Assembly (NCBI GenBank): GCA_020723325.1
Contig: DYJD01000009.1
Span: 62,001-126,000, forward strand
DNA: 64,000 nucleotides
Direction: 5' to 3'
Origin: Desulfosudis oleivorans
Lineage (GTDB): Bacteria > Desulfobacterota > Desulfobacteria > Desulfobacterales > SURF-7
Shown here: positions 1 through 64,000 of the stretch, piece by piece
Layout: every line of letters starts with the position of its first letter
How positions within the stretch are numbered: position 1 is the first letter of the stretch
The notes under the pieces: model-generated
What the model was told of the DNA's origin: nothing
The model's input: the letters and a program-made list of their open reading frames with translations, nothing else
Database searches by the model: none
Position numbers and translations under genes: made by a program

Positions 1-1
1 C

Positions 2-835
2 CAGGCCGAAATCGTGGTACTGCCCCTCTGTTATGAAAACGCCCCTTCCTATGGTACCGGCAGCGGTAATGGCCCGCTGCATCTGCTGACAGCCTCGGAA
101 CAGCTCGAAAGTTTAGACGAAGAACTGCTGGTGGACTGGAGCTGCTATAAAATCCATACCCTGGCGCCGTTATTCCCCACGGGCGCGCCATATGCCGCCG
201 TCATGCAGATGAAACAAGCCGCCGCCGCTGTATTGACGCGCCACAAATTTCTGCTCAGTCTGGGCGGCGATCATGCCATCACCATCGGGCCGGTCATGGC
301 CGCCGCGGAAATGCATCCGGACATGGGCGTGCTGCAGGTGGACGCCCATCTGGATCTGCGCAACCAATGGAACGGCAGCCCGTACAACCATGCCTGCGTC
401 ATGCGTCGCATCGCGGATGATGTGGGACTGCCCATCGCCCAGGTGGGGATCCGCTCGTTCTCTGCGGAAGAAGCGGAATATGTCAAGGCCCGCGGGCTAT
501 CCCCCTTTTATGCCCATGCCATTGATCCCTTCAATGATGACTGGATAGCCGAAGTCCTGAAAAGCCTGCCTGGGAAAGTCTATCTCAGCATCGACTTGGA
601 CGGCCTTGATCCAGCCGTTGTTCCGGGTACCGGCACACCGGAGCCGGGCGGCCTGGGCTATCGCCAATTGCTGCGCTTGATTCAGGCCCTGGCCCGCAAC
701 AAAAAAATCGTGGCCGCAGACATCAACGAACTTGCCAAAATCCCTGGTTCCCAGGTATCGGAAATCGCCGCTGCCCGCCTGGCGGCCAAAATCATGGTTT
801 ACGGTAAGCATTATCAGGCTTTTTGTTCAGACTGA
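2..835 (+). CDS. speB: Agmatinase/arginase-family ureohydrolase, 5'-partial
   Basis: Mn-dependent ureohydrolase, probably agmatinase (agmatine to putrescine plus urea). The reading frame is open to the left edge of the window, so the N-terminus is outside. The first possible start inside is GTG at 14, which would give 273 aa, short for the family. Counting from that GTG, the metal-binding set is complete: GGDHAI at 84-89 (His87), DAHLD at 110-114 (Asp110, His112, Asp114) and SIDLDGLDP at 192-200 (Asp194, Asp196). The PGTGTPEPGG stretch after this is typical of agmatinases. It is followed by an apparently separate acyl-CoA operon. The family is clear; the substrate (agmatine, or another guanidino compound) is inferred. 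Confidence 0.85.
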   Translation, partial: QAEIVVLPLCYENAPSYGTGSGNGPLHLLTASEQLESLDEELLVDWSCYKIHTLAPLFPTGAPYAAVMQMKQAAAAVLTRHKFLLSLGGDHAITIGPVMAAAEMHPDMGVLQVDAHLDLRNQWNGSPYNHACVMRRIADDVGLPIAQVGIRSFSAEEAEYVKARGLSPFYAHAIDPFNDDWIAEVLKSLPGKVYLSIDLDGLDPAVVPGTGTPEPGGLGYRQLLRLIQALARNKKIVAADINELAKIPGSQVSEIAAARLAAKIMVYGKHYQAFCSD

Positions 836-885
836 CTTTCCCCCTGCGCGCCTTTCCCACGATCATCCCATAGCTGAAAAATAAT

Positions 886-970
886 TTGACAAATCCCATT
901 AGATGGTACATAAACAGACTGAGCGCTCGATCGGTTATGTATAATTAATGACTGAGCGCTTAATCGGATA
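886..970 (+). promoter_or_regulatory. Promoter with two TetR-type operator copies upstream of the acyl-CoA operon
   Basis: Two near-identical 21-bp direct repeats lie at 917-937 and 950-970, 33 bp apart (about three helical turns). Each is an imperfect dyad of half-site ACTGAGCG and its degenerate complement CGATCGGT, the form used by TetR-family fatty-acid regulators. A perfect -10 hexamer TATAAT (940-945) lies between the copies, and a TTGACA occurs at 886-891. Bound repressor would cover the -10 box. No TetR gene is in this window, so the regulator is elsewhere. Confidence 0.65.
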
Positions 971-1008
971 ACAAATATGGTTGATCATTCACATAAAAGG
1001 AGGGGGCC

Positions 1009-2157
1009 TTGGATTTTGATCTGACAAATGAACAGGAAATGATTCGCCGGGAGGTTCGGAAATTTGCCGAAAAAGAGATTGCCCCACTGGCGCTTGAATT
1101 GGATGAAAAGGAGGAGTTCTCCCCTGAACTGACCCGCAAAATGGGCGAGATTGGTCTGTTCGGCATGTTTGTGTCCGAGCAGTATGAGGGCCAGGGTATG
1201 GACTATCTTTCCTATATCATTGCCGTGGAAGAGATCGCCCGGGTGGACGGCTCCCAGGCGGCCACCATTGCCGCCGGCAATTCCTTGGGGATCGGGCCAT
1301 TGTACTATTTCGGTACAGAAGCACAAAAAAAGCGTTACCTGCCTAAACTTTGCCGTGGCGAGGCCCTTTGGGGCTTCGGCCTGACCGAGCCCACGGCCGG
1401 CTCGGACGCCGGCGGCAGCAAAACCACGGCCGTGAAGGACGGCAATGATTGGGTGATCAACGGTTCCAAAATCTTCATCACCAATGCCGCCACGGAAATG
1501 ACCCTGGGCGTGACCGTCCAGGCCATCACCGGAAAACGGCCCAACGGCAAGCCTGAATATACCTGTTTTATCGTGGAAAGCGGCACACCGGGCTTCAAGG
1601 CCGTACCCATGCATCAAAAAATGATGTGGCGTTCCTCCAATACCGCCGAACTCTATTTTGACGACGTGCGCGTTCCCCAGGAAAATGTATTGGGCAACCA
1701 GGGGGACGGGTTCCATCAGATGCTGAAAACCCTGGACGGGGGCCGCCTGTCCATCGGTGCCATGGGCCTGGGAGGCGCCCAGGGGGCCTATGAGCTGGCC
1801 CTGAAATACGCCAAAAAAAGGGAGCAGTTCGGGCAGCCCATTTCCAAATTCCAAGCCATCGCCTTCAAACTCGCGGATTGCGCCATGGAGATCGAATGCG
1901 GCCGAAACCTGCTCTACAAAGCCTGCTGGCTTAGAAATGAAAAACGGCCGTTTGAGAAAGAGGCGGCCATGGCCAAGCTGTATTGTTCTGAATTGATGGG
2001 CCGGGTGGCCAACCACGCGGTGCAGATCCACGGCGGCTACGGCTTGATGAAGGAATACAACGTGGAGCGTTTCTACCGGGATCAGAAACTGCTGGATATC
2101 GGTGAAGGCACATCGGAAGTTCAGCGGCTGGTGATATCGCGGTATATTGGTTGCTGA
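1009..2157 (+). CDS. Acyl-CoA dehydrogenase (SCAD/BCD-like)
   Basis: FAD-dependent alpha,beta-dehydrogenation of an acyl-CoA, electrons probably passing to ETF. Start TTG at 1009, chosen because AGGAGG (998-1003) lies 5 nt upstream and the product begins with the usual MDFDLTNEQ. The 382 aa length is normal for the family. The substrate/FAD loop FGLTEPTAGSDAGG is at about 123-136. The C-terminal GEGTSEVQR carries Glu366 at the position of the usual catalytic base. Isovaleryl-CoA dehydrogenases lack a Glu there, so a short-chain/butyryl-type enzyme fits better even though the next genes look leucine-like. It is the first gene after the double TetR-type operator and so probably lipid- or acyl-CoA-inducible. 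Exact substrate unknown. Confidence 0.9.
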   Translation: MDFDLTNEQEMIRREVRKFAEKEIAPLALELDEKEEFSPELTRKMGEIGLFGMFVSEQYEGQGMDYLSYIIAVEEIARVDGSQAATIAAGNSLGIGPLYYFGTEAQKKRYLPKLCRGEALWGFGLTEPTAGSDAGGSKTTAVKDGNDWVINGSKIFITNAATEMTLGVTVQAITGKRPNGKPEYTCFIVESGTPGFKAVPMHQKMMWRSSNTAELYFDDVRVPQENVLGNQGDGFHQMLKTLDGGRLSIGAMGLGGAQGAYELALKYAKKREQFGQPISKFQAIAFKLADCAMEIECGRNLLYKACWLRNEKRPFEKEAAMAKLYCSELMGRVANHAVQIHGGYGLMKEYNVERFYRDQKLLDIGEGTSEVQRLVISRYIGC

Positions 2158-2217
2158 AGCTCAAAGCTCAAGGCTAAAAGTTCAAGGGTGAAAGCAAAGG
2201 CATGGGAATTGCGTGGC

Positions 2218-2388
2218 GTTGTTTTCGGGGTCGGTATCGGGGTCGGAATCGGTATCGAAAATAATTCCCTTTCTCAATACGATAATAAAGCAAGCAATTC
2301 ATGGGGGCAAGAGCCTTGACTTGCTTAATCCATGAACATCTCGACCTCGATACCGATAGCGACCCCGACCCCGAAAACCAAATGCGAT
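2218..2388. repeat. Dispersed intergenic palindrome, GGTATCGG-type, copy 1
   Basis: This fills most of the 295-bp gap between the dehydrogenase and hydratase genes. The left arm (about 2222-2260) is built of GGGGTCGG/GGTATCGG units; the right arm (about 2347-2378) is their complement (CGATACCGATAGCGACCCC). The arms could form a long imperfect hairpin around about 85 bp of unrelated DNA. A stretch of about 28 bp of the right arm, plus a nearby ATGCGAT, recurs exactly at 34229-34268. No ORF inside. Confidence 0.7.
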
Positions 2389-2452
2389 CGGGCTGAAAGT
2401 GCAGGTCTGAGAGGCTGAATAAATTAAGAATAAGCACATTCCTGGAGGGCAT

Positions 2453-3235
2453 ATGAACGACCAAGTGCTGCTGTATGAAGAAAAAGAACAGATCGCCACA
2501 CTGACCTTGAACCGGCCGGAGGTGATGAATTCGTTTAATTTTGCCATGCTGGAGGCCCTAAAAGCTCAGATTGAAGCCCTGCGTTTCCGGCCGGACATCC
2601 GGGTGGTGATCATCACCGGCGCCGGGGACAAGGCCTTCTGCGCCGGCGCGGATCTGAAAGAACGCGCCACCCTGAGTGATCTCGACGTCAAACGCTTCAT
2701 CTTCACCATCCGCAATCTCTTTACCAGCATTGAAAACCTAAACAAGCCGGTGCTTGCGGCAATCAACGGACTCGCCCTGGGGGGCGGCACAGAGCTGCTG
2801 CTGGCTTCCGATATCCGCATTGCGGCGGATTCGGCCGGCATGGGGCTCACGGAAACAAGGCTGGCCATCATTCCCGGCGCCGGCGGCACCCAGCGCCTGC
2901 CACGCCTGGTGGGCCGTGGCAAGGCCAAGGAATTGATCTTCACCGGCCGCCGGGTGGAAGCCGAGGAAGCCTTGCGCATCGGCCTGGTAAACCAGGTCTG
3001 CCCAAAAGCACAGCTCATGGAAGAATGCCGCAAGATGGCGGCCATGATTTGCGAAACCGGCCCCATAGCCATTGAGCAGGCCAAATATGCGGTGAATATG
3101 GGCCTGGAAACAGATCTCAACACCGGCCTGGCCATCGAGTCCAATGCCTATTGGATCACCATTCCAACCCAGGACCGGCTGGAAGGCCTGACCGCCTTCC
3201 GGGAAAAACGCAAGCCGGTGTATACCGGCAAATAA
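2453..3235 (+). CDS. Enoyl-CoA hydratase, methylglutaconyl-CoA hydratase (AUH)-like
   Basis: Crotonase-family hydration of an enoyl-CoA. Start ATG 2453 after GGAGG (2443-2447). All active-site features are present: FCAGADLKER near 62-71 and NGLALGGGTE (105-114) for the oxyanion hole, catalytic Glu114, and GLTETRLAIIPGAGG with catalytic Glu134. The ADLKER signature, the ETRLAIIPGAGGTQRLPR block and the C-terminal IPTQDRLEGL..FREKR closely resemble AUH/LiuC proteins, which hydrate 3-methylglutaconyl-CoA in leucine breakdown. It lies between the acyl-CoA dehydrogenase and a methylcrotonyl-CoA-carboxylase-type subunit, which supports a branched-chain role. A general enoyl-CoA hydratase remains possible. 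Confidence 0.88.
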   Translation: MNDQVLLYEEKEQIATLTLNRPEVMNSFNFAMLEALKAQIEALRFRPDIRVVIITGAGDKAFCAGADLKERATLSDLDVKRFIFTIRNLFTSIENLNKPVLAAINGLALGGGTELLLASDIRIAADSAGMGLTETRLAIIPGAGGTQRLPRLVGRGKAKELIFTGRRVEAEEALRIGLVNQVCPKAQLMEECRKMAAMICETGPIAIEQAKYAVNMGLETDLNTGLAIESNAYWITIPTQDRLEGLTAFREKRKPVYTGK

Positions 3236-3286
3236 CTTCATGATGCCGGAAGAAAAGAAAAAACCAAACCCAGCAAAGGAAAGCAT

Positions 3287-4888
3287 ATGACAAACGCCAT
3301 GAATGAAAACCGGGCTTTTTGGGAAAACGAGGAAAACAAGCTGGATGAGCTGCTCTACCAGGCCATGTGGCCCGACGGCCAGGAGGCCGTGGACCGCCTG
3401 GCCAAGCAAGGCAAGCGGCCGGTGCGGGACCTGATCCAGGACCTGATAGATCCGGACACGGAATTTTATGAATTGTCCCGTATTGCCGGCTTCGGCGTGA
3501 ATTATCCGGGGGTGGAGGATGTGCCCTGCGGCGGGGTGGTCACGGGCATCGGCAAGATCCACGGCAATTGGACCATGATCTTCGGCAACGACAGCCGGGT
3601 AAAGGCCGGGACTTATTTCCCCATCACCCTGAAAAAGCACATGCGCGCCCAGGCCATTGCCGAACGTTGCGGCCTCAACTGCGTATATATCGCTGATTCC
3701 GGCGGCGCTTTTCTGCCCATGCAGGCCGATGTGTTTCCCGATGATCAACATTTCGGCTCCATGTTTTACAATATGGCGCGCATGTCGGCCCAGGGCCTGA
3801 AGCAGATCACCCTCAGCACCGGCGGCAACACCGCCGGCGGCGCCTACATGGTCTTCATGGCCTGCCAGGCGGTGATGATCGACAAACTGGCCTATTCCTT
3901 CCTGGGTGGGCCGCCCCTGGTGAAAATGGCCACGGGTGAAGTGATTTCCGCAGAGGATCTGGGCGGGGCCAGGGTCCATACCCAAATATCCGGCGGGGCC
4001 GACCACTTTTGCCGCAACCAGGCCGAGGCCATTGAGCGCGTGCGGGAGATCCTGTCCCTGGAAGCGCCCCAAAAAATCCATCTCCACCGCTATGAAGAAG
4101 TTCCGCCCCAACTGCCTGTGGAATCCATTTATGAAAACCTGCCGGCCGCAGTGCAGCAAGGGATCGACGTGCGCAAATTCCTGGCAGCCGTGGCCGACGA
4201 CAGCCAACTGGTGGAGTACAAGAAAGATTATGCGCCGGGCCGGGGGGACAATATCGTCACCGGCAAGATCCGCATCAAGGGCCTGCCCATCGGCGTCATC
4301 GCCTCCAACCAGGTGGGCATCATCTTTTTTGAGGCGGCCCGCAAGGCAGCGGAATGGATCATCCGCTGCTCCCAGGAAAAGGTGCCCCTGCTCTTTGTTC
4401 AGAATTCACCGGGTTACATGGTGGGATCGGAATCCGAACACATGGGCATCGGCAAATACGGCGCCGACATGGTGCGGGCGGTGTCCTGCGCCCAGGTTCC
4501 GCGGATTCAACTGGTGATCGGGCCGGATAACGGCGCCGCCAACTACGGCATGTGCGGCCGGGCCTACCGCCCCCATTTCCTGTTTCACACCATGCGTTCC
4601 CGCACCTCGGTCATGAGCGGCAGGAGCGCGGCCGGGGTGCTCTTGTCCATTGAGGAGCGCAAGCGGGAAGTCAGCGGCAAACCCATGACGGAAGAAGAAA
4701 AGCAGGCCTTTCGGGAAAAGATGATTGATAAATATGACGGTGAGGCCCATCCCTTTTATTGCGGGGCCAGACTGCTCAGCGATCGGGTCTTGAAATTCCA
4801 TGAAATCCGGGACTGGCTGGCCATGGCGTTTGAAGTCAGCCTGCTCAAGGAAATCGGCGCGCCGGCTTTTGGCAACTTGCGATTTTAG
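3287..4888 (+). CDS. Acyl-CoA carboxylase carboxyltransferase subunit, MCC beta-like
   Basis: Biotin-dependent carboxyl transfer to or from an acyl-CoA. At 533 aa it matches methylcrotonyl-CoA carboxylase beta (about 535 aa) better than PccB (about 510). It has both crotonase-like halves. The N-half carries VDSGGA-like IADSGGAFLP and FLGGPPLVKMATGE, the C-half QNSPGYMVG, PDNGAANYGMCGRAY, and an ending related to the FGVFRM of MCC. GGNTAGGAY is the expected oxyanion segment. SD AAAGGAAAG precedes ATG 3287. No biotin carboxylase or biotin carrier gene lies nearby, which is unusual for MCC. It may share a distant alpha subunit or work in a decarboxylating, glutaconyl-CoA-decarboxylase-like complex. 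Confidence 0.85.
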   Translation: MTNAMNENRAFWENEENKLDELLYQAMWPDGQEAVDRLAKQGKRPVRDLIQDLIDPDTEFYELSRIAGFGVNYPGVEDVPCGGVVTGIGKIHGNWTMIFGNDSRVKAGTYFPITLKKHMRAQAIAERCGLNCVYIADSGGAFLPMQADVFPDDQHFGSMFYNMARMSAQGLKQITLSTGGNTAGGAYMVFMACQAVMIDKLAYSFLGGPPLVKMATGEVISAEDLGGARVHTQISGGADHFCRNQAEAIERVREILSLEAPQKIHLHRYEEVPPQLPVESIYENLPAAVQQGIDVRKFLAAVADDSQLVEYKKDYAPGRGDNIVTGKIRIKGLPIGVIASNQVGIIFFEAARKAAEWIIRCSQEKVPLLFVQNSPGYMVGSESEHMGIGKYGADMVRAVSCAQVPRIQLVIGPDNGAANYGMCGRAYRPHFLFHTMRSRTSVMSGRSAAGVLLSIEERKREVSGKPMTEEEKQAFREKMIDKYDGEAHPFYCGARLLSDRVLKFHEIRDWLAMAFEVSLLKEIGAPAFGNLRF

Positions 4889-4991
4889 CCGGAAAAGGCG
4901 GAATTGCCGAAAAAATATCGCGCCCGTTGATTTTGAGCGGTCTTTATACTATTAAAGAGTCTTAATCCTCATTTTTGCGGCCATCCATCAT

Positions 4992-5020
4992 TGTGGGAGC
5001 GGCTTCCAGCCGCGATTCAG
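4992..5020 (+). repeat. REP-like palindrome, copy 1
   Basis: TGTGGGAGCGGCTTCCAGCC followed by GCGAT: an interrupted stem of the REP type (GGCT-TCC-AGCC core behind GTGGGAGC). A second copy differing by one base lies in opposite orientation at 35625-35648. Intergenic, between the carboxyltransferase and the XRE-cupin gene. Confidence 0.6.
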
Positions 5021-5129
5021 CCGAAACGATGATCAAGGCCTATGAATGGAACTGAATTTAAAAAAAACGGCCCGGCCGCAATGGACCGGCCTTATGGATG
5101 CTGCCGGATCTTCCGGGCAAGGAGTCTTC

Positions 5130-5768
5130 ATGGAAAAAAAACAGGACAAGCCCCACATTAATGTGGATTATTTTGAGGATCTGACCGGTGATATCTGTCA
5201 TGACACCCCGGAAGGGCTCGAGGCCATCGGCGAGCGCATCAAAGCCATCCGGCAGGCCAAGGGCGTATCCCTGGAGGAACTCTCCAAATTGACCGGCTTT
5301 GAGGTGGAACTGCTGGCCGGCATCGAGCGCAAAGACGTTCAGCCCCAGTTGGGCACAGTCATCAAACTGTCCAAGGCCCTGGATTCGGCCTTCAGCCGAG
5401 TGATCTCCGGGGTCGGGTGCAAATACTATTCCGTCACCCGCAAGGACGAGCGCAAGACGGTTTCCCGTTCCACCAGCCAGAAAGGCAAGAAACAGATTTA
5501 CAGCTACAAAAGCCTGGCGCCGGAAGTCCGCGGCCGGCATATGGAAGCGCTACTGGTGGTTCTGGAGGAGAATCCGGACGGCGAAATGTCGGTGCATGAC
5601 GGCGAGGAATTCATTTACGTTCTGGAGGGCGATGTGGCGGTGAAAATCGGTGAAGACCGGTTCGAACTTTCGCCCGGGGACACGGTCTACTACCTTTCCA
5701 CCACGCCCCATAGGATCGCCGCCAAAACCGGCAAGGCCAGCATTTTGGCGGTTCTTTACGATAAATAA
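5130..5768 (+). CDS. XRE-family HTH regulator with C-terminal cupin domain
   Basis: DNA-binding transcription factor of the XRE-cupin type (213 aa). ATG 5130 was chosen over an upstream in-frame ATG (5046) because AAGGAG (5119-5124) sits 5 nt before it. The HTH (about 30-85) contains IGERIKAIRQAKGVSLEELS and LLAGIERKDVQPQLGTVIKL. A roughly 40-aa linker follows, then a cupin_2 barrel with HDGEEFIYVLEGDVAVKIG and LSPGDTVYYLSTTPHRI. Such proteins usually regulate a neighbouring metabolic gene in response to a small ligand bound by the cupin. The likely target here is the following gene, 17 bp downstream, possibly with the acyl-CoA genes. The ligand is unknown. Confidence 0.88.
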   Translation: MEKKQDKPHINVDYFEDLTGDICHDTPEGLEAIGERIKAIRQAKGVSLEELSKLTGFEVELLAGIERKDVQPQLGTVIKLSKALDSAFSRVISGVGCKYYSVTRKDERKTVSRSTSQKGKKQIYSYKSLAPEVRGRHMEALLVVLEENPDGEMSVHDGEEFIYVLEGDVAVKIGEDRFELSPGDTVYYLSTTPHRIAAKTGKASILAVLYDK

Positions 5769-5785
5769 AAGAACTGAGGCCGCAG

Positions 5786-6538
5786 ATGGCGGACAACCCC
5801 CTGAACCGGATTGAAGATCTGGACGACAAACAACTGGCCCGGCTGGTGCTGGACGTGTTCCATCGCATCAGCATGCACCACGGGCTCTGGTTCACGGAAG
5901 TCCGCCATCAGATGGGTCTGGAAAAGGCCCATGCGGCCCTGCAGACGGTCCTGGAAAAAAGTTTACCGATTCAGTTGCAGCGGCTGGCCAAAATATTGGG
6001 CTTTCAGATGCACGGGGATCTGCCGGCACCCCTGCTGGCCCTGGGCCGGGAAGGGCTTTTGAAACTCCTGGACGGTGTGGCCGCCAATTGGCTGGCCAAT
6101 GACGGGGTCTGGTTTCAGGCCGTGGAATTTGAAAGCGGCATGATTGATGCTAAGCGCTGCAACGACTCCTGCTGGGCCCAGTTCGCCCCCCTGGAGGCCT
6201 GGTCCATCCGGCGCCTGCTGGAGCTTCCCGAATATCCGGGCCTGGCCGGCCTGAAGCAGGCCCTGAACTTCCGGCTCTATGCCCGCATCAACTCCCAGAC
6301 CTTTATCGAGGAAGCCCCCAATCAACTCGTGTTCCAGATGAACGAATGCCGGGTCCAATCCGCCCGCAAGCGCAAAAATCTCGACGACTACCCCTGCAAG
6401 TCCGGCGGAACCGTTGAATACACCTATTTCGCCCGGACCATCGATCCCCGCATCCGCACCGAATGCATCGGCTGCCCGCCCGACCAACATCCCCAGGATT
6501 GGTACTGCGCCTGGCGTTTTCGGGTCGAATCGGAATAG
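5786..6538 (+). CDS. DUF6125-like Cys-rich cytosolic protein
   Basis: A 250-aa soluble protein of unknown function; it resembles the DUF6125 family found near acyl-CoA genes in deltaproteobacteria (recalled, not searched). The N-terminal about 100 aa is helical, with MHHGLWFTEVRHQMG at about 31-45. The C-terminal part holds a cluster of cysteines (NDSCWA, NECRV, DYPCKSGG, ECIGCPPDQ, WYCAWRF) that could bind a metal or Fe-S cluster. No signal peptide or membrane segment. It follows the XRE-cupin gene by 17 bp on the same strand, so they probably form an operon. No function is assigned. Confidence 0.75.
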   Translation: MADNPLNRIEDLDDKQLARLVLDVFHRISMHHGLWFTEVRHQMGLEKAHAALQTVLEKSLPIQLQRLAKILGFQMHGDLPAPLLALGREGLLKLLDGVAANWLANDGVWFQAVEFESGMIDAKRCNDSCWAQFAPLEAWSIRRLLELPEYPGLAGLKQALNFRLYARINSQTFIEEAPNQLVFQMNECRVQSARKRKNLDDYPCKSGGTVEYTYFARTIDPRIRTECIGCPPDQHPQDWYCAWRFRVESE

Positions 6539-6669
6539 CGATTCTAATCCTTACAGACCAACGTTGCCAATAAAAATGGAGGAGAAAGGGCCACTGGCTG
6601 AAGACTGAAGGGTGAAAGACAGTCGCAGCAACCGATCCTGCAGCGGCCCTTCCCCATTGGCGCACGCAC

Positions 6670-6776
6670 CCTGTTTTGGAGTGCGCAGACGTGTCTGCGC
6701 TCTGAAAAACGCGCCATGGCGCGTTTAACAAAAAGCGGCGCCAAGTCGCAGCACTCCAAAACAGGCTTTCGCCTGT
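6670..6776. repeat. Nested inverted-repeat element (MITE/REP-like)
   Basis: The outer arms are perfect 15-bp inverted repeats: CCTGTTTTGGAGTGC at 6670-6684 and its complement at 6751-6765. Inside are two smaller dyads: GCGCAGAC/GTCTGCGC at 6683-6700 and the perfect 20-bp palindrome AAACGCGCCATGGCGCGTTT at 6707-6726. A further hairpin ACAGGC-tttc-GCCTGT lies at 6761-6776. The arrangement resembles a small non-autonomous repeat element inserted just upstream of the synthetase remnant. It carries no gene. Confidence 0.6.
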
Positions 6777-6814
6777 CAGGACCTTTACCAGAGAATGGAG
6801 AGGAGACGGTTATC

Positions 6815-7090
6815 ATGAGTTATAAAAAGCTGGATGCCATTTTTTCACCCAAATCCGTGGCCGTGCTGGGTGCTTCCACTATCTTCGACAAGGCCGGTCA
6901 TGATTTTCGCGAATATTCTGAAAGGCGGGTATACCGGCACCATGTACCCGACAAACCCCAAAGCCAAATCCATGTCAATACATCCGGTTCTATCCCCCCC
7001 CTCTTGATCTACAAGGAAGCTGACGGTGTCATGGCAATCTTTCTCAATCGATTTGCCCGCCGTGCCCTGAGCCTTTCCGCTCTATTTTAG
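6815..7090 (+). pseudogene. Frameshifted N-terminal remnant of ADP-forming acyl-CoA synthetase
   Basis: ATG 6815 follows a good SD (GAGAGGAGA). The frame starts YKKLDAIFSPKSVAVLGAS, the usual N-terminus of the CoA-binding domain of ADP-forming acetyl/acyl-CoA synthetases. Homology leaves this frame at about 6900 and resumes in another one as NILKGGYTGTMYPTNPKAKS, the next segment of the same domain. After about 6985 nothing of the family is recognisable, where an intact gene would run about 700 codons. A frameshift plus large 3' deletion best explains this. It would once have released acyl groups from CoA next to the acyl-CoA degradation genes. Confidence 0.7.
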
Positions 7091-7361
7091 CGGCCACGGG
7101 GGGCGATTCCCAAAGGAAATGTATACATGGAGTCGATTTGGGGCGATAAAACCTTTGATCGAGGATCTCAATTTCGAACGGATTTTCAGGATAATACCTT
7201 TGTCGAAATATTCCTATGCAACCATTATTGATTTGCTTTTTCAGGCTTTTTTTTGTAACGTATTCTATCACATCAAAAAATATTGTCCCCAGTTATTACC
7301 GAGGCTATTTTACAGTTTGTCGGATATTTTAATTCTCTTGATAGAGATTAAGGAGAAGACC

Positions 7362-8480
7362 ATGAATTGGAAAAAAGCTTTATGGGTAATCGTATTTCTT
7401 TTTATTACAAGTAATAACGCATTTCCGGCTGATGACAGCACGATTTTAAGGATTTTCACCTGGGAGGGCTATGTCATGCCGGAAGAAACAGCGGCAGTGA
7501 ACCAAATATTAAAAAGTAAAAACAGTCCGATCACCGCAAAAGTCATCGAACCCCTGGCCGAAGGACCGGAGCAGATGTTTCATATCCTCAGGGATGGGAA
7601 GGCTGATATCTCTTTTTTGACTTTGAACTACATTAAAATGCAAAACAGCCGCATCCAAAGGCTTCTTCAGCCGATCAATGTCAATTCTCCGAATTTAACC
7701 AATTATCAGCAGTTGAACAAAGCCCTGACCGATATCCCCATGGGCATGGAAGGCCAGGATCATTACTATGTTCCCTATGGCGGCGGCGCTTATGGCATTT
7801 GGGCGAACATGGCAAAGTTAAAACAGGAAGAATTGCCAAAATCCATTAATGATCTGCTAGATCCAAAATGGAAAGGTCGGATATCCTTGACCAAGGGGCA
7901 GATCCAGCCCAACATTGCCCTTATCCTGATGTCCATAGGCAAACCACCATTTCACCTGAATGACCTGGTGGGCAAAGGTGCTCGTTCCGAATTGGCTGCC
8001 TTTGAAGATGAAAACAGTGAATTGCAAAAAAAGACCAAGGCATTGTACGCTCAGGTGGCTGAATTTTGGGATGTGGATGAAAGACCGGTAATAGAGGCCA
8101 AGTCGGATGTGGTTTTATGCGCTTCTTATGGAATCGGCATATCGGCAGTCAATGCCAAAGGCGGTAAATGGAAGCTTGTGGAATTCAAAGAAGGCAATAC
8201 CGTATGGCTCGATACGATGAATATCTGGAAGGATATGGATCCCAAAAAATTGGAAGCGGCTGAAATCTTTATTAACTATATGCTCGGCAAGACGGTTCAG
8301 GATCGTGTTGTAAAAGGGTTGGGTATGGTCGCCGTAACAAATTCAGTTTCTGAGAATCCATTAATCAAGGAAAACCCGAATTTTTTCAAGAAGGAGATGT
8401 TCTGGCCGGCTTACCTGACACCGGCCGATAATGTCATGCTGACCATTTCTGAACGGGCCATGGCACAACGCGGAAAATGA
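7362..8480 (+). CDS. Periplasmic polyamine/Fe-type solute-binding protein (PotD/PotF-like), orphan
   Basis: Probable ABC-transporter binding protein of 372 aa. ATG 7362 was chosen because AAGGAG (7350-7355) precedes it and the product opens with a signal peptide (MNWKKALWVIVFLFITSNNA, cleavage near FPA-DD). The mature part begins LRIFTWEGYVMPE, typical of spermidine/putrescine-binding proteins, and later has YGGGAYGIWANMAKL and DLLDPKWKGRISL. There are no permease or ATPase genes alongside, so it either serves a remote transporter or acts as a sensor. The 271 bp before the start shows no gene. G+C is visibly lower than in the preceding region. Confidence 0.8.
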   Translation: MNWKKALWVIVFLFITSNNAFPADDSTILRIFTWEGYVMPEETAAVNQILKSKNSPITAKVIEPLAEGPEQMFHILRDGKADISFLTLNYIKMQNSRIQRLLQPINVNSPNLTNYQQLNKALTDIPMGMEGQDHYYVPYGGGAYGIWANMAKLKQEELPKSINDLLDPKWKGRISLTKGQIQPNIALILMSIGKPPFHLNDLVGKGARSELAAFEDENSELQKKTKALYAQVAEFWDVDERPVIEAKSDVVLCASYGIGISAVNAKGGKWKLVEFKEGNTVWLDTMNIWKDMDPKKLEAAEIFINYMLGKTVQDRVVKGLGMVAVTNSVSENPLIKENPNFFKKEMFWPAYLTPADNVMLTISERAMAQRGK

Positions 8481-8560
8481 TCGATAACTTCTATCAGATG
8501 TTTGTTAGGTTTTCGATGTTTATTGTCGGGATAAGGTTTTATCACTCAAGAACGTGCATA

Positions 8561-8579
8561 AACCACTTGCCAAGTGGTT
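8561..8579. terminator. Perfect 9-bp dyad after the PotD-like gene
   Basis: AACCACTTG-C-CAAGTGGTT is a perfect dyad in the 243-bp gap between the two binding-protein genes. There is no T-run right behind it, so it could be a processing hairpin or an operator for the next gene instead of an intrinsic terminator. Confidence 0.3.
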
Positions 8580-8723
8580 GAACTGATCGGTCAAATCCTA
8601 CATCCAGCCGCGGTTGCTTTAAATATAGGCAGGTTTTATATTTTACAGGACCAATGGGGTGTAGTAATCTGCGTGATTACCTATTTCAAATATTCATAAG
8701 AATATAGAAAGGAAGGATCGATC

Positions 8724-9509
8724 ATGAAAGGAGTACTTTGGGTGGCAGTCATTTTCATGACCGGATCGCTAAGCTGGGCGGAAACACCGCAATTACGCTT
8801 TGCATGTGGCGAGACCACGAATTTTCCCGATTATTTCTCGCTAGAGGAAATCAAGGATCCGCAAAAACCAGGCGCAGCGATTCAGGCCATCAATCTTCTG
8901 GCTCAAAAGCTCAATCTGAATATAGTGATTAAACGTACACCTTGGAAAAGAAGGTTGATCGAACTCAAGGCCGGTGAATTGGACGGTATCTTTTTGGGAA
9001 GCTATGAGAAAGAGAGAGAGGAATTCGGTTTGTATCCAATGAAAAACGGCGAAATCGATACAAATCGGAGATTTTCGACAAGGACTTATGTATTTTACAA
9101 GCTCAAAAATTCCCCAATCGAGTGGGATGGGAAGAAATTGATCCATCTCTCCGGATCGATAGGAGCTTGCCGAGGGTATTCAATCGTTGAGGATTTGAAT
9201 AAACTGGGTTACTCCAAAATCGAAGAGGTCAGAGATACGCTTACACTGTTCAAGAAGCTCAGTCTGGGGAGGAATTCACTTTGTATTGATCTAGAGGACA
9301 AGGCTGATTACGTTTTGCATAAGAATCCCGGCTTGGAAGACAAAATCGTCAAGCTGGCGACACCTTTTGAAACCAAGCCCTATTATCTGATGCTTTCTAA
9401 ACAGTTTGTTCAAAAAAATTCTGAATTGAGCGAAAGAATATGGGATGCCCTCGCCCAAATAAGGGACAATGAATATGAGCAATTCAGGAAGCTCTACTTC
9501 GAGGATTGA
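8724..9509 (+). CDS. Family 3-like extracellular solute-binding protein, orphan
   Basis: A 261-aa secreted protein with signal peptide MKGVLWVAVIFMTGSLSWAE (SD AAAGGAAGGA). The fold is that of periplasmic amino-acid-type binding proteins: PGAAIQAINLLAQKLNLN, WKRRLIELKAGELDGIFLGS and the hinge-proximal LSGSIGACRGYSIVEDL. ABC partners are missing, as with the preceding gene. In many deltaproteobacteria such orphan proteins are sensory or serve remote transporters. The ligand cannot be deduced. Confidence 0.78.
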   Translation: MKGVLWVAVIFMTGSLSWAETPQLRFACGETTNFPDYFSLEEIKDPQKPGAAIQAINLLAQKLNLNIVIKRTPWKRRLIELKAGELDGIFLGSYEKEREEFGLYPMKNGEIDTNRRFSTRTYVFYKLKNSPIEWDGKKLIHLSGSIGACRGYSIVEDLNKLGYSKIEEVRDTLTLFKKLSLGRNSLCIDLEDKADYVLHKNPGLEDKIVKLATPFETKPYYLMLSKQFVQKNSELSERIWDALAQIRDNEYEQFRKLYFED

Positions 9510-9560
9510 TCTATGTAGCTGCCAAGCTGTTGTTTGACGTTCCCTAGAAAATCTCATCTG

Positions 9561-10583
9561 CTATTTCTTCAAAGCTTCCGGAATCGAAAAAGAGCACGGT
9601 ACCCCACAGGAACACAACCCGCATCCATAGATAAAAATATGATATTTGCGGTTGCAGTGCCAAAGGGTCCGGGAAAGGTGCTGCGAACATTTTTCCTTTT
9701 TTTGTATATTACTGCCGTTTCCCTGTATCGCACCAACCGGACATTTGGCAGCACATCGCAGGCATTTTTTCCCCTGAAAATGAAGACAATGGGCGTGGAT
9801 ATCGTCATTCCGTTTCATACGGGCTTTGAGGCGCAGATTGACCACAATGCTGCCCACAATGTGGGCGCAGCCCTTTTCAGTAATGAGAAAATCATGTGCG
9901 CCGAAGGTACCCAGGCCGGCCGCGTATGCGGCATGACGCTGTGACCAGGTAGATGACCAGCCCCCGTTGGGATATTGCTTTTTTTTAAAACTGCGAATAA
10001 AAGCCGGATCAACAGCCAGCACGCCGTTGGTCATAAGAATATTTACGATTTCACTTACTAGTATGGGGATAAACCCCTCACCGAGGAGTCGCGTCTGGGC
10101 CCAACGTTCTGATGGCCATCGCGTCATGTCTGCGTTGTCCTTCACCGTTTGCCAAGCCAGTGGCAAAATGAACGATACTACGGAAATATCCGCTGGATGG
10201 GGAGCCGGAACATTGTTGTTTTGAGCCTGCCACCGCAGAATTTCCTCCGGACTGACATGATGCGGGCCGATGATCCGCTTGAACTCATCGAATATCGGAT
10301 CATCGCCACGGACAAATGCTATCATCGGTTCATTAACAATCCGCTCTCCGAAGAAAGGATACTCCATGCTGTTTTCAGGATGGGTCCGCACCATATCCTT
10401 AATGGTGTTGATGAACCAGTCTTCATCAAACAACATCAAGGGTGAAGCCGCGCGGTACTCTCCAAGCCTTGGCTGATGCCGCGGATATCCCCAGCGGAAC
10501 AATTCGCCGATAGCAACCTTTATTCCTCTCCAATCGGAAAGATAGGAAAATTTCCGATAACCGCTTTTCATCCTTCGTGCCAT
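9561..10583 (-). CDS. Epoxyqueuosine-reductase/QueG-like double 4Fe-4S protein
   Basis: A 340-aa cytosolic Fe-S protein, start ATG 10583 behind GAGGCG. The C-terminus has the two-cluster ferredoxin pattern: CLRCAAKCPVGAI, then an isolated Cys in KKEKCSQH and the block GCGLCSCGVPCSF. The middle carries the QueG/reductive-dehalogenase-like AAYAAGLGTFGAHDFLITEKGCAH. The N-terminal half is long and unlike housekeeping QueG, and there is no Tat signal. It is therefore better called a QueG-related oxidoreductase of unknown substrate. Monocistronic and convergent with the binding-protein gene. Confidence 0.78.
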   Translation of the reverse strand: MARRMKSGYRKFSYLSDWRGIKVAIGELFRWGYPRHQPRLGEYRAASPLMLFDEDWFINTIKDMVRTHPENSMEYPFFGERIVNEPMIAFVRGDDPIFDEFKRIIGPHHVSPEEILRWQAQNNNVPAPHPADISVVSFILPLAWQTVKDNADMTRWPSERWAQTRLLGEGFIPILVSEIVNILMTNGVLAVDPAFIRSFKKKQYPNGGWSSTWSQRHAAYAAGLGTFGAHDFLITEKGCAHIVGSIVVNLRLKARMKRNDDIHAHCLHFQGKKCLRCAAKCPVGAIQGNGSNIQKKEKCSQHLSRTLWHCNRKYHIFIYGCGLCSCGVPCSFSIPEALKK

Positions 10584-10883
10584 TGTTCGCCTCGCAGAAG
10601 CGCATCCGATACATGGGCGGCCGAGGATAGCCTTTTATCCCGGCCAGGATTAAACCTTTTTCCCGCTTTTGAATGATTTATTTTTTGCACATACCGCTGA
10701 ATTTTTGTAAATTGACCTAAAAAACTTCTATCAACATCCATTAAAAAATGATTTGCAAAAGGTGATAATTTTATTGCAATTTGCGCATTTCGCTCGAAAC
10801 CAAAAAGTGAAACAGGGGTGGGGAGCGTAAGATGTCCATTACTCTCGTATTAGGGGCCGCTCTTGATCACATGAAGGGATAGA
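10584..10883. other. Divergent intergenic region, no gene
   Basis: 300 bp, AT-rich in its middle, between the minus-strand Fe-S gene and the plus-strand AraC gene. It must hold both promoters, but no convincing -35/-10 pair, dyad or coding frame was identified. Confidence 0.5.
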
Positions 10884-11915
10884 ATGGTGTGGAATAATAC
10901 AGCATCCTTGGAATTTTTAACCCTTTTAATACAGTTGCTGGAAAAGGATGGATTGGTTTCAAAAGAATTGACCGCGTCTATTTCTCATGAAATATCTTTT
11001 TCATGCACCCGGCAGAAACGTATTCCTGCCGATAATTTTTTTCTGATTTGGGAAAAAATAGAAAAAGAGAATCGAGATCCCAATTTAGGTCTGCACCTGG
11101 GTATCCGATCCCTTGATTTTCCGAACCAATTTATTTTCTCGATAATGCACAATTCCGCCAATGTGAGGGAAGGAATTGAGAAGTTTTGCAGATACCACAA
11201 TGTCATGAATGATATTTTTAATCCGGTTTTCAAACTGAATGCTCCTTTGGCAACCCTGTCCCTATCCTGCTCATCCGCAAAGGGAAATCAATACAGGCAT
11301 ATTGGAGAAGGACTGCTTGCCATGTATTTTTTACTGTTGAAAAAAATTTCTGATGATACATTGCAGTTTAAAGAAATCCATTTCACTCATCCGCAGCCGG
11401 ATGATATATCAGAGCATACAAAATTATTTAGCGCCAAGTTATTGTTTGACCAACATGAAAATAAAATTGTATTTTACGCTGACCATTTGAATCGACCGAT
11501 TTTTTTCGCCGATCCAAACTTGTTGAAAACGCTTGAAACCCATGGACAAATCCTTCAGCAACAATATTTTTCTTCACCTGGTTGGTCTGGAAAGGTGTTA
11601 CGCCTATTGTTAAATCGACTTCCTGGGGTAAAACCCGATATCAAATCCGTTGCCCAAAGCCTAGCCATCAGTACGCGTGTCTTACAATCCAAATTAAATG
11701 AAGAGGGCGTAACCTTCAAATTACTTCTCACCAAAGTCAGAAAAGACTTGGCTTTACAATATTTGGCCAATACAGATCTTTCGATTTTTGAAATCGCCAG
11801 TCTGCTGGGATATGCCGACCAGAGCGTATTTCAGCGATCGTTTAAACAGTGGACCGGATTAAGTCCGAGAAAATACAGGCTGCACAATATGAGAAGCCAT
11901 ATGAGGCAATTATGA
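10884..11915 (+). CDS. AraC-family transcriptional regulator (OruR/ArgR-like)
   Basis: A 343-aa one-component regulator. The N-terminal about 200 aa is the arabinose-binding-like domain of the OruR/VirF group (GLHLGIRSLDFPNQFIFSIM near 70-90). The C-terminal about 90 aa contains two HTH motifs: VAQSLAISTRVLQSKLNEEG and the signature IFEIASLLGYADQSVFQRSF followed by WTGLSPRKYR. The stop overlaps the start of the downstream cupin gene (ATGA at 11912-11915), so the pair is translationally coupled and the cupin may supply or sense the effector. Moderate G+C, like the preceding genes. Targets unknown. Confidence 0.88.
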   Translation: MVWNNTASLEFLTLLIQLLEKDGLVSKELTASISHEISFSCTRQKRIPADNFFLIWEKIEKENRDPNLGLHLGIRSLDFPNQFIFSIMHNSANVREGIEKFCRYHNVMNDIFNPVFKLNAPLATLSLSCSSAKGNQYRHIGEGLLAMYFLLLKKISDDTLQFKEIHFTHPQPDDISEHTKLFSAKLLFDQHENKIVFYADHLNRPIFFADPNLLKTLETHGQILQQQYFSSPGWSGKVLRLLLNRLPGVKPDIKSVAQSLAISTRVLQSKLNEEGVTFKLLLTKVRKDLALQYLANTDLSIFEIASLLGYADQSVFQRSFKQWTGLSPRKYRLHNMRSHMRQL

Positions 11916-12295
11916 AAGTATTTAACAAGGAAAATTCAAATAATACGGGCGATCTAAAAATATTATCGTCGTGGATGCTGATAAGTCCTCAAAACACGGC
12001 GTCGCAAAACTTATCTATGCAAGTTTCTGAGATTCCAATCGGGTCAGAGCAGCCCATCCACAAACATGAACCTGAACAGTGCTATTACATTATTAAAGGC
12101 AATGGCCTCATGTCTATCGAAAATGAGTCCAAAGAGGTAAAAGCGGGTGACGCCATATTCATTCCATCAAATTTTAAGCACGGCATTAAAAATTTGGGAA
12201 ATGATACTTTAGAATATATCACGGCAAATGCGCCTGTGTTCAGCAAAGAATATGAAGCTGCATTGTGGCCGGCAGCTCCGCAAAAGAAAAAATAG
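11912..12295 (+). CDS. Small cupin-domain protein
   Basis: A 127-aa single cupin_2 barrel. ATG 11912 overlaps the AraC stop in ATGA; a longer in-frame extension to 11849 lies wholly inside the AraC gene and was rejected. Metal-ligand motif 1 is HKHEPEQCYYIIKGNG (two His, Glu), with GDAIFIPSNFKHGIKN as motif 2. It ends in a basic KKK tail. The arrangement suggests it acts with the AraC regulator, as a ligand-binding or ligand-modifying partner (inference). Confidence 0.8.
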   Translation: MKVFNKENSNNTGDLKILSSWMLISPQNTASQNLSMQVSEIPIGSEQPIHKHEPEQCYYIIKGNGLMSIENESKEVKAGDAIFIPSNFKHGIKNLGNDTLEYITANAPVFSKEYEAALWPAAPQKKK

Positions 12296-12380
12296 GCCCT
12301 AACATGCCGGGTCACTGTGTTTAAGTAGTTTCGGACTTGCTAATACACGAGGACGGATAGTTGATAGTAGCAGTTCATCC

Positions 12381-12614
12381 ATGACAACGGGATCTAAAAT
12401 GGAAAGAGAATACATTTTTTACAAGACCGGAATAGGCTTATCCATTCTTGCAGTTGGAATTATCATTCTTTTTGTTGGAACCGTTCTTATAGTTCGACAA
12501 TATCCTACGGAAAAATGGCTACACTATTTATTTTTTGTAGCGGCATCATTTTTAACAGTTATTTTTTCATTTAAAGCTGACAGAAAGAGTTTTTGTAAAA
12601 AAATAGGCAAATGA
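12381..12614 (+). CDS. Hypothetical small two-helix membrane protein
   Basis: A 77-aa ORF with two hydrophobic helices: LSILAVGIIILFVGTVLIV (about 20-38) and WLHYLFFVAASFLTVIFSF (about 46-64), then a basic tail. No recognised family. The SD is weak at both candidate starts (12381 and 12399), so expression is uncertain. It stands alone between the cupin and the convergent acetate kinase gene. The following 258 bp (12615-12872) shows no gene. Confidence 0.45.
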   Translation: MTTGSKMEREYIFYKTGIGLSILAVGIIILFVGTVLIVRQYPTEKWLHYLFFVAASFLTVIFSFKADRKSFCKKIGK

Positions 12615-12872
12615 GAATTCGCCAACCCGGTAGTTCAGGCAACAGCCAGCGGGCCGTGCCGGACAGATAGAACATTGGAAATTTGAAAGTCAAATAATTT
12701 GGCTGAAGTCAAAGGACTTTGTGCGACAACAACACTTACGCATGAAGGAAATATTCCGATCCGCTTCATTCGGCTGCAGCCCCGTGGTGATATGAAACAA
12801 TATTGCTTCGTATCCTTTTTACTCTCCCTCCGGTCTCCCCTGTTCCCATAATCTGGCCGCCGGCACTATCGT

Positions 12873-14714
12873 TCAGCTTGAGGGCGGCGTGTTTTCGCGC
12901 GACTCGATCCGCACCAAATAACCCTGGGACACGGGCGCCAGTTCGGCGGCATTGGCCTCGTCGGTATCGATGTGCATCTCCAGCTTGAAAGATGGATCCA
13001 CGCGCACCATGACATCGCCGAAGATCAGTTCCCGTTCCCCTTCCAATTTGACCATCACGACATCCTTGTCCCGCACGCCATAGAGTTCGGCATCCCCAGG
13101 CGTCATGTGAATGTGCCGCATGGCGCAGATGACACCTTCGGGAAGTTCCACGCTGCCTGCCGGTCCCTCCAGCTTGATGCCCGGAGATCCGTCAAGGTCT
13201 CCGGATATACGGATGGGTGCGTCGATACCCAGTTTGAATTCCTCGGTCCGGGATATCTCCACCTGGGTCCTGGCCCGCTCCGGCCCCAGGACTCGGACCT
13301 TGTCCACCCGGCCGCGCGGACCGATGAGGTTGACGGTTTCCATGCAGGCGAACTGGCTGTCGATGTACAGGCGCTCTTTTTCGGTCAATTTATGCCCTTG
13401 GCCGAAAAGGGTTTCGATATCTCTTTGGCAAAGATGCACATGGTGGGCCGAAACAGCCACCCGAAAAGGACGCTTGTCCACGGAAACCACGTCGTGCTGG
13501 ATGGATCTTTTGTAATCCAGGGCCAGGGCGCATTGGCGCGCAATCATCAATTCCTCGTCAGTAGCTGCGGCCAGGATGCTCACCTGGGAATGTCGCGCGC
13601 TCAGATCGTAAACCGGATTCTCGACACTAAGGCGGCAGCGCTCGTTGCGCACCGGATCGATGGCCATGCCCAGCCGTTCAAGACCCTGCACGCTGCGGGC
13701 GCGGATCCCGCGGCTGTTTTCACCGATACCGCCGGTGAACACGATCACGTCGGTGCCGCCCATAATCGCGTGATAAGCGCCGATATAATGCCTGATGCGG
13801 TAGCAGAAAACCTTGATGGCCAGCAGGGCGCGCGTGTCACCCTGCTCGGCGGCTGCCAGGATTTCACGCATATCCGGGCTGACTCCGGAAATGCCCAGCA
13901 GCCCTCCTTTTTTATTGAGCATCTCATCGATTTGATCCAGGGAGAGGCCCTGGGTGCGCATCAAAAATGGAATCACGCCGGGGTCCAGATCGCCCACCCG
14001 GGTGCCCATGATCAGTCCCTGAAGCGGACTGAAACCCATGCTGGTATCAATGGAGCGGCCACGCTGCACCGCGCACACGCTGGCGCCGTTGCCCAGGTGG
14101 CAGGTGATCACATTGAGTCTTTTCAGCGGTGTTTCGAGGTATTCGGCGGCTTTCATGGCCACGTATTCATGGGAGTTGCCGTGAAAGCCGAATCTGCGGA
14201 TGCCGGCTGTGTAAAGCTCGTAAGGCAGGCCGTAAACAGCCGCCTCCTCGCCGATGGTGCTGTGAAAGGCCGTATCGAAAACCGCCACGTGGGGGATGTT
14301 CGGTAAAAGCTGCTGGCAGGCCTCGATGCCGGCCAGCATAGCCGGATGGTGGAGGGGCATAAGAGGGATCAGACGTCTGATCTCGTCCTTGACCGCCTGA
14401 TCGATCACCACCGGGCTGCGGAATTTTGTGCCGCCGTGCCCGATGCGGTGGGCCACCGCACTGATCCGGGCCGTGGATTCAATGGGTGTCTCTTTGGCAT
14501 CCAGGATGGTCTTGAAAACAGCGTTGAGGGCCGCCATGTGGTCCTTGGCCTGAAGGTCGCATTGCTCCTGCCGCGTGCCGCAAGAATATTCATGCCGGGC
14601 GCCATCCAGGCCGATGCGGGACACGGCGCCGGCCATCAGGGAGGTTTCGCTATCCAGATCAAAAAGTTCATATTTCAATGAGGAACTGCCGCTGTTGATG
14701 ACAAGAATAAGCAT
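12873..14714 (-). CDS. ackA-pduL: Acetate kinase fused to PduL-type phosphotransacylase
   Basis: A 613-aa fusion of two consecutive enzymes linking acetyl-CoA to acetate and ATP. Residues 1-400 are a complete AckA: NSGSSS (Asn7), AHRIGHGG (Arg90), FDTAFH (Asp147), FHGNSH (His178), GTRVGDLDPG (Arg239), TGGIGEN and ATDEEL (Glu387/388). Residues about 415-610 are a complete PduL: VSAHHVHL (424-428 His cluster), IGPRGRV, VRVLGPER, CAMRHIHMTP (His534, His536) and EMHIDTDEAN. PduL normally runs about 210 aa as a separate protein; here no stop separates the two. No microcompartment encapsulation peptide is evident between the domains. ATG 14714 follows GGAG. Channelling of acetyl-phosphate is an inference. 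Confidence 0.92.
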   Translation of the reverse strand: MLILVINSGSSSLKYELFDLDSETSLMAGAVSRIGLDGARHEYSCGTRQEQCDLQAKDHMAALNAVFKTILDAKETPIESTARISAVAHRIGHGGTKFRSPVVIDQAVKDEIRRLIPLMPLHHPAMLAGIEACQQLLPNIPHVAVFDTAFHSTIGEEAAVYGLPYELYTAGIRRFGFHGNSHEYVAMKAAEYLETPLKRLNVITCHLGNGASVCAVQRGRSIDTSMGFSPLQGLIMGTRVGDLDPGVIPFLMRTQGLSLDQIDEMLNKKGGLLGISGVSPDMREILAAAEQGDTRALLAIKVFCYRIRHYIGAYHAIMGGTDVIVFTGGIGENSRGIRARSVQGLERLGMAIDPVRNERCRLSVENPVYDLSARHSQVSILAAATDEELMIARQCALALDYKRSIQHDVVSVDKRPFRVAVSAHHVHLCQRDIETLFGQGHKLTEKERLYIDSQFACMETVNLIGPRGRVDKVRVLGPERARTQVEISRTEEFKLGIDAPIRISGDLDGSPGIKLEGPAGSVELPEGVICAMRHIHMTPGDAELYGVRDKDVVMVKLEGERELIFGDVMVRVDPSFKLEMHIDTDEANAAELAPVSQGYLVRIESRENTPPSS

Positions 14715-14845
14715 ATATACTCCTTTCAGGCGGGTACTTGGATGTTCCGGCCTATTGCAACGCCTCGAAAATAATACGCATTAGATGAATGTATAAAGCA
14801 AGTCCGATTGCCATTCGATAATAGCATATACGATATTAACTTACC

Positions 14846-15073
14846 ATGTGTTCATACGCAAAGAAGTTTTTTCCATTTTCGCTGGCGATGGCGGTAGAAA
14901 AAATTGGCGAAAAGCCAGATGAAAACTGTCAGACAGCCGGCCTGGATGTCGACTTGATCTGTATAACGGCATTGATCAGCGATAAGGCTTTTATCCAAGA
15001 AACCGTCACCCTGATCGAAAGCTATATTTTTCAACCAAACAAATCGCACAGTGCATCGGATATTGAGGAATGA
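14846..15073 (+). CDS. Hypothetical small protein (doubtful)
   Basis: 75 codons, no recognised motif, no clear SD, and an open frame of similar size on the other strand. It starts with a short hydrophobic stretch (FFPFSLAMAV), too weak for a signal peptide. It may not be a gene; reported because the gap between ackA-pduL and the methyltransferase holds nothing else. Confidence 0.2.
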   Translation: MCSYAKKFFPFSLAMAVEKIGEKPDENCQTAGLDVDLICITALISDKAFIQETVTLIESYIFQPNKSHSASDIEE

Positions 15074-15180
15074 AATGCTGTATGAAATAGTAGCAGTCAG
15101 ACAAAATGCAGGGATCTCCCGGAAAATATAAAGAGATTTGTAATTGATGAAATAAACTCAGCTACAACCGAGCCACAGTA

Positions 15181-16008
15181 TTATCCATCGACACCTGCGG
15201 AAACACCCAAAGCAGAATCGTACAGATTGGTTCCCACCTGGCCTGCGCGCCTGGCGATTGCCCGAACAAAACCGATGTATCGACCCTGATCCATTTCTAG
15301 TACTTCTGCATCGGATGGAAAGATGGATTTACCTGTTGCTTCCAGGACTCTCTCAAAATCGCGCCAGTGTCGCCAGCCATCCTTGAGCATGTCAACCCGA
15401 AGGTCGGTGATGCAGCGGTTGCGAGCCCAATGATTACGCCACCAATCAGCCGTTTGGAAGCTCCAGCACTCGTCTTCCCAAAAGATCTTGCCGTTCGACT
15501 GTGGCCGTGCAAGATGTTCCGGAATATCCAATATCGGCTGCATCAGACCAGGAACCACAATGCCGACAAAACCGTCCGGGCAAAGAAATCGCGACAGGTA
15601 CCCGAGATAAAGCACGTCGGTTCCAAAATAATGGTAGGCATCGATCGACACGATGGCATGAAAAAAATCCTCCGGGAACGGCAAGGCATGGGCCTCGGCA
15701 CGCAAAGGGAATACGGAACTCCCCACTCCTGCCGCTTCAACCCTTTTCCGATTGTGATCCGGTGAAATCCAAAGATCGGCAGCCCACACCTGAACGCCGA
15801 ATTCCTTTGCCAAAAAAATGCTGGTCAGCGCCCGCCCACAGCCAAGATCGAGCACGCGCATCCCAGGTTTGAGCGCCAATACTTCGGTAAGCCATTCAAC
15901 CAGCCACAGTGCATTGGGTCCCATCTGGTTATCGAGAACCCAATCCGGCTCGTAGCGGCTTGAAATGGGAAACTCAGGTTTATTCAAAAGTCTTTTGATA
16001 TCTGCCAT
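15181..16008 (-). CDS. Class I SAM-dependent methyltransferase
   Basis: A 275-aa cytosolic methyltransferase. SAM-binding motif I is MRVLDLGCGRALTSIFLA (about 50-67), acidic motif II VWAADLW (about 74-80) and motif IV AIVSIDAYHYFGTD. It resembles the cyclopropane/small-molecule group more than RNA or DNA enzymes. It starts at ATG 16008 after AGAGGATA. Monocistronic, with no neighbour that indicates the substrate. CbiT is missing from the adjacent cobalamin operon, but this protein lacks the CbiT size (about 190 aa) and signature and should not be taken for it. Confidence 0.82.
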   Translation of the reverse strand: MADIKRLLNKPEFPISSRYEPDWVLDNQMGPNALWLVEWLTEVLALKPGMRVLDLGCGRALTSIFLAKEFGVQVWAADLWISPDHNRKRVEAAGVGSSVFPLRAEAHALPFPEDFFHAIVSIDAYHYFGTDVLYLGYLSRFLCPDGFVGIVVPGLMQPILDIPEHLARPQSNGKIFWEDECWSFQTADWWRNHWARNRCITDLRVDMLKDGWRHWRDFERVLEATGKSIFPSDAEVLEMDQGRYIGFVRAIARRAGQVGTNLYDSALGVSAGVDG

Positions 16009-16044
16009 TGTATCCTCTCCACTTCAAAATGGTGCAAACAATAT

Positions 16045-16182
16045 CTAGTTGATATTATTGTTTAAAAAGTCAGCCACTTTTTGCGCCTCCGCCTTTGAGG
16101 ATAACTCCTTGGGCAGAGAAAACCCCATTAACCGCTCTTGTGAAATACAAAAACCGGTTTCATGTAATGAACTGATCGGGGT
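16045..16182 (-). pseudogene. Decayed C-terminal gene fragment
   Basis: The minus-strand frame reads HETGFCISQERLMGFSLPKE and ends VADFLNNNIN at a stop (16045-16047). It is open only back to about 16182, with no start codon or SD suited to the full frame. It looks like the tail of a lost protein of unknown family. Confidence 0.3.
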
Positions 16183-16236
16183 TTATGTCGAACACCTTGA
16201 TTCTGCGCTTTTATTGTTGCCCCATGCCTATTTAGA

Positions 16237-16606
16237 TTATTGATAGATATCTTGCCATTCAGCAACTGGGATTCCGACTTTCTTCAGTTCATACAATTCA
16301 TCCTTGACTGGTTTGCACGAACATTTTAAGGTCGCTGATCTTTTTCCGGAATTAAGAATTGCAACGCCATGACTATAGCCATGCGCACACTGACAATATT
16401 TTCTTACCAATGGCGCACGAAAAAAAAGTCCTTTCATCAGAGGTGCAAAGATCTTTCTCAGCAGCTCCGACAGGCTGATGAAAAAAAACACAAATAAAGG
16501 CCATCATGCAAAATCCGGATATAGGTTTGAATGCCATTCGCATCCCCCTCAATATAATTCCCAGCGTCAGGTGGATATATTTACAGATGTTGACGAATGC
16601 TGTCAA
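16237..16606 (-). pseudogene. Frameshifted small secreted protein
   Basis: From ATG 16606 the frame gives a signal peptide and a mature start AAEKDLCTSDERTFFSCAIG followed by KKILSVCAW and a stop. This Cys pattern is that of small secreted proteins with LC..DE..FFSC..GKK..SVC, which normally continue well beyond this point. A second minus-strand frame continues in register after the stop (HGYSHGVAILNSGKRS ... EWQDIYQ) to 16237. A single frameshift near 16375 would join them. Function unknown. Confidence 0.4.
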
Positions 16607-16685
16607 AATTTTTTAAAGATTTTCGGGGCGCTGACAAATTCGGGGTTAAGCTGTTCAGCCCCAAAGAATTATTGGAGGCAATAAA

Positions 16686-16874
16686 ATGGGAGCTTTAAGC
16701 TTGAGATTACCGGAATCGATCCATCGTCATATTAGAGAAATCGCCAGGGCTGAGGGGGTTTCGATTAATCAACTCATATCTTCGGCGATAACTGAAAAAA
16801 TTTCAGCAATTACAGCCCTCAAGCCTTCAGTCTATCCGCGCCACAACGCTCCAGCGCCCCCACGATTCCATTAA
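16686..16874 (+). pseudogene. Truncated ribbon-helix-helix antitoxin-like protein
   Basis: ATG 16686 follows GGAGG (16674-16678). The first about 42 residues (LSLRLPESIHRHIREIARAE, GVSINQLISSAITEKIS) are a typical HicB/CopG-type RHH domain, DNA-binding and usually the antitoxin of a toxin-antitoxin pair. After about residue 45 the frame simply runs into the antisense of the cbiJ 3' end, so the native C-terminus is missing. No toxin gene is adjacent. It looks like a scar left where the cobalamin operon end was joined. Confidence 0.55.
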
Positions 16875-17601
16875 AATCGCAGTGAATAGCGCTGCCGATC
16901 ACCCGCGGCTGCCTCAGGATTACAATAGGGCAGCCTTCCGTACGGGCGGCATCGATTTTTTCATTCAGGCCGCCGGCCCGGCCGCTTTCCTTGGTGATTA
17001 ATACTTGAATTTTGAGGGCGCGTAGCAGGGTAAGATTGTCTGCCAGGGAAAAAGGTCCGCGGCCGGTGATCACCTGGTTCGGTAGCAGGCCGGCCTGCCG
17101 GCAGGCAGCCAGGGAATCCGGTTCCGGCAAGACCCGGGCAAACAGGGTGTAACTTTTGGCCAGGGCAGCCTGAACATAGGGCAATAGGTGGTTGGAGCCG
17201 ATGGTCAGCAGCCAGCGGGTTCCCAGGCAGCCGGCCAGGGCCGCGGCTTGATCATGGTGGTCGGCCCAATGGATGTCATCCCCCATTAATTCCGGCTCCA
17301 GTCCAGGGCGGGCGAGGCGCAACAGGGGCACGCCTGCTTCCGTACAGACGTGGGCAACGTTCTGGTGAAGTTCCACGGCAAAGGGGTGGGCCGCATCTAC
17401 TACCGCGGTTATCCTTTGTCCCCGGATCAGAGCCGCCATTTCAGCAGCCGCAAGGCGGCCGCTGCGGCGCTGAATGCGGGGATGAGCGCCCACATCCAGT
17501 TCAACAGCCGTGGCGGTGGATACCAGCACCGGATAGCCGGCCCGGGCCAGCAGCAGGGCCAATGGCTTGGTTTCGCTGGTGCCGCCGAACAGCAAGATCA
17601 T
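16819..17601 (-). CDS. cbiJ: Precorrin-6A / cobalt-precorrin-6A reductase
   Basis: NAD(P)H-dependent reduction of (cobalt-)precorrin-6A to 6B (CobK/CbiJ family, 260 aa). N-terminal Rossmann motif ILLFGGTSETKPLALLLARA; middle VVDAAHPFAVELHQNVA; later RWLLTIGSNHLLPY and QVLITKESGRAGGLNEKIDAA, all family hallmarks. Last gene of the minus-strand cobalamin operon; its start overlaps the cbiH stop by 4 bp (ATGA). Its 3' end overlaps a truncated RHH gene on the other strand, suggesting a recombination boundary just past the operon. Confidence 0.92.
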   Translation of the reverse strand: MILLFGGTSETKPLALLLARAGYPVLVSTATAVELDVGAHPRIQRRSGRLAAAEMAALIRGQRITAVVDAAHPFAVELHQNVAHVCTEAGVPLLRLARPGLEPELMGDDIHWADHHDQAAALAGCLGTRWLLTIGSNHLLPYVQAALAKSYTLFARVLPEPDSLAACRQAGLLPNQVITGRGPFSLADNLTLLRALKIQVLITKESGRAGGLNEKIDAARTEGCPIVILRQPRVIGSAIHCDFNGIVGALERCGADRLKA

Positions 17602-18389
17602 AGACGATACCCCCTGGGGGTGAGCAGCCAGGGGCCCAGTTGCCGGGTGGAACGATTGCCGATGAGTACGATGCTGCGCATGTTGATGGTGCAGGTCAAC
17701 AAGTGTCCCAGGATAGTAAGTTCGCAGGCTTCCTCGGCCGTGCCGCAGGCTGTGACCACTGCCGCAGGCGTCCCCCCCGGGCGATATTCCAGGAAGATGG
17801 CAACCGCCTCTTCCAATTGCCGGATGCGGCGGTGACTTTTGGGATTGTACAGCGCGGTCACCAGGTCGGCGGCGGCTACGGCCTGCAAACGCCCGCGGAT
17901 GGTTTCCCAGGGCACCAGGAGATCGCTGAGGCTGATGACAGCGTAGTCCAGCATCAGGGGCGCCCCCAGCCGGGCCGCGGCGGCATTGGCAGCCGAAACC
18001 CCGGGCACGATTTCCATGGGCAGTCCGGGGGCTGCCTCTGCGGCCATTTCAATTGCCAGGCCCGCCATGCCATACACCCCCGGATCACCGGAGGATACCA
18101 GAGAAACCACGGCGCCAGCAGCGGCTTTTTCAATGGCGGCCCGGCAGCGCTCCTTTTCCTGCATCATGCCCGAGGAGATGAGTTCCTTGCCGGAAGTCAG
18201 GTCCTGAATCAAATCCAAATAGCGGCCGTATCCCACGACCACTGTGCTGTGGGCCAGGGCCTGCTCGGCCCGGCGGGTACGGTCCAAAGGCCCGCCGGGC
18301 CCGATGCCGACTACAAAGAGTTTTCCCGGGCCACGGCCACGGTCACATGCTTGATGATGGTTTTGTTGAGTAGTAATGTCGTCCTCCAT
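17598..18389 (-). CDS. cbiH: Cobalt-precorrin-3B C17-methyltransferase
   Basis: SAM-dependent ring-contraction methyltransferase (CobJ/CbiH), 263 aa. The core starts KLFVVGIGPGGPLDRTRRAE; further marks are VVGYGRYLDLI, SLVSSGDPGVYGMAGLAIE and PGVSAANAAAARLGAPLMLD. The start (ATG 18389) lies 79 bp inside the 3' end of cbiG; no later in-frame start exists before the conserved core, so the long overlap is probably real. The first 20 residues are therefore an unusual His/Gln-rich extension. It lacks the C-terminal Fe-S domain present in some CobJ proteins. Confidence 0.92.
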   Translation of the reverse strand: MEDDITTQQNHHQACDRGRGPGKLFVVGIGPGGPLDRTRRAEQALAHSTVVVGYGRYLDLIQDLTSGKELISSGMMQEKERCRAAIEKAAAGAVVSLVSSGDPGVYGMAGLAIEMAAEAAPGLPMEIVPGVSAANAAAARLGAPLMLDYAVISLSDLLVPWETIRGRLQAVAAADLVTALYNPKSHRRIRQLEEAVAIFLEYRPGGTPAAVVTACGTAEEACELTILGHLLTCTINMRSIVLIGNRSTRQLGPWLLTPRGYRL

Positions 18390-19081
18390 CCTGCCAGCAG
18401 GGCCGCTGGTTCAGCCACGGCCGGCAGATTCACTTTTGCGGTTACAAAATCCGAATGGGTAAAATCCCGGGCGCACGCCCGGATGCGCTCGGAAGCGATC
18501 AGCCGCAGGGGCAGGCCCAGGTCCTGGGCCGCCTGGATCAAACCCGCTTCTGCGCTTTTCAGATCTGCACTGGCAAGATAGCGCACCTGGGCAAGCGCTA
18601 GTTTCAGTTTTTCCAGGGCTGAACGCACGGCAAATACAATGTCCTCGGCCGGAGCCCCCCGGCGGCAGCCCACCCCCACAATGATATCCCTTTCCGCTTC
18701 GCTGGTGGTGGTGATGACCGGTTCGGCATCCAGCAGGTTGGCGATGGTTAGGGCCAGTTCATTGGCCCCGCCTTCATGGCCGCTGAGCAGGCTGATGACC
18801 TGACGACCGCCCACGTCCACCACCACCACAGCCGGATCGGTTTGCTTACGCCGGAGATGGGGGGCAATGGCCCGCACGGCCACGCCGCAGGGGCCGATGA
18901 GCACCAGGCCGCGCACCTTGGGAAACAACTCGGCCACCAGGTCGTAGGTCCGCTCAAAACGGCCAACCTCCGAAGGGCCGGGCACGCCGGCATGCAGATA
19001 GACCTTGCAGTCCGGCAGATGCCCGGCCATGCGCATCGCAATACCCGCGCCGGCCTGGGAGAGACTGATCAAGGCGATCAT
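18311..19081 (-). CDS. cbiG: Cobalt-precorrin-5A hydrolase, short form without middle domain
   Basis: CbiG opens the delta-lactone of cobalt-precorrin-5A, releasing acetaldehyde. N-terminal domain: LVLIGPCGVAVRAIAPHLRR, DPAVVVVDVGGRQVISLLSG, HEGGANELA. C-terminal domain: IIVGVGCRRGAPAEDIVFAV, SADLKSAEAGLIQAA, and DFVTAKVNLPAVAEPAALLA. At 256 aa it is about 80-100 residues shorter than usual CbiG: the two domains are joined almost directly (DAEPVITTTSEAERDIIVG) and the middle domain is missing. Start ATGA-overlaps cbiF. Function is probably kept, as short two-domain forms occur in some genomes (recollection). Confidence 0.88.
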   Translation of the reverse strand: MIALISLSQAGAGIAMRMAGHLPDCKVYLHAGVPGPSEVGRFERTYDLVAELFPKVRGLVLIGPCGVAVRAIAPHLRRKQTDPAVVVVDVGGRQVISLLSGHEGGANELALTIANLLDAEPVITTTSEAERDIIVGVGCRRGAPAEDIVFAVRSALEKLKLALAQVRYLASADLKSAEAGLIQAAQDLGLPLRLIASERIRACARDFTHSDFVTAKVNLPAVAEPAALLAGWRTTLLLNKTIIKHVTVAVARENSL

Positions 19082-19836
19082 GGGGCCCCGGCCCGGCGAT
19101 AGCCATGGGTGAAGCCGGCATCGTACAGCTTGGAACGGGCCTTGTCCAAAACCAGGGAGCGGCCCACGATGATCATGGCGGTTTTCACAATGCCGCTATC
19201 TGCCACCTTTGCGGCAATGTCGGCCAGGGTGCCGGTCAAGACCAACTGATCCGGCCGGGAAGCATGAAAAACCACGGCAACCGGACAATCCAGCCCATAT
19301 TCATCCGCTAGTACTGCGCTGATCTCTTTGATCTTATGAATGGACAGAAACAGGCAGAGGGTGGCCCGGGTGCGGGCCAATTGGGCCAATTCCTCCTGTT
19401 CCGGCAGGGGAGTCCGGCCGCTGGTGCGGCTTAAAATTACCGTCTGAACCTTTTCCGGCGCAGTCAACTCCCTGCCCAGGGCCGCGGCCGCGGCTTGAAA
19501 AGCACTAATTCCAGGTACCACCTCGTACTCAATTCCGAGTTGCTCCAATTCATCCATTTGTTCATTGATGGCGCCGTAAAGACAAGGATCGCCGGTATGC
19601 AGGCGCACCACATCCAGCCCCTTTTCCCGGGCGGCTTGGAATACCGCCGTGATCTGCTGCAAATCCATGGCGGCGGAATCGTATTTTTGGGCGCTTTCCG
19701 GAATCAAGGCTAGTACTTCCGGCCCCACCAGGGAACCGGCGTAAATACAGATCCGGGCATGGCGGATGAGCCGTTCAGCCTTACGGGTCAACAGCTCCGG
19801 GTCGCCGGGGCCCGCGCCCACAAAATAGACTTTCAT
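19078..19836 (-). CDS. cbiF: Cobalt-precorrin-4 C11-methyltransferase
   Basis: SAM-dependent methyltransferase, CobM/CbiF, 252 aa. Signature elements: VYFVGAGPGDPELLTRKAER at the N-terminus, ICIYAGSLVGPEVLALIPES, VRLHTGDPCLYGAINEQMDE and EVVPGISAFQAAAAALGREL. All are typical of CbiF and set it apart from the other methyltransferases of the operon. Starts and ends in ATGA overlaps with cbiL and cbiG, so expression is coupled. High confidence in function. Confidence 0.94.
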   Translation of the reverse strand: MKVYFVGAGPGDPELLTRKAERLIRHARICIYAGSLVGPEVLALIPESAQKYDSAAMDLQQITAVFQAAREKGLDVVRLHTGDPCLYGAINEQMDELEQLGIEYEVVPGISAFQAAAAALGRELTAPEKVQTVILSRTSGRTPLPEQEELAQLARTRATLCLFLSIHKIKEISAVLADEYGLDCPVAVVFHASRPDQLVLTGTLADIAAKVADSGIVKTAMIIVGRSLVLDKARSKLYDAGFTHGYRRAGAP

Positions 19837-20567
19837 GCTTCCTCCTCAGCTTCCGCGGCCGGCACCAGGATGATGGAAAGGTAGCCCACATCGCCGTCCT
19901 TGCCGATCAGTGCCGCAAGATCGGTTTCAATACGCTGTTCCGCCATACCGGCCCGGGAAACCAGAATACAGCGGTCGATGATGCCGGTTTCCTGGAGCAA
20001 GGCCAAAATGCCTTCCAGCCGGCGGCCGATCTTCATCAGCACCTTGGTCCCCCGGCGCTGTAAAATCAGGCGCAGTTCAGCCAGGTCATCGGAAGTGGGC
20101 ACAATAGTCACCGGCTGCTTGCCGGTGCCTATCGGGAAATGGGTTAAGGCCGCGGCGGCACTGAAAGCGGTGATTCCTGGAACAGTGGCAATAACCGCCG
20201 CCGGCAGGGTTTCCCGCAAAGAGCGTACCAGATAGATATAAGTGGAATACAGCAAGGCATCCCCCAGGGTCAAAAAGACCGCGTTCTCACCGGCTCTCAG
20301 CACCTCTGCCACCTGGCGGGCATTGTCCATCCAGGATCTGCGCAGTTTTTCACGATCCATGGTCATGGGGAAAATGAGTTCCCGTACAACGGCTTCAGGG
20401 TGCAGATGCTTGCCGGCAATGCCGAGGGCCGTGCTTTCTTCCGTGATTTTTGATTTGGGCACAAAAACCGTACGGCATTGGCCCAACACCGTGGCTGCCT
20501 TGACTGTGATCAAATCCGGATCACCGGGTCCGATGCCGATGCCGTAAAAAGTGCCGAGAGAAGTCAT
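19833..20567 (-). CDS. cbiL: Cobalt-factor-II / precorrin-2 C20-methyltransferase
   Basis: SAM-dependent C20 methylation (CobI/CbiL), 244 aa. ATG 20567 overlaps the cbiE stop as TAATG; a 54-residue in-frame extension upstream lies inside cbiE and was rejected. Motifs: FYGIGIGPGDPDLITVKAAT, VFVPKSKITEESTALGIA, VFLTLGDALLYSTYIYLVR and TVPGITAFSAAAALTHFPIG. Ends in an acidic tail (AEAEEEA). In the anaerobic route it acts on cobalt-factor II, made by the CbiX domain encoded earlier in this operon. Confidence 0.93.
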   Translation of the reverse strand: MTSLGTFYGIGIGPGDPDLITVKAATVLGQCRTVFVPKSKITEESTALGIAGKHLHPEAVVRELIFPMTMDREKLRRSWMDNARQVAEVLRAGENAVFLTLGDALLYSTYIYLVRSLRETLPAAVIATVPGITAFSAAAALTHFPIGTGKQPVTIVPTSDDLAELRLILQRRGTKVLMKIGRRLEGILALLQETGIIDRCILVSRAGMAEQRIETDLAALIGKDGDVGYLSIILVPAAEAEEEA

Positions 20568-21202
20568 TAAAGCGTTTCCTTTACAAAAAGAATAATGATC
20601 CTGCCCGAGGGGGGCGCGGTTCTGAGTTCCCGGGCTGAAACCCTTGCAATGGTCTCGGTGGCCAGGGTCAAATCCGTGCACATATAAACTGCATGCCGCG
20701 CAAGCATTTCCGCAAGATCGGCGGCCCATTGCATGGCCTTTGCTGTTCCGGCCAGAAGGGCGATCTTGTCTGCTTGGATCAGCTCGGCGGAAGCCGGCGC
20801 CGGCATTCGGCCGTGGGCATTGATGATTCTAGCATCCAGCCATTCCAGGCCCAGGCGGGCAAAGGCGGTTTGAATGGAGCTGATGCCGGGAATGATCTTG
20901 CAGGTCCCGTGACCGAAGCGTGCCAACACCGGCCGGGCCAGGCTGGCAATGCCGGGGTCGCCGGACACCAGCACCACTACACCGCCCTGGTCACAGGTTG
21001 CGGCAATGGCTTCCAAGGCGCCTTGAATATCAGATCCCACCTCGATACACGCCTGCCCAGGTAGTCCAAAGGTCTCCAACAATCTTTTGGCACCCACCAG
21101 TACCCGGGCTTGCTCAATGGCCTGCCGACCGGCCGGTATGAGGTAATCCGGCGCACCCGGACCGCAACCCACAATGGTGATGAAGGCCGTCTTCAGCGCC
21201 AT
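20567..21202 (-). CDS. cbiE: Cobalt-precorrin-7 C5-methyltransferase
   Basis: SAM-dependent C5 methylation, CbiE family, 211 aa. N-terminal ITIVGCGPGAPDYLIPAGRQ, then VLVSGDPGIASLARPVLARF, IIPGISSIQTAFARLGLEWL and INAHGRMP; the C-terminus has GRIIILFVKE. It is a stand-alone CbiE, not the CbiET/CobL fusion, and no cbiT lies in the operon, so the C15 methylation/decarboxylation must be supplied from elsewhere. Overlaps cbiD by 10 bp and cbiL by 1 bp. Confidence 0.92.
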   Translation of the reverse strand: MALKTAFITIVGCGPGAPDYLIPAGRQAIEQARVLVGAKRLLETFGLPGQACIEVGSDIQGALEAIAATCDQGGVVVLVSGDPGIASLARPVLARFGHGTCKIIPGISSIQTAFARLGLEWLDARIINAHGRMPAPASAELIQADKIALLAGTAKAMQWAADLAEMLARHAVYMCTDLTLATETIARVSARELRTAPPSGRIIILFVKETL

Positions 21203-22263
21203 GGCAACAGGTCTCCATAAGTACCCAACTCATCCCCCTGAAGATTCACCAGCAGGACGGAAACCGGCGGATGCAATCCGATCCGGGCTTGGGCCGCATC
21301 ACTGATCTTGCGGGCCAGGGCTGCGGCCAGACGGCTGCGTTCCCCGGATTGGAGGGCCAACATCAAAGCTTCCGTGGTAAGGTAATCGTCTGGAAGCCGG
21401 CGGCCGAGGACTTCAGCGCCGAACCGCGTAAGATAGGCTGTTGCATTAGGGGAGCGACTGGAATGGGTCTCAAAATTGCCGGCCGCCAGTTTGGCCAGCT
21501 TGCCGGGATGGCCCACCAGCAGAACCTGTTCAAAACCGCGCCCGGACAGCTTTTCCAGGGCAAACCCCCATTCGTTGCTCACTTCCACGATCTGCTCCGT
21601 TACAATTCTCAAATGGCGCTGGGCCGCCCGCGCGCCGATGCGGCCGGGTACCAGCACCAATTGCCGGATTCCGCCGGCCTGGGCCACGTCCAGGGCGCAG
21701 GCCACCGTGGCTTGCACAGCCGCATGGCTGAAAGGCCGCACCCGTCCGGAGGTTCCCAGGATGGACAAGCCGCCCCGAATGCCCAGGCGCTCGTTAAAAG
21801 TCTTTTGGGCCAGATCCAGGCCGCCGGGGATGGCGAGCTCCACCTGAACACCCCGGTCCGTTACTTCCCGCACAGCCGCCCGGATCATCCTGCGCGGTAC
21901 GGGGTTGATGGCCGGCTCGCCCACTGCCACTGCCAGACCCGGCCGGGTCACCGTGCCCACCCCTTCCCCGGCAACAAAGGTGATTTCATCGTCAGGTCGG
22001 AAGTGCAGGGTGGCCTGCACCAAGGCGCCATGGGTCGCATCCGGATCATCCCCGGCATCCTTGGTCACTGCAACCGTCACTGCCGCGCCTTCCTGGCGCA
22101 CATGGGCCAGGGGCATAGCAATGACCTCATCGTCAGGCAGCCGAATCGTAACTTCGGTCAAATCCATCATTGCTTTGCCGGTCAATACCATGGCCGCCGC
22201 CTTGGCCGCCGCAGCTGCGCAGGTGCCGGTGGTGTAACCGTTTTTTAACTTATTAAGAGACAT
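21193..22263 (-). CDS. cbiD: Cobalt-precorrin-5B C1-methyltransferase
   Basis: CbiD, 356 aa, methylates C1 in the anaerobic pathway. The family N-terminus is clear: LKNGYTTGTCAAAAAKAAAM. Further marks: VTVAVTKDAGDDPDATHGAL, ITFVAGEGVGTVTRPGLAVA, GEPAINPVPRRMI, and ILGTSGRVRPFSHAAVQATV. The SD before ATG 22263 is weak. A 191-bp gap with a large inverted repeat separates it from cbiO, so a promoter or a readthrough-modulating structure may lie there. Confidence 0.94.
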   Translation of the reverse strand: MSLNKLKNGYTTGTCAAAAAKAAAMVLTGKAMMDLTEVTIRLPDDEVIAMPLAHVRQEGAAVTVAVTKDAGDDPDATHGALVQATLHFRPDDEITFVAGEGVGTVTRPGLAVAVGEPAINPVPRRMIRAAVREVTDRGVQVELAIPGGLDLAQKTFNERLGIRGGLSILGTSGRVRPFSHAAVQATVACALDVAQAGGIRQLVLVPGRIGARAAQRHLRIVTEQIVEVSNEWGFALEKLSGRGFEQVLLVGHPGKLAKLAAGNFETHSSRSPNATAYLTRFGAEVLGRRLPDDYLTTEALMLALQSGERSRLAAALARKISDAAQARIGLHPPVSVLLVNLQGDELGTYGDLLPWR

Positions 22264-22288
22264 AAATACCTGAAAAAGCTAAGTTATA

Positions 22289-22447
22289 AATCCGAATATC
22301 GAAATCCGAAACAAATTCAAAATTCAAATAATTAAATCACCAAAACAAAAAGCAGCAGCCGCCTGGTCGGCTCGTTTGCTATGGCTGGTTTTATTTGAAT
22401 TTTGGTCATTCGAATTTGTTTCGGATTTCGGATTTCGATTTTCGGAT
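22289..22447. repeat. Large AT-rich inverted repeat between cbiO and cbiD
   Basis: The left arm (22289-22329) and right arm (about 22393-22447) are complementary, the right arm carrying short insertions. Shared core: GAATTTGTTTCGGATTTCG and ATTTGAATTTT. The loop of about 60 bp contains a GC-rich hairpin-like stretch (GCAGCAGCCGCC). It looks like a dispersed intergenic palindrome inserted in the operon; it could act as an internal attenuator or processing site. Confidence 0.6.
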
Positions 22448-22454
22448 TTATTTT

Positions 22455-23315
22455 TTATTTTTCCATCTTCACCAACACCTCTTCCGGTATCAAAGCCAGC
22501 AATTCCTTGCGTGCTTCCCGCACCGTGAGGGGCAATCCATTGACCGGCACCCGGTCAAAGCGTTTCATGGCATGAAACAAGGCCGCCACATATGGTTGCC
22601 GCAAACCGGCTTTTTCCAGCATGTCATGGTCCCCGAAAATCGCCCGCACAGTCTCGTAACGCAGCACCTGTCCCCGGTCCAGCACACATACCCGGTCGGC
22701 GAACAAGGGCAGCATGTCCACCGAATGGGTGGCGAAAATCACGGCAATCCCCTGCTCGCGGTTGAGGCGGTTCAGCAGCAGCATCATCTGGGCCTCGCCG
22801 GCCGGGTCCAAGCCGGCCGTGGCCTCGTCCAACAACAGAATGGAAGACCCCATGGCCAGCACCCCGGCCAGGGCCACGCGCTTTTGCTCGCCGAAGCTCA
22901 AATGATGAATGGCCCGCTTTTCAAATCCGGCCACACCCACCTGGGCTAAACTCCGTGCCACCCGCAAGCGGATCTCGTCTTCCGGCAATCCGAGATTGCG
23001 CGGCCCAAAGGCCACATCATCCGCCACAGTGGCGCCGAACAACTGGTCCTTGGGATTCTGGAGCACCAGTCCCACCTGCTGGTACAGCTCCCTTTGAGCG
23101 AGACGGCTGATGCAGCGGCCGCTCACCAGCACCGCGCCCTTTTGGGGTTTGAGCAGACCGGCCAGGACCTTGATTAATGTGGTCTTGCCCGAACCGTTGG
23201 AAGCCAGGAGGGCCGTGAATTCCCCCGGCTGTACCAAAAAATCGATCCCTTTCAAAGCCATGGTGCCTTCATGGTAGCTGTAGTAAATCCCCCGGCATTC
23301 CAGGGCCGGCGTCAT
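22455..23315 (-). CDS. cbiO: Cobalt ECF transporter ATPase
   Basis: ATP-binding subunit of the CbiMNQO cobalt importer, 286 aa. ATG 23315 overlaps the cbiQ stop (ATGA); a 9-residue longer frame is less likely. ABC motifs: Walker A LLASNGSGKTTLIKVLAGLL (here ASNGSGKTT), Q-loop LVLQNPKDQLFGATVADDVA, signature HLSFGEQKRVALAGVLAM, Walker B SILLLDEATAGLDPAGEAQM, and the H-loop FATHSVDML. Acts at the inner membrane face with CbiQ to supply Co2+ for the CbiX chelatase. Confidence 0.95.
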   Translation of the reverse strand: MTPALECRGIYYSYHEGTMALKGIDFLVQPGEFTALLASNGSGKTTLIKVLAGLLKPQKGAVLVSGRCISRLAQRELYQQVGLVLQNPKDQLFGATVADDVAFGPRNLGLPEDEIRLRVARSLAQVGVAGFEKRAIHHLSFGEQKRVALAGVLAMGSSILLLDEATAGLDPAGEAQMMLLLNRLNREQGIAVIFATHSVDMLPLFADRVCVLDRGQVLRYETVRAIFGDHDMLEKAGLRQPYVAALFHAMKRFDRVPVNGLPLTVREARKELLALIPEEVLVKMEK

Positions 23316-24100
23316 ATCAGCATCCTCCCTTCGCAGACCCAATAAAATGCCGCTATAATAATCAGAAAAAAGACGGTTGCCGCCATGCTTTTCACGGATA
23401 AAACCGGCATGGGCGCAAAGGGCAGTTCCTGGGTATAGGCCCGGGCGATCATGGCCTCATGGGTCCTGCGGCTCTGATCCAGGGCGCGGATCAGGACGCT
23501 GCCTGCCAACACGCTCAGGGAAGCAAGCCCGCGTCTTGGGCCCACATAACCCAGACGGATCTTCTGGGCCGCGGCAATGTCGGCGGCATCGTCCAGTAGC
23601 ACGAAAATATAACGGTAGGTCATCATGGCGATCTCCACCCACTGCCTGGGCAGACGCAACCAGGCCAAAGCCCGGAACAAATCATGGGCCGGGGTCACCA
23701 CCCCCAGCAGCAGCAAAACCGTAAAGGCGGTGAGAAGCCGGACTGCCGCCACCACCCCGTGCCGCAACCCGTCTGCAAAAAGGGTCAAGCAACATGGCCC
23801 CAGAGGGATTGTGAATATCGGATGGCTGCCGAACATGAAGCCATGCAATGCCAAGAGCGCCAAGGCCATGCCCAGCACCGGCAGATAGCGCCGCATCACC
23901 ATATTAGCCGGCAGCCGCAACAGCAGGAGCCCCACAACCGCCGGGCCGAATATCAGTACCGGGAAAACCGGCTGAGACGAGGCCAAAACCGCGCCAGTTC
24001 CTGCCAAAGCGATCACCAGCTTGAGGCGGCAATCCAGGCGCTGCAAGAAATTTTCGCGCCGGGCGAAAAAATCGGAAAAAAGATCAAATTCCAAACACAT
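23312..24100 (-). CDS. cbiQ: Cobalt ECF transporter transmembrane protein
   Basis: Energy-coupling membrane subunit, 262 aa, with about five to six hydrophobic helices (e.g. LVIALAGTGAVLASSQPVFP, VLGMALALLALHGFMFG, LLTAFTVLLLLGVVTPAHDL, MAATVFFLIIIAAFYWVCEG). The CbiQ coupling segment contains RAHE-type QSRRTHEAMIARAYT (usually R..ARG), which contacts CbiO. Start 2 bp after the cbiN-like stop; end overlaps cbiO. Function well supported by family and context. Confidence 0.92.
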   Translation of the reverse strand: MCLEFDLFSDFFARRENFLQRLDCRLKLVIALAGTGAVLASSQPVFPVLIFGPAVVGLLLLRLPANMVMRRYLPVLGMALALLALHGFMFGSHPIFTIPLGPCCLTLFADGLRHGVVAAVRLLTAFTVLLLLGVVTPAHDLFRALAWLRLPRQWVEIAMMTYRYIFVLLDDAADIAAAQKIRLGYVGPRRGLASLSVLAGSVLIRALDQSRRTHEAMIARAYTQELPFAPMPVLSVKSMAATVFFLIIIAAFYWVCEGRMLI

Positions 24101-24102
24101 GC

Positions 24103-24378
24103 CTAACTTTTTCCCCGGTCTTCCCCGAACAACTTCCGGTACTGGTAGCCGCCGATAAATCCGCCCACAGCCCCGGCGGTAAGGAAGACGAACAGCAGAA
24201 TGTCACCCTGGTCGGTGTTGATAAACGGCTCCCGGGCCGGTCGGCCGGCCTCTTCGGCAATCCGCTCTACTACGTTTTCATCCACCCCCGGCCATTTGCC
24301 GGGCGTGCCGGCAAAGGCAAACCATGTCAATATGGCCGCTATCAACACCAGCAATCCGGTCATCAACGATTTCTTCAT
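24103..24378 (-). CDS. cbiN: CbiN-like small cobalt transporter subunit
   Basis: 91 aa with two membrane helices: SLMTGLLVLIAAILTWFAFA (4-23) and ILLFVFLTAGAVGGFIGGYQ (59-78), linked by a periplasmic loop containing KWPGVDENVVERIAEEAGRP. This is the topology of CbiN/PDGLE-type subunits that lie between CbiM and CbiQ, though the loop is divergent. Start overlaps cbiM (ATGA). The function is assigned mainly by position and topology. Confidence 0.8.
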   Translation of the reverse strand: MKKSLMTGLLVLIAAILTWFAFAGTPGKWPGVDENVVERIAEEAGRPAREPFINTDQGDILLFVFLTAGAVGGFIGGYQYRKLFGEDRGKS

Positions 24379-25136
24379 GCCGCACCTCCCATCTCCATCT
24401 TGCCTTGCAATAATTGGGGCCGGCGATTGATGACAAACCGGTAGGCCCCGGCCGTAATAATCCCTTCCAGGATGCCCAAAGGCAACTGGGTGGGCACGAA
24501 AGCCAGCAGAATCACTTTGGCCATGGCGAAAAAAGAGCCGTCACCGTGCAAGGCGCCGGCCATGATCAGGGCTGTTGCGGCATAAGTGCTCCAGTCGGCT
24601 GCCAAGCCCGCCAGGAACGCCGCTGCGGCCACGTTCAGCCCCAAACGACGGGCCATTTGAAAGGCAGCGTAACCGGCCAAAGCGCCGGCCACCCCCATGG
24701 ATAAAATGTTGGCCCCCAGGGTTGTCAGCCCGCCATGGGCCAGGAACAGGGCCTGGAAGGTCAAGGCCACACTGGCCAGCACCACCGTAGGCCCAGGACC
24801 AATCAAAACCGCCGCCAAACCCGTGCCGCAGGGATGGGAGCAAGTTCCCACCATGGGCACGGGAATGGGCATGCAGGAAATGATGAACACCGCCGCGCCC
24901 ACCAGGGAGATAAACGGTTTGTATTCGGGCTGAAGCCGGCTCTCGATTTTGATGCGGCGCAACCCCCAAAACAGGAATATCCCGGCCAGGGCAAACCAAC
25001 CGATTGCCCAAGGGGCCGGCAGGATGCCTTCGGAAATGTGCATGGCCGAAGCTGGTGCGGGCAAAATTAGCAGTATGCAGATTATTGCCAATATCCTTAC
25101 GGCTGAGCCTGTAAGATTAAAACCTATATTCATCAT
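24375..25136 (-). CDS. cbiM: Cobalt ECF transporter substrate-specificity component
   Basis: Substrate-binding membrane subunit of the cobalt importer, 253 aa. A cleavable signal peptide (about 1-31, ending APASA) precedes MHISEGILPAPWAIGW. After cleavage Met-His would be the N-terminus, the arrangement that coordinates the metal in CbiM/NikM. Six or more helices follow, with the family motifs PIPVPMVGTCSHPCGTGLAA and GPGPTVVLASVALTFQALFL. The His/Cys-rich segment and the B12 context favour Co2+ over Ni2+. SD AAGGAGA before ATG 25136. Controlled from the riboswitch ahead of cbiA. Confidence 0.93.
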   Translation of the reverse strand: MMNIGFNLTGSAVRILAIICILLILPAPASAMHISEGILPAPWAIGWFALAGIFLFWGLRRIKIESRLQPEYKPFISLVGAAVFIISCMPIPVPMVGTCSHPCGTGLAAVLIGPGPTVVLASVALTFQALFLAHGGLTTLGANILSMGVAGALAGYAAFQMARRLGLNVAAAAFLAGLAADWSTYAATALIMAGALHGDGSFFAMAKVILLAFVPTQLPLGILEGIITAGAYRFVINRRPQLLQGKMEMGGAA

Positions 25137-25220
25137 TCTCTCCTTAAAAGGACTTCCCTAAAAACTTCTGGCTCCTGAATTCTGGCTTCTATCTTCTGTC
25201 TTCTAAAACTATAGACATAT

Positions 25221-26441
25221 TTATTTCTCCCCCCTCATCCGCCGCCATTCTTCGGCCTCATCCGGCAGCATGGCTACGAATTCGCATTGCCCGGGCGGAA
25301 TGGGGAAAGCATCTTCTTCCGGTAGAATTAATTTCCGCACATCGAGCAGGTCTACTGATTCCTCGATGCGTTTTTGCACCAAATCAGCCAGCACAGGATC
25401 AAATCCCAGATTTTTGCCCAGCACCAGACGCACGCCGGGGTGATCGGCCACGGCGGCCTGCATCATGGCCGGAATATCCAGTTTCATATGCACGCCCTCA
25501 TGCAGGAAGTATGGGATCAGCAAGATATGTCGGGCGCCTTTGGCCAGACAACTTTCAAAGGCTGCCGGGAAATGCGGCCCCAGACGGGACATGTGGCAGG
25601 TTTCCACCACCTGATAGCCGTATTTTTCCTTCAAAACTTGGGCTACATTTTCCATGGACTTGCCGGCCCCCGCCACCCGGCTGCCGTGCCCCAGCAGAAC
25701 TACAGCATCCGGTATGGAAGAAGATATTTCCGCAACCGGCCTCTCACCAGGTTGCTCCGCAGCCAGGCCGCACAGGGCATGCAAAATAGCCACAGCCAGG
25801 GGGCTCCCGCCGCGCCTGCCCGCAAGGGCAATATAGGGAACTCCCAGCCCCATGAGTTCTTCCTTACTCTCGGTTACATGCACAAAGCCCACGGGCACGG
25901 CGATGACCAGGGCCGGCCGGAGGCCTTCTTCCAATACCAGCCGGTTGAGTTCCAGCAAGGCGGCCGGGGCATTGCCGAATATGGCGATACCGCCGTCCAA
26001 TTGCTCCCGGGCTTTGCGCACGGCAAAAATCGAACGGGGCAAACCGGCCTGGGACGCTGTCTGGGCCACATCCGGGTCGGCTACATGGCAGAACAGATCG
26101 GCGGGGGTATAAACCGGACAAACCGCGCGCAATCGACTAAGGGAAATGCCGGTCCGAATCATGTGGGCATCCAAGTAAATCGGGGCCTTGCTCTGCAAGG
26201 CCTTTAGCGCAGCATCCAGGGCATCACTGGAAAAACGGATGGAGTCCATCAAGGAAAAATCCGCAGTGGTATGAATCATGCGGCGCACTACCTGCCATTG
26301 GTCCGCAGAAAAACCATGATCACCGGCCAATTCATCAATGGCGGCAAAGGAGGCGGATTCGATGGCCGGGCCGCTCATGGGCCGGGCATATAGTTGGTGA
26401 ATAAAGGCTTTTTCACGCTCAAGGTTATCGATGGTCTTCAT
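25221..26441 (-). CDS. cbiC-cbiX: Fusion of precorrin-8X methylmutase (CbiC) and sirohydrochlorin cobaltochelatase (CbiX)
   Basis: A 406-aa protein with two non-consecutive pathway enzymes. Residues about 25-225 are CbiC: RRMIHTTADFSLMDSIRFS with catalytic His57, YLDAHMIRTGIS, IFGNAPAALLELNRLV and VPVGFVHVTESKEEL. Residues about 244-358 are a CbiX-short domain: VVLLGHGSRVAGAG (His252) and LLIPYFLHEGVHMKLDIP (His318), the two Co2+-binding histidines of the chelatase. A roughly 45-aa acidic tail ends the protein. CbiX inserts cobalt at the start of the anaerobic route; CbiC makes cobyrinate at the end. The fusion joins the first and last steps. No separate cbiK or cbiX is present in the operon. 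Confidence 0.92.
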   Translation of the reverse strand: MKTIDNLEREKAFIHQLYARPMSGPAIESASFAAIDELAGDHGFSADQWQVVRRMIHTTADFSLMDSIRFSSDALDAALKALQSKAPIYLDAHMIRTGISLSRLRAVCPVYTPADLFCHVADPDVAQTASQAGLPRSIFAVRKAREQLDGGIAIFGNAPAALLELNRLVLEEGLRPALVIAVPVGFVHVTESKEELMGLGVPYIALAGRRGGSPLAVAILHALCGLAAEQPGERPVAEISSSIPDAVVLLGHGSRVAGAGKSMENVAQVLKEKYGYQVVETCHMSRLGPHFPAAFESCLAKGARHILLIPYFLHEGVHMKLDIPAMMQAAVADHPGVRLVLGKNLGFDPVLADLVQKRIEESVDLLDVRKLILPEEDAFPIPPGQCEFVAMLPDEAEEWRRMRGEK

Positions 26442-26490
26442 AACTCACATCCTTAGTTTTTAAAAACCCGAAATTCGAATTTCATGACTA

Positions 26491-27900
26491 TCATGGTGAC
26501 CATTGGCCGGCCGTATTTGTGCAATGTTGTAAAAATTTCTCTATTGCCTCCGGCCGGCTCGCCAAGTGCAAATGAGCATAGCTGGCCAGGATATTGCCGT
26601 ATTGATAGCCCTCCTGCTGTTCAGCTCCGTTGCGGCATGCCTTAAGACGGTAGACCGAACGCCAACCCTCAGCAGTTGTGGTTGGGTCCGCCGTCAGCTC
26701 GGAGTAGTGAAATTCATGCCCGCGCAACATCATTCCCGGCCCACCCCATAACGAGGCTGCTTTCAGCTCCGCCTGGACATAGCCCAGGAATTTCTTTTTC
26801 GGCAGCATGCGGGTTTGCACCGGCAGAATGCCCAGCAATGGAAGGCAGCGGCCCTCAAGGGTGGTAATGGCCTCTGACAGATAGATCAGGCCGCCACATT
26901 CGGCATAAACCGGCCGGCCTGAGGAAGCAAAGGCCCGGATACTAGCCAGCATGGCTTCATTGACGGACAAGGTCTCGGCAAATTCTTCAGGATAGCCGCC
27001 GCCGAGGTAAAGCCCATCTGCATATTCCGGCAAGCACGTGTCTGTGAGGGGTGAAAAAGGCAGGATGGTGCAGCCCCTGGCCGACAGCTCATCAAACAGA
27101 TCCTGATAATAAAAATGAAATGCCTTATCCCGTGCCACTGCCAGATTCACTCTGGAAGGTGCCGCTTGCGGCAAGGATTTTCCTGAAATCACTTTGGGTG
27201 CTGTCCGGGCGGCCCGGATGATTTCATCCAAATTCAGGCAGGACTCGGCGCAATCAGCCAGTTGTGCAAGCACGTCAGACGTTAAATTGCTTTCCGGATC
27301 GGCCGTGACCAAACCCAGGGGGCGGCTTTTAATTTGGGGCAAGCGGCCCCGGGGCACAGCGCCCACGAGCGGCGGCAAATCCGGGCGGGCCTGTAGTGTC
27401 CTTGCAAGGCCGTCGGCATGCTGCCAGGAGCCGCAAAAATTGGCCACCACTCCGGCCAGCCGGACGCTTTTTTCAAAACCGGCATAACCTGCAACCATGG
27501 CCGCCAGACTGCCTGCCAGGCCGTGGGTATTCACCACCAGGATTACCGGGGCCTGCAACCAGGCCGCAATTTCGGCCGTGCTGCCGCTCAAATTTTCCGC
27601 AGAGGCCCCGTCAAAAAGCCCCATCACGCCTTCGATCACCGCTAAATCCGCCTCGGCTGCCACCCGGCTGAAAAGGCCTTGCACATATTCACGGCTGCAC
27701 ATCCAGCCGTCCAAGTTATAGCAAGGGCGACCCGCGGCCAGGGTCAGATGACTTGGATCCAGGAAATCCGGTCCTACCTTGAAAGTCTGCACTCTCAGTC
27801 CCCGCCGCTTCAGAGCGGCTGTAAGCGCCAGGGTTATACTGGTTTTACCGGTACCGCTACCGGTGCCGGCGATGATGATGCGGGGAATTTCCACAGACAA
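26491..27900 (-). CDS. cbiA: Cobyrinate a,c-diamide synthase
   Basis: ATP- and glutamine-dependent amidation of cobyrinate a and c side chains (CbiA/CobB). P-loop domain: IIIAGTGSGTGKTSITLALT, VGPDFLDPSHLTLAAGRPCY, NLDGWM, AVIEGVMGLFDG. Glutaminase-like domain: LPEYADGLYLGGGYPEEFAE, VYAECGGLIYLSEAI (nucleophile Cys in YAECGG) and the closing GHEFHYSEL. The likely start is TTG 27900, 8 nt after AAAGGAG; GTG 27894 is possible, and a longer ATG frame to 27933 includes the SD itself. First gene of the operon, directly behind the riboswitch. 469 aa from the TTG, normal length. Confidence 0.94.
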   Translation of the reverse strand: MSVEIPRIIIAGTGSGTGKTSITLALTAALKRRGLRVQTFKVGPDFLDPSHLTLAAGRPCYNLDGWMCSREYVQGLFSRVAAEADLAVIEGVMGLFDGASAENLSGSTAEIAAWLQAPVILVVNTHGLAGSLAAMVAGYAGFEKSVRLAGVVANFCGSWQHADGLARTLQARPDLPPLVGAVPRGRLPQIKSRPLGLVTADPESNLTSDVLAQLADCAESCLNLDEIIRAARTAPKVISGKSLPQAAPSRVNLAVARDKAFHFYYQDLFDELSARGCTILPFSPLTDTCLPEYADGLYLGGGYPEEFAETLSVNEAMLASIRAFASSGRPVYAECGGLIYLSEAITTLEGRCLPLLGILPVQTRMLPKKKFLGYVQAELKAASLWGGPGMMLRGHEFHYSELTADPTTTAEGWRSVYRLKACRNGAEQQEGYQYGNILASYAHLHLASRPEAIEKFLQHCTNTAGQWSP

Positions 27901-27981
27901 GCATCCATCTCCTTTCAGATGGGGGATTTGCATTTCAATGCTTTAGGCGGCAGCAGGATTCCGGTTTTCCAAACCAGGAGC

Positions 27982-28016
27982 AAAAAAAATCCCCGGACCT
28001 GAAACAGGTCCGGGGA
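27982..28016 (-). terminator. Intrinsic terminator of the cobalamin riboswitch
   Basis: On the minus strand, arms CCCCGGACCTG and CAGGTCCGGGG enclose a TTT loop (27991-28015), followed by T8 (27982-27989). It lies between the riboswitch aptamer and cbiA, so cobalamin binding probably ends transcription here. Confidence 0.9.
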
Positions 28017-28079
28017 TGACGTTTTCCATCCTCCAGGCAGCCGCAACCATAACCACGAGTCACAGGGCTGTTATGCATC

Positions 28080-28240
28080 CATGAGCAGGTCTTCCGACTT
28101 CCGGATCATTCTACTGACCGCGCCTTCCCACCCTTTCGGGCAGTGGCATTTCAGCGGTGTTCGTTCCCGGTTACGGCGGCGTGTCCGTGACGGATTTGCA
28201 CCGTCTTCCCGATTATGACCTTAACGGTCGCTCATCATGA
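28080..28240 (-). promoter_or_regulatory. Cobalamin riboswitch
   Basis: Read on the minus strand, the conserved aptamer blocks appear in order: GGGAAGACGGTGCAAATCCG, the CACGGACACGCCGCCGTAA core, AATGCCACTG before the CCCGAAAGGG stem, GGGAAGGCG, and the closing GGAAGTCGGAAGACCTGC. This is the canonical class-I cobalamin aptamer layout with the B12 box. It precedes a strong terminator and the whole cbi operon, so high cobalamin should shut off synthesis and cobalt uptake together. Confidence 0.95.
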
Positions 28241-28246
28241 GCATGT

Positions 28247-28275
28247 CGTTTAGCCCGGATCAGCGCCAAAGTCAA
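28247..28275 (-). promoter_or_regulatory. Putative sigma-70 promoter of the cobalamin operon
   Basis: Minus-strand TTGACT (28275-28270), a 17-bp spacer, and TAAACG (28252-28247). The -35 is good, the -10 weak. Placed just upstream of the riboswitch 5' end. Confidence 0.45.
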
Positions 28276-28381
28276 AAGAATTTTATTTGTTTTTTGTTTT
28301 GGATCTTTTCCAAGTGTGGTAATCTGATTGAGTCCGGAAAAAAACCGGCAATGAATGGAGGTAGTAAGCGTAAGCAGCACC

Positions 28382-29050
28382 ATGAAAAACAGATTGTTTA
28401 GCGGAACGGTATTTCTGGTTTGGATATTTTGCGCCTGTAACGGTTGGCATAACGACAAACTGAAAGAAGCGATTAACAAAGCCGAAGCCGGCGATGTGGC
28501 GGCCCAATTTCACCTGGGATTGTTGTATGCCGACGGCGACGAAAATTTGGTACGGGATTATCAGGAGGCATTCAAATGGTGGTCCATGGCCGCTGAGCAG
28601 GGCGATGAAAAGGCCCAGTTCAATTTGGGGGTGATGTATGAAAACGGCAAGGGCGTGCCCCAGAACTATACCGAGGCTTTAAAATGGTGGCAAAGGGCTG
28701 CCGAAAAAGAACTGCCGGATGCCCAATACAATATCGGCTTGTTGTATGCCGACGGCAAAGGCGTGCAACGGGATGACAAGCAGGCTGTTCACTGGTTTAC
28801 CAAGGCGGCATTGCAGGGAAGCGCCCAGGCCCAATTCAGCTTGGGCCTGAAATACTATGAAGGCAAAGGCGTGGTCCAGGATTACGAGGAAGCGGTTAAA
28901 TGGTGGACCAAGGCCGCTGAACATGGTGACGCCAAGGCCCAATTCAAACTGGGCCTCATGTATGACACCGGCAGGGGCGTACCCCAGGACCCCAGGGAGG
29001 CCTCCAAATGGTACAAAAGGGCCTCCGTGAAAGTGTTCAAAGCAAGATGA
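28382..29050 (+). CDS. Secreted Sel1-repeat protein
   Basis: About 222 aa. A signal peptide (MKNRLFSGTVFLVWIFCACN) is followed by five Sel1-like repeats, each about 36 aa, of the form AQF.LG.MY..GKGV..DY.EA.KWW..AAE.GD. Such repeats form alpha-solenoid scaffolds for protein interaction. ATG 28382 gives the cleanest signal peptide, but the SD-like GGAGG lies about 20 nt upstream. An earlier in-frame ATG at 28355 is possible. Divergent from the cobalamin operon. Partner and role unknown. Confidence 0.85.
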   Translation: MKNRLFSGTVFLVWIFCACNGWHNDKLKEAINKAEAGDVAAQFHLGLLYADGDENLVRDYQEAFKWWSMAAEQGDEKAQFNLGVMYENGKGVPQNYTEALKWWQRAAEKELPDAQYNIGLLYADGKGVQRDDKQAVHWFTKAALQGSAQAQFSLGLKYYEGKGVVQDYEEAVKWWTKAAEHGDAKAQFKLGLMYDTGRGVPQDPREASKWYKRASVKVFKAR

Positions 29051-29136
29051 GGCCTGACAATTGGAGGTAAATAGACCGAAGACTGAAGGCTGTGAGCTAT
29101 AGGTATTTTGGTTTGAATCAACAGAACGCGGCTGCC

Positions 29137-29658
29137 TCATTGTTGGTCGGTTCTAAAATACTCTTCAGGCGATTTTTCCAGGGCTGCCAATTTGTCCTTG
29201 TATTCCTTGATCATGGCCTGTTTTAAGGCCAGCGAGAGGGAAGGCCCCACTGCCAATTGTTCGATACGGTCGATTTCACTTTGGAGCCGCTCTTTTTCCG
29301 CCTGGACCCGCTGCTCCAATTCCGAAGGAACTGCCGACGCCTTTGAAACCGTTATTTTCGATTCTTGGGATTTGGTCTCATCTCCTTTTTTAATTTTATC
29401 ATCCTTGGACTGGGAACCCGGTTCTAGTTCCCGGATGGCCCGTTCTAATTCAGCGTCCGGAATATCCGCGGTCTTTTCTTCGGTGAGCCGGGATGGGACT
29501 TCCTCCTGAACCTCGACCTTTGCGGCGCTTTCATCCGGAGCCCTATCGCTGTAACGCTTGACGCCGTTTTTATCGGTCCACGTATAAATATCGGCCTGAA
29601 TATCCGCTGCAATCAGCAGAATCAAGACGCTGAAAAATAATCCGGCAATGCATTTCAT
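29137..29658 (-). CDS. DUF4124-domain periplasmic protein
   Basis: A 173-aa secreted protein. ATG 29658 was chosen: GGGAGG lies 5 nt upstream and a signal peptide follows (CIAGLFFSVLILLIAADIQA). The short DUF4124 domain reads DIYTWTDKNGVKRYSDRAPD. The rest is a charged, low-complexity and coiled-coil region (EELEQRVQAEKERLQSEIDR-like), with no catalytic motif. Function unknown. Convergent with the Sel1 gene and divergent from the aminotransferase gene. Confidence 0.8.
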   Translation of the reverse strand: MKCIAGLFFSVLILLIAADIQADIYTWTDKNGVKRYSDRAPDESAAKVEVQEEVPSRLTEEKTADIPDAELERAIRELEPGSQSKDDKIKKGDETKSQESKITVSKASAVPSELEQRVQAEKERLQSEIDRIEQLAVGPSLSLALKQAMIKEYKDKLAALEKSPEEYFRTDQQ

Positions 29659-29782
29659 GGCAGCCTCCCTGGAATGGATCTTGATTTGATTGGAATTATA
29701 TAATATGCGAATCCTCACCGGTCAAGGAGAAGATGATGAGAGGAAAGGGCAATTGCATCTATAATCAGAAGGAATAGTACGG

Positions 29783-30925
29783 ATGAACATTGAATCCAAA
29801 CTGCCGGATGTGGGCACCACGATTTTTACGGTCATGAGCCGGCTGGCCCAGGAGCATAACGCCATCAATTTGTCCCAGGGCTTTCCGGATTTTGATGTAA
29901 ACCCGGAACTCATCGATTTAGTCGCCAAATACATGCGGGCCGGGCAGAATCAATATGCGCCCATGCAAGGTGTGCCGGCTTTGCGCCAGGCCATTGCCGA
30001 GAAAACCGGCGCATTGTATGGCGCGAGCGTTGGCCCGGAGACCGAGGTAACAGTAACCTCCGGTGCCACCGAGGCCTTGCATTGCGCCATCAGCGCCGTT
30101 GTCCGGCCAGGGGACGAAGTCATCATCTTTGAACCGGCCTTTGACTCTTATGTCCCGGCCGTAAGTCTGAACCATGGAATTCCTGTATACATTACCCTGA
30201 CTTTTCCGGATTACCGCATAGATTGGGACCAAGTCCATAAGGCACTCTCGCCTAAAACCCGACTGATCATACTCAATTCCCCTCACAATCCCACCGGTAT
30301 GATCTTGCAGCCTGAAGACATGACCGCTTTGGCCCGGGTAGTTGGGGATCAGAAAATTTTCATTATTGGTGATGAAGTTTATGAGCATATCATTTTTGAC
30401 AATGTGGTCCATGAAAGTCTGTTGCGCTATCCGGACCTTTCCTCTAAAAGCTTCGTAATCAGCTCCTTTGGCAAGACCTATCATACTACCGGCTGGAAAA
30501 TCGGCTATTGTATTGCGCCTGAAGCATTGTCCACGGAATTCCGTAAAGTGCATCAGTTTTTGACCTTTGCTTCCAATACCCCCATTCAATACGCCTACGC
30601 CGAAATCATGCAAAAAAAAGAGCTATACCTGAATCTGGCATCCTTTTATCAGCAAAAACGGGATCAGTTTCAGGCCCTGCTGAAGCCGTCACGTTTCAAG
30701 GCGCTGCCTTGCCGAGGCACCTATTTCCAGATGCTGGATTATTCCGCCATTACCGACGAGCCGAATGAAATTTTTGCCAGACGGCTGACCACGGAATTCG
30801 GCGTGGCCGCCATCCCGCCCTCGGTCTTCTACCATAATCAGGATGATAATCATGTCCTGCGCTTCTGTTTTGCCAAAAAAGACCAAACTCTGAAAGAGGC
30901 TGCCGAAATCCTATGCAAAATCTGA
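29783..30925 (+). CDS. Methionine aminotransferase, PLP-dependent (YbdL/MtnE-like)
   Basis: Class I/II aminotransferase, 380 aa. NLSQGFPDFDVNPELID near the N-terminus and ITLTFPDYRIDWDQV are YbdL-like. The PLP sites are SGATEALHCAI, NSPHNPTGM, GDEVYEHIIFD and SFGKTYHTTGWKIGYC with the Schiff-base Lys in SFGKTY. Family enzymes transaminate 2-oxo-4-methylthiobutyrate to methionine with glutamine as donor. The next gene, overlapping by 13 bp, is an omega-amidase that removes the 2-oxoglutaramate formed, which supports this reaction. SD AAGGA is 8-10 nt before ATG 29783. Confidence 0.88.
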   Translation: MNIESKLPDVGTTIFTVMSRLAQEHNAINLSQGFPDFDVNPELIDLVAKYMRAGQNQYAPMQGVPALRQAIAEKTGALYGASVGPETEVTVTSGATEALHCAISAVVRPGDEVIIFEPAFDSYVPAVSLNHGIPVYITLTFPDYRIDWDQVHKALSPKTRLIILNSPHNPTGMILQPEDMTALARVVGDQKIFIIGDEVYEHIIFDNVVHESLLRYPDLSSKSFVISSFGKTYHTTGWKIGYCIAPEALSTEFRKVHQFLTFASNTPIQYAYAEIMQKKELYLNLASFYQQKRDQFQALLKPSRFKALPCRGTYFQMLDYSAITDEPNEIFARRLTTEFGVAAIPPSVFYHNQDDNHVLRFCFAKKDQTLKEAAEILCKI

Positions 30926-31713
30926 TCATCACCCTGATTCAAACCGACCTGGCCTGGGAAAATCCGCAAGTGAATTTCACGGCGCTTGAAAAACGGATGA
31001 ATACAATCTCTGAAAAGACAGATCTGATCATTCTGCCGGAGATGTTTGCCACCGGCTTCAGCATGAATGCTGACCAAATCGCCCAAGACATGGACGGCAA
31101 GGCTGTAACCTGGATTCGCGGGCAGGCCGATCACAGGCAATGCGATATTACAGGCAGTCTTTCCATCCGGGAGCACGGCCACTTTTACAACCGCTTGATT
31201 TGGGCCAAGCCCGGCGGGCAAGTTTTGACCTATGACAAAAAACACTTGTTCCGTTATGCCGGTGAAGAAAAAATTTATACTGCCGGGGACAAACAACTAT
31301 CAGTGGATCTGAAAGGCTGGAAGATCCGGCCGTTCATTTGCTATGATCTGCGCTTCCCCCTGTGGTGCCGCAACTGGCACAATGCCTATGATTTAGCCGT
31401 CTATGTTGCCAACTGGCCGGCCAAACGCGCCGGCCACTGGAAAACTCTGCTCTTGGCCCGGGCCATTGAAAACCAGTGCTACGTCGTGGGCGTGAATCGG
31501 GTGGGCACGGACGGCAACGGCCTTGCCTATAGCGGTGATTCCGCCGTGATCGATCCTCTGGGCAATACCCTTTTCCAGGGAAGCGAGAAGGAAACTGTTC
31601 ACACTATCTCGTTGTCTTTTGATGTCTTGCAGGAATACCGCCGCACATTTCCGGCTTGGATGGATGCGGACTGTCCATTCACAGCTCCCATGTCTCCCCA
31701 TCTGCGGGAATAA
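30913..31713 (+). CDS. Omega-amidase, nitrilase-fold (YafV/NIT2-like)
   Basis: 266-aa carbon-nitrogen hydrolase that deamidates 2-oxoglutaramate or 2-oxosuccinamate. The catalytic triad is visible: Glu in LPEMFATGFS (about 43), Lys in YDKKHLFRYAGE (about 108) and Cys in RPFICYDLRFPLW (about 142). The NWPAKRAGHWKTLLLARAIE block is characteristic of YafV. Overlaps the aminotransferase by 13 bp, making a glutamine-transaminase/omega-amidase unit that drives the transamination forward. The 3' end overlaps the convergent metallo-hydrolase by 35 bp. Confidence 0.9.
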   Translation: MQNLIITLIQTDLAWENPQVNFTALEKRMNTISEKTDLIILPEMFATGFSMNADQIAQDMDGKAVTWIRGQADHRQCDITGSLSIREHGHFYNRLIWAKPGGQVLTYDKKHLFRYAGEEKIYTAGDKQLSVDLKGWKIRPFICYDLRFPLWCRNWHNAYDLAVYVANWPAKRAGHWKTLLLARAIENQCYVVGVNRVGTDGNGLAYSGDSAVIDPLGNTLFQGSEKETVHTISLSFDVLQEYRRTFPAWMDADCPFTAPMSPHLRE

Positions 31714-32434
31714 CCACCTGATTTTTCAAACCGACCTTCTTCAGTTGGCCGGTCAGTTCCCCCCGCTTCAGGCGGCAATGGTTCACAGCTTCCATGTGCA
31801 CAGCCACGACCTTGGCCTGGGGGGCTGCCCGGCAAACGGCAACGATATCCTGAACATCCATGGTGATGGGCCGGCCGAAATTGAATCGAGCCGCACCGGC
31901 GTTGACCACCACGATATCGGGTTTATAGGTATCCAAGGCCAGCCCCACATAGTCGCAAAAAACCGTGTCGCCGGCGATATAGACCGTGGGCTCTCCGTCC
32001 GCCTGAAGCACAAAACCGGAGACAGTGCCCATGAGGCGCCCGATCAGGCCGTGACCATGGCAGCCGTTGATCCGGAAAAGCCGGATTCCATTCCAGCGGA
32101 TACCTTCCTCGCTTATAGGCATGACCGTCCTGAAGCCCCAGGCCTTGAAACGGGCTTCATCAGCGGATTGGCACAGAATGGGGATGGTCTTAGAAAGGCT
32201 GCCCACCGCCTTGCGATCCACATGATCGAAATGACTATGGGTGGCCAGCACCACCGCCGGCTGCAACAACTCCTCCAGGGGGCAAGGCAGGTCCACAAGC
32301 GGGTTGCGGGCGGCAGTCCGCCCCAGGGTGAGTGAAGGGAAACGCCGTGGCTTGGCAAACATTGGGTCCACCAGCAGTTGGCGCCCGGCAAATTCAATCT
32401 GCATTGTAGCATGTCGTATATGTCGTAACTTCAT
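31679..32434 (-). CDS. Metallo-beta-lactamase-fold hydrolase (UlaG-like)
   Basis: A 251-aa cytosolic metallohydrolase. Metal motif THSHFDHVDRKAVG (HxHxDH), a further His in INGCHGHG, IAGDTVFCD with the bridging Asp, and VVAVHMEAVNHCRL. The first residues MKLRHIRHATMQIEFAGRQL are typical of the UlaG/YtkL-like group, which includes lactonases and N-acyl-phosphatidylethanolamine-type enzymes. Substrate unknown. GGAGG precedes ATG 32434. Overlaps the omega-amidase gene at the 3' ends. Confidence 0.82.
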   Translation of the reverse strand: MKLRHIRHATMQIEFAGRQLLVDPMFAKPRRFPSLTLGRTAARNPLVDLPCPLEELLQPAVVLATHSHFDHVDRKAVGSLSKTIPILCQSADEARFKAWGFRTVMPISEEGIRWNGIRLFRINGCHGHGLIGRLMGTVSGFVLQADGEPTVYIAGDTVFCDYVGLALDTYKPDIVVVNAGAARFNFGRPITMDVQDIVAVCRAAPQAKVVAVHMEAVNHCRLKRGELTGQLKKVGLKNQVVIPADGETWEL

Positions 32435-32781
32435 TTTCTATCCTCCATTTGCACATCGATCATCCTCCTGATGGATGCTGGATTCTCTTGAAAATGTCAA
32501 GGGGAATGCGGTAATTCTGCAGGGTAATCGCATGTAGCTTGGAATGAGACATGCTTTTCGGGTTGATGGCCTCGCATCATTGTGTTCGCCAAGCCAACTG
32601 GATTTTACATGCCATCATCCTTGGCGATCCGCCAACGGGATGGGTCGTCCCGACGATGGGCAGAGGCGGTTCGCGAACCGCCCCCACGGCAAGGCCATGG
32701 CGTTGGTCCTTGGGATAAGCAGGGGAAACTCTCTGGTTTTTCGGGGTTTATTTCAAATATCGATATTCGCTTTTTGAGATT
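32435..32781. other. Intergenic region with an 18-bp palindrome
   Basis: 347 bp between the metallohydrolase start and the 3' end of the first ankyrin gene. It contains the perfect palindrome GGCGGTTCGCGAACCGCC (32665-32682) in a GC-rich neighbourhood, REP-like but different from the copies at 4992 and 35625. No credible gene; the open frames lack starts with SD or domain features. Confidence 0.5.
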
Positions 32782-34008
32782 CTATGAATCCTTTCTTTTG
32801 GAGTCCTTCAGGAGTTTGATCATATCCGTTGCTTCGCGCTGTTCGGCAAGTTGCAGGGCAACGTTATTTTTATCCGCAGCGCCGTTGTCTAACAGAACCT
32901 GAACGGTTTTCAGATCCCCTTTGGAAACCGCCGCTATTAGTGGAGTTATCCCGGAAGGAATTTCCGGACCACCCACCACGGCTGAATAAGCCGCCGTGGT
33001 CGCAATATCAATAGCTGCGCCCTTACTCACCAATAGCTCCACCACCTGGGCGCGCCCTTTTGCAGCCGCAGCCAGCAAAGGAGTAACGCCGACACGATTC
33101 TGTATATTGGGGTCCGCTCCGCCTTCCAGCAAGAGATCGACAACGGCAGTATGCCCGTTGGCAGCCGCCCCCATAAGTGCGGTGGCTCCTTCCAAAACAT
33201 TCACATCACGATACACATAATCCGCAATACTTCTGCTGTTCACCTCAGCACCGCGCTCCAGCAACATTTTCACGATTTCCTTATGTCCCTGGGCAGAGGC
33301 GGCTATGAGTGCCGTTGCGCCCACCGAGTTTTTCGAATTAGGATCAGCGCCGGCTTCCAGCAGCACCCTGACCGTATTTTTATGACCGTTGAAAGCAGCT
33401 CCGACAAGGGGACTATTGCCAGGATAGACATTCGTACCGCGAAACTTAAAAAATTTATGGGTTTTGGCGTTGACATCGGCTCCATATTGAATGAGCATTT
33501 GGACGATCTCGGTATGCCCTTGGGCCGCGGCGCCCATGATGGGTGTACTGCCGTTGGTGTTGGCCGCATTGGGATTGATGCCGTGTTCGATAAGCAACTG
33601 AACGATTTTCACATGTCCCATAAAAGCCGCACCCATGAGGGGGGTGGTCCCGGGATAAACCGTATCACCGGTCGCTGAAGAAACAAATTCTTCCACGGTT
33701 TTCTTATTGACGTCCGCACCATGGGCCAACAGCACTTTTACAACTTCCGTTTGACCCCTGGCCGAGGCCGCCAGCAAGGCGGTGACCCCGTTGCTCATGG
33801 CATGATTCACATCCGTACCATCGGCAAGGGCGGCTTTGACTTTTTCCAGTTTGCCGTCGCCGGCTGCGCCGATCATCACCAAAACCGGGAAAGGTGCCTG
33901 GAAAAACACGCATGCGGAGAATATCGCGGAAAGAACCGCCATCCCGACCAATTGTTTCACGTTTCTTCTGATCCGAAAATGCCCTCGGGCTGCGGAATGT
34001 TTTTGCAT
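32782..34008 (-). CDS. Ankyrin-repeat lipoprotein-like protein, copy 1
   Basis: 408 aa. ATG 34008 follows GGAGG. The N-terminal hydrophobic segment ends SAIFSACVFFQ, a possible lipobox (FSAC). About nine ankyrin repeats follow, of the form TPLMGAA..GH...V..LL..GADPN, with the recurring insert DTVYPGTT/TNVYPGN/DVNVLEG. Paralogous to the next gene, with which it shares long nearly identical stretches including the final LKDSKRKDS. Probably an envelope scaffold or protein-binding module; no partner is evident. Confidence 0.88.
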   Translation of the reverse strand: MQKHSAARGHFRIRRNVKQLVGMAVLSAIFSACVFFQAPFPVLVMIGAAGDGKLEKVKAALADGTDVNHAMSNGVTALLAASARGQTEVVKVLLAHGADVNKKTVEEFVSSATGDTVYPGTTPLMGAAFMGHVKIVQLLIEHGINPNAANTNGSTPIMGAAAQGHTEIVQMLIQYGADVNAKTHKFFKFRGTNVYPGNSPLVGAAFNGHKNTVRVLLEAGADPNSKNSVGATALIAASAQGHKEIVKMLLERGAEVNSRSIADYVYRDVNVLEGATALMGAAANGHTAVVDLLLEGGADPNIQNRVGVTPLLAAAAKGRAQVVELLVSKGAAIDIATTAAYSAVVGGPEIPSGITPLIAAVSKGDLKTVQVLLDNGAADKNNVALQLAEQREATDMIKLLKDSKRKDS

Positions 34009-34162
34009 AGCTACCTCCTTTACGATTGATCGCTAAATTTGGTTTTTAAGCCGGTAATATGAAATCAATCCGCAGGTTGCAAAAACATGGGGCCTGAAAC
34101 GGTTATCAGATGGAGTGAAGGGGATATACAGATGATGAAGCGGTAAAAGCTATCTGATATGT

Positions 34163-34260
34163 TTTTTTTCGGAGTCGATATCGGTATCGGAATCGGTATC
34201 GAGTTTTTTTTCTATTTTTTTCGACCCCGATACCGATAGCGACCCCGACCCCGAAAAAAA
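34163..34260. repeat. Dispersed intergenic palindrome, GGTATCGG-type, copy 2
   Basis: The left arm (34170-34203) of TCGGTATCGG/AATCGGTATCG units faces a right arm (34221-34258) of CGACCCCGATACCGATAGCG. The loop is a short T-rich stretch, much shorter than in copy 1 (2218-2388). Identity with copy 1 extends about 28 bp in the right arm. It lies in the 286-bp gap between the two ankyrin genes and ahead of copy 1 of that pair. Confidence 0.7.
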
Positions 34261-34294
34261 CTACATGCGATTTCATGAAGTGCTTTTTGGAATT

Positions 34295-35494
34295 CTATGA
34301 ATCCTTTCTTTTGGAGTCCTTCAGCAGTTTGATCATATCCGTGGCTTCGCGCTGTTTGGCCAGTTGCAGGGCGACGTCATTTTTATCCGCAGCGCCGTTG
34401 TTCAACAGAATCTGGACGGTTTTCAGATCTCCCTTGGAAACCGCCGCTATTAGAGGAGTTATCCCGGAAGGAATTTCCGGACCGCCCACCATGGCTGAAA
34501 AAGCCGCCGTGGTCGCAGTATCAATAGCTGCGCCCTTATTCACCAATAGCTCCACCACCTGGGCGTGCCCTTTTCCAGCCCCGGCCAGCAAAGGGGTAAC
34601 ACCGACACGATTCTGTATATTGGGGTCCGCTCCGCCTTGCAGTAAGAGATCGACAACGGCAGGATGCCCGTTGGCGGCCGCCCCCATGAGTGCGGTCGTT
34701 CCTTCCAAAACATTCAAGTCACGGTACACATAATCAGCAATACTTTTGCTGTTCACCTCAGCACCGCGCTCTATCAACATTTTCACGATTTCCTTATGTC
34801 CCTGGGCACAGGCGGCCATGAGTGCCGTAGCACCCACTGAGTTTTTCGTATTGGGCCCAGCACCGGCTTCCAGCAGCACCTTGACCGTATCCTTATAGCC
34901 GTTGAAGGCCGCCCCGGCAAGGGCGCTGTTTCCAGGGTAGACATTCAAGCCGCGAAACATAAAAAACTTATGGGTTTTGGCGTTGACATCGGCACCTTGT
35001 TTGATCAGCATTTGAACGATCTCGGTATGCCCTTGGGCCGCAGCGCCCATGATGGGGGTGCTGCCGTTGGTATTGGCCGCATTGGGATTGATGCCGCGTT
35101 CGATGAGCATCTGAACGATTTTTACATGTCCCTTAAAAGCCGCACCCATGAGGGGGGTGGTCCCGGCATAAACCGTATCACCGGTCTCTGAAGAGACAAA
35201 TTCTTCCACGGTTTTTTTATTGACGTCCGCACCATGGGCCAACAGTACTTTCACAATTTCCGTATGACCTTTGGCCGAAGCAGCCAGCAGGGCGGTGACC
35301 CCGTTGTCCATGGCATGATTCACATCCGTTCCATTGGCAATAGCGACTTTGACCTTTTCCAGATTGCCGTCGTTGGCTGCGCCGATCAGCTCCAAGACCG
35401 ACAAAGGCGCCTGGAAAAGCACACATGCGGAAAATAACGCGCAAAGAACCACCACCCCGACCCATTGTTTCGTGTTTCTGCTGATCTGATTCAT
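34295..35494 (-). CDS. Ankyrin-repeat lipoprotein-like protein, copy 2
   Basis: 399 aa. ATG 35494 was chosen for its AGGAGG 4 nt upstream; an in-frame extension to 35530 adds nothing conserved. The hydrophobic N-terminus ends LCALFSACVLFQ, a possible lipobox. The ankyrin array runs to the C-terminus LKDSKRKDS, matching copy 1 repeat for repeat. Both genes are on the minus strand with a palindromic element between. Tandem duplication is the simplest explanation. A strong dyad (35540-35575) precedes this copy. Confidence 0.88.
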   Translation of the reverse strand: MNQISRNTKQWVGVVVLCALFSACVLFQAPLSVLELIGAANDGNLEKVKVAIANGTDVNHAMDNGVTALLAASAKGHTEIVKVLLAHGADVNKKTVEEFVSSETGDTVYAGTTPLMGAAFKGHVKIVQMLIERGINPNAANTNGSTPIMGAAAQGHTEIVQMLIKQGADVNAKTHKFFMFRGLNVYPGNSALAGAAFNGYKDTVKVLLEAGAGPNTKNSVGATALMAACAQGHKEIVKMLIERGAEVNSKSIADYVYRDLNVLEGTTALMGAAANGHPAVVDLLLQGGADPNIQNRVGVTPLLAGAGKGHAQVVELLVNKGAAIDTATTAAFSAMVGGPEIPSGITPLIAAVSKGDLKTVQILLNNGAADKNDVALQLAKQREATDMIKLLKDSKRKDS

Positions 35495-35539
35495 ATGACC
35501 TCCTGTTGCGGAAAAGTTTGAATTGACCAAAATAAAAAA

Positions 35540-35575
35540 ACATACGTTATGTAACGATTGTTACGTAACATATGT
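35540..35575. promoter_or_regulatory. Long dyad upstream of the ankyrin genes, probable operator
   Basis: ACATACGTTATGTAAC (35540-35555) and GTTACGTAACATATGT (35560-35575) match as inverted repeats in 14 of 16 positions around GATT. Each arm also holds a TTAYGTAA sub-palindrome. There is no T-run typical of a terminator. Its place, about 46 bp before copy 2, suits a repressor or activator site. Confidence 0.5.
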
Positions 35576-35624
35576 TTCTATATCCGTCAAGAAGCATTCA
35601 GAACGTGATCATCGCTTCGATCGT

Positions 35625-35648
35625 ATCGCGGCTGGAAGCGCTCCCACA
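35625..35648 (-). repeat. REP-like palindrome, copy 2
   Basis: Minus strand reads TGTGGGAGCGCTTCCAGCCG then CGAT, one G shorter than the copy at 4992-5016. Intergenic, behind the response-regulator gene's 3' end. Confidence 0.6.
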
Positions 35649-35701
35649 GGGGAATATCAAGGCCGACATTCAGCAACGAGTATGACTAAAATCAACGTTT
35701 T

Positions 35702-37142
<1,441 letters not shown>

Positions 37143-37150
<8 letters not shown>

Positions 37151-38636
37151 GAATCATCTCCTTCATGGGCAGGGCGATTACAAAAGTGGCGCCCTTGCCT
37201 TCATCGGATTTTACACAAATTTCGCCGCCGTGCTCTTCAACGATGCGTTTGGCGATGCTGAGCCCCAAGCCCGATCCCTCCTCCTTTGAGCTGAAAAAAG
37301 GCTCAAAAATCTTCTTCTGAATTCCCAAAGGGATTCCCGGGCCATCGTCGCTGATATGAATCAATACAACTTCCCCTAGAGCTTCATGTTCACTTATTTC
37401 TTCTATTACATGGATATTCCCGTCTTCCCCCATGGCTTCGCAGGCGTTGACCATTAGATTGACAAATACCTCTTTCATCTGATCCATATCGATATATATC
37501 TCAGGCAGTGCCCGGACCCTTTTCACAAGCACCGTGGCCCGGTAGGAGTCGAAGCGATGTTTCAAAAGCTGCAGGGTCATGTCGATTACATCCGAAGGGC
37601 TGGCAAGCTGTATTTTCAGCTTCGGCGGCCGCGCATATTCGAGAAAATTTCTTAGAATGGTATCGATATGCCGGATTTCTTCAGATATGACATCCAGGTC
37701 TTCTTTCTGAGGCCGGGTCATTTGAAGGCTGCGCTCCAATGTGAACAAACGCATTTTCACAGAAGTTAATGGATTTCGAACACTATGCGCCACACCGGCC
37801 GCCAATTTTCCCACCATGGCCAATTTTTCCGACTGGATCAAGTGTTCCTGGCTTTGAATCAGCTTGGCGGTCGTCTGCCCGACGTTTTCAATCAAATCTT
37901 CCATGCGGTGCTTAATGGCCGTAACTTCATTATTTATATTTCCTAGTTTTTTTGGGCCTTTACCGCCCACTGCCAGTTCATGAATGGGTTTAAAAATCTG
38001 CTTGTAAAGCATGATGGTCAGCAAAACACTAAGTGCGATGACACAAGGAATCGCGCTCCAGGCCAGCATGGTCATCTTTTCCGTTGAAAGCTGCAAACTT
38101 TTGCGCAAAGCTGCGATCTGATCTTCATGGTGCAGTTTGAATTTTTCGGCAAGATCATAGATGGCATGAAATTGCCCACGAACGACCCAATGCCGCACCA
38201 TCCCCTCTTCCCGCTTTCCGCTTTTGTATAGTTCGATCACCTGCCCGCGATCAAAGGCATATTGAATGTATTTGGACTCGATCTCATGCAACAGGGTCTG
38301 GTCTTCTTCACAATGCTCCATGCCCCGGGCAAGTTTGAGCCAATAGCGGAATTTGAGATTGCGTTCTTCAAGCTGCTCCAACCATTCGGCATCGTTTGTC
38401 AGAAAAAAATAGGTGGTCACCCCTTTTTGCCCCAACAGCTCGCTTTCCAATTTCTGGGCAACGGTCAAGGTCTTGACATCCTTGTCCAGCATCTGGGTGT
38501 GAATTGAGCGGGTGTTATAGGTATACAAGATGGTTCCCAAAGAGCCGGCGAGATTTATTACCGTCATGGCGGAAATTAAAACCAGCAAGCGTGTGCGCAG
38601 GCCGATTGCTTGAAATAGTTGATTCACTACTTTCAT
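37143..38636 (-). CDS. Membrane sensor histidine kinase
   Basis: 497 aa. TM1 about 16-40 (LLVLISAMTVINLAGSLGTI), a roughly 150-aa helical periplasmic part, TM2 about 190-215 (LAWSAIPCVIALSVLLTIML), a short cytoplasmic linker, then HisKA with phospho-His in VAHSVRNPLTSVKMR and HATPase motifs VNLMVNACEAMG (N), ISDDGPGIPLG (G1) and GSGLGLSIAKRIVEEHGG (G2). Forms a two-component pair with the overlapping sigma-54 regulator. The all-helical periplasmic part resembles a four-helix-bundle sensor. The signal is unknown, but the divergent PstS-like gene could present a ligand to it (inference). Confidence 0.93.
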
Positions 38637-38675
38637 ATTTTATCAGTTTCCTTGCAGCAAAACTGCGAGTATGCC

Positions 38676-38746
38676 TGTAAAAAAATAGCAAGAGCAATCA
38701 TTATCATTAATCCCTTTCGGTTTACAACCCGTAAAAAATATCGACA
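38676..38746 (+). promoter_or_regulatory. Upstream activator elements for the sigma-54 promoter of the PstS-like gene
   Basis: Motif CCCGTAAAAAATATCGACA at 38728-38746, with a weaker half-match CCTGTAAAAAAATAGCA at 38674-38690, 54 bp (five turns) further up. The pattern YGT-N11-ACA recalls NtrC-family sites such as TGT-N10-ACA of NifA. The same motif stands 113 and 109 bp before two other sigma-54 promoters in this window. Confidence 0.6.
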
Positions 38747-38843
38747 CAAAAAGCGCCCCCGGCAAATAGACACAACCCTCCATTTATCAAAAAAATATCT
38801 TATTATCATATAGATAAATAATCACACTCCCGTTGACACGTCC

Positions 38844-38858
38844 TGGCACACTCATTGC
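38844..38858 (+). promoter_or_regulatory. Sigma-54 promoter, PstS-like gene
   Basis: TGGCAC-ACTCA-TTGC: exact -24/-12 elements with consensus spacing. It lies 72 bp before the ATG and 114 bp after the start of the YGT motif at 38730. Confidence 0.85.
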
Positions 38859-38929
38859 CAGAGCGATATATCATGGGTTTATATTTGTTTTTGAAATAGA
38901 GCGGAAATGACTTGCCCAAGGAGAAAAAA

Positions 38930-39733
38930 ATGAAAAAATTCAATGGAGACCCACAGGGGACCATGGGTTTAGCAATACTTGCATTCGTTCTTCTTCCCCT
39001 GTGCTCCCTGGCAGCCGAGGAAACAATTCGCTACAGCTCCTCGGCCCAGGTAAATGAAGCTTTTGGTGAGGACTTCATCGCGGCCTTTTCCAAAGAAAGC
39101 GGTATCAAAGTGGAAACCACGGTTAGTTCCTCCCAAACGGCTGTTCATCGACTGCTGAGTGATTTCAGTGATATTGCCAGCACAACGGAACGTATCGCCC
39201 TTCGTCACAAGGAATTCGGATATGTTCAAATACCTTTCTGTCGTGATCCTCTGGTTGTTGCGATCCACCCAGATTGCGGGGTGGACAACCTCACCGCAGA
39301 GCAAGTCAAAGGGATTTTCAGCAAAACCATCACCAACTGGAAAGAGCTTGGAGGCACCGATAAGCAAATCATTGTGATAATTCCGGCTCCCAAGACCGGC
39401 GCCTATAAAAATTTTTGCAGGCAGGTCATGCCCGACCATGATCTTAATTATGACTTCAGCGCTTCCCGGTCCACCCACGTTTTGGATGGACTGGAACGCT
39501 TTCCGGAAGGAATAACCTTCATCGGTTTTGGAGCAACCAAAGCCCATCCAAAAATAAAAGTCCTCAAGATTGACGGCCATGCTCCGGAAGATGTTCGCTA
39601 TCCTTACTATCAGATATATTCTTATGTCACCAAAGGAAATCCGGTGGGAGCCGTTCAAAAATTTGTCCAATTCGTGCTAACGCCCAAAGGCAGGGAGATT
39701 ATTAAAAACAAGGGAATGAAACCAATCCGCTGA
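38930..39733 (+). CDS. PstS-like phosphate-type solute-binding protein, orphan
   Basis: 267 aa. ATG 38930 was chosen over an earlier TTG, because AAGGAG is 6 nt upstream. Signal peptide to about residue 28 (TMGLAILAFVLLPLCSLAAE). It has the PstS-like core: IRYSSSAQVNEAFGEDFIAA, an FSDIAST motif, VVAIHPDCGVDNLTAEQVKG, IFSKTITNWKELGG, and FVLTPKGREIIKNKGM. The canonical phosphate-contact SGTR segment appears as PKTGAYKNF, so the ligand may not be phosphate. No pst permease nearby. Sigma-54 dependent and divergent from the histidine kinase, it may be a periplasmic ligand sensor. Confidence 0.85.
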   Translation: MKKFNGDPQGTMGLAILAFVLLPLCSLAAEETIRYSSSAQVNEAFGEDFIAAFSKESGIKVETTVSSSQTAVHRLLSDFSDIASTTERIALRHKEFGYVQIPFCRDPLVVAIHPDCGVDNLTAEQVKGIFSKTITNWKELGGTDKQIIVIIPAPKTGAYKNFCRQVMPDHDLNYDFSASRSTHVLDGLERFPEGITFIGFGATKAHPKIKVLKIDGHAPEDVRYPYYQIYSYVTKGNPVGAVQKFVQFVLTPKGREIIKNKGMKPIR

Positions 39734-39798
39734 GCAGGGGAACACGCTGAAATGTTCAATCGTTGAATTACCATGATTTATTGATAGAAAAGCCGGAA

Positions 39799-40206
39799 AT
39801 GAAAAAAACAATCACCATATTGGTGGCTGACCGCAATCGCCACGTCCGTGAATTGCTGAAACGGGAACTTGCCGAGGCCGGCTATCGCATTCTTTTGGCC
39901 AAAACCGCCCTGGAGGTGAGCGACACCATTTATCAACAAAACCCGCCGGACCTACTGATCCTGGATCCGGATCTGCCGGATGACGAGAATATTCATTCCT
40001 TGAAATTGCTGCCTGAAAAAGCCCCTTCCCTCCCAATTATTCTGCACATGCATGCCGCCGATACAACCATTGACACTAGTGAAATCAAGTCAGTCGGTTT
40101 TGTGGAGAAAAACGGAAACAGCATTGAACATGTGAAAAAAATCGTTGCTGAAATAATGCAGGCCATGGAATTCGAAAAGTCCCCTCCGCCTATGTACAAT
40201 ATATAG
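39799..40206 (+). CDS. Degenerate response-regulator receiver protein
   Basis: 135 aa, single receiver-like domain. ATG 39799 was chosen; an in-frame TTG at 39763 lacks an SD. Phospho-acceptor candidate Asp56 in LLILDPDLPDDEN and switch Lys in GFVEKNGNS are present. The usual acidic pair near the N-terminus is reduced to one residue (VADRNRH), which would weaken Mg2+ binding. It may be a phosphorylation-impaired receiver. It follows the PstS-like gene by 65 bp and is likely cotranscribed from the same sigma-54 promoter. Confidence 0.78.
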   Translation: MKKTITILVADRNRHVRELLKRELAEAGYRILLAKTALEVSDTIYQQNPPDLLILDPDLPDDENIHSLKLLPEKAPSLPIILHMHAADTTIDTSEIKSVGFVEKNGNSIEHVKKIVAEIMQAMEFEKSPPPMYNI

Positions 40207-40462
40207 GGTAAGAGATAATATTTTTCATCCTCTTCTGATGGTCCGGGCGCGCCCGCCTCTATTCCATTTTTTATCTAACAAGCTATATATATTACAAAAT
40301 CATCCAATTACCCTTTGAATGTGGTCAACACCTCTTTTAATACAAAATTTGCATCGAATCCATTTTATGCTTGAAGGGAGTATCAATAACGATTATATCA
40401 GCGCTTTGCTGGAGATATTTGGCAATTGAAACCGGATAATAAATTTTTGGATCAGGTGGAAG

Positions 40463-40867
40463 ATGAGCCCTATAAAAGTGTTGCTGGTCGACGATGAGGA
40501 GCGCTTCGTCACCTCAAATGCAAGACTTCTAAAAAAACTAGGCTTTGAAGTATGGACAGCCCTGAGCGGTTCCGAAGCATTGCTGCAACTTGAAGCCAAT
40601 GACATCCATGTCGCTGTGGTGGATGTGAAAATGCCGGGAATGGATGGTATCACTCTGTTGCGGGAGACTAAAAAGCGTTTCCCACTGGTGGAAGTGGTCA
40701 TGCTCACGGGCAACGCCACTTTTGATACGGCTGTTGCCGGTCTTAAAATCGGCGCAAGCGATTACCTGATGAAGCCGGCTGATCTTGATGAATTAATTCA
40801 AAAAATCCAAGACGCATTTGAAAAGAGAAAGTTGCATGAAGAAAAAATCCGTCATGGAAAAATCTGA
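40463..40867 (+). CDS. Stand-alone response regulator (CheY-like), module A
   Basis: 134 aa. Acidic pair VDDEERF, phospho-Asp54 in VVDVKMPGMDG, Thr in MLTGNAT and Lys in LMKPADLDEL are all present. A roughly 20-aa charged tail (EKRKLHEEKIRHG) replaces an output domain. Close relative of the gene at 47724 (shared LTALSGSEA and KRFPLVEVVMLTG-type blocks). It leads the run of regulators before the TSUP transporter. The preceding 256 bp carries a GC-rich palindrome (40244-40255) but no gene. Confidence 0.9.
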   Translation: MSPIKVLLVDDEERFVTSNARLLKKLGFEVWTALSGSEALLQLEANDIHVAVVDVKMPGMDGITLLRETKKRFPLVEVVMLTGNATFDTAVAGLKIGASDYLMKPADLDELIQKIQDAFEKRKLHEEKIRHGKI

Positions 40868-40914
40868 TATATGCATACCAACCTCTCTATCCAACATATT
40901 AATATGGTGCCATC

Positions 40915-41337
40915 ATGAAGGTTTTATTTGTCGATGATGAAATTGATTTTTTGGAAATTATTCTCAAGCGAATGAAAAAGCGCGGGATTGACGCCATGGG
41001 CGCGGCCACAGAAGAACAAGCAATGGAAACTATAAGTAAAAATTCTATTGATGTCGTGATCCTGGATGTCAAGATGCCGGGCGGCAGAAGCGGCATCGAG
41101 ATCTTGACCGAAATCAAATATCGCTGGCCGCTGATTGAAGTCATCATGCTCACCGGCCACGCCATGTTGGAAGCAGCCCGGGACGGCATGGAAAAAGGCG
41201 CTTTTGATTACATTGTCAAGCCCGCTGACATCGACGACCTTTTCTACAAAATAAATGACGCCTGTAAAAAGAAATCCCTGCAGGAATTGAAAATAAAACA
41301 TATCGACAAGATCATGAAGGAAGAAATTAAAACGTAA
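40915..41337 (+). CDS. Stand-alone response regulator, module A
   Basis: 140 aa single receiver. VDDEIDFLEI, phospho-Asp51 in VILDVKMPGG, MLTGHAM and YIVKPADIDDL. The basic tail ends HIDKIMKEEIKT. Lies 48 bp after the previous receiver and 27 bp before the TSUP gene, all on the same strand, so these are probably one transcript. The output partner is unknown; the kinase at 45959 is a candidate phosphodonor. Confidence 0.9.
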   Translation: MKVLFVDDEIDFLEIILKRMKKRGIDAMGAATEEQAMETISKNSIDVVILDVKMPGGRSGIEILTEIKYRWPLIEVIMLTGHAMLEAARDGMEKGAFDYIVKPADIDDLFYKINDACKKKSLQELKIKHIDKIMKEEIKT

Positions 41338-41364
41338 ATTTAACGCAGTAAGGAGGTCTATCAA

Positions 41365-42645
41365 ATGAAATTTTTACTCAATGTAGGCCGGTTCTTGCAC
41401 GCCGGCGCAAGGGCCCACGCTGCCTGGGAAATCCAGACAGCCAACACCATCCTGACCAGCAGAAAACGTTTAATGGTTTTAGGTTTGCTGCTGCTCCCCA
41501 TCCTCATCGGCGGAATCGTATTTGCAGACAACATTGCCGCAGAACTCCCCAAGTACCTTGGCGGGAAAACCGCCTATAGTCCCTCGTTTTTCACCACTGG
41601 AATTTTTGTTTCATCCATTTTCATAGGCCTTTGCGCCGGTCTGATCACCGGGTGTATCGGTGCCGGTGGCGGGTTCATCATCGCCCCGGCCTTGATGAGC
41701 GCCGGTATCAAAGGTATCCTGGCCGTGGGTACCGACTTGTTCCATATTTTTGCAAAAGCTATCATGGGCAGTGTGTTGCATAAGAAACTCGGCAACATTT
41801 CCGTTTCCCTGGCCATCATTTTCCTGATCGGTTCCATGTTCGGCGCCACCCTGGGCGGTTGGATCAACCGGGTTCTGTATGAAATCAACCCCATCATCAG
41901 CGATGCCTTCATCACCACCATCTATGTATTAATGCTGGGCGGACTGGGTTTGTATTCCCTTATGGACTATTTCAAGGCCAGAAAAGCCGGCGGCGGCGGG
42001 GATATGCACGGCGGCGATGTCGAAGGCACCGAGATGGGCAACCTGCCCAAAAAACTCCAGGCCATCAATCTGCCCCCCATGGTATCCTTTGACCAGGGCC
42101 TAATTCCCGGCGGACGTCAAATTTCATCCTGGTTCCTGATATTAAGCGGATTTGCCGTGGGTCTCTGTGCGGCCATCATGGGTGTGGGCGGCGGCTTTTT
42201 AACCTTCCCCATCTTTGTATACGTTCTGGGTGTGTCTTCCATGACCACGGTGGGCACGGATATTTTCCAGATCATTTTCACCGCCGGTTACGCTGCCATC
42301 GGACAGTACGCCATTTACGGCTTTATCTTCTATACCCTGGCCATGGGCATGTTGCTGGGTTCCTTGCTCGGCATTCAAATCGGCGCCATGTCCACCAAGG
42401 TTGTAAAGGGCATCACCATCCGCGGCTTTTACGCCATGGCGGTACTGGCAGGCTTCATCAACCGCTTTTTCGCCCTGCCGGCCAAGCTGTCCTCTGTGGG
42501 CGCTTTTCCCCTTTCCAAAGAGCTCGGCAATACCCTGGACAAGATCGGCATCTGGCTTTTCTTTATTTTCATTTCCATTTTCGCTGTCTGGGTTATCGGC
42601 ACATTTGTGATGAACATCAAAAAATTAAAGGGCGAGGAGGCCTAA
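41365..42645 (+). CDS. TSUP-family (TauE/SafE) anion transporter, module A
   Basis: 426-aa integral membrane protein with about eight or nine helices in two halves. Each half carries the family GxGGGF motif: ITGCIGAGGGFIIAPALMSA near 95-114 and AAIMGVGGGFLTFPIFVYVL near 270-289. Cytoplasmic loop GGGGDMHGGDVEGTEM is Gly-rich and unusual. TSUP proteins move sulfite, sulfonates or related organic anions; the substrate here is unknown. SD AAGGAGG before ATG 41365. Followed 5 bp later by a helical membrane protein, then the dikinase-like protein, suggesting that transport and signalling are joined. Confidence 0.9.
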   Translation: MKFLLNVGRFLHAGARAHAAWEIQTANTILTSRKRLMVLGLLLLPILIGGIVFADNIAAELPKYLGGKTAYSPSFFTTGIFVSSIFIGLCAGLITGCIGAGGGFIIAPALMSAGIKGILAVGTDLFHIFAKAIMGSVLHKKLGNISVSLAIIFLIGSMFGATLGGWINRVLYEINPIISDAFITTIYVLMLGGLGLYSLMDYFKARKAGGGGDMHGGDVEGTEMGNLPKKLQAINLPPMVSFDQGLIPGGRQISSWFLILSGFAVGLCAAIMGVGGGFLTFPIFVYVLGVSSMTTVGTDIFQIIFTAGYAAIGQYAIYGFIFYTLAMGMLLGSLLGIQIGAMSTKVVKGITIRGFYAMAVLAGFINRFFALPAKLSSVGAFPLSKELGNTLDKIGIWLFFIFISIFAVWVIGTFVMNIKKLKGEEA

Positions 42646-42650
42646 ATAAG

Positions 42651-43343
42651 ATGATAGCCAATAAAAAAGAATTTACCGGCGGCATGGTCATGATGGCCGG
42701 ATTTATGGTGGTTCTAGTAATCATGTTCCTGCCGTTGTTTGAAGGCGGAAAAAACTGCTTGAATTATCTGGATGATCTGTTTAATTCCATTTCCAAGGAC
42801 TCTGCTTATTACATCCCGAAAATCAAAGAGGATGTGGCCAAGTCCCAAACCGGTAAAAACCTGACCATTGATTTGGGAATGGACTCAGAAGCCTTGGCCA
42901 AGGATTGCGAAACCCTCCTTAAAAAAAGCGGCGGAACAGCCACGGCTGAGGGTAAAATCGTAAAAGTTACCGGAGACCTGGGCCTGCTCCTGAAGAACTG
43001 CCTGGAAGATGCGGACACCCTTTTTCATAATAAAGGACAGGAGCTGCAGGATAAATATGGAATCGAAGGGAAAAAAGCGCTTTTTACCTGGTGGAGCACC
43101 CTCAAAGCTTTGCAGAAGTCCTTGGACAAGCAGCAGAAATTCGCTGAAGGCAAAGTTGTATACACCGTCATGACCAAGGCTGTGGAATGCGCCTACAACT
43201 ATTATAAGGTGGAACCCCAGAAAATGACCCAACGCCTGGGCATGGTGATTTTTTCCCTGATTTTTTATGTGATCTATACCATGTGGTATGGTTACGCGAT
43301 CCTGTATCTTTTTGAAGGTTGGGGACTCCAAATCAGCCACTAG
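42651..43343 (+). CDS. Unknown two-helix membrane protein, module A
   Basis: 230 aa. TM1 about 9-29 (GGMVMMAGFMVVLVIMFLPL), a roughly 165-aa helical extracytoplasmic or cytoplasmic domain rich in Lys/Asp with Cys residues (KNCLNYL, KDCETLL, KNCLEDA, VECAYNYY), then TM2 about 197-220 (LGMVIFSLIFYVIYTMWYGY). No family recognised. Start 5 bp after the TSUP stop and end 6 bp before the dikinase-like gene; it is clearly part of that operon. The paralogous module B has a small membrane protein in the matching place beside its TSUP gene. Confidence 0.8.
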   Translation: MIANKKEFTGGMVMMAGFMVVLVIMFLPLFEGGKNCLNYLDDLFNSISKDSAYYIPKIKEDVAKSQTGKNLTIDLGMDSEALAKDCETLLKKSGGTATAEGKIVKVTGDLGLLLKNCLEDADTLFHNKGQELQDKYGIEGKKALFTWWSTLKALQKSLDKQQKFAEGKVVYTVMTKAVECAYNYYKVEPQKMTQRLGMVIFSLIFYVIYTMWYGYAILYLFEGWGLQISH

Positions 43344-43349
43344 GATTCC

Positions 43350-45962
43350 ATGAATAGAATTGCTGAGTTTTTCAAGCGCCGTTTCGGACTTCAGAGATAC
43401 AAGGATGAATATAACACCGAAGAATTGCGCATTGCTTTCAAGGAACGTTATCATCATTTTAAATTGTTGCTGAATGCCAATAACAGTGCGCTTGAGATCA
43501 TGACCGGCATTGAGCAGGCGCTCCAGGCCAAAAAACCCTTTGGGATGTCTTTTGTGAAAACCAACTGCATCGCCGTCACGGTGAGCCTGTTGCGCCTGCT
43601 CAAAAATCTGGAACAATTAAGTGAGGGCAAATACAATCAACTATATCCCCGCTTTGATGATATATGCAATAAAATCAAATTTCTGATTGAGCAGAAAGCT
43701 GAAGCAAAAGACGAACGTTTCATTATTCCGCTGAATGCCATCGACCGCACCATGGTGGATCTGGTGGGCGGCAAGATGGCCAACCTGGGTGAAATTTTCA
43801 ACCGGGTACAACTCCAAGTGCCGGCCGGCTTTGCCATCACCGCCCATGCCTACCGGCATTACATTGAATGCAATGATCTCCAGACGGAAATCGACCGCCG
43901 TTTCATCGCCACTGATGTCACCGATATGGCGGCTCTCACCGTCCTCAGCAATGAAATCAGACAACTCATCCTGGAAGCGGATATTCCGCAAGGCCTGGCG
44001 GCTGAGATTCAAAAGGCCGCTTCCCTTCTGGAACAGGAAACCGGGCGAACCATTTCCGTGGCTCTCCGCAGCAGTGCCCAGGGCGAGGATTCGGCTGCGA
44101 ACTCATTTGCCGGCCAGTATCATTCAGAGCTGAATGTCGGTCTGGAAAACCTGCTGAAAACCTATAAAGAGATTGTAGCCAGCAAATACAGCCTGACCGC
44201 CATAACCTATCGGCTGAATAAGGGCATCCGGGATGAAGACATTGCCATGAGTGTGGGTTGCATCGTCATGGTCAATGCCCGGTCCGGCGGTGTCATGTAT
44301 ACCCGCAACCCCCTGGATACGGCGGACAGTTCCATTTTCATCAACTCCGCCTGGGGCCTGCCCAAGGCCGTTGTTGAAGGCAGCGTTGATTGCGACCTTT
44401 TTGTGGTGAGCCGCAACCAGCCCATGCAGGTCTCCCATAAAGAAATCAAAGAGAAAAAAAACCAATTCTTATGCTTTGGAGCCGACGGCAACTGCCAACT
44501 GGATCAAACCGGGATCGACAAGGATCTTCCCTCCATCCATGACGAGCAAGCCCTGGAACTGGCCAAACTGGCCATAACCATCGAACAATACTATGGCGCC
44601 CCCCAGGATATCGAATGGGCCATTGACCCTGATGGAAAGATTTATATTCTGCAATGCCGGCCGTTGCAGCAAATGGCTACCCTAAAAATCGACTACCCGG
44701 AAGAACTGCGCCTCAAATCCAAAGAGAATGTGCTGGCCTCTGGGGGTATTGTGATTTGTCATGGCTTGGCCAGTGGAGAAATTTTCACCGTAAACAGTCC
44801 GGCGGATATGGCCCGTTTCCCCCAGGGAGGAATTCTCCTGGCCAGACAGGCCCTACCCATCTGGGCTTCTTTATTAAACCGAGCCGTCGCAGTGATCACC
44901 GAGCATGGCACCTTTGCCGGTCATCTGGCCAATGTGGCCCGGGAATTCAAAGTTCCGGCGATTTTCGGCATGAAAGACATTACCGCCATTCTGAAAAACG
45001 GGGATCTGGTCACGGTGGATACAACCAATTTGAGTGTCTATAAAGGCCAGATATCCATGCCTGAAAAGGATATACAACCGGTGAAAAGTCCCATGGAGGG
45101 CAGCCCGGTGTACCAACTACTGCTGGAGGTCAGCCAATATATCATTCCCTTGTCCCTTTTGGATCCGTATGCACCGGATTTCAAACCTGAAAACTGCAAG
45201 ACCTTTCATGACATCACCCGTTTTGCCCATGAAAAATCCGTTCAGGAAATGTTCGATTTCGGCAAATCCCATAATTTTTCGGAAAGATCCAGCAAACAGC
45301 TTTACTACAAAGTTCCCATGCAATGGTGGATCTTGAATCTGGATGACGGTGTGAAAGAGGAAGTGAAAAGCAAGTATATCCGCCTGGAAAACATTTCCAG
45401 TATCCCCATGATAGCTCTCTGGGAAGGGATTATTGCCGTGCCCTGGGATGGTCCTCCGCCCATCGACAGCAAAGGACTCGTTTCCGTCATGTTCCAATCC
45501 ACCGCCAATCGGGGCTTGGAGCCGGGTATGCGTTCCGCCTACACGGAACGTAATTATTTCATGATCTCCAAAAATTTCTGCAGCTTCACTTCCCGCCTCG
45601 GTTATCATTTCTCCATTGTTGAGACCCTGGTCAGCGAGCGCACTGCGGAAAACTACGTCAGCTTCCGTTTTAAAGGCGGCGCTGCCGACAACCAGCGCCG
45701 CATCCGCAGAGTCCAGTTCATCGGCGACATCCTTACGGATTATTCCTTTCGCGTTGAAGTAAAAGAGGACAACCTGATTGCCCGCATGGAAGGTTATGAA
45801 ATGGATTATATGAAGGAAAGATTGAAAATCCTGGGCTATCTGATCATGCATACCCGTCAGTTGGATATGATCATGTCCAACAATGCGGCCATTAACTACT
45901 ATCGTTCGAAAATCGATAACGACATCAAGACCCATTTGCTTGGTACTAACGGGGAAAAATGA
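43350..45962 (+). CDS. PEP-synthase/PPDK-like protein without TIM barrel, module A
   Basis: 870 aa. Residues 1-125 form a helical domain of unknown family (FKERYHHFKLLLNANNSALE, IMTGIEQAL). About 130-440 is the ATP-grasp domain of pyruvate phosphate dikinase/PEP synthase: DLVGGKMANLGE, VALRSSAQGEDSAANSFAGQ, SGGVMYTRNP and DIEWAIDPDGKIYILQCRPL. About 460-560 is the swivelling phospho-His domain with GTFAGHLANVAREFKVPAIF, His525. The PEP/pyruvate-binding TIM barrel is absent; residues about 590-870 are a different domain (FHDITRFAHEKSVQEMF, FRFKGGAADNQRRIRR). So it may phosphorylate its own His or pass phosphate to another protein. ATGA overlap with the kinase gene follows. Confidence 0.88.
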   Translation: MNRIAEFFKRRFGLQRYKDEYNTEELRIAFKERYHHFKLLLNANNSALEIMTGIEQALQAKKPFGMSFVKTNCIAVTVSLLRLLKNLEQLSEGKYNQLYPRFDDICNKIKFLIEQKAEAKDERFIIPLNAIDRTMVDLVGGKMANLGEIFNRVQLQVPAGFAITAHAYRHYIECNDLQTEIDRRFIATDVTDMAALTVLSNEIRQLILEADIPQGLAAEIQKAASLLEQETGRTISVALRSSAQGEDSAANSFAGQYHSELNVGLENLLKTYKEIVASKYSLTAITYRLNKGIRDEDIAMSVGCIVMVNARSGGVMYTRNPLDTADSSIFINSAWGLPKAVVEGSVDCDLFVVSRNQPMQVSHKEIKEKKNQFLCFGADGNCQLDQTGIDKDLPSIHDEQALELAKLAITIEQYYGAPQDIEWAIDPDGKIYILQCRPLQQMATLKIDYPEELRLKSKENVLASGGIVICHGLASGEIFTVNSPADMARFPQGGILLARQALPIWASLLNRAVAVITEHGTFAGHLANVAREFKVPAIFGMKDITAILKNGDLVTVDTTNLSVYKGQISMPEKDIQPVKSPMEGSPVYQLLLEVSQYIIPLSLLDPYAPDFKPENCKTFHDITRFAHEKSVQEMFDFGKSHNFSERSSKQLYYKVPMQWWILNLDDGVKEEVKSKYIRLENISSIPMIALWEGIIAVPWDGPPPIDSKGLVSVMFQSTANRGLEPGMRSAYTERNYFMISKNFCSFTSRLGYHFSIVETLVSERTAENYVSFRFKGGAADNQRRIRRVQFIGDILTDYSFRVEVKEDNLIARMEGYEMDYMKERLKILGYLIMHTRQLDMIMSNNAAINYYRSKIDNDIKTHLLGTNGEK

Positions 45963-47680
45963 AGCCGACCCAGGAAAACAAATCCAATGATCAATATGGC
46001 TCCTTGCGACGCATGTTGCTGATCAACATGCTGGTGATTCCCTTTGTTCCTTTTCTGCTGGTGGTTATCAGCGGCGGTTATTTTTTTTATACCTCCATTG
46101 AAAACAACACCATTGCCACTATGAAACGAATCGTGGGCGACCATCGCCAGTTCATCGAGTTTTTCCTGGATGAACGTAAATCCGACCTGACCTGGGTGTT
46201 GAATACCTATTCTGTGGATCAACTTTCCCAGTCCGAGCAGCTCCAGAAAATCATCCGCGCACTTCATGAGAAATCCGTGGCCTTTGCTGATCTTGGATTT
46301 TTTGATGAAGCCGGCATTCATTTGGCCTATTGGGGACCCTATCAATTAAGCGGCAAAATTTACAGCGATGCCTTCTGGTTTAAGGAAGTCATTAAAAAAG
46401 GCTGGTATATCAGCGATGTCTTTCTCGGCTTTCGCAATGAGCCCCATTTCATCATCGCTGTATCCAAAAATGACGGCAAAAAAAAATGGGTATTGCGAGC
46501 CACCATCGATTCCCATGTATTTACCGACTTGGTTGAACGGGTTCGCATCGGCAAAACCGGTGAGGCTTATATTTTGAATAAGGAAGGCTATTTTCAGACC
46601 GAGCAGCGCTCAGGCGGTTTGTTGATGACTCATGATCCGGAACATGAAAAAAATCCTGATTACCACACCGGCATTGAAACTTTCATTCAAAAAGATCAGC
46701 AGGGCAGTGAATATTTGTATGCCACCACCTGGCTGAAATCCAATGACTGGCTGCTGGTGGTGCGTCAGGAAAAGAGCGATGCCTTCAAATCCTTACACAT
46801 GGCCACGCTTTTCAGTCTAGGTATTTCCGCTCTAAGCGGTATGCTGATCATTCCCATGGCATTTTATCTGGCCGGCCGTATCATCCGGCGCATGGAGAAA
46901 ATGGATGCAGCCCAAAGTCTTCTAGAACAACAACTTATCGGCGCCAGCCGGCTGGCGGAGCTAGGTGAGATGGCGGCCGGGTTTGCCCATGAGATCAACA
47001 ATCCCCTGCAAATTATGAAAAGCGAAAAGGCCTTGATCGACATGGTCTTGACCGACTTGGTGAAAGACAATCCCTTAAAAGACTCGGATGAAATCCACAC
47101 CCTGTTTGATTCCCTGTCGCAAATTCAATTGCAGATCAATCGTTGTGCCAAAATCACCCAATCCATTTTAAAATTCGGTCGTCAGGGAGAACCGGCCCCT
47201 CAGCAAATTACCCTGCAACAATTCATCCCGGAAATTACGGCCATGGTGGAAAAACGCGCCGAAGTGGAAGGAATCCGAATAAAAAAGGAAATCCATGCAA
47301 AAACGCCGCAAATCTATGCTGACCCAAGTCAACTTCAACAGGTTTTGCTCAATCTGTATAATAATGCCATTGACGCCATTCTCGAAAAAAAATCACCGGA
47401 TGGGGGCCAACTTTCTATTCTAGTGCGGCCTGATAAGGAACGTAATGTTGAAATCTCCGTCATCGATACCGGTGTGGGCATCAGCCCGGAAAATCTGGAA
47501 AAACTATTCACACCATTTTTCACCACCAAACCGGTGGGCAAGGGCACGGGTTTGGGGCTGGCGGTTTGTTACGGCATAGTTCAAAGCATGGGCGGGAAAC
47601 TCACGGCCATCAGCCAACAGGGGATTGGTACGACTTTTACGCTGAAGCTTCCCACGCAAATATCGACCAAAAGAGAATAA
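45959..47680 (+). CDS. Cache-domain sensor histidine kinase (NtrB-like), module A
   Basis: 573 aa. TM1 about 15-42 (LLINMLVIPFVPFLLVVISG), a periplasmic double-Cache region with GKTGEAYILNKEGYFQTEQR, TM2 about 279-302 (LFSLGISALSGMLIIPMAFY). The kinase has phospho-His in GFAHEINNPLQIMKSEK, N-box VLLNLYNNAIDAILEK, VIDTGVGIS and GTGLGLAVCYGIVQSMGG. The HEINNP form is typical of NtrB/ZraS kinases that serve sigma-54 regulators. Overlaps the dikinase-like gene by 4 bp and is followed 43 bp later by a receiver, its likely partner. Confidence 0.93.
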   Translation: MKPTQENKSNDQYGSLRRMLLINMLVIPFVPFLLVVISGGYFFYTSIENNTIATMKRIVGDHRQFIEFFLDERKSDLTWVLNTYSVDQLSQSEQLQKIIRALHEKSVAFADLGFFDEAGIHLAYWGPYQLSGKIYSDAFWFKEVIKKGWYISDVFLGFRNEPHFIIAVSKNDGKKKWVLRATIDSHVFTDLVERVRIGKTGEAYILNKEGYFQTEQRSGGLLMTHDPEHEKNPDYHTGIETFIQKDQQGSEYLYATTWLKSNDWLLVVRQEKSDAFKSLHMATLFSLGISALSGMLIIPMAFYLAGRIIRRMEKMDAAQSLLEQQLIGASRLAELGEMAAGFAHEINNPLQIMKSEKALIDMVLTDLVKDNPLKDSDEIHTLFDSLSQIQLQINRCAKITQSILKFGRQGEPAPQQITLQQFIPEITAMVEKRAEVEGIRIKKEIHAKTPQIYADPSQLQQVLLNLYNNAIDAILEKKSPDGGQLSILVRPDKERNVEISVIDTGVGISPENLEKLFTPFFTTKPVGKGTGLGLAVCYGIVQSMGGKLTAISQQGIGTTFTLKLPTQISTKRE

Positions 47681-47723
47681 TAGACTCTTTTTTCAAGAAC
47701 CACATTTCAGTTAGGGGAAAGAC

Positions 47724-48137
47724 ATGGATACAATGACGCTGTTAGTTGTGGACGACGAGGAACGCTTCCTCATCACCACCCAGAAATTGCTTGAAAAAAA
47801 GGGCTATCAGGTTCTGACCGCCCTGAGCGGTAGCGAGGCCATGGTGCAGTTAAACAATCATATAGTGCATGTGGTCATCCTGGATGTTAAAATGCCCGGC
47901 AAGGACGGCAACATCATCTTAAAGGAAATCAAGCATCAATTCCCCCTGGTGGAGGTCATCATGCTCACCGGTCATGCCACGGTGGAATCCGCCATTGATG
48001 GTCTCAAATCCGGGGCCACGGATTATCTGACCAAACCCATTGATATGGATGAATTGATTCAAAAAGCAGAAGAAGCCTTTGAAAAAAGAAAACGAGTTGA
48101 GGAAAAAATCCGCAAGGCTGAATCGACAAGATCTTGA
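47724..48137 (+). CDS. Stand-alone response regulator, module A
   Basis: 137 aa receiver only. VDDEERF, phospho-Asp54 in VILDVKMPGKDG, MLTGHAT, YLTKPIDMDEL; tail EKRKRVEEKIRKAE. Very similar to the receiver at 40463, suggesting duplication at both ends of the module. No DNA-binding domain, so it must act by protein contact. SD GGGGAAAG before ATG 47724. Convergent with module B's minus-strand operon. Confidence 0.92.
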   Translation: MDTMTLLVVDDEERFLITTQKLLEKKGYQVLTALSGSEAMVQLNNHIVHVVILDVKMPGKDGNIILKEIKHQFPLVEVIMLTGHATVESAIDGLKSGATDYLTKPIDMDELIQKAEEAFEKRKRVEEKIRKAESTRS

Positions 48138-48156
48138 AAAGGGTTTATTCGCAAGT

Positions 48157-48408
48157 TTACTGTCTTTCACAGGCCAGGCCCAGGTTATCCGCAACAGGCT
48201 TGGTTGCGAGCCTGATTATGCAGATTTTACCGATAATCAAGGTAAAAACTGCCATGGGCAAATAGGAGCACAAAAACATCTTGGTCAATTCATCTCCAAA
48301 TTGATTGGACCAATAAAGACACACGGCCAGTTCCAGCAAAATAATCACATCCAGGATGATTACAGCCAGTTTTTGCTTGCGGTTGTATTCGTTTTGCATT
48401 TTGTCCAT
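48157..48408 (-). CDS. Hypothetical two-helix membrane protein, module B
   Basis: 83 aa with two helices: KLAVIILDVIILLELAVCLY (about 13-32) and MFLCSYLPMAVFTLIIGKIC (about 44-63). No known family. Last gene of the minus-strand operon headed by the gene at 50235; gap of 67 bp to the preceding secreted protein. Confidence 0.6.
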   Translation of the reverse strand: MDKMQNEYNRKQKLAVIILDVIILLELAVCLYWSNQFGDELTKMFLCSYLPMAVFTLIIGKICIIRLATKPVADNLGLACERQ

Positions 48409-48475
48409 ACCCCCATTTGTGTTGACGGGCGGGCGTCCAGTGAATTCAAAGACGCCCGCCGCATTTATAAAACAT

Positions 48476-48805
48476 TTACTTCTTCATCAGATCCTGCTTG
48501 CTCACATTCATGACCTTCAGACCGACTTTTTTACTGCCGTCGACCTTGTAAGCAATTCTGAGAATATCCTTGGGTTCCGGTTTCATACCGATCTGGGCAT
48601 TGGAAAGATCCAATTCGCTTTCATTGGCCGTGGGCCGGCCGTATTTGAATTCCTTGCTGAAATTGGTGTCAAATTCCTTGACTTTAACGATATTGGTGCT
48701 CGCGTCATATGCCAGGCATTCTCCCTGGATAACTTCGGATGCCATGGCATTGACCGAAAAGACCAGTGCCAGGATGAGCATGCCGATGGTGATAATATTT
48801 TTCAT
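48476..48805 (-). CDS. Small periplasmic protein, module B
   Basis: 109 aa. Signal peptide MKNIITIGMLILALVFSVNA with cleavage after AMA. The mature part (SEVIQGECLAYDASTNIVKV ... KPEPKDILRIAYK) looks like a small beta-rich domain, of no recognised family. Strong SD (GAAGGAGAAGATGA) before ATG 48805. Follows the TSUP gene by 33 bp in the same operon; possibly a periplasmic partner of the transporter (inference). Confidence 0.7.
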   Translation of the reverse strand: MKNIITIGMLILALVFSVNAMASEVIQGECLAYDASTNIVKVKEFDTNFSKEFKYGRPTANESELDLSNAQIGMKPEPKDILRIAYKVDGSKKVGLKVMNVSKQDLMKK

Positions 48806-48838
48806 AATTCATCTTCTCCTTCTGGTTTGATTCCTTTT

Positions 48839-49876
48839 TCAATGAACCGCCTTTACAGTGGCATTGCCGGATTTCTTTTCGTGTAATTCCTCTATGGCCC
48901 CTTGGATCATGATTTTAACGATATAGGCACAGATTACACCGATGGTGCCGAGAATCAGGACGGCAGCCGCTTGATTGAACTTAAACTCTTTCAGCACGAT
49001 GGAGATCATGCAGCAAAGAACCGCGATACCGAAAGCTATCCGGATGCCGTAACCCTTGGCGTATTTTGTGGCCACGGTGCCGATCTGGGCCCCGATGGCT
49101 GCGCCGGTGAGCATAACGAACACGGCCACAATCTCGATGCGGCCCTTGATGGCGTAGGTAAAAGCGCCGTACAAACCGGAAATCATAACCTCGAACAGGT
49201 CCGTTCCCACGGCGATATGGGTGGGGCAGCCGATGAGATACACCAAAGCAGGCATGCGAATCAGACCTCCGCCGATTCCGAGGAATCCGGCCAGCACGCC
49301 GGTAACGAAACTTGCGGTTATGGGCAACCAGGCTGAGCAGGTGAAGCCGGCTGCTTTGAAATGCATCATGGGCGGTATTTTGATCTTGTGCAGGGTCTTG
49401 TACCAGGTGATCCCCTCGGCCCCGTGCTCGCCCACATCCCCTTGCTTCTTTTTCTGGGTGGCTTTGTAATAATCATAAAAAACCAGCCAGGCGATCAGGG
49501 CCAGGAGTCCCACATAGACCCAGCGTACCACGGATTCCACACTGCCCAAACGCTCCAGCACCATGACAATCTGCGCACCCACTTCAATACCCGCCATGGT
49601 GCCGACGATCATTACAAGGCCGAGCTTATAATCCACATTGCCGAATTTGGAATGCCGCATGGTGGACACCATGGATTTGCCGGCGATATGAGCCATGTCC
49701 GTGCCGATGGCAAAGGCCATGGGAAAACCAAGAATATTGAGTCCGGGGGTTACCATCCAGGCCCCGCCCATTCCGAAAAAACCGCCGATGGTTCCCACGG
49801 CAAAACCGATGAGCACCAGACCCGGCCAGAAAATTTTCACGCCTGCAATGGGCATGTACATAATCATCCAATCCAT
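48839..49876 (-). CDS. TSUP-family (TauE/SafE) anion transporter, module B
   Basis: 345 aa, about eight helices. GxGGG-type motifs: FAVGTIGGFFGMGGAWMVTP near 22-41 and GVLAGFLGIGGGLIRMPALV near 195-214; the conserved IAVGTDLFEV follows. Shorter than the module A transporter and lacking its Gly-rich loop. SD AAGGAGGATATG before ATG 49876. Same operon as the 110-residue membrane protein at 50235, under a sigma-54 promoter on the minus strand. Confidence 0.9.
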   Translation of the reverse strand: MDWMIMYMPIAGVKIFWPGLVLIGFAVGTIGGFFGMGGAWMVTPGLNILGFPMAFAIGTDMAHIAGKSMVSTMRHSKFGNVDYKLGLVMIVGTMAGIEVGAQIVMVLERLGSVESVVRWVYVGLLALIAWLVFYDYYKATQKKKQGDVGEHGAEGITWYKTLHKIKIPPMMHFKAAGFTCSAWLPITASFVTGVLAGFLGIGGGLIRMPALVYLIGCPTHIAVGTDLFEVMISGLYGAFTYAIKGRIEIVAVFVMLTGAAIGAQIGTVATKYAKGYGIRIAFGIAVLCCMISIVLKEFKFNQAAAVLILGTIGVICAYIVKIMIQGAIEELHEKKSGNATVKAVH

Positions 49877-49923
49877 ACCATATCCTCCTTATATCAAATG
49901 AAAATTAATTTTTTCTTGCCGGT

Positions 49924-50235
49924 TTAGTGTTCAATGATCTTGCGACTCTTCAAATCCAGCCCGGTCTTGGACATCAGAAAATCCATTAAAAAGCCTAAAG
50001 CCACACCATACAGGGCGGTGAGCACCGTACACCAAATTGCGAAAACCACAATATTGGTGTTGTATGCATCCGCCAGGTAGCGCATGAAACCATGGTAATA
50101 ATCCGTCTCTGTGATCACCCGGGTATCGGCCACTACGATCAAGGCTGAAGCCTTATCGCCGCCTGCCAAGGCCAAACTCGGCATCAGCACGGCAACCATC
50201 AAGCCGATGATGACAACCAGTTGCAATTTCCTCAT
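49924..50235 (-). CDS. Small signal-anchored membrane protein, module B
   Basis: 103 aa. ATG 50235 was chosen for AAAAGGAGG 6 nt upstream. N-terminal signal LQLVVIIGLMVAVLMPSLAL ending ALA, extracytoplasmic part TDYYHGFMRYLADAYNT, then a helix IVVFAIWCTVLTALYGVALG (about 59-78) and a short cytoplasmic tail. No known family. First gene of the operon with the TSUP transporter; compare the 230-aa protein beside the module A transporter. Confidence 0.72.
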   Translation of the reverse strand: MRKLQLVVIIGLMVAVLMPSLALAGGDKASALIVVADTRVITETDYYHGFMRYLADAYNTNIVVFAIWCTVLTALYGVALGFLMDFLMSKTGLDLKSRKIIEH

Positions 50236-50340
50236 GTTGTTCCTCCTTTTTTCCACATTGTTGACTGTTTTAAATCCAAACCATAGCTTGTATCGAAAAA
50301 GCCTAAATCCTAAATTCGTTCTGTTTGCAGGATCTCAAAT

Positions 50341-50355
50341 GCAATTGAAGTGCCA
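50341..50355 (-). promoter_or_regulatory. Sigma-54 promoter of the module B transporter operon
   Basis: Minus strand TGGCAC-TTCAA-TTGC, a consensus -24/-12 pair with correct spacing, about 105 bp before ATG 50235. Divergent from the membrane-bound enhancer-binding-protein gene. Confidence 0.8.
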
Positions 50356-50367
50356 GAAAAAAATATT

Positions 50368-50395
50368 GACAGAATTGCACGATTCGCTACAATAT
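50368..50395 (+). promoter_or_regulatory. Sigma-70 promoter of the enhancer-binding-protein gene
   Basis: TTGACA (50368-50373), 16-bp spacer, TACAAT (50390-50395). It overlaps the divergent sigma-54 region, so the regulator gene would be made by the housekeeping polymerase while its neighbours need sigma-54. Confidence 0.6.
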
Positions 50396-50440
50396 TTTTG
50401 CAAAACGATGAAATATATTTAATAACAGGCGGATATAATC

Positions 50441-52993
50441 ATGAGTCTCATGCACCGATTCACCGAGGGGGAGCTTGTCCTGTTTCCAGGCAGCACCAAG
50501 GATTTCAGCTTGCGAACCAAGCTTTTAATCACCCTGATTCCATCTTTGATATTGATTTTATTGGTAACCGGATATATTACCTATCTCACTTCCCATCATT
50601 TTCTTAATCAGGCTTTGGAACGTACAGCACGAATTCAAGTCAAGGCCATGACTCATGAAATCAACAGCGTCATTGCACGAAGCAACCAGAATCTTCTATC
50701 GATTGCACAGTTCTTTTTCTCGGGAATCAATCTGCAACATCCATTTGCAAGATTATTGCGCGCAGAACCCGAGTTGTACTGCGCTATAGGTTATATCTCG
50801 CAAACCGATCAAATCCATTCGTTTTTAGTTGCAAAAGAAAATCAAATCGTGCAGATCCCAGTTCCCATGATTTCTGACATCAATCCTGATCCTCTTTTAC
50901 TTTTTGAGCAGCTATCCCGTTTGCAGGGGAATGAAATCTGGCACTCCACTGTGGCTGAAACAGAATTTCCATTTCCCTTGCCAGACAATCCCAATCAGAA
51001 GATCCGCATAAAAACCATCTCCTTTGGAACACCCTGCTATTCAGAAAAAGGCGACAAAACAGGCTATTTAATTCTTTATATAGATATACGCCATCTTCGT
51101 AATATCCTTTCCACATTCAATTCCGCCAAATCACCCCTATGGGCTTTTCCGCGCACCCCGGAGACCCGTTATGCATATCTGTTTGATCTGGAAGGTTGGG
51201 TCTTGTTCCAGTCTGAAGATCCGGAGAAACATGAACTGGATCTGACCACGGATCTTGTCCGGTCCAATTATAAAAGCAGTACCCTGGGCAAGCCGGGTTT
51301 GCCTGTTGCTTTTCAGCCCGCCTCCAGATTCAAAACCTTCTGGAAAATGGTTGAGGATGTCAAAGCAGGTAAGCACGATCTTATTGAAATGCGTGGATCT
51401 CCTCGGGATGGCGCAACTATCAAAGAATTTTATCTGACATATGCTCCCATTTTGTTTAATAATAGGGTCTTCGCCGGCATCGCCTATGTCGACCGCACCC
51501 GTTTTACCTTGGCTGCCGGTTACAAACACTTGGACATCATGCTGATTTTATCCATCTCAACCATTGTGGCCGTTTCCTTTATCATCTTTGTTCTATCCCA
51601 TGTGATCACCCAGCCCATTTATAAACTGGCTGAAGTGGTCAATGATATCAAAGGAAACGCCGAGCTGGTACCCATCGACATCCGCGCTCAGGGCTATGAA
51701 GCCAATTTATTGCAAAATGCCATCAACCACTTAATTGAGGTGGCCAATACCCGTATGGCGGAAATCAGGCGTAAGGAACTTGAGATTCAGACTGTGGAAT
51801 TTAAGGAAAGAATAGAGCTTAAAAACGAATTTCCAAATGCTGTTGAAACCATCTACACGGAAGAATTTCCGGAAATTGTCGGTTTCAGCCCCACCAGCCG
51901 ACAATATAAATCAGAGCTTCGCAAGGCGGCCAATGCCGAAGCGGATGTTCTGATTATCGGTGAAACCGGCACCGGCAAACAACTAGCCGCTGAAGCTATC
52001 CACCGCCACAGTCGCCGTGCTGAAAATCATTTTATTTCAGTTAACTGCGGTGAACTTTCGGAAAGCCTGCTTTTGGACAGCTTGTTCGGGCATATCAAAG
52101 GCGCTTTTACCGAAGCCAAGACAGATAGAAAGGGGGCTTTCTGGGAAGCCCACGGCGGCACCCTATTTCTAGATGAAATTCAAACTGCATCCCCAAATGT
52201 ACAACAGGCCCTGCTGCGGGCCGTGGCCATGCGCAAAATCAAACCATTGGGGACGGACCGGGAAATCGATGTGGATGTCCGGTTGATTTGCGCCACCAAT
52301 GTGGATCTCCGGCTGCTGATTGAAAACCAGCAGTTCAGATCCGATTTATATTTCCGGTTAAAGGTCATCACCATTTACACGCCGGCCTTGCGGGACCAAA
52401 AAGAAAACATCCCGGTGCTGGTGGATTATTTTCTCAAGCAATTACGGGAAACCACCAAACGCGAGGATTTGGGAATCAGTAAGGGCGCTTTGGAAAAAAT
52501 GAAAGAATACAACTGGCCGGGCAACATCCGGGAATTGATGAATTGTATCACCCGGGCTGCGGTCATGGCGGAAAATGCCATCATCCAAGCCGAGGACATC
52601 TTGCTGGAAAATCCATCCACGTTGAATCCGCAGATTCATCCAATGGAAAAGGCCGGGGGAGCAAGCTCATCCGGCCTTTCTGCGGTATCGGCCAAAGAAG
52701 TCCCGCCCCATGCAGAAACCAACGGAACAGCACCAACGCCAATGCAGAGCGCCGTTCCCCAAATGAACAGCCGCCAGGAAAAAGTGTATTCCTACCTTCT
52801 CCACCATCGCAGCATCACCCGCAATGAATATCAACAACAGGTGGGCAGCAATGTTTCCACCAGAACCGCTATCTATGATCTGCAGGATTTGGTAAAGAAA
52901 GGCCTGCTGCGCAAAGAGGGCAACGGTCCTGCCACCCGCTATATTCTGATGGATCGTACGGATCAGGGAGAGTTCCATGTTCGCCTTTCTTAA
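50441..52993 (+). CDS. Membrane-anchored sigma-54 enhancer-binding protein with Cache sensor, module B
   Basis: 850-aa one-component activator. TM1 about 27-49, a periplasmic Cache-like region (50-364), TM2 about 365-388, HAMP-like linker (ITQPIYKLAEVVNDIKGNAE), then AAA+ with Walker A GETGTGKQ (507-514), Walker B TLFLDEIQTA, the R-finger region and WPGNIRELMN. The sigma-54 contact loop reads GAFTEA (554-559) instead of GAFTGA. The C-terminus is a winged-helix-like domain (EKVYSYLLHHRSITRNEYQQ) in place of the usual Fis-type HTH. So sensing, ATPase and probable DNA binding are in one membrane protein. It overlaps the dikinase-like gene by 17 bp. Confidence 0.88.
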   Translation: MSLMHRFTEGELVLFPGSTKDFSLRTKLLITLIPSLILILLVTGYITYLTSHHFLNQALERTARIQVKAMTHEINSVIARSNQNLLSIAQFFFSGINLQHPFARLLRAEPELYCAIGYISQTDQIHSFLVAKENQIVQIPVPMISDINPDPLLLFEQLSRLQGNEIWHSTVAETEFPFPLPDNPNQKIRIKTISFGTPCYSEKGDKTGYLILYIDIRHLRNILSTFNSAKSPLWAFPRTPETRYAYLFDLEGWVLFQSEDPEKHELDLTTDLVRSNYKSSTLGKPGLPVAFQPASRFKTFWKMVEDVKAGKHDLIEMRGSPRDGATIKEFYLTYAPILFNNRVFAGIAYVDRTRFTLAAGYKHLDIMLILSISTIVAVSFIIFVLSHVITQPIYKLAEVVNDIKGNAELVPIDIRAQGYEANLLQNAINHLIEVANTRMAEIRRKELEIQTVEFKERIELKNEFPNAVETIYTEEFPEIVGFSPTSRQYKSELRKAANAEADVLIIGETGTGKQLAAEAIHRHSRRAENHFISVNCGELSESLLLDSLFGHIKGAFTEAKTDRKGAFWEAHGGTLFLDEIQTASPNVQQALLRAVAMRKIKPLGTDREIDVDVRLICATNVDLRLLIENQQFRSDLYFRLKVITIYTPALRDQKENIPVLVDYFLKQLRETTKREDLGISKGALEKMKEYNWPGNIRELMNCITRAAVMAENAIIQAEDILLENPSTLNPQIHPMEKAGGASSSGLSAVSAKEVPPHAETNGTAPTPMQSAVPQMNSRQEKVYSYLLHHRSITRNEYQQQVGSNVSTRTAIYDLQDLVKKGLLRKEGNGPATRYILMDRTDQGEFHVRLS

Positions 52994-55556
52994 AAATATT
53001 TTCAATAGACCCGGCAAATCGCAATCCAATCCAGACCGCATGATGAATATTTTCCGAAAGAAATATACGGATTTTAAAATGCTGTTGGAGTCCAACGCAG
53101 AATTGCTGAAGATCATTTCCGGCATGGAGGAGAAATTGGACGGCCGGCATGTTTTCGGCATGTCCTACATCCGTTCCGAAATGGTCCGGACTGTTTTCCA
53201 TTGCGCTCGCATGATTCGCAGTTTTGAAGCCCTTTCCGGTCGCGCCTATCCGGAACTGATGGAATCCCTGAATCATATCCAATCCGCCATCAATCAGGAG
53301 TTGGAACTGAAAAATGTGCCCCGGGTGACGAATCTGGTTCTGCCCTACAGTGCCATCAACCGGGACATGCATGATTTTATCGGTGGTAAAAACGCCCATC
53401 TTGGCGAGTTGAAAAGCCGGGCCCTGGTGCCGGTTCCCCGGGGCTTTGCAATTACCACAACGGCCTTTAATGAATTCATCGAATATAATGACCTAATGGA
53501 TGAAATTCGGAAACAAAAGATGGAGCTTGATGGGAAATCCCCGGAATCCATTATGATGGTCAGTGAACGGATTCAAGAACTGTTTATTCAGGCTGCAGTG
53601 CCGCCGGTCCTGGAAGAAGCCATTTTACAAGCTTATGCGGATGAAATCTCTTCCGACTTCAGCGTCAAGGTGGCCATGCGCAGCAGCGCCATAGGAGAGG
53701 ACAGCGCCCTTTCCTTTGCCGGCCAATACCAAAGTTTTTTAAATGTACCGCGGCGGGACATCATTCAGAAATACAAAGAAGTATTGGCCAGCCTGTTCAC
53801 GCCGCGCGCCATATCCTATCGCCTGCACATGGGGATTTCCTTTGAAGAAGCGGCCATGAGCGTCGCCTGTCTGGAGATGGTCAGCGCCAAGGCCGGCGGT
53901 GTGGCCTATACGCGGCATCCTTTCCAAATCCAGCAGGACAACATCATCATCAATGCATCCTGGGGGCTCGGTGTTTTTGTTGTGGATGGAGTCGTGGTTC
54001 CGGATACTTATGTTATGTCAAAAGAAGCAATCCCACGACTGTTGGAATCCACGGTTAATGCTAAAATGAAACGCCTGGATATTCATCCGGATGGTGGATT
54101 ATTGGAAACAGAGGTGGAACCTGGTCTGCAAAATGCGCCCAGTTTGACTGCGGATCAGGCCGGTCTTCTGGCCCGGTATGCAGTCAAATTGGAAACCCAT
54201 TTCCAATCCCCCCAGGACATTGAATGGGCCCTGGACCAAAACGACAATATCGTAATCTTGCAAACCAGGCCGTTGCGGGTGGAAGGGAAAAAAGAAGCCC
54301 TGTTCGCAACCCAATGTTATGATGCTTATCCGCTCCTGATTGAAAAAGGCCAGGTGGCCTGTCCCGGGGTTGGCTACGGCCCGGCCCACATTATTCACTC
54401 TGAAGAAGACCTGCTTACCTTTCCGGACGGCGGTGTGCTTGTGGCTGCCCATTCCTCCCCCCAATATGCCATCGTCATGGGTAGAGCCCAGGCGATTATC
54501 GCCGATTCCGGTAGCGTTACCGGTCATATGGCTTCCCTGGCAAGGGAATTCAAGGTCCCTACAGTGTTGAACACGAAAAACGCCACCAAAACCATCAAAG
54601 CCGGGATGGACATCACGGTGGATGCCTTTGGCGGGAGGGTGTATTCCGGCAAGGTGGCCGAGCTTTTCAATATAAAATGGGAACGCGGCTCCTTTATGAA
54701 GGACACACCTGTATATCAAACCCTTAAAAAGCTTTCCCAATACATTGTGCCCCTGAACCTGGTCAATCCCAAATCCAGGGAATTCACACCCAAAAATTGT
54801 CAAACCGTCCATGACATCATGCGGCTGGCCCATGAATTATCCTATGGCAAGATATTCCAAATAAGTGATTTCACTACAGATCACGGCAGCATCTCGGTTA
54901 AACTCGTGGCAACCCTCCCCATTGATTTGTATATCATTGATCTTGGCGGCGGCCTTGATATCCCTAAAAAAACATCCAAGATCTCCATCGACCAGGTGAT
55001 TTCAACACCAATGAAAGCGATTCTGAACGGCATGCTGAACAGGGACCTGAAACCCTGTGAACCGCGTCCCATCAACGTCAGCGGTTTTCTCTCAGTGGTC
55101 AGTCAGCAGATGTTGGCACCGCCCAACCCGGTGATGGAACGCTTCGGCGACAGGAGCTATGCCATCATTTCAGACAAATACCTGAATTTCAGCTCGCGGG
55201 TGGGGTATCATTACAGCATTTTGGATTGCTATTGCGGCAAAACCCCCATGAAAAACTATATCAGCTTCCAATTCAAGGGCGGGGCCGCAGACAATGTGAG
55301 GCGCAACCGCAGGGCCCGCCTGATTCGCAATGTTCTGGAAGCCAACGGATTCTTGGTGGAGGTTCAAGGAGACCGGGTGGCGGCCCGTTTTGTAAAACAA
55401 GAAGCTGAAGTCATCACCGAAAAACTGGATCTCCTGGGCAGATTGCTGATTTACTCCCGTCAGATGGACATGCTCATGAACAGTGAAGAGAGCGTTACCT
55501 TGCTGGCTGATCATTTTTTAAACGGAAGCTATGACCTGGAAGGCGTTTGCCGCTAG
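52977..55556 (+). CDS. PEP-synthase/PPDK-like protein without TIM barrel, module B
   Basis: 859 aa, paralogue of the protein at 43350 with the same layout. N-terminal helical domain (1-110, KKYTDFKMLLESNAELLKII), ATP-grasp domain with FIGGKNAHLGELKSR, VAMRSSAIGEDSALSFAGQ, AGGVAYTRHP and DIEWALDQNDNIVILQTRPL, phospho-His domain with GSVTGHMASLAREFKVP (His517), and the C-terminal domain with VHDIMRLAHELSYGKIF and FQFKGGAADNVRRNRRARL. Again no PEP/pyruvate TIM barrel. SD GGGAG in the 3' end of the regulator gene; the 17-bp overlap couples translation to that gene. Confidence 0.88.
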   Translation: MFAFLKNIFNRPGKSQSNPDRMMNIFRKKYTDFKMLLESNAELLKIISGMEEKLDGRHVFGMSYIRSEMVRTVFHCARMIRSFEALSGRAYPELMESLNHIQSAINQELELKNVPRVTNLVLPYSAINRDMHDFIGGKNAHLGELKSRALVPVPRGFAITTTAFNEFIEYNDLMDEIRKQKMELDGKSPESIMMVSERIQELFIQAAVPPVLEEAILQAYADEISSDFSVKVAMRSSAIGEDSALSFAGQYQSFLNVPRRDIIQKYKEVLASLFTPRAISYRLHMGISFEEAAMSVACLEMVSAKAGGVAYTRHPFQIQQDNIIINASWGLGVFVVDGVVVPDTYVMSKEAIPRLLESTVNAKMKRLDIHPDGGLLETEVEPGLQNAPSLTADQAGLLARYAVKLETHFQSPQDIEWALDQNDNIVILQTRPLRVEGKKEALFATQCYDAYPLLIEKGQVACPGVGYGPAHIIHSEEDLLTFPDGGVLVAAHSSPQYAIVMGRAQAIIADSGSVTGHMASLAREFKVPTVLNTKNATKTIKAGMDITVDAFGGRVYSGKVAELFNIKWERGSFMKDTPVYQTLKKLSQYIVPLNLVNPKSREFTPKNCQTVHDIMRLAHELSYGKIFQISDFTTDHGSISVKLVATLPIDLYIIDLGGGLDIPKKTSKISIDQVISTPMKAILNGMLNRDLKPCEPRPINVSGFLSVVSQQMLAPPNPVMERFGDRSYAIISDKYLNFSSRVGYHYSILDCYCGKTPMKNYISFQFKGGAADNVRRNRRARLIRNVLEANGFLVEVQGDRVAARFVKQEAEVITEKLDLLGRLLIYSRQMDMLMNSEESVTLLADHFLNGSYDLEGVCR

Positions 55557-55559
55557 TTT

Positions 55560-55952
55560 TCACCGAAACTTTTGTTTTTCCAGACGCTGTTCGTATGCGT
55601 TTGAAATTTTTACCAGCAATTCGTCCACATCGCATGGTTTCAGCAGATAATCGTAGGCTCCATATTTGACGATTTCCACGGCGGTGTCCAGGGAGGCATG
55701 CCCTGACAGCACGATCACTTCCGCCTGGGAGCCCTTTTCCTTCAACTGTTTCAGAACCTCGATGCCGCTGATGCCGGGCATCTTGACATCCAAGAGGATC
55801 ACGTCGTAGGAAGTACGGAAAATTTCCGCCAGGGCATCTTGACCGCGGTTGACCGCCGTGGCGGATATTTTGCGAGCAGTTAAAATTTTCAGCATGGATG
55901 CACAAAATTGTTCTTCGTCATCCACAATCAGAACTTTGGGTGTATTCGGCAT
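55560..55952 (-). CDS. Stand-alone response regulator, module B
   Basis: 130 aa. ATG 55952 begins MPNTPKVLIVDDEEQF; a longer frame to 56015 adds a non-conserved hydrophobic leader. Phospho-Asp55 in ILLDVKMPGISG, VLSGHAS and YLLKPCDVDEL. Convergent with the dikinase-like gene, the stops only 3 bp apart, and divergent from the Usp operon across the region that carries the sigma-54 promoter and activator element. Confidence 0.9.
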   Translation of the reverse strand: MPNTPKVLIVDDEEQFCASMLKILTARKISATAVNRGQDALAEIFRTSYDVILLDVKMPGISGIEVLKQLKEKGSQAEVIVLSGHASLDTAVEIVKYGAYDYLLKPCDVDELLVKISNAYEQRLEKQKFR

Positions 55953-56101
55953 GATTCTATCTTTTGAGAAAAAAATTCCAATGGTTGAAAAAACGCTTAT
56001 AAAACATCCTTTCATAAAAAAGCAGTCAAATCAAATCAATTTTACCATGACGGCAATCCCTGGAGCCGGATACGATTCATAAGCCTTACTGATTTTTACA
56101 T

Positions 56102-56120
56102 CCTGTAAAAAACCTCGACA
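56102..56120 (+). promoter_or_regulatory. Upstream activator element of the Usp operon
   Basis: CCTGTAAAAAACCTCGACA, TGT-N11-ACA, 113 bp before the -24 element at 56217. Matches the motifs at 38728 and 59190. Confidence 0.6.
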
Positions 56121-56216
56121 AATCAGCGCAAGCGATGATACTGTAGAGTTGTTTCTAAATCACCCATCTTATAAAAATCATACATATTTTTTTGCCGAGG
56201 CAAAGATGCCCGTTGT

Positions 56217-56231
56217 TGGCACAAAGGCTGC
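56217..56231 (+). promoter_or_regulatory. Sigma-54 promoter of the Usp/diguanylate-cyclase operon
   Basis: TGGCAC-AAAGG-CTGC: the -24 element is exact; the -12 element has one mismatch (CTGC for TTGC). About 80 bp before ATG 56311. Confidence 0.7.
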
Positions 56232-56310
56232 AAAACAGTAGCGCAGCCGGCATCAAATATTATGTGTCATCCGAATAATTAACAACATCGCGTTCAGCAA
56301 GGAGATCCAT

Positions 56311-57258
56311 ATGCAGCCATTTCGTCATATCCTGTTTCCAGTGGACCTATCCGAGACTTCCAGTCTGATGGCGCCCCATGCCATGGCCTTGGCCAACAAA
56401 TTCTCAGCTTCCCTTCACCTGGTTTTCGTGGCTAGAATGTTCGACTACTTTTCGGAACTGTATGTTTCCGATACTGTCATCACGAATTTTAAAAAGGCGG
56501 TGATGGATGGGGCTGAAAAACGGCTGCTTGAATTTGCCGGAGAGTATTTCAGTGCATTGCCCGCGGTGAAAACCACGATTCTCACCGGCGACATTGCCGA
56601 GGAAATATTGCACTACATGCAAACCGAGCCCATTGACCTCCTGGTGTTGGGAACCCATGGCCGTAAAGGATTGGAAAAGGTGTTTTTCGGCTCGATCGCG
56701 GAGCGCCTGCTCAAGGCTGCCACGGTCCCGGTATTTTTGGTCAATCCCTATCGTGGGGAACGCCTTTCCCCACCGGCTACTCCTGAAGAACTTTTTCGCA
56801 GAATCCTTTTTCCAGTGGATTTGACGGCCATTTCAACATCCATCGTTCCCTTTGTCCGGTCAATGACCGCTGCATTTAAGGCAGAGCTGGAATTATTATG
56901 CGTTCTGCGCACCGTCACCTATTTCCATGCCCTCTATGTGCCGGATCATTCAATATTTTCATTTGAAGAGGAAATGCGCGTAGGTGCCAAGCGCAAACTG
57001 GAGGAATTCAAGCAAACCTACTTCAGCACTTTTCCACCCACGCGAACCAGCGTTCTTGTGGGCGATATCTCGGAAAAAATTTTAGACCATATCCGGTTGA
57101 AAAAAATCGACCTGGTTATCATGGGAACCCACGGCCGCAAAGGCCTGGACAAAATCATGTTCGGCTCCATCGCCGAACGGGTGGCCAAGGCTTCGCCGGT
57201 TCCGGTATTACTGGTTAATCCCAATAAAATGGATGGACTGAAGGTTGAAGAAGTTTAA
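56311..57258 (+). CDS. Tandem universal stress protein
   Basis: 315 aa with two Usp domains (about 1-150 and 165-305). Both keep the ATP-binding Gly motif: VLGTHGRKGLEKVFFGSIAE and IMGTHGRKGLDKIMFGSIAE, each ending VPVFLVNP/VPVLLVNP. Each begins FRHILFPVDL or FRRILFPVDL. Probably an ATP-binding stress or energy sensor in the cytoplasm. SD AAGGAG before ATG 56311. First gene of the sigma-54 transcript with a second Usp gene and a diguanylate cyclase. Confidence 0.93.
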   Translation: MQPFRHILFPVDLSETSSLMAPHAMALANKFSASLHLVFVARMFDYFSELYVSDTVITNFKKAVMDGAEKRLLEFAGEYFSALPAVKTTILTGDIAEEILHYMQTEPIDLLVLGTHGRKGLEKVFFGSIAERLLKAATVPVFLVNPYRGERLSPPATPEELFRRILFPVDLTAISTSIVPFVRSMTAAFKAELELLCVLRTVTYFHALYVPDHSIFSFEEEMRVGAKRKLEEFKQTYFSTFPPTRTSVLVGDISEKILDHIRLKKIDLVIMGTHGRKGLDKIMFGSIAERVAKASPVPVLLVNPNKMDGLKVEEV

Positions 57259-57302
57259 AGTCAACCGGCGGTTTTATACTCACAAGAAAAGGAAAACGTG
57301 TC

Positions 57303-58253
57303 ATGAAAAAAAAATTTCTACTGGCAGTGGATCGATTTGATCAGTCCTTTGAACTGGTACGCTACTTCAGCAAAATTGTCTCCCCGGAGGATGCCCAAGT
57401 AGTGCTGTTTCATGTGGCCCTGCCGGTTCCGGACAGTTTTTTTGATGTGGAAAAAACTCCGGCGCCTAAGCCGGAAACCCTGCCCCTCAACGGCTGGCGC
57501 AATTATGAAACAAATGCGGCGGAAGCCTTTCTCGAAGCCGCCAAAACCTGGCTGGTTCAGCGCGGCTTTCCACCGTCTGCCGTGACCATAATGCATCAAC
57601 CGCGCATCAAGGGCATTGCCCGGGATATCATGGTGGAGTCCCAAAAAGAGTATACAGCTCTCCTGCTGGGCCGTTCCGAAACCCATGAAAAGAACGACAC
57701 CACCCTGGGCAGTGTGACCACCAAACTGGTCCACATGTGCGACCATATCCCCGTGGCCGTGGTAGGTTCCGAGCCATCCACAGAAAGATTGCTTATCGGC
57801 ATCGATCGCTCCGAAGGCGCATTTCGCGCTGTTGAGTTCATCGCCGGAGCTCTCCGGAATACCCAGATGGAAATCACCCTTTGCCATGTTATTCGCTCAT
57901 TGGAATTGAAACAGCTCCGTCAGCGGGAGCCGGAGGATTATGAAGACATCTTTTCCCCTGAACATGAACTAAAATGGCAGAAAATCAATGAGGAAGGTAT
58001 CCGGCCCCTGCTGGACCGCACCGAACAGTTTTTGATCAATGCCGGCTGGCCGTCCTATAAAATCAGAAGAAAAGTCATTTTGGAGGTGAATAAGCGCTCC
58101 CAGTGCCTGGTGGATGAAATGCACAAATTCGGTCATGGGAGTATTGCCCTGGGCCGGCGGGGCACCTCTGTAGTCAGGGAATTTTTCCTAGGAAGGGTGG
58201 GCTTGAAAGTGCTGAACCTGGCCCTCGGCCGGGCGGTTTGGATCGTGAATTGA
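57303..58253 (+). CDS. Tandem universal stress protein, degenerate ATP site
   Basis: 316 aa, two Usp-like domains. The first ends LLLGRSETHEKNDTTLGSVT, the second IALGRRGTSVVREFFLGRVG; the G-x2-G-x9-G ATP motif is eroded in the first and altered in the second. N-terminal KKFLLAVDRFDQSFELVRYF and RLLIGIDRSEGAFRAVEFIA mark the two domain starts. It may bind something other than ATP or act as a partner of the preceding protein. 44 bp after the first Usp gene. Confidence 0.85.
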   Translation: MKKKFLLAVDRFDQSFELVRYFSKIVSPEDAQVVLFHVALPVPDSFFDVEKTPAPKPETLPLNGWRNYETNAAEAFLEAAKTWLVQRGFPPSAVTIMHQPRIKGIARDIMVESQKEYTALLLGRSETHEKNDTTLGSVTTKLVHMCDHIPVAVVGSEPSTERLLIGIDRSEGAFRAVEFIAGALRNTQMEITLCHVIRSLELKQLRQREPEDYEDIFSPEHELKWQKINEEGIRPLLDRTEQFLINAGWPSYKIRRKVILEVNKRSQCLVDEMHKFGHGSIALGRRGTSVVREFFLGRVGLKVLNLALGRAVWIVN

Positions 58254-58257
58254 TATT

Positions 58258-59169
58258 ATGAAGGCCCCAATGCTCGGGAATCTCGCGCAAACCAAATTCA
58301 AGGAAGCCGCAAGCGGCAGATTGCGTCTCATCAAGGTGTTGATCTTCCTAGCCGCCCTGCTGTTGACAATGGCCATCAGCTATCTCCGTCACGTTACCGG
58401 ACCGGAATACGCCCTGACCGCTTTCTATTTGATGCCGATTGTTCTGTCCGCCTGGTTGGTGGGTCTTTCAGCCGGTGTTTGTATCTCCTTGACCAGCGCC
58501 CTCTCCTGGCTGACGGCGGATCTTTCCATGGCCGCCCTGTTTTCCAATCCCTTTGTGCCCTATGTAAACCAGTCCTTGCGCTTTCTGGTTTTTCTGTTCA
58601 TCACCCTGATGATCACAAAAATGAAGAAAATGCTCGAAATTCAAGAGCGCCTGGCCCGAACCGATCCGCTGACCGGCATTTCCAACCGCCTGGCGTTTTT
58701 CGAATATGCTGAAATCGAGGTCAACAAGGCCAAACGATACGGGTACCCGATTTCCATCCTGTCCCTGGATGTGGATAATTTTAAGGCAGTCAATGACCAA
58801 TTCGGTCATCGCGAAGGCGACAATCTCTTGCGGGTCGTGGCCGGCACCATTCGGGCCAATATCCGCATCATTGATATCGCCGCCCGCTTCGGCGGTGATG
58901 AATTCGTCATTTTACTATCCCGTACCAACAGCGATGACGCCTATCAATTGGGCATTAAACTGCAACGCAAGCTTTCCACCCTGATGCGTCAAAACAATTG
59001 GGCCGCTTCGGTCAGCATCGGCGTAGCCACCTATGATTATATGTCTGAAAATATTCATGATATGGTCGCATCAGCCGATGCTTTAATGTATTCCGCCAAA
59101 CAAAATGGCAAAAATATGGTGCTTTTGAAGGTGATCGCCCGCAATGAAAGGTCCATGATCATCCATTAA
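58258..59169 (+). CDS. Membrane diguanylate cyclase (GGDEF)
   Basis: 303 aa, makes cyclic di-GMP. Three to four N-terminal helices (about 25-125) including LLTMAISYLRH, FYLMPIVLSAWLVGLSAGVC and FLVFLFITLMIT. The GGDEF domain (about 140-295) starts RTDPLTGISNRLAFFE, has the catalytic RFGGDEFVILL and an inhibitory I-site RIID five residues before GGDEF, so product feedback is expected. Starts 4 bp after the second Usp gene, hence the same transcript. Links the regulon to c-di-GMP signalling, perhaps attachment or motility. Confidence 0.93.
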   Translation: MKAPMLGNLAQTKFKEAASGRLRLIKVLIFLAALLLTMAISYLRHVTGPEYALTAFYLMPIVLSAWLVGLSAGVCISLTSALSWLTADLSMAALFSNPFVPYVNQSLRFLVFLFITLMITKMKKMLEIQERLARTDPLTGISNRLAFFEYAEIEVNKAKRYGYPISILSLDVDNFKAVNDQFGHREGDNLLRVVAGTIRANIRIIDIAARFGGDEFVILLSRTNSDDAYQLGIKLQRKLSTLMRQNNWAASVSIGVATYDYMSENIHDMVASADALMYSAKQNGKNMVLLKVIARNERSMIIH

Positions 59170-59189
59170 AAGTATTCTGGATTTATCAC

Positions 59190-59208
59190 CTTGTAAAAAA
59201 TTCCGACA
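59190..59208 (+). promoter_or_regulatory. Upstream activator element of the STAS/crotonase operon
   Basis: CTTGTAAAAAATTCCGACA, TGT-N11-ACA, with TGT 109 bp before the -24 element at 59301. Third copy of the motif. Confidence 0.6.
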
Positions 59209-59300
59209 ATATTCATTCCAAACACCCTCGGAAGTGCCTTCTAATTCATTTAATTCTGTTATTTATCATATAGTTATCAAAGCCATGGCTTTTTCATGTC

Positions 59301-59315
59301 TGGCACAATCCTTGC
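59301..59315 (+). promoter_or_regulatory. Sigma-54 promoter of the STAS/crotonase operon
   Basis: TGGCAC-AATCC-TTGC, exact -24/-12 elements. Flanked by CTGGCAC and TTGCCAGA, as at 38844, and preceded by a shared TTATCATATAG at 59261-59280 and 38801-38820. Confidence 0.85.
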
Positions 59316-59363
59316 CAGATAAAATAACATGGGTTGAAAGCAACAAGAGACAAAGGAGAAGAC

Positions 59364-59639
59364 ATGGCAACCAATTCGAAAATTCGATTACGGAAAGACG
59401 GGAAGCAAATTCAATTCCTGCTGAATGGTGATTTTGACGGATCCATGGCCATGCAACTGATCGGCATGATCCATGACAACTGGATGAAAGGTATAACCAT
59501 TGTAATTGATACAACCGATCTGAAGCAGCTTTATCCCTTTGGTGTGGAGGTCTTTCAAAACCGGTTGCCGGCGGCAATCAAAAAGCCCCAAAATTGCCGA
59601 TATATCGGGTCCAATTCAGCCCTGTTCAGATTGAATTAA
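59364..59639 (+). CDS. Small STAS-like domain protein
   Basis: 91 aa. ATG 59364 after AAAGGAG. Pattern of a STAS/anti-sigma-antagonist fold: IQFLLNGDFDGSMAMQLIGM, then ITIVIDTTDLKQLYPFGVEV, then a final strand. The usual phosphorylatable Ser in the D-x-S loop is not obvious (IDTTDLKQL), so regulation by phosphorylation is uncertain. Made from the sigma-54 promoter 50 bp upstream and followed 16 bp later by the crotonase-like gene. Confidence 0.7.
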   Translation: MATNSKIRLRKDGKQIQFLLNGDFDGSMAMQLIGMIHDNWMKGITIVIDTTDLKQLYPFGVEVFQNRLPAAIKKPQNCRYIGSNSALFRLN

Positions 59640-59655
59640 CTATTGGGAGAAGAAT

Positions 59656-60447
59656 ATGCAATCAACGGAATATAAGCAGACCGGATTTGATCTGGAATGC
59701 AATACATTCACAGCCAGGCAACAGGAAGATTTCATCATCATCAAGTTCAACGATCATTTCCTGCTGCGCACCACGGATTTCAGCGCCCGGGATCTGATTC
59801 TTTCATACCTGGCGCGTATCTCCGACAGCGACCAGATAAAAGCCGTGATCATAATCGGCTCGCCGGAAAAAAAGGGCTGTGAGGAATATTTTGATTTCTA
59901 TGACCAGGTTCTATCCTCCAGCCTGGGAAGCGGTGGGATTCATCGCATGTTCAATGTCATCAATCAGTTGATTCTGGCATTGGTTGCCATGGAGAAAATG
60001 GTGATTCACTGCAACAGCGGTCGGATTATCTCCTCTTTTTTCAATATCAGCCTGGCCTGCGACTATCGCATCATCAGTGCCGACACCGTCTTTCAAAACC
60101 CCTGTCTCAGCCTGGGATTGTTGCCCAAAGGCGGCGGCGCCTTTTTTCTGCCGCGCATGATCGGCTTGAGCAAAACCTACGAGATTCTGCTCTCCGAGGA
60201 GGACATCCCCGCCCAAAAGGCTCTGGAACTAGGCATTGTCAACCGCGTCGTGTCCCTGGATCAACTTCTACCCACAGCCATTGAAACCGCCCATGCCTTT
60301 GTGCGCCGGCCCATGAATCTGGTAAGCGGCATCAAGCGCCTGCTGAACTACTCCCTCAAAGACCTGAAGGACTACCTTGAGTTTGAAAATCAAACCCTGC
60401 TCCAGGTGATCCTTTCATCCGAAGAATGGAAAAACCGGGCGGCATAG
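59656..60447 (+). CDS. Crotonase-fold protein lacking both catalytic glutamates
   Basis: 263 aa, related to enoyl-CoA hydratases: IIIGSPEKKGCEEYFDF, NISLACDYRIISADTVFQN and LGLLPKGGGAFFLPRMIGLS, SEEDIPAQKALELGIVNRVV. The residue matching the first catalytic Glu (GGGxE) is Asn130 and that matching the second (PE) is Cys150; the GGG oxyanion segment reads IISSFF. A hydratase reaction is therefore unlikely. A ligand-binding or regulatory role, or another crotonase chemistry, is possible. SD GGGAGAAG. Cotranscribed with the STAS-like gene. Confidence 0.85.
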   Translation: MQSTEYKQTGFDLECNTFTARQQEDFIIIKFNDHFLLRTTDFSARDLILSYLARISDSDQIKAVIIIGSPEKKGCEEYFDFYDQVLSSSLGSGGIHRMFNVINQLILALVAMEKMVIHCNSGRIISSFFNISLACDYRIISADTVFQNPCLSLGLLPKGGGAFFLPRMIGLSKTYEILLSEEDIPAQKALELGIVNRVVSLDQLLPTAIETAHAFVRRPMNLVSGIKRLLNYSLKDLKDYLEFENQTLLQVILSSEEWKNRAA

Positions 60448-60477
60448 CATCGTTAACTTAATGGCCCTTCACACCGG

Positions 60478-62490
60478 TTAAGGCTGGGCTTTCATTTTTT
60501 CAAAAACAGCGCTCAATTGATCAAAAATATCCGGATTCTTGCGCAGGGAGTCGACCAGAGCCGCGGCGGTTTGCAGATCCATCCCGCCACCCAACAGTTT
60601 GCACACAAAATCAGACAGGTCCGCATCGCTCAGGCCTTGCAGCAATTTTTCCTTAATTTTTGCGGCAATGGCCGGCTCCCTGGTGATCTTGTCAATGACC
60701 GCGGCAATGACATGGGACGGTGTGGTTTGAGCCGGAGCCTTTTTAAACATTTCTGTAAGCCTGTCCTTGATTCCGGCGAGCATCTGCCCGATGGTTCTGA
60801 CCGCTTGGGGATCCATGGATTCGGTAAAACCTTCAATCAGGCTGGCTGCGCTCTGTCCTTTCATGAACATGCCCATCATTTTTGCTAAGGTGGTGGGGTC
60901 GCCGAAAATATTCATCTTGGCATCGCTCAAGACCTTGCCCATGGCCGCGGCAAAAGCTTTCTGTACTTCGCCGCCCACGTCGATTTCTTTTAGCTTGACT
61001 TCAAGTTGGACCGAAATCTCCTTGAATTCAGCCTTGGCTTTGAGCTCAGGCTGGAGCACCTCATTCACCCTTTTTTGCTCCACAGCCACCTTTTCTTTTT
61101 CAACATTCACCGGCACCATTTGTTTGGACAGTTCGCCGGCCGCCTCGGCTTTCAGGGCCTCCATTTCAGCCGCGGCCTTCAATTTGCGCGCCTCCGCATC
61201 CATTTCCGCGGCCTTGCGCTTGGCCTCGGCCTGCCGCTCGGTCTGATAGGCTTCCTGATCGATCTGCCGGGCTTTGTCGATATAGGCCTTTTCCGCCGTA
61301 CGTTTGGCCTCCTCGGTCACGGCCACGGTCTGCACGCGCTGGTTGGCCGCTTCCCGATCGGCTTCGGCCTCCTTCTGGGCCGCCTCGGCTTTGGCGCGCT
61401 CTTCGGCGGTCTTGGCAATGGCTTTCTGACGTTCGATATCCGCCACCTGTTTGGCGCGTTCCCGCTCCACATCCGCCACTTGGACCTGCTGTTCCCGCTC
61501 CACATTGGCTACAGCCACGGCCTGATCACGCTTGACTTCCCGGACGCGGGTCAACTCCTCTTGCTCGGCCCTGAAGGTCTCGGCTTTCTGCTTGGCCTCG
61601 GCCCGGGCCTTTTCGATCTCACTGTTCTGCCGGGCTTCGGCAGAGGCCCTGGCGATTTCCTGCTCATATACAAATTTGTCCTTTTCCACGTCCTGTTTCT
61701 TGATGGCCTTATCGGCCTCGCGTTCCAGGGCATTGGTTTCCGCGCGCATCTGCTGGGTGATCTCGGCGATCTGGCGGGTACCCTGGGCGTCGAATATATT
61801 GGATTCCGCTTTCATCTTATCCGGCGGGGTCTGGTCAAGCTGGGAAACCGTGACGCTTTCCAAGGTCAACCCATTATGCCGGAGATCGGTGGAAACAATC
61901 TTCTGCACGGCCTCGGCAAATTCATCGCGCTTGGCATTCAGATCCTCCAGGGATTTGGTGGCCGCCACGGTGCGCAGGGCGGAGATCAGCTTTTCATTGA
62001 CAAGTTCCTTGACCGTGGCGGCATTGACCGAACGCTCACCCAAGGATGTGGCCGCGTTCACCACTGCTTCCCGATCTTTCTGAACCTTGATATAGAACTC
62101 GGCCTTGATATCCGCCCGCAGCTTGTCGCCGGTGATCAAAGCATCCTGGTCCCGGCGTTCCACATCCAAACGCATGGTGGCAAGGGAAACCGGCACCACT
62201 TTATGAACCACCGGAATCACAATGGCGCCGCCGTCGATGATGACTTTCTGACCGCCCATGCCGGTGCGCACAAAGGCTTCATCGGCGGCGGTCTTTACAT
62301 ACAAACGGGTGATGACCAGCACAATCGCGCCGATCAAAAGCAGGAATACGCCGAAACCCACCAAAAGCAAACGGCTGATGCCGCCCACGGCTTCAAAGAG
62401 AAAGGGCGTGATGATAAACGCCAGGGCAAACAGGATCATGAACACGCCGAAGCCGGCGCCTGAACTGCTTTTTATTCTCTGGTCGGACAT
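60478..62490 (-). CDS. Flotillin (YqiK-like)
   Basis: 670-aa membrane scaffold protein. N-terminal helices (about 12-60: FGVFMILFALAFIITPFLFE and LLLVGFGVFLLLIGAIVLVI), SPFH domain (about 70-260: GGAIVIPVVHKVVPVSLATM, RRDQDALITGDKLRADIKAE), a long Ala/Glu-rich coiled coil (about 270-480) and a helical C-terminus. It organises membrane microdomains in related bacteria. GGAGG precedes ATG 62490. Downstream of the OB-fold membrane protein, as in yqiJ-yqiK operons. Convergent with the crotonase-like gene. Confidence 0.93.
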   Translation of the reverse strand: MSDQRIKSSSGAGFGVFMILFALAFIITPFLFEAVGGISRLLLVGFGVFLLLIGAIVLVITRLYVKTAADEAFVRTGMGGQKVIIDGGAIVIPVVHKVVPVSLATMRLDVERRDQDALITGDKLRADIKAEFYIKVQKDREAVVNAATSLGERSVNAATVKELVNEKLISALRTVAATKSLEDLNAKRDEFAEAVQKIVSTDLRHNGLTLESVTVSQLDQTPPDKMKAESNIFDAQGTRQIAEITQQMRAETNALEREADKAIKKQDVEKDKFVYEQEIARASAEARQNSEIEKARAEAKQKAETFRAEQEELTRVREVKRDQAVAVANVEREQQVQVADVERERAKQVADIERQKAIAKTAEERAKAEAAQKEAEADREAANQRVQTVAVTEEAKRTAEKAYIDKARQIDQEAYQTERQAEAKRKAAEMDAEARKLKAAAEMEALKAEAAGELSKQMVPVNVEKEKVAVEQKRVNEVLQPELKAKAEFKEISVQLEVKLKEIDVGGEVQKAFAAAMGKVLSDAKMNIFGDPTTLAKMMGMFMKGQSAASLIEGFTESMDPQAVRTIGQMLAGIKDRLTEMFKKAPAQTTPSHVIAAVIDKITREPAIAAKIKEKLLQGLSDADLSDFVCKLLGGGMDLQTAAALVDSLRKNPDIFDQLSAVFEKMKAQP

Positions 62491-62552
62491 GAATTCCTCC
62501 TTTCAAACGGGAAGGGAAGTAATAAAAAACGCTCGCCGCTGTTTGCTGTTGT

Positions 62553-63191
62553 CTACTGGGTAACAATGAATACTTGGCGATTTTTATCAAAAATCATCAG
62601 AAGCACCCGGCTGCCCTTGGGAATCGGCTCTTCAGCGTTCTTGGCAACGCATTGAACCGTGTGCAATACACCGGAGTCATCATGCACAATGGCCTGACCA
62701 AAGGTTGCATCGATACGCGTTACGGCTTCGGCCCATTTGCCCACGAGCTGCTCCGGGGTGATGGCGTATGTTTCCGTGACCGGCATGAACTTTCCGATCA
62801 GCCCGGCCAGATTTCTGGTGAAAACCACGGCCGCTGTCAGGGCGATAAAAAGGGATATCCAAATAAACAGAGCCGGGGGGAACATGGCTTTCAGAATGGT
62901 GTTGCCGGCAAAACCGACAAAGCCCCAGATACAACAGAAGGAAATGATGATGATGGAAAGCGGGACCTTGCCGATGCCCAACAGATTCAACAGGCTGGAC
63001 AGGAAGCCCGGGTGAATATCATGTATGTGTTCCAGGCCGGCGTCATGCTCCAGATCGGCTCCGCTGTCCACATGCAGGCCCATGTCGTGCTCAGCGGCGA
63101 CAGCGCCGGTGCAGAGCAGCAGTATATACGCCAGTGCCCCAATAAAAGGCAATACGAACAGAAGGTTCCACCACTGCAGCAATTCCGTCAT
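62553..63191 (-). CDS. YqiJ-like OB-fold membrane protein
   Basis: 212 aa. ATG 63191 was chosen: AGAAGGAGAAGGG precedes it and the frame begins MTELLQWWNLLFVLPFIGAL. Helices at about 9-30, 70-92 and 100-125; between the first two is a His/Asp-rich loop (HDMGLHVDSG, GLEHIHDIH) that might bind metal. The C-terminal part (about 145-212) is an NfeD-like OB fold (QLVGKWAEAVTRIDATFGQA, GSRVLLMIFDKNRQVFIV). Works with the flotillin downstream (63 bp). Confidence 0.85.
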   Translation of the reverse strand: MTELLQWWNLLFVLPFIGALAYILLLCTGAVAAEHDMGLHVDSGADLEHDAGLEHIHDIHPGFLSSLLNLLGIGKVPLSIIIISFCCIWGFVGFAGNTILKAMFPPALFIWISLFIALTAAVVFTRNLAGLIGKFMPVTETYAITPEQLVGKWAEAVTRIDATFGQAIVHDDSGVLHTVQCVAKNAEEPIPKGSRVLLMIFDKNRQVFIVTQ

Positions 63192-63216
63192 TTTCCCTTC
63201 TCCTTCTGTGGAAATC

Positions 63217-63999
63217 CTATTGCTTTTGATTCTGCCGGGAACCCACGGAAAGCCGGCCCCCAAAAGGCGGCTCGATCAAAAATCGTATGGCATCCGCGGT
63301 GGGATCATCCCCGGCCGCAGCAGACTGTATTCCTTCCGGGCTTTGTCCGCCGGCTTCCGTGGTTTCCCGCGTCCATCTTTCACCAATGGTCCTGTGGGCA
63401 TTTCTCCTCTGTTCAAGATTGATTTCCGTCGTATACAATGTATCCGACTCGTTTTCAAGTCGCATCACAGCCGCCTGGGTCGCTGCATTCAGCAGCAGCT
63501 TTTCCCGGGCAGCTTCAAATTCGTTCATGATAAAGGATAGGGAGTGTTCCAGGGCCTGGTCTTTTTTCTGCAAAACCATTATTTCTTCAAGAGGCGCCAG
63601 CATGTCGGCTTCAAAGGCGGCCTGCCGGGCCGCCTGAATGTCAGCCTCAAAGCGGATCATGGCTGCCGTGGCCTGCTCATCCGCTTTTCTGGCCTGCAAA
63701 ACCAGGAGTTGGATTGCCTGCTGCATTTCCGCATAGCGCGCCATGGCGGTCTCGGCCGCGGACAAATCCCCTTGGGCCAAGGCCTGCTTGCCGCCGGCTT
63801 CCAGGGCCTGGGCTTTCTCCACCTGCTTTTGCAGATCGCGACGACGCTGCGAAGCCACTTGCACCAGGGTCGCAAGCATTTCAAAGCGGCCCTGCAGGGC
63901 CTGAATGGGCTTTTCGGCCAAAGCCTTGATTCCCGGCCCGGTTCCGGAGGCGGGCTGCTCTTCCCTGTCTGCAATAAAATCGATTATTTTTCGCAGCAA
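63217..63999 (-). CDS. Coiled-coil protein upstream of yqiJK, possibly 5'-partial
   Basis: At least 261 codons; the frame is open to the right edge. TTG at 63999 could be the start (LRKIIDFIADREEQ) or the gene could begin outside. Long helical segments rich in Ala, Gln, Glu and Lys (about 30-200: QALQGRFEMLATLVQVASQR, RLENESDTLYT); no membrane segment. The layout recalls PspA-like or other membrane-associated coiled-coil proteins that sit beside flotillins, but no signature was recognised. 26 bp before the OB-fold gene, so in that operon. Confidence 0.65.
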   Translation of the reverse strand: MLRKIIDFIADREEQPASGTGPGIKALAEKPIQALQGRFEMLATLVQVASQRRRDLQKQVEKAQALEAGGKQALAQGDLSAAETAMARYAEMQQAIQLLVLQARKADEQATAAMIRFEADIQAARQAAFEADMLAPLEEIMVLQKKDQALEHSLSFIMNEFEAAREKLLLNAATQAAVMRLENESDTLYTTEINLEQRRNAHRTIGERWTRETTEAGGQSPEGIQSAAAGDDPTADAIRFLIEPPFGGRLSVGSRQNQKQ

Positions 64000-64000
64000 G

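Follow-up and report, generated by a model that had tools for sequence, protein, structure and literature searches.

A candidate ATP-charged phosphohistidine protein linked to TSUP anion transporters in Desulfosudis oleivorans and other sulfate reducers

Introduction

In PEP synthase and PPDK, an ATP-grasp domain is followed by a swivelling histidine domain, and a pyruvate barrel is also present. RPH, HpeHI, CreHI and PpsAB share the two catalytic domains and have an exchanged acceptor domain: RPH phosphorylates rifampin (PMC4844700), and the others likewise act on small molecules, phenols in the case of HpeHI and PpsAB, with trapping as a suggested purpose (PMC12167813). In a comparative review, TSUP proteins have been called abundant in sulfate reducers, function predictions being not feasible (PMC5840216), and the words pyruvate, phosphoenolpyruvate, two-component and histidine are all absent from the text of that paper.

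Two published loci resemble the one described here. The Desulfovibrio nitrate cluster (DVU0251-DVU0245 and Dde_0597-0605) is described as encoding a TSUP protein, a hypothetical protein, a binding protein, a histidine kinase, a receiver and a protein with PPDK_N and mobile His domains, and mutants in the TSUP, receiver and PPDK-like genes are all nitrate-resistant (PMC4001038). To its authors, the roles of these genes were "not immediately obvious"; the pooled fitness value of DVU0246 was modest (2.18), pooled and individual mutant results conflict for DVU0250, and the DVU0245 mutant is still nitrate-sensitive. Since complementation is reported, in the excerpts of PMC4001038, for rex only, the common nitrate phenotype could be partly polar. 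The second locus, DVU0151/DVU0150-DVU0146, is a predicted sigma54 regulon (PMC4641369).

Here, we analysed a stretch of 64,000 nucleotides from Desulfosudis oleivorans (the window), in which a first-pass annotation had noticed two modules combining a TSUP transporter, a large PEP-synthase-like protein and two-component regulators. The system had been called undescribed. This has to be narrowed, since the activator/TSUP half of module B resembles the predicted sigma54 regulon (PMC4641369) and mutant phenotypes have been published for the nitrate cluster (PMC4001038), whose gene order is matched in related loci; the open-licence literature searched yielded nothing that pairs TSUP with this PPDK-like family as such.

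Gene content of the two modules

The genes named for both modules exist (Table 1). Both TSUP proteins exceed the gathering cut-off of the TauE family (PF01925, 32.6 bits). In Pfam, the two large proteins score 309.1 and 298.5 bits with PPDK_N, and 60.3 and 63.8 bits with PEP-utilizers.

Table 1. Features of modules A and B and of the flank of module A.
Feature	Position	Strand	Evidence or remark
Periplasmic binding protein (PBP_like_2), 5' of module A and possibly part of it	38912..39733	+	99.6 bits
Receiver, 5' of module A and possibly part of it	39763..40206	+	Response_reg 41.5 bits
Stand-alone receiver, module A	40463..40867	+	ORF list
Stand-alone receiver, module A	40915..41337	+	ORF list
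TSUP transporter A (TauE)	41365..42645	+	Pfam 121.7 bits
Membrane protein A	42651..43343	+	middle domain flanked by a hydrophobic stretch at both ends (topology by eye)
Large protein A	43350..45962	+	Pfam, alignment, models
dCache histidine kinase	45959..47680	+	HATPase_c 100.3 bits, dCache_1 51.6 bits
Stand-alone receiver, module A	47724..48137	+	ORF list
Small secreted-looking protein	48476..48805	-	DUF4881 18.7 bits, sub-threshold (cut-off 27)
TSUP transporter B (TauE)	48839..49876	-	Pfam 148.1 bits
DVU0150-family small membrane protein	49924..50256	-	NF040783 115.9 bits (equivalog cut-off 70)
Sigma54 (-24/-12) promoter-like site, 5' of the DVU0150-TSUP-B pair	50340..50355	-	pattern scan
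DVU0151-like sigma54 activator	50441..52993	+	Sigma54_activat 198.8 bits
Large protein B, same parts as A, His517	52977..55556	+	Pfam, alignment
Stand-alone receiver, module B	55560..56015	-	ORF list

Module A is collinear: two receivers are followed by TSUP, the membrane protein, the large protein, the histidine kinase and a last receiver. Gaps of 5 and 6 bp lie on either side of membrane protein A, the large protein and kinase genes overlap by 4 bp, and the activator and large protein genes of module B overlap by 17 bp; the tight spacing that had been claimed is found at these points, but the remaining gaps of module A measure 27-47 bp. Membrane protein A, to whose alignment 76 relatives were added (71 for TSUP transporter A), matched no Pfam or NCBIfam family. 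In other loci, receivers immediately 5' of the TSUP gene were seen repeatedly, and DUF4881 or similar genes come after TSUP-B.

In module B, the minus strand carries the TSUP and small protein genes, which diverge from the sigma54 activator, and no histidine kinase gene is present among the ORFs of the module. Its small membrane protein lies above the equivalog cut-off of the DVU0150 family, and its proposed equivalence with the family-less membrane protein A was not borne out. Thus, the two modules match in their TSUP and large protein, but module B is not a copy of module A, from which it differs in strands, activator and lack of a kinase.

The activator has a cache-like N-terminus (weak), followed by an AAA+ domain with the motif GAFTEA; at its C-terminus, winged-helix-type matches are sub-threshold only (DeoR-type, 13.2 bits for a cut-off of 21, and penicillinase-repressor-type), and no Fis family is among the Pfam matches listed. 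The promoter-like site is the sole zero-mismatch match in the whole window to the pattern that we take to be the sigma54 -24/-12 consensus. Module B thus has the DVU0151-type layout, with an AAA+ sigma54 domain, no Fis domain and a divergent DVU0150-TSUP operon preceded by a sigma54 site: DVU0151 is likewise a one-component activator without a Fis domain, and DVU0150-DVU0146 is a divergent sigma54-promoted operon with DVU0150 first (PMC4641369). The two activators are likened by the published description, and DVU0151 has GAFSEA in place of GAFTEA; the large protein is unmentioned in the excerpts of PMC4641369. The layout recurs in one further locus (L206), where the large protein adjoins the activator.

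Domains and catalytic residues of the large proteins

Large protein A consists of an N-terminal region (residues 1-120), an ATP-grasp domain (137-443), a phospho-His domain (490-559, with His525) and a C-terminal domain (586-850); it is 36% identical to large protein B over an 851-column alignment. With a PPDK_N ATP-grasp and a PEP-utilizers mobile domain bearing the catalytic His, both proteins belong by domain content to the swivel-His dikinases, of which they would be a form with an undescribed C-terminal putative acceptor/output domain. The catalytic residues are kept, as had been claimed: in an alignment of 158 rows (153 distinct), Lys142 is found in 156/158, Arg240 and Glu422 each in 157/158, and His525 in 155 of the 157 unmasked rows.

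The absence of the PEP/pyruvate TIM barrel was supported as well: neither protein matched such a family in Pfam at E <= 0.1, and no barrel series is seen in the secondary structure of the C-terminal models. Both proteins score well below the PEP synthase equivalog cut-offs (344.5/356.9 vs 739.75 bits for TIGR01418, 367.6/364.6 vs 598 bits for NF005057), that is, at 0.47-0.61 of these cut-offs, and below that for rifamycin phosphotransferase (NF041857, 227.2/225.6 vs 999 bits). The regulatory Thr that PEP synthase has two residues before the His (PMC12167813) is mostly Ala here (Ala in 105/158 rows, Thr in 42/158). Furthermore, the genome holds four other PPDK_N loci, and the three inspected show no TSUP match. 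Although the ATP-grasp and His domains are closest to PEP synthase, an ordinary or degenerate PEP synthase of carbon metabolism is, on these scores and with the barrel family absent, hardly credible, in agreement with what had been proposed.

The N- and C-terminal regions are indeed common to both large proteins and match no Pfam family. A full-length model search gave 28 rows at E <= 0.001, all of them chains or domains of PEP synthase, HpeI, RPH, PPDK and pyruvate kinase. When 76 members of the C-terminal domain were searched in Pfam, no family matched consistently (best single E 0.015; the most frequent weak match, DUF5960, in 5/76 members at E 0.03 or worse), PDB sequence matches appeared only at E >= 0.36, and neither Foldseek (best E 0.014, for another protein) nor VIA (best Z 6.1 over 78 residues) gave a clear match, including to the acceptor domains of RPH/HpeHI/PpsAB-type dikinases. 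Many of the Foldseek rows, all weak, were of DHHA1 type; in hhalign this lead reached a probability of 0.2% against two DHHA1 domains of the same genome, a weak test because the DHHA1 profile had two rows. In RPH the His domain comes last, unlike in the large proteins, and HpeHI and PpsAB are each two separate proteins.

In conservation, the C-terminal domain equals or exceeds the catalytic part (0.66-0.74 vs 0.63-0.68, mean majority by segment, 73 rows), and Asp621, Arg624, His627, His753, Arg787 and Asp839 are kept in 158/158 rows. In six genomes of one genus, a catalytically dead copy that retains this domain adjoins an intact copy, and in one genome (L190) a copy lacks the His domain; the histidine is thus dispensable in some copies. 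Such copies would suit a non-phosphorylating energy sensor, in which the ATP-grasp half would do no more than sense ATP/AMP, the carrier would be gated through binding of the C-terminal domain, and the histidine would play no part in transfer. The retention of His525 together with the ATP-grasp residues argues against this reading, even though the alignment held one of the six dead copies, and we find it quite unlikely.

Lineages and linkage with transporters

On a quick, midpoint-drawn tree, the two large proteins of the window appear as two old paralogous lineages. A recent tandem duplication of the modules was rejected by this tree; "duplicated", as the modules had been called, is right as to paralogy, but the event is ancient. 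Four long branches are unsure (the first copy of L174, L098, L190 and L193), and the joining of L098 and L193 is possibly false. The TSUP subtype tracks the lineage of the large protein: among 105 rows, a type-A context was found for 50 rows in clade A and none in clade B, and a type-B context for 8 rows in clade B and 1 in clade A, while 2 rows had both labels and 44 no labelled neighbour, large protein B of the window counting among the latter because labels were taken from genes within 2.5 kb.

Linkage was counted in a named set, the best 80 of 159 loci and therefore biased to type A, and in a phylum set of 60 regions hand-picked among the matches listed for 107 genomes; genes shorter than 1800 bp or less than 4 kb from either locus end were excluded, and removal of five phylum-set genes identical to named-set genes changed the TSUP count from 35/55 to 32/52. 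Within 5 kb of the usable genes of the named set (best 80 of 159) and of the phylum set, respectively, a TSUP gene was found for 33/35 and 32/52, a receiver for 34/35 and 42/52, and a histidine kinase for 31/35 and 33/52. The expected chance linkage to TSUP has a mean of 2.5% and a highest value of 4.5%, and is quoted as roughly 2-6% since the underlying counts are at least-values (up to 9 TSUP genes scored per genome, four genomes having 13-15) and two genomes were typed twice. The TSUP linkage is thus far above chance, and the link of the large protein to the transporter is well supported. With the barrel missing and this linkage recurring, neither of the two sequence results named beforehand as contrary, a barrel or a lack of co-occurrence with TSUP, appeared; the observation of the first-pass annotation is confirmed, and its overall interpretation, a phosphotransfer or signalling system tied to anion transport, is partly supported.

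The commonest order 5' of the large gene is receiver-TSUP-membrane protein (44/153 distinct genes, many others ending at a contig edge). Given the frequency of receivers, which stand alone in the window modules, the large protein might be their phosphodonor through its phospho-His domain, a kind of histidine kinase for which the TSUP gene is merely a regulatory target. However, ordinary histidine kinases are also near, and the context tracks the TSUP subtype; we regard this explanation as quite unlikely.

A single fixed gene context was rejected, as 20/52 phylum-set genes are more than 5 kb from any TSUP or SLC13 match (the SLC13 model, built from one sequence, misses some members of the SLC13 similarity cluster), and 14/60 phylum loci have no TSUP match at all. 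SLC13-type symporters lie near the large gene in 11 loci (one similarity cluster, two members checked in Pfam), and a third copy in the D. oleivorans genome adjoins ChrB and an MFS protein. An acyl-CoA synthetase/GNAT protein occurs within 4 kb in 11 loci, and the largest neighbour clusters contain no other recurrent metabolic enzyme. It could be proposed from this enzyme, from the fully conserved His, Arg and Asp residues of the C-terminal domain, which could form an active site, and from the relatives that have exchanged acceptor domains and phosphorylate small molecules (PMC4844700, PMC12167813), that the C-terminal domain binds and phosphorylates a small anion imported by TSUP, trapping or activating it. 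Nevertheless, it is receivers and kinases that turn up constantly in the neighbourhood, the domain is retained in dead copies, and TSUP, SLC13 and MFS carriers are found alike as partners, so that such a metabolic role seems unlikely to us, if less than far-fetched.

Distribution and proposed function

In the Desulfobacterota sample, the C-terminal domain was found in 107/297 genomes and is nearly restricted to those bearing dsrA: dsrA was over the cut-off in 102 of the 107, the other five being 62-80% complete, and 41/143 dsrA genomes lacked the domain (Fisher 1.3e-38, phylogeny ignored). At the family level, all 38 domain-bearing families have dsrA, and 13/51 dsrA families are without the domain. 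A DVU0150-family gene exceeds the cut-off in 56 genomes, and every one of them also has the C-terminal domain.

We give an even chance to the reading that each module is one anion-uptake unit, in which an ATP-charged phosphohistidine protein licenses sulfur-oxyanion uptake in sulfate reducers. The phosphorylation, the direction and target of control, the substrate and the energy sensing are what we infer. The TSUP protein would carry sulfate, thiosulfate or sulfite, a sulfur substrate being suggested by unpublished thiosulfate data in PMC4001038; nitrate might leak through a related TSUP. The large protein would bind ATP and transfer a phosphoryl group to its own swivelling histidine, as in PEP synthase, PPDK and RPH; from there the group would move on to the new C-terminal domain or to some partner that this domain binds, and its delivery would license the cognate transporter. 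Outside signals would set expression and on/off state through the receivers, the cache kinase and the sigma54 activator. Dikinases of this kind cleave ATP into AMP and phosphate, so histidine charging would track ATP versus AMP, a balance that sulfate activation directly alters.

PTS enzyme I offers a works-like analogy, its phospho-His swivel domain being tied to transport; its donor is PEP, whereas that of the large proteins is presumably ATP, the carrier is TSUP, and no HPr or EII is among the parts identified in the modules. A bolder version, which we hold to be possible and rather doubtful, is an unnamed, sulfate-reducer-specific counterpart of the PTS, an ATP-driven phosphohistidine system for sulfur-oxyanion uptake whose output domain acts even in dead twins, intact and dead copies forming regulatory pairs.

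Dissimilatory sulfate reduction begins with the uptake of sulfate. If the proposed licensing of uptake is correct, the family marks the TSUP genes that belong to sulfate respiration, and the active-site histidine makes control of uptake testable. It could also account for one phenotype common to several nitrate-cluster genes, a point of relevance to the control of oil souring by nitrate. The nitrate cluster, likened here by gene order and described families, has an extra dual-specificity phosphatase (PMC4001038). Its order, TSUP-hypothetical-PtxB-like-histidine kinase-receiver-PPDK-like-phosphatase, is absent from the window modules; it is present, with the family content and the C-terminal domain, in one locus (L200), and in a second (L201) that order holds for TSUP, kinase, receiver and large protein. 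In loci of this type the TSUP protein is divergent, scoring 53-58 bits with the TSUP model built in this analysis.

Organization of the modules and domains of the large proteins

The nearest relatives of the source genome (7.2 Mb, 113 contigs, dsrA present) place it in Desulfobacterota. In it, the first-pass annotation had described two paired modules with matching parts. This observation proved to be sound, and the gene association was found to be conserved in other genomes.

Genes of the two modules and catalytically dead paralogues of the large proteins at other loci (L-numbers)
Feature	Position	Strand	Module
Receiver	40463-40867	+	A
Receiver	40915-41337	+	A
TSUP	41365-42645	+	A
Membrane protein	42651-43343	+	A
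Large protein A	43350-45962	+	A
Cache histidine kinase	45959-47680	+	A
Receiver	47724-48137	+	A
Small protein, sub-threshold DUF4881 match	48476-48805	-	B
TSUP	48839-49876	-	B
DVU0150-family protein	49924-50256	-	B
Sigma54 activator, overlaps large protein B	50441-52993	+	B
Large protein B	52977-55556	+	B
Receiver	55560-56015	-	B
Dead paralogue	L174:3890-6637
Dead paralogue	L207:963-3650
Dead paralogue	L208:965-3697
Dead paralogue	L209:6021-8651
Dead paralogue	L210:777-3395
Dead paralogue	L211:7280-10021

A periplasmic binding protein (PBP_like_2, 38912-39733) is encoded just upstream of module A. Two universal-stress-type proteins, named by eye from the translation, directly follow module B (56311-58253), and USP-like genes also lie near some other large-protein copies.

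Both large proteins combine PPDK_N with PEP-utilizers domains; neither matched a barrel family, and their scores fall well short of the equivalog cut-offs listed for PEP synthase, PPDK and RPH. They share 36% identity in an alignment that runs nearly end to end and includes both terminal regions; no Pfam family was matched by the approximately 120 N-terminal residues or by residues 586-850 (protein A numbering), here called the C-terminal domain. In an alignment of 158 rows (153 distinct), the ATP-grasp residues Lys142, Arg240 and Glu422 are kept in 156, 157 and 157 rows, respectively, and His525 in 155 of the 157 unmasked rows. Within the C-terminal domain, Asp621, Arg624, His627, His753, Gly776, Gly777, Arg787 and Asp839 are each present in 158/158 rows. 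HDxxRxxHE and FxGGA are motifs of this domain. Mean pLDDT is 83.4 for the AlphaFold model of protein A and likewise for the C-terminal domain modelled alone, which gave no clear match to solved structures; newness of the fold does not follow from that.

Linkage to TSUP transporters and two-component regulators

Neighbours within 5 kb were counted for usable, distinct genes only, in the 80 best-scoring loci (named set, n=35) and in 60 regions from domain-bearing Desulfobacterota genomes (phylum set, n=52). TSUP genes were found beside 33/35 and 32/52 copies, receivers beside 34/35 and 42/52, and histidine kinases beside 31/35 and 33/52, respectively (35/55, 45/55 and 36/55 for the phylum set with its overlaps to the named set still in). 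At the observed TSUP density, such a neighbour is expected by chance in 2.5% of cases on average and 4.5% at most, or perhaps 6%, since the per-genome TSUP counts are "at least" values. The commonest order upstream of the large gene was receiver-TSUP-membrane protein (44/153; many others are cut by contig ends). No TSUP match was detected at the three loci fetched among the four other PPDK_N loci of the source genome.

Some copies have other neighbours. SLC13-type symporters, of a second family (DASS/SLC13) that includes sulfate carriers (PMC5840216), lie within 4 kb at the 11 loci of one similarity cluster, and both proteins checked have PF00939; a one-sequence model placed them within 5 kb in 4/35 and 3/52 cases of the named and phylum sets. 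Eleven loci, L145 (10221-12908) among them, encode a protein that combines acyl-CoA-synthetase-type with GNAT acetyltransferase domains no more than 4 kb from the large gene; one of these proteins was Pfam-checked. The third copy in the source genome (L098:10342-13530) adjoins ChrB and an MFS protein, and carries an extra C-terminal stretch with lectin- and 3-keto-disaccharide-hydrolase-like matches below cut-offs.

Two clades of large proteins and the DVU0151 regulon

A branch supported at 100 separates the two window proteins in a 105-row tree, 27 rows lying on the side of B and 78 on that of A, and marks the two as an ancient pair. Contexts were labelled within 2.5 kb as A-type (TSUP or membrane protein of module A) or B-type (TSUP of module B or DVU0150 protein). 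A-type context was found in 50 rows of clade A and none of clade B, and B-type context in one row of clade A and eight of clade B; 44 of the 105 rows had neither and two had both. Neighbour context tracks the clade split. Both kinds are adjacent at several loci (L051, L059, L063 and L139; L135 and L137 repeat L051 and L059).

DVU0150-family genes scored above cut-off in 56/297 genomes, and the C-terminal domain is present in 56/56 of these. Of 58 such genes, at least 40 lie within 12 kb of a large-protein copy; judged by the copies listed, five are farther away on the same contig and 13 sit on contigs where none is listed. DVU0151 is described as a one-component activator with the motif GAFSEA and no Fis domain, predicted to drive the divergent transmembrane-transport operon DVU0150-DVU0146 (PMC4641369). 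Module B has the same layout, its activator carrying GAFTEA, and so has locus L206, where the large protein adjoins the activator. The sole mismatch-free sigma54 site in the window (50340-50355, -) is upstream of the DVU0150-TSUP pair. Only this exact site and its position are informative, because with one mismatch allowed six sites were found in the window against 7.86 expected. One-mismatch sites at 38844-38859, 56217-56232 and 59301-59316 (+) each lie <100 bp upstream of an ORF, in a window total not above chance.

Likeness to a Desulfovibrio nitrate cluster

The association has been partly touched by earlier genetics; a description of the large proteins as a family was not found in the literature searches made. 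The cluster reported in Desulfovibrio comprises a TauE protein (DVU0251), a hypothetical protein (DVU0250), a PtxB-like protein (DVU0249), a kinase (DVU0248), a receiver (DVU0247), a PPDK/mobile-domain protein (DVU0246) and a phosphatase (DVU0245) (PMC4001038). Locus L200 matches it in gene order and family content, compared gene by gene, and L201 in the order of the four genes identified (TSUP, kinase, receiver, large protein). The C-terminal domain scores 220 and 209 bits in the large proteins of L200 and L201, and, judging from gene order, DVU0246 would also carry it. The binding protein encoded between TSUP and kinase at L200 (PF12974) is of another kind than the PBP_like_2 protein upstream of module A.

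Individual insertion mutants of DVU0246, DVU0247, DVU0250 and DVU0251 are reported to grow equally with and without 100 mM nitrate, and the DVU0245 mutant to be inhibited by nitrate; contrary to its individual mutant, DVU0250 showed negative pooled fitness (PMC4001038). A leaky thiosulfate transporter was suggested by those authors (PMC4001038).

Dead copies and proposed mechanism

In six of seven sampled genomes of one genus, a catalytically dead copy and an intact one are a few kb apart at most; no match to the C-terminal domain was recorded for the seventh (G235). In the dead copies, Lys142 is replaced by Ala, Glu422 by Thr, Gln435 by Met or Leu and His525 by Arg; Arg240 and Arg437 are retained. 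Fourteen of the 15 C-terminal positions inspected are kept in all six, and position 812 varies. In one genome, the L190 copy, which adjoins TSUP and membrane protein genes, no longer has the His domain, nor several of the ATP-grasp residues, and has kept the C-terminal domain. Since the domain is kept in all these copies, it probably has a role independent of its own histidine.

In relatives, ATP charges a swivelling histidine with release of AMP and phosphate, and the histidine domain then swings to an exchanged acceptor domain (PMC4844700, PMC12167813). In the large proteins, the C-terminal domain may be this acceptor or output, and its target would be the cognate transporter unit. The main rival is that the large proteins are small-molecule dikinases. 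If the output does act on the transporter unit, its loss would block anion entry, a reading suggested by the nitrate phenotype of the cluster with matching gene order. Sensing of ATP versus AMP is a plausible, conjectural addition.

Distribution and co-occurrence with dsrA

The C-terminal domain is present in 107/297 Desulfobacterota genomes, and dsrA scored above cut-off in 143 of the same 297. Both occur in 102, the domain only in five (completeness 62-80%), dsrA only in 41 and neither in 149. In this sample, all 38 domain-bearing families contain dsrA. When 84,980 species were scanned with a pattern, 159 relatives emerged; the best 80 of these have titles that name Desulfobacterota or Deltaproteobacteria, or else unassigned MAGs. 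Among the 51 dsrA families of the Desulfobacterota sample, 13 are without the domain (e.g. f29, f62, f40 and f17).
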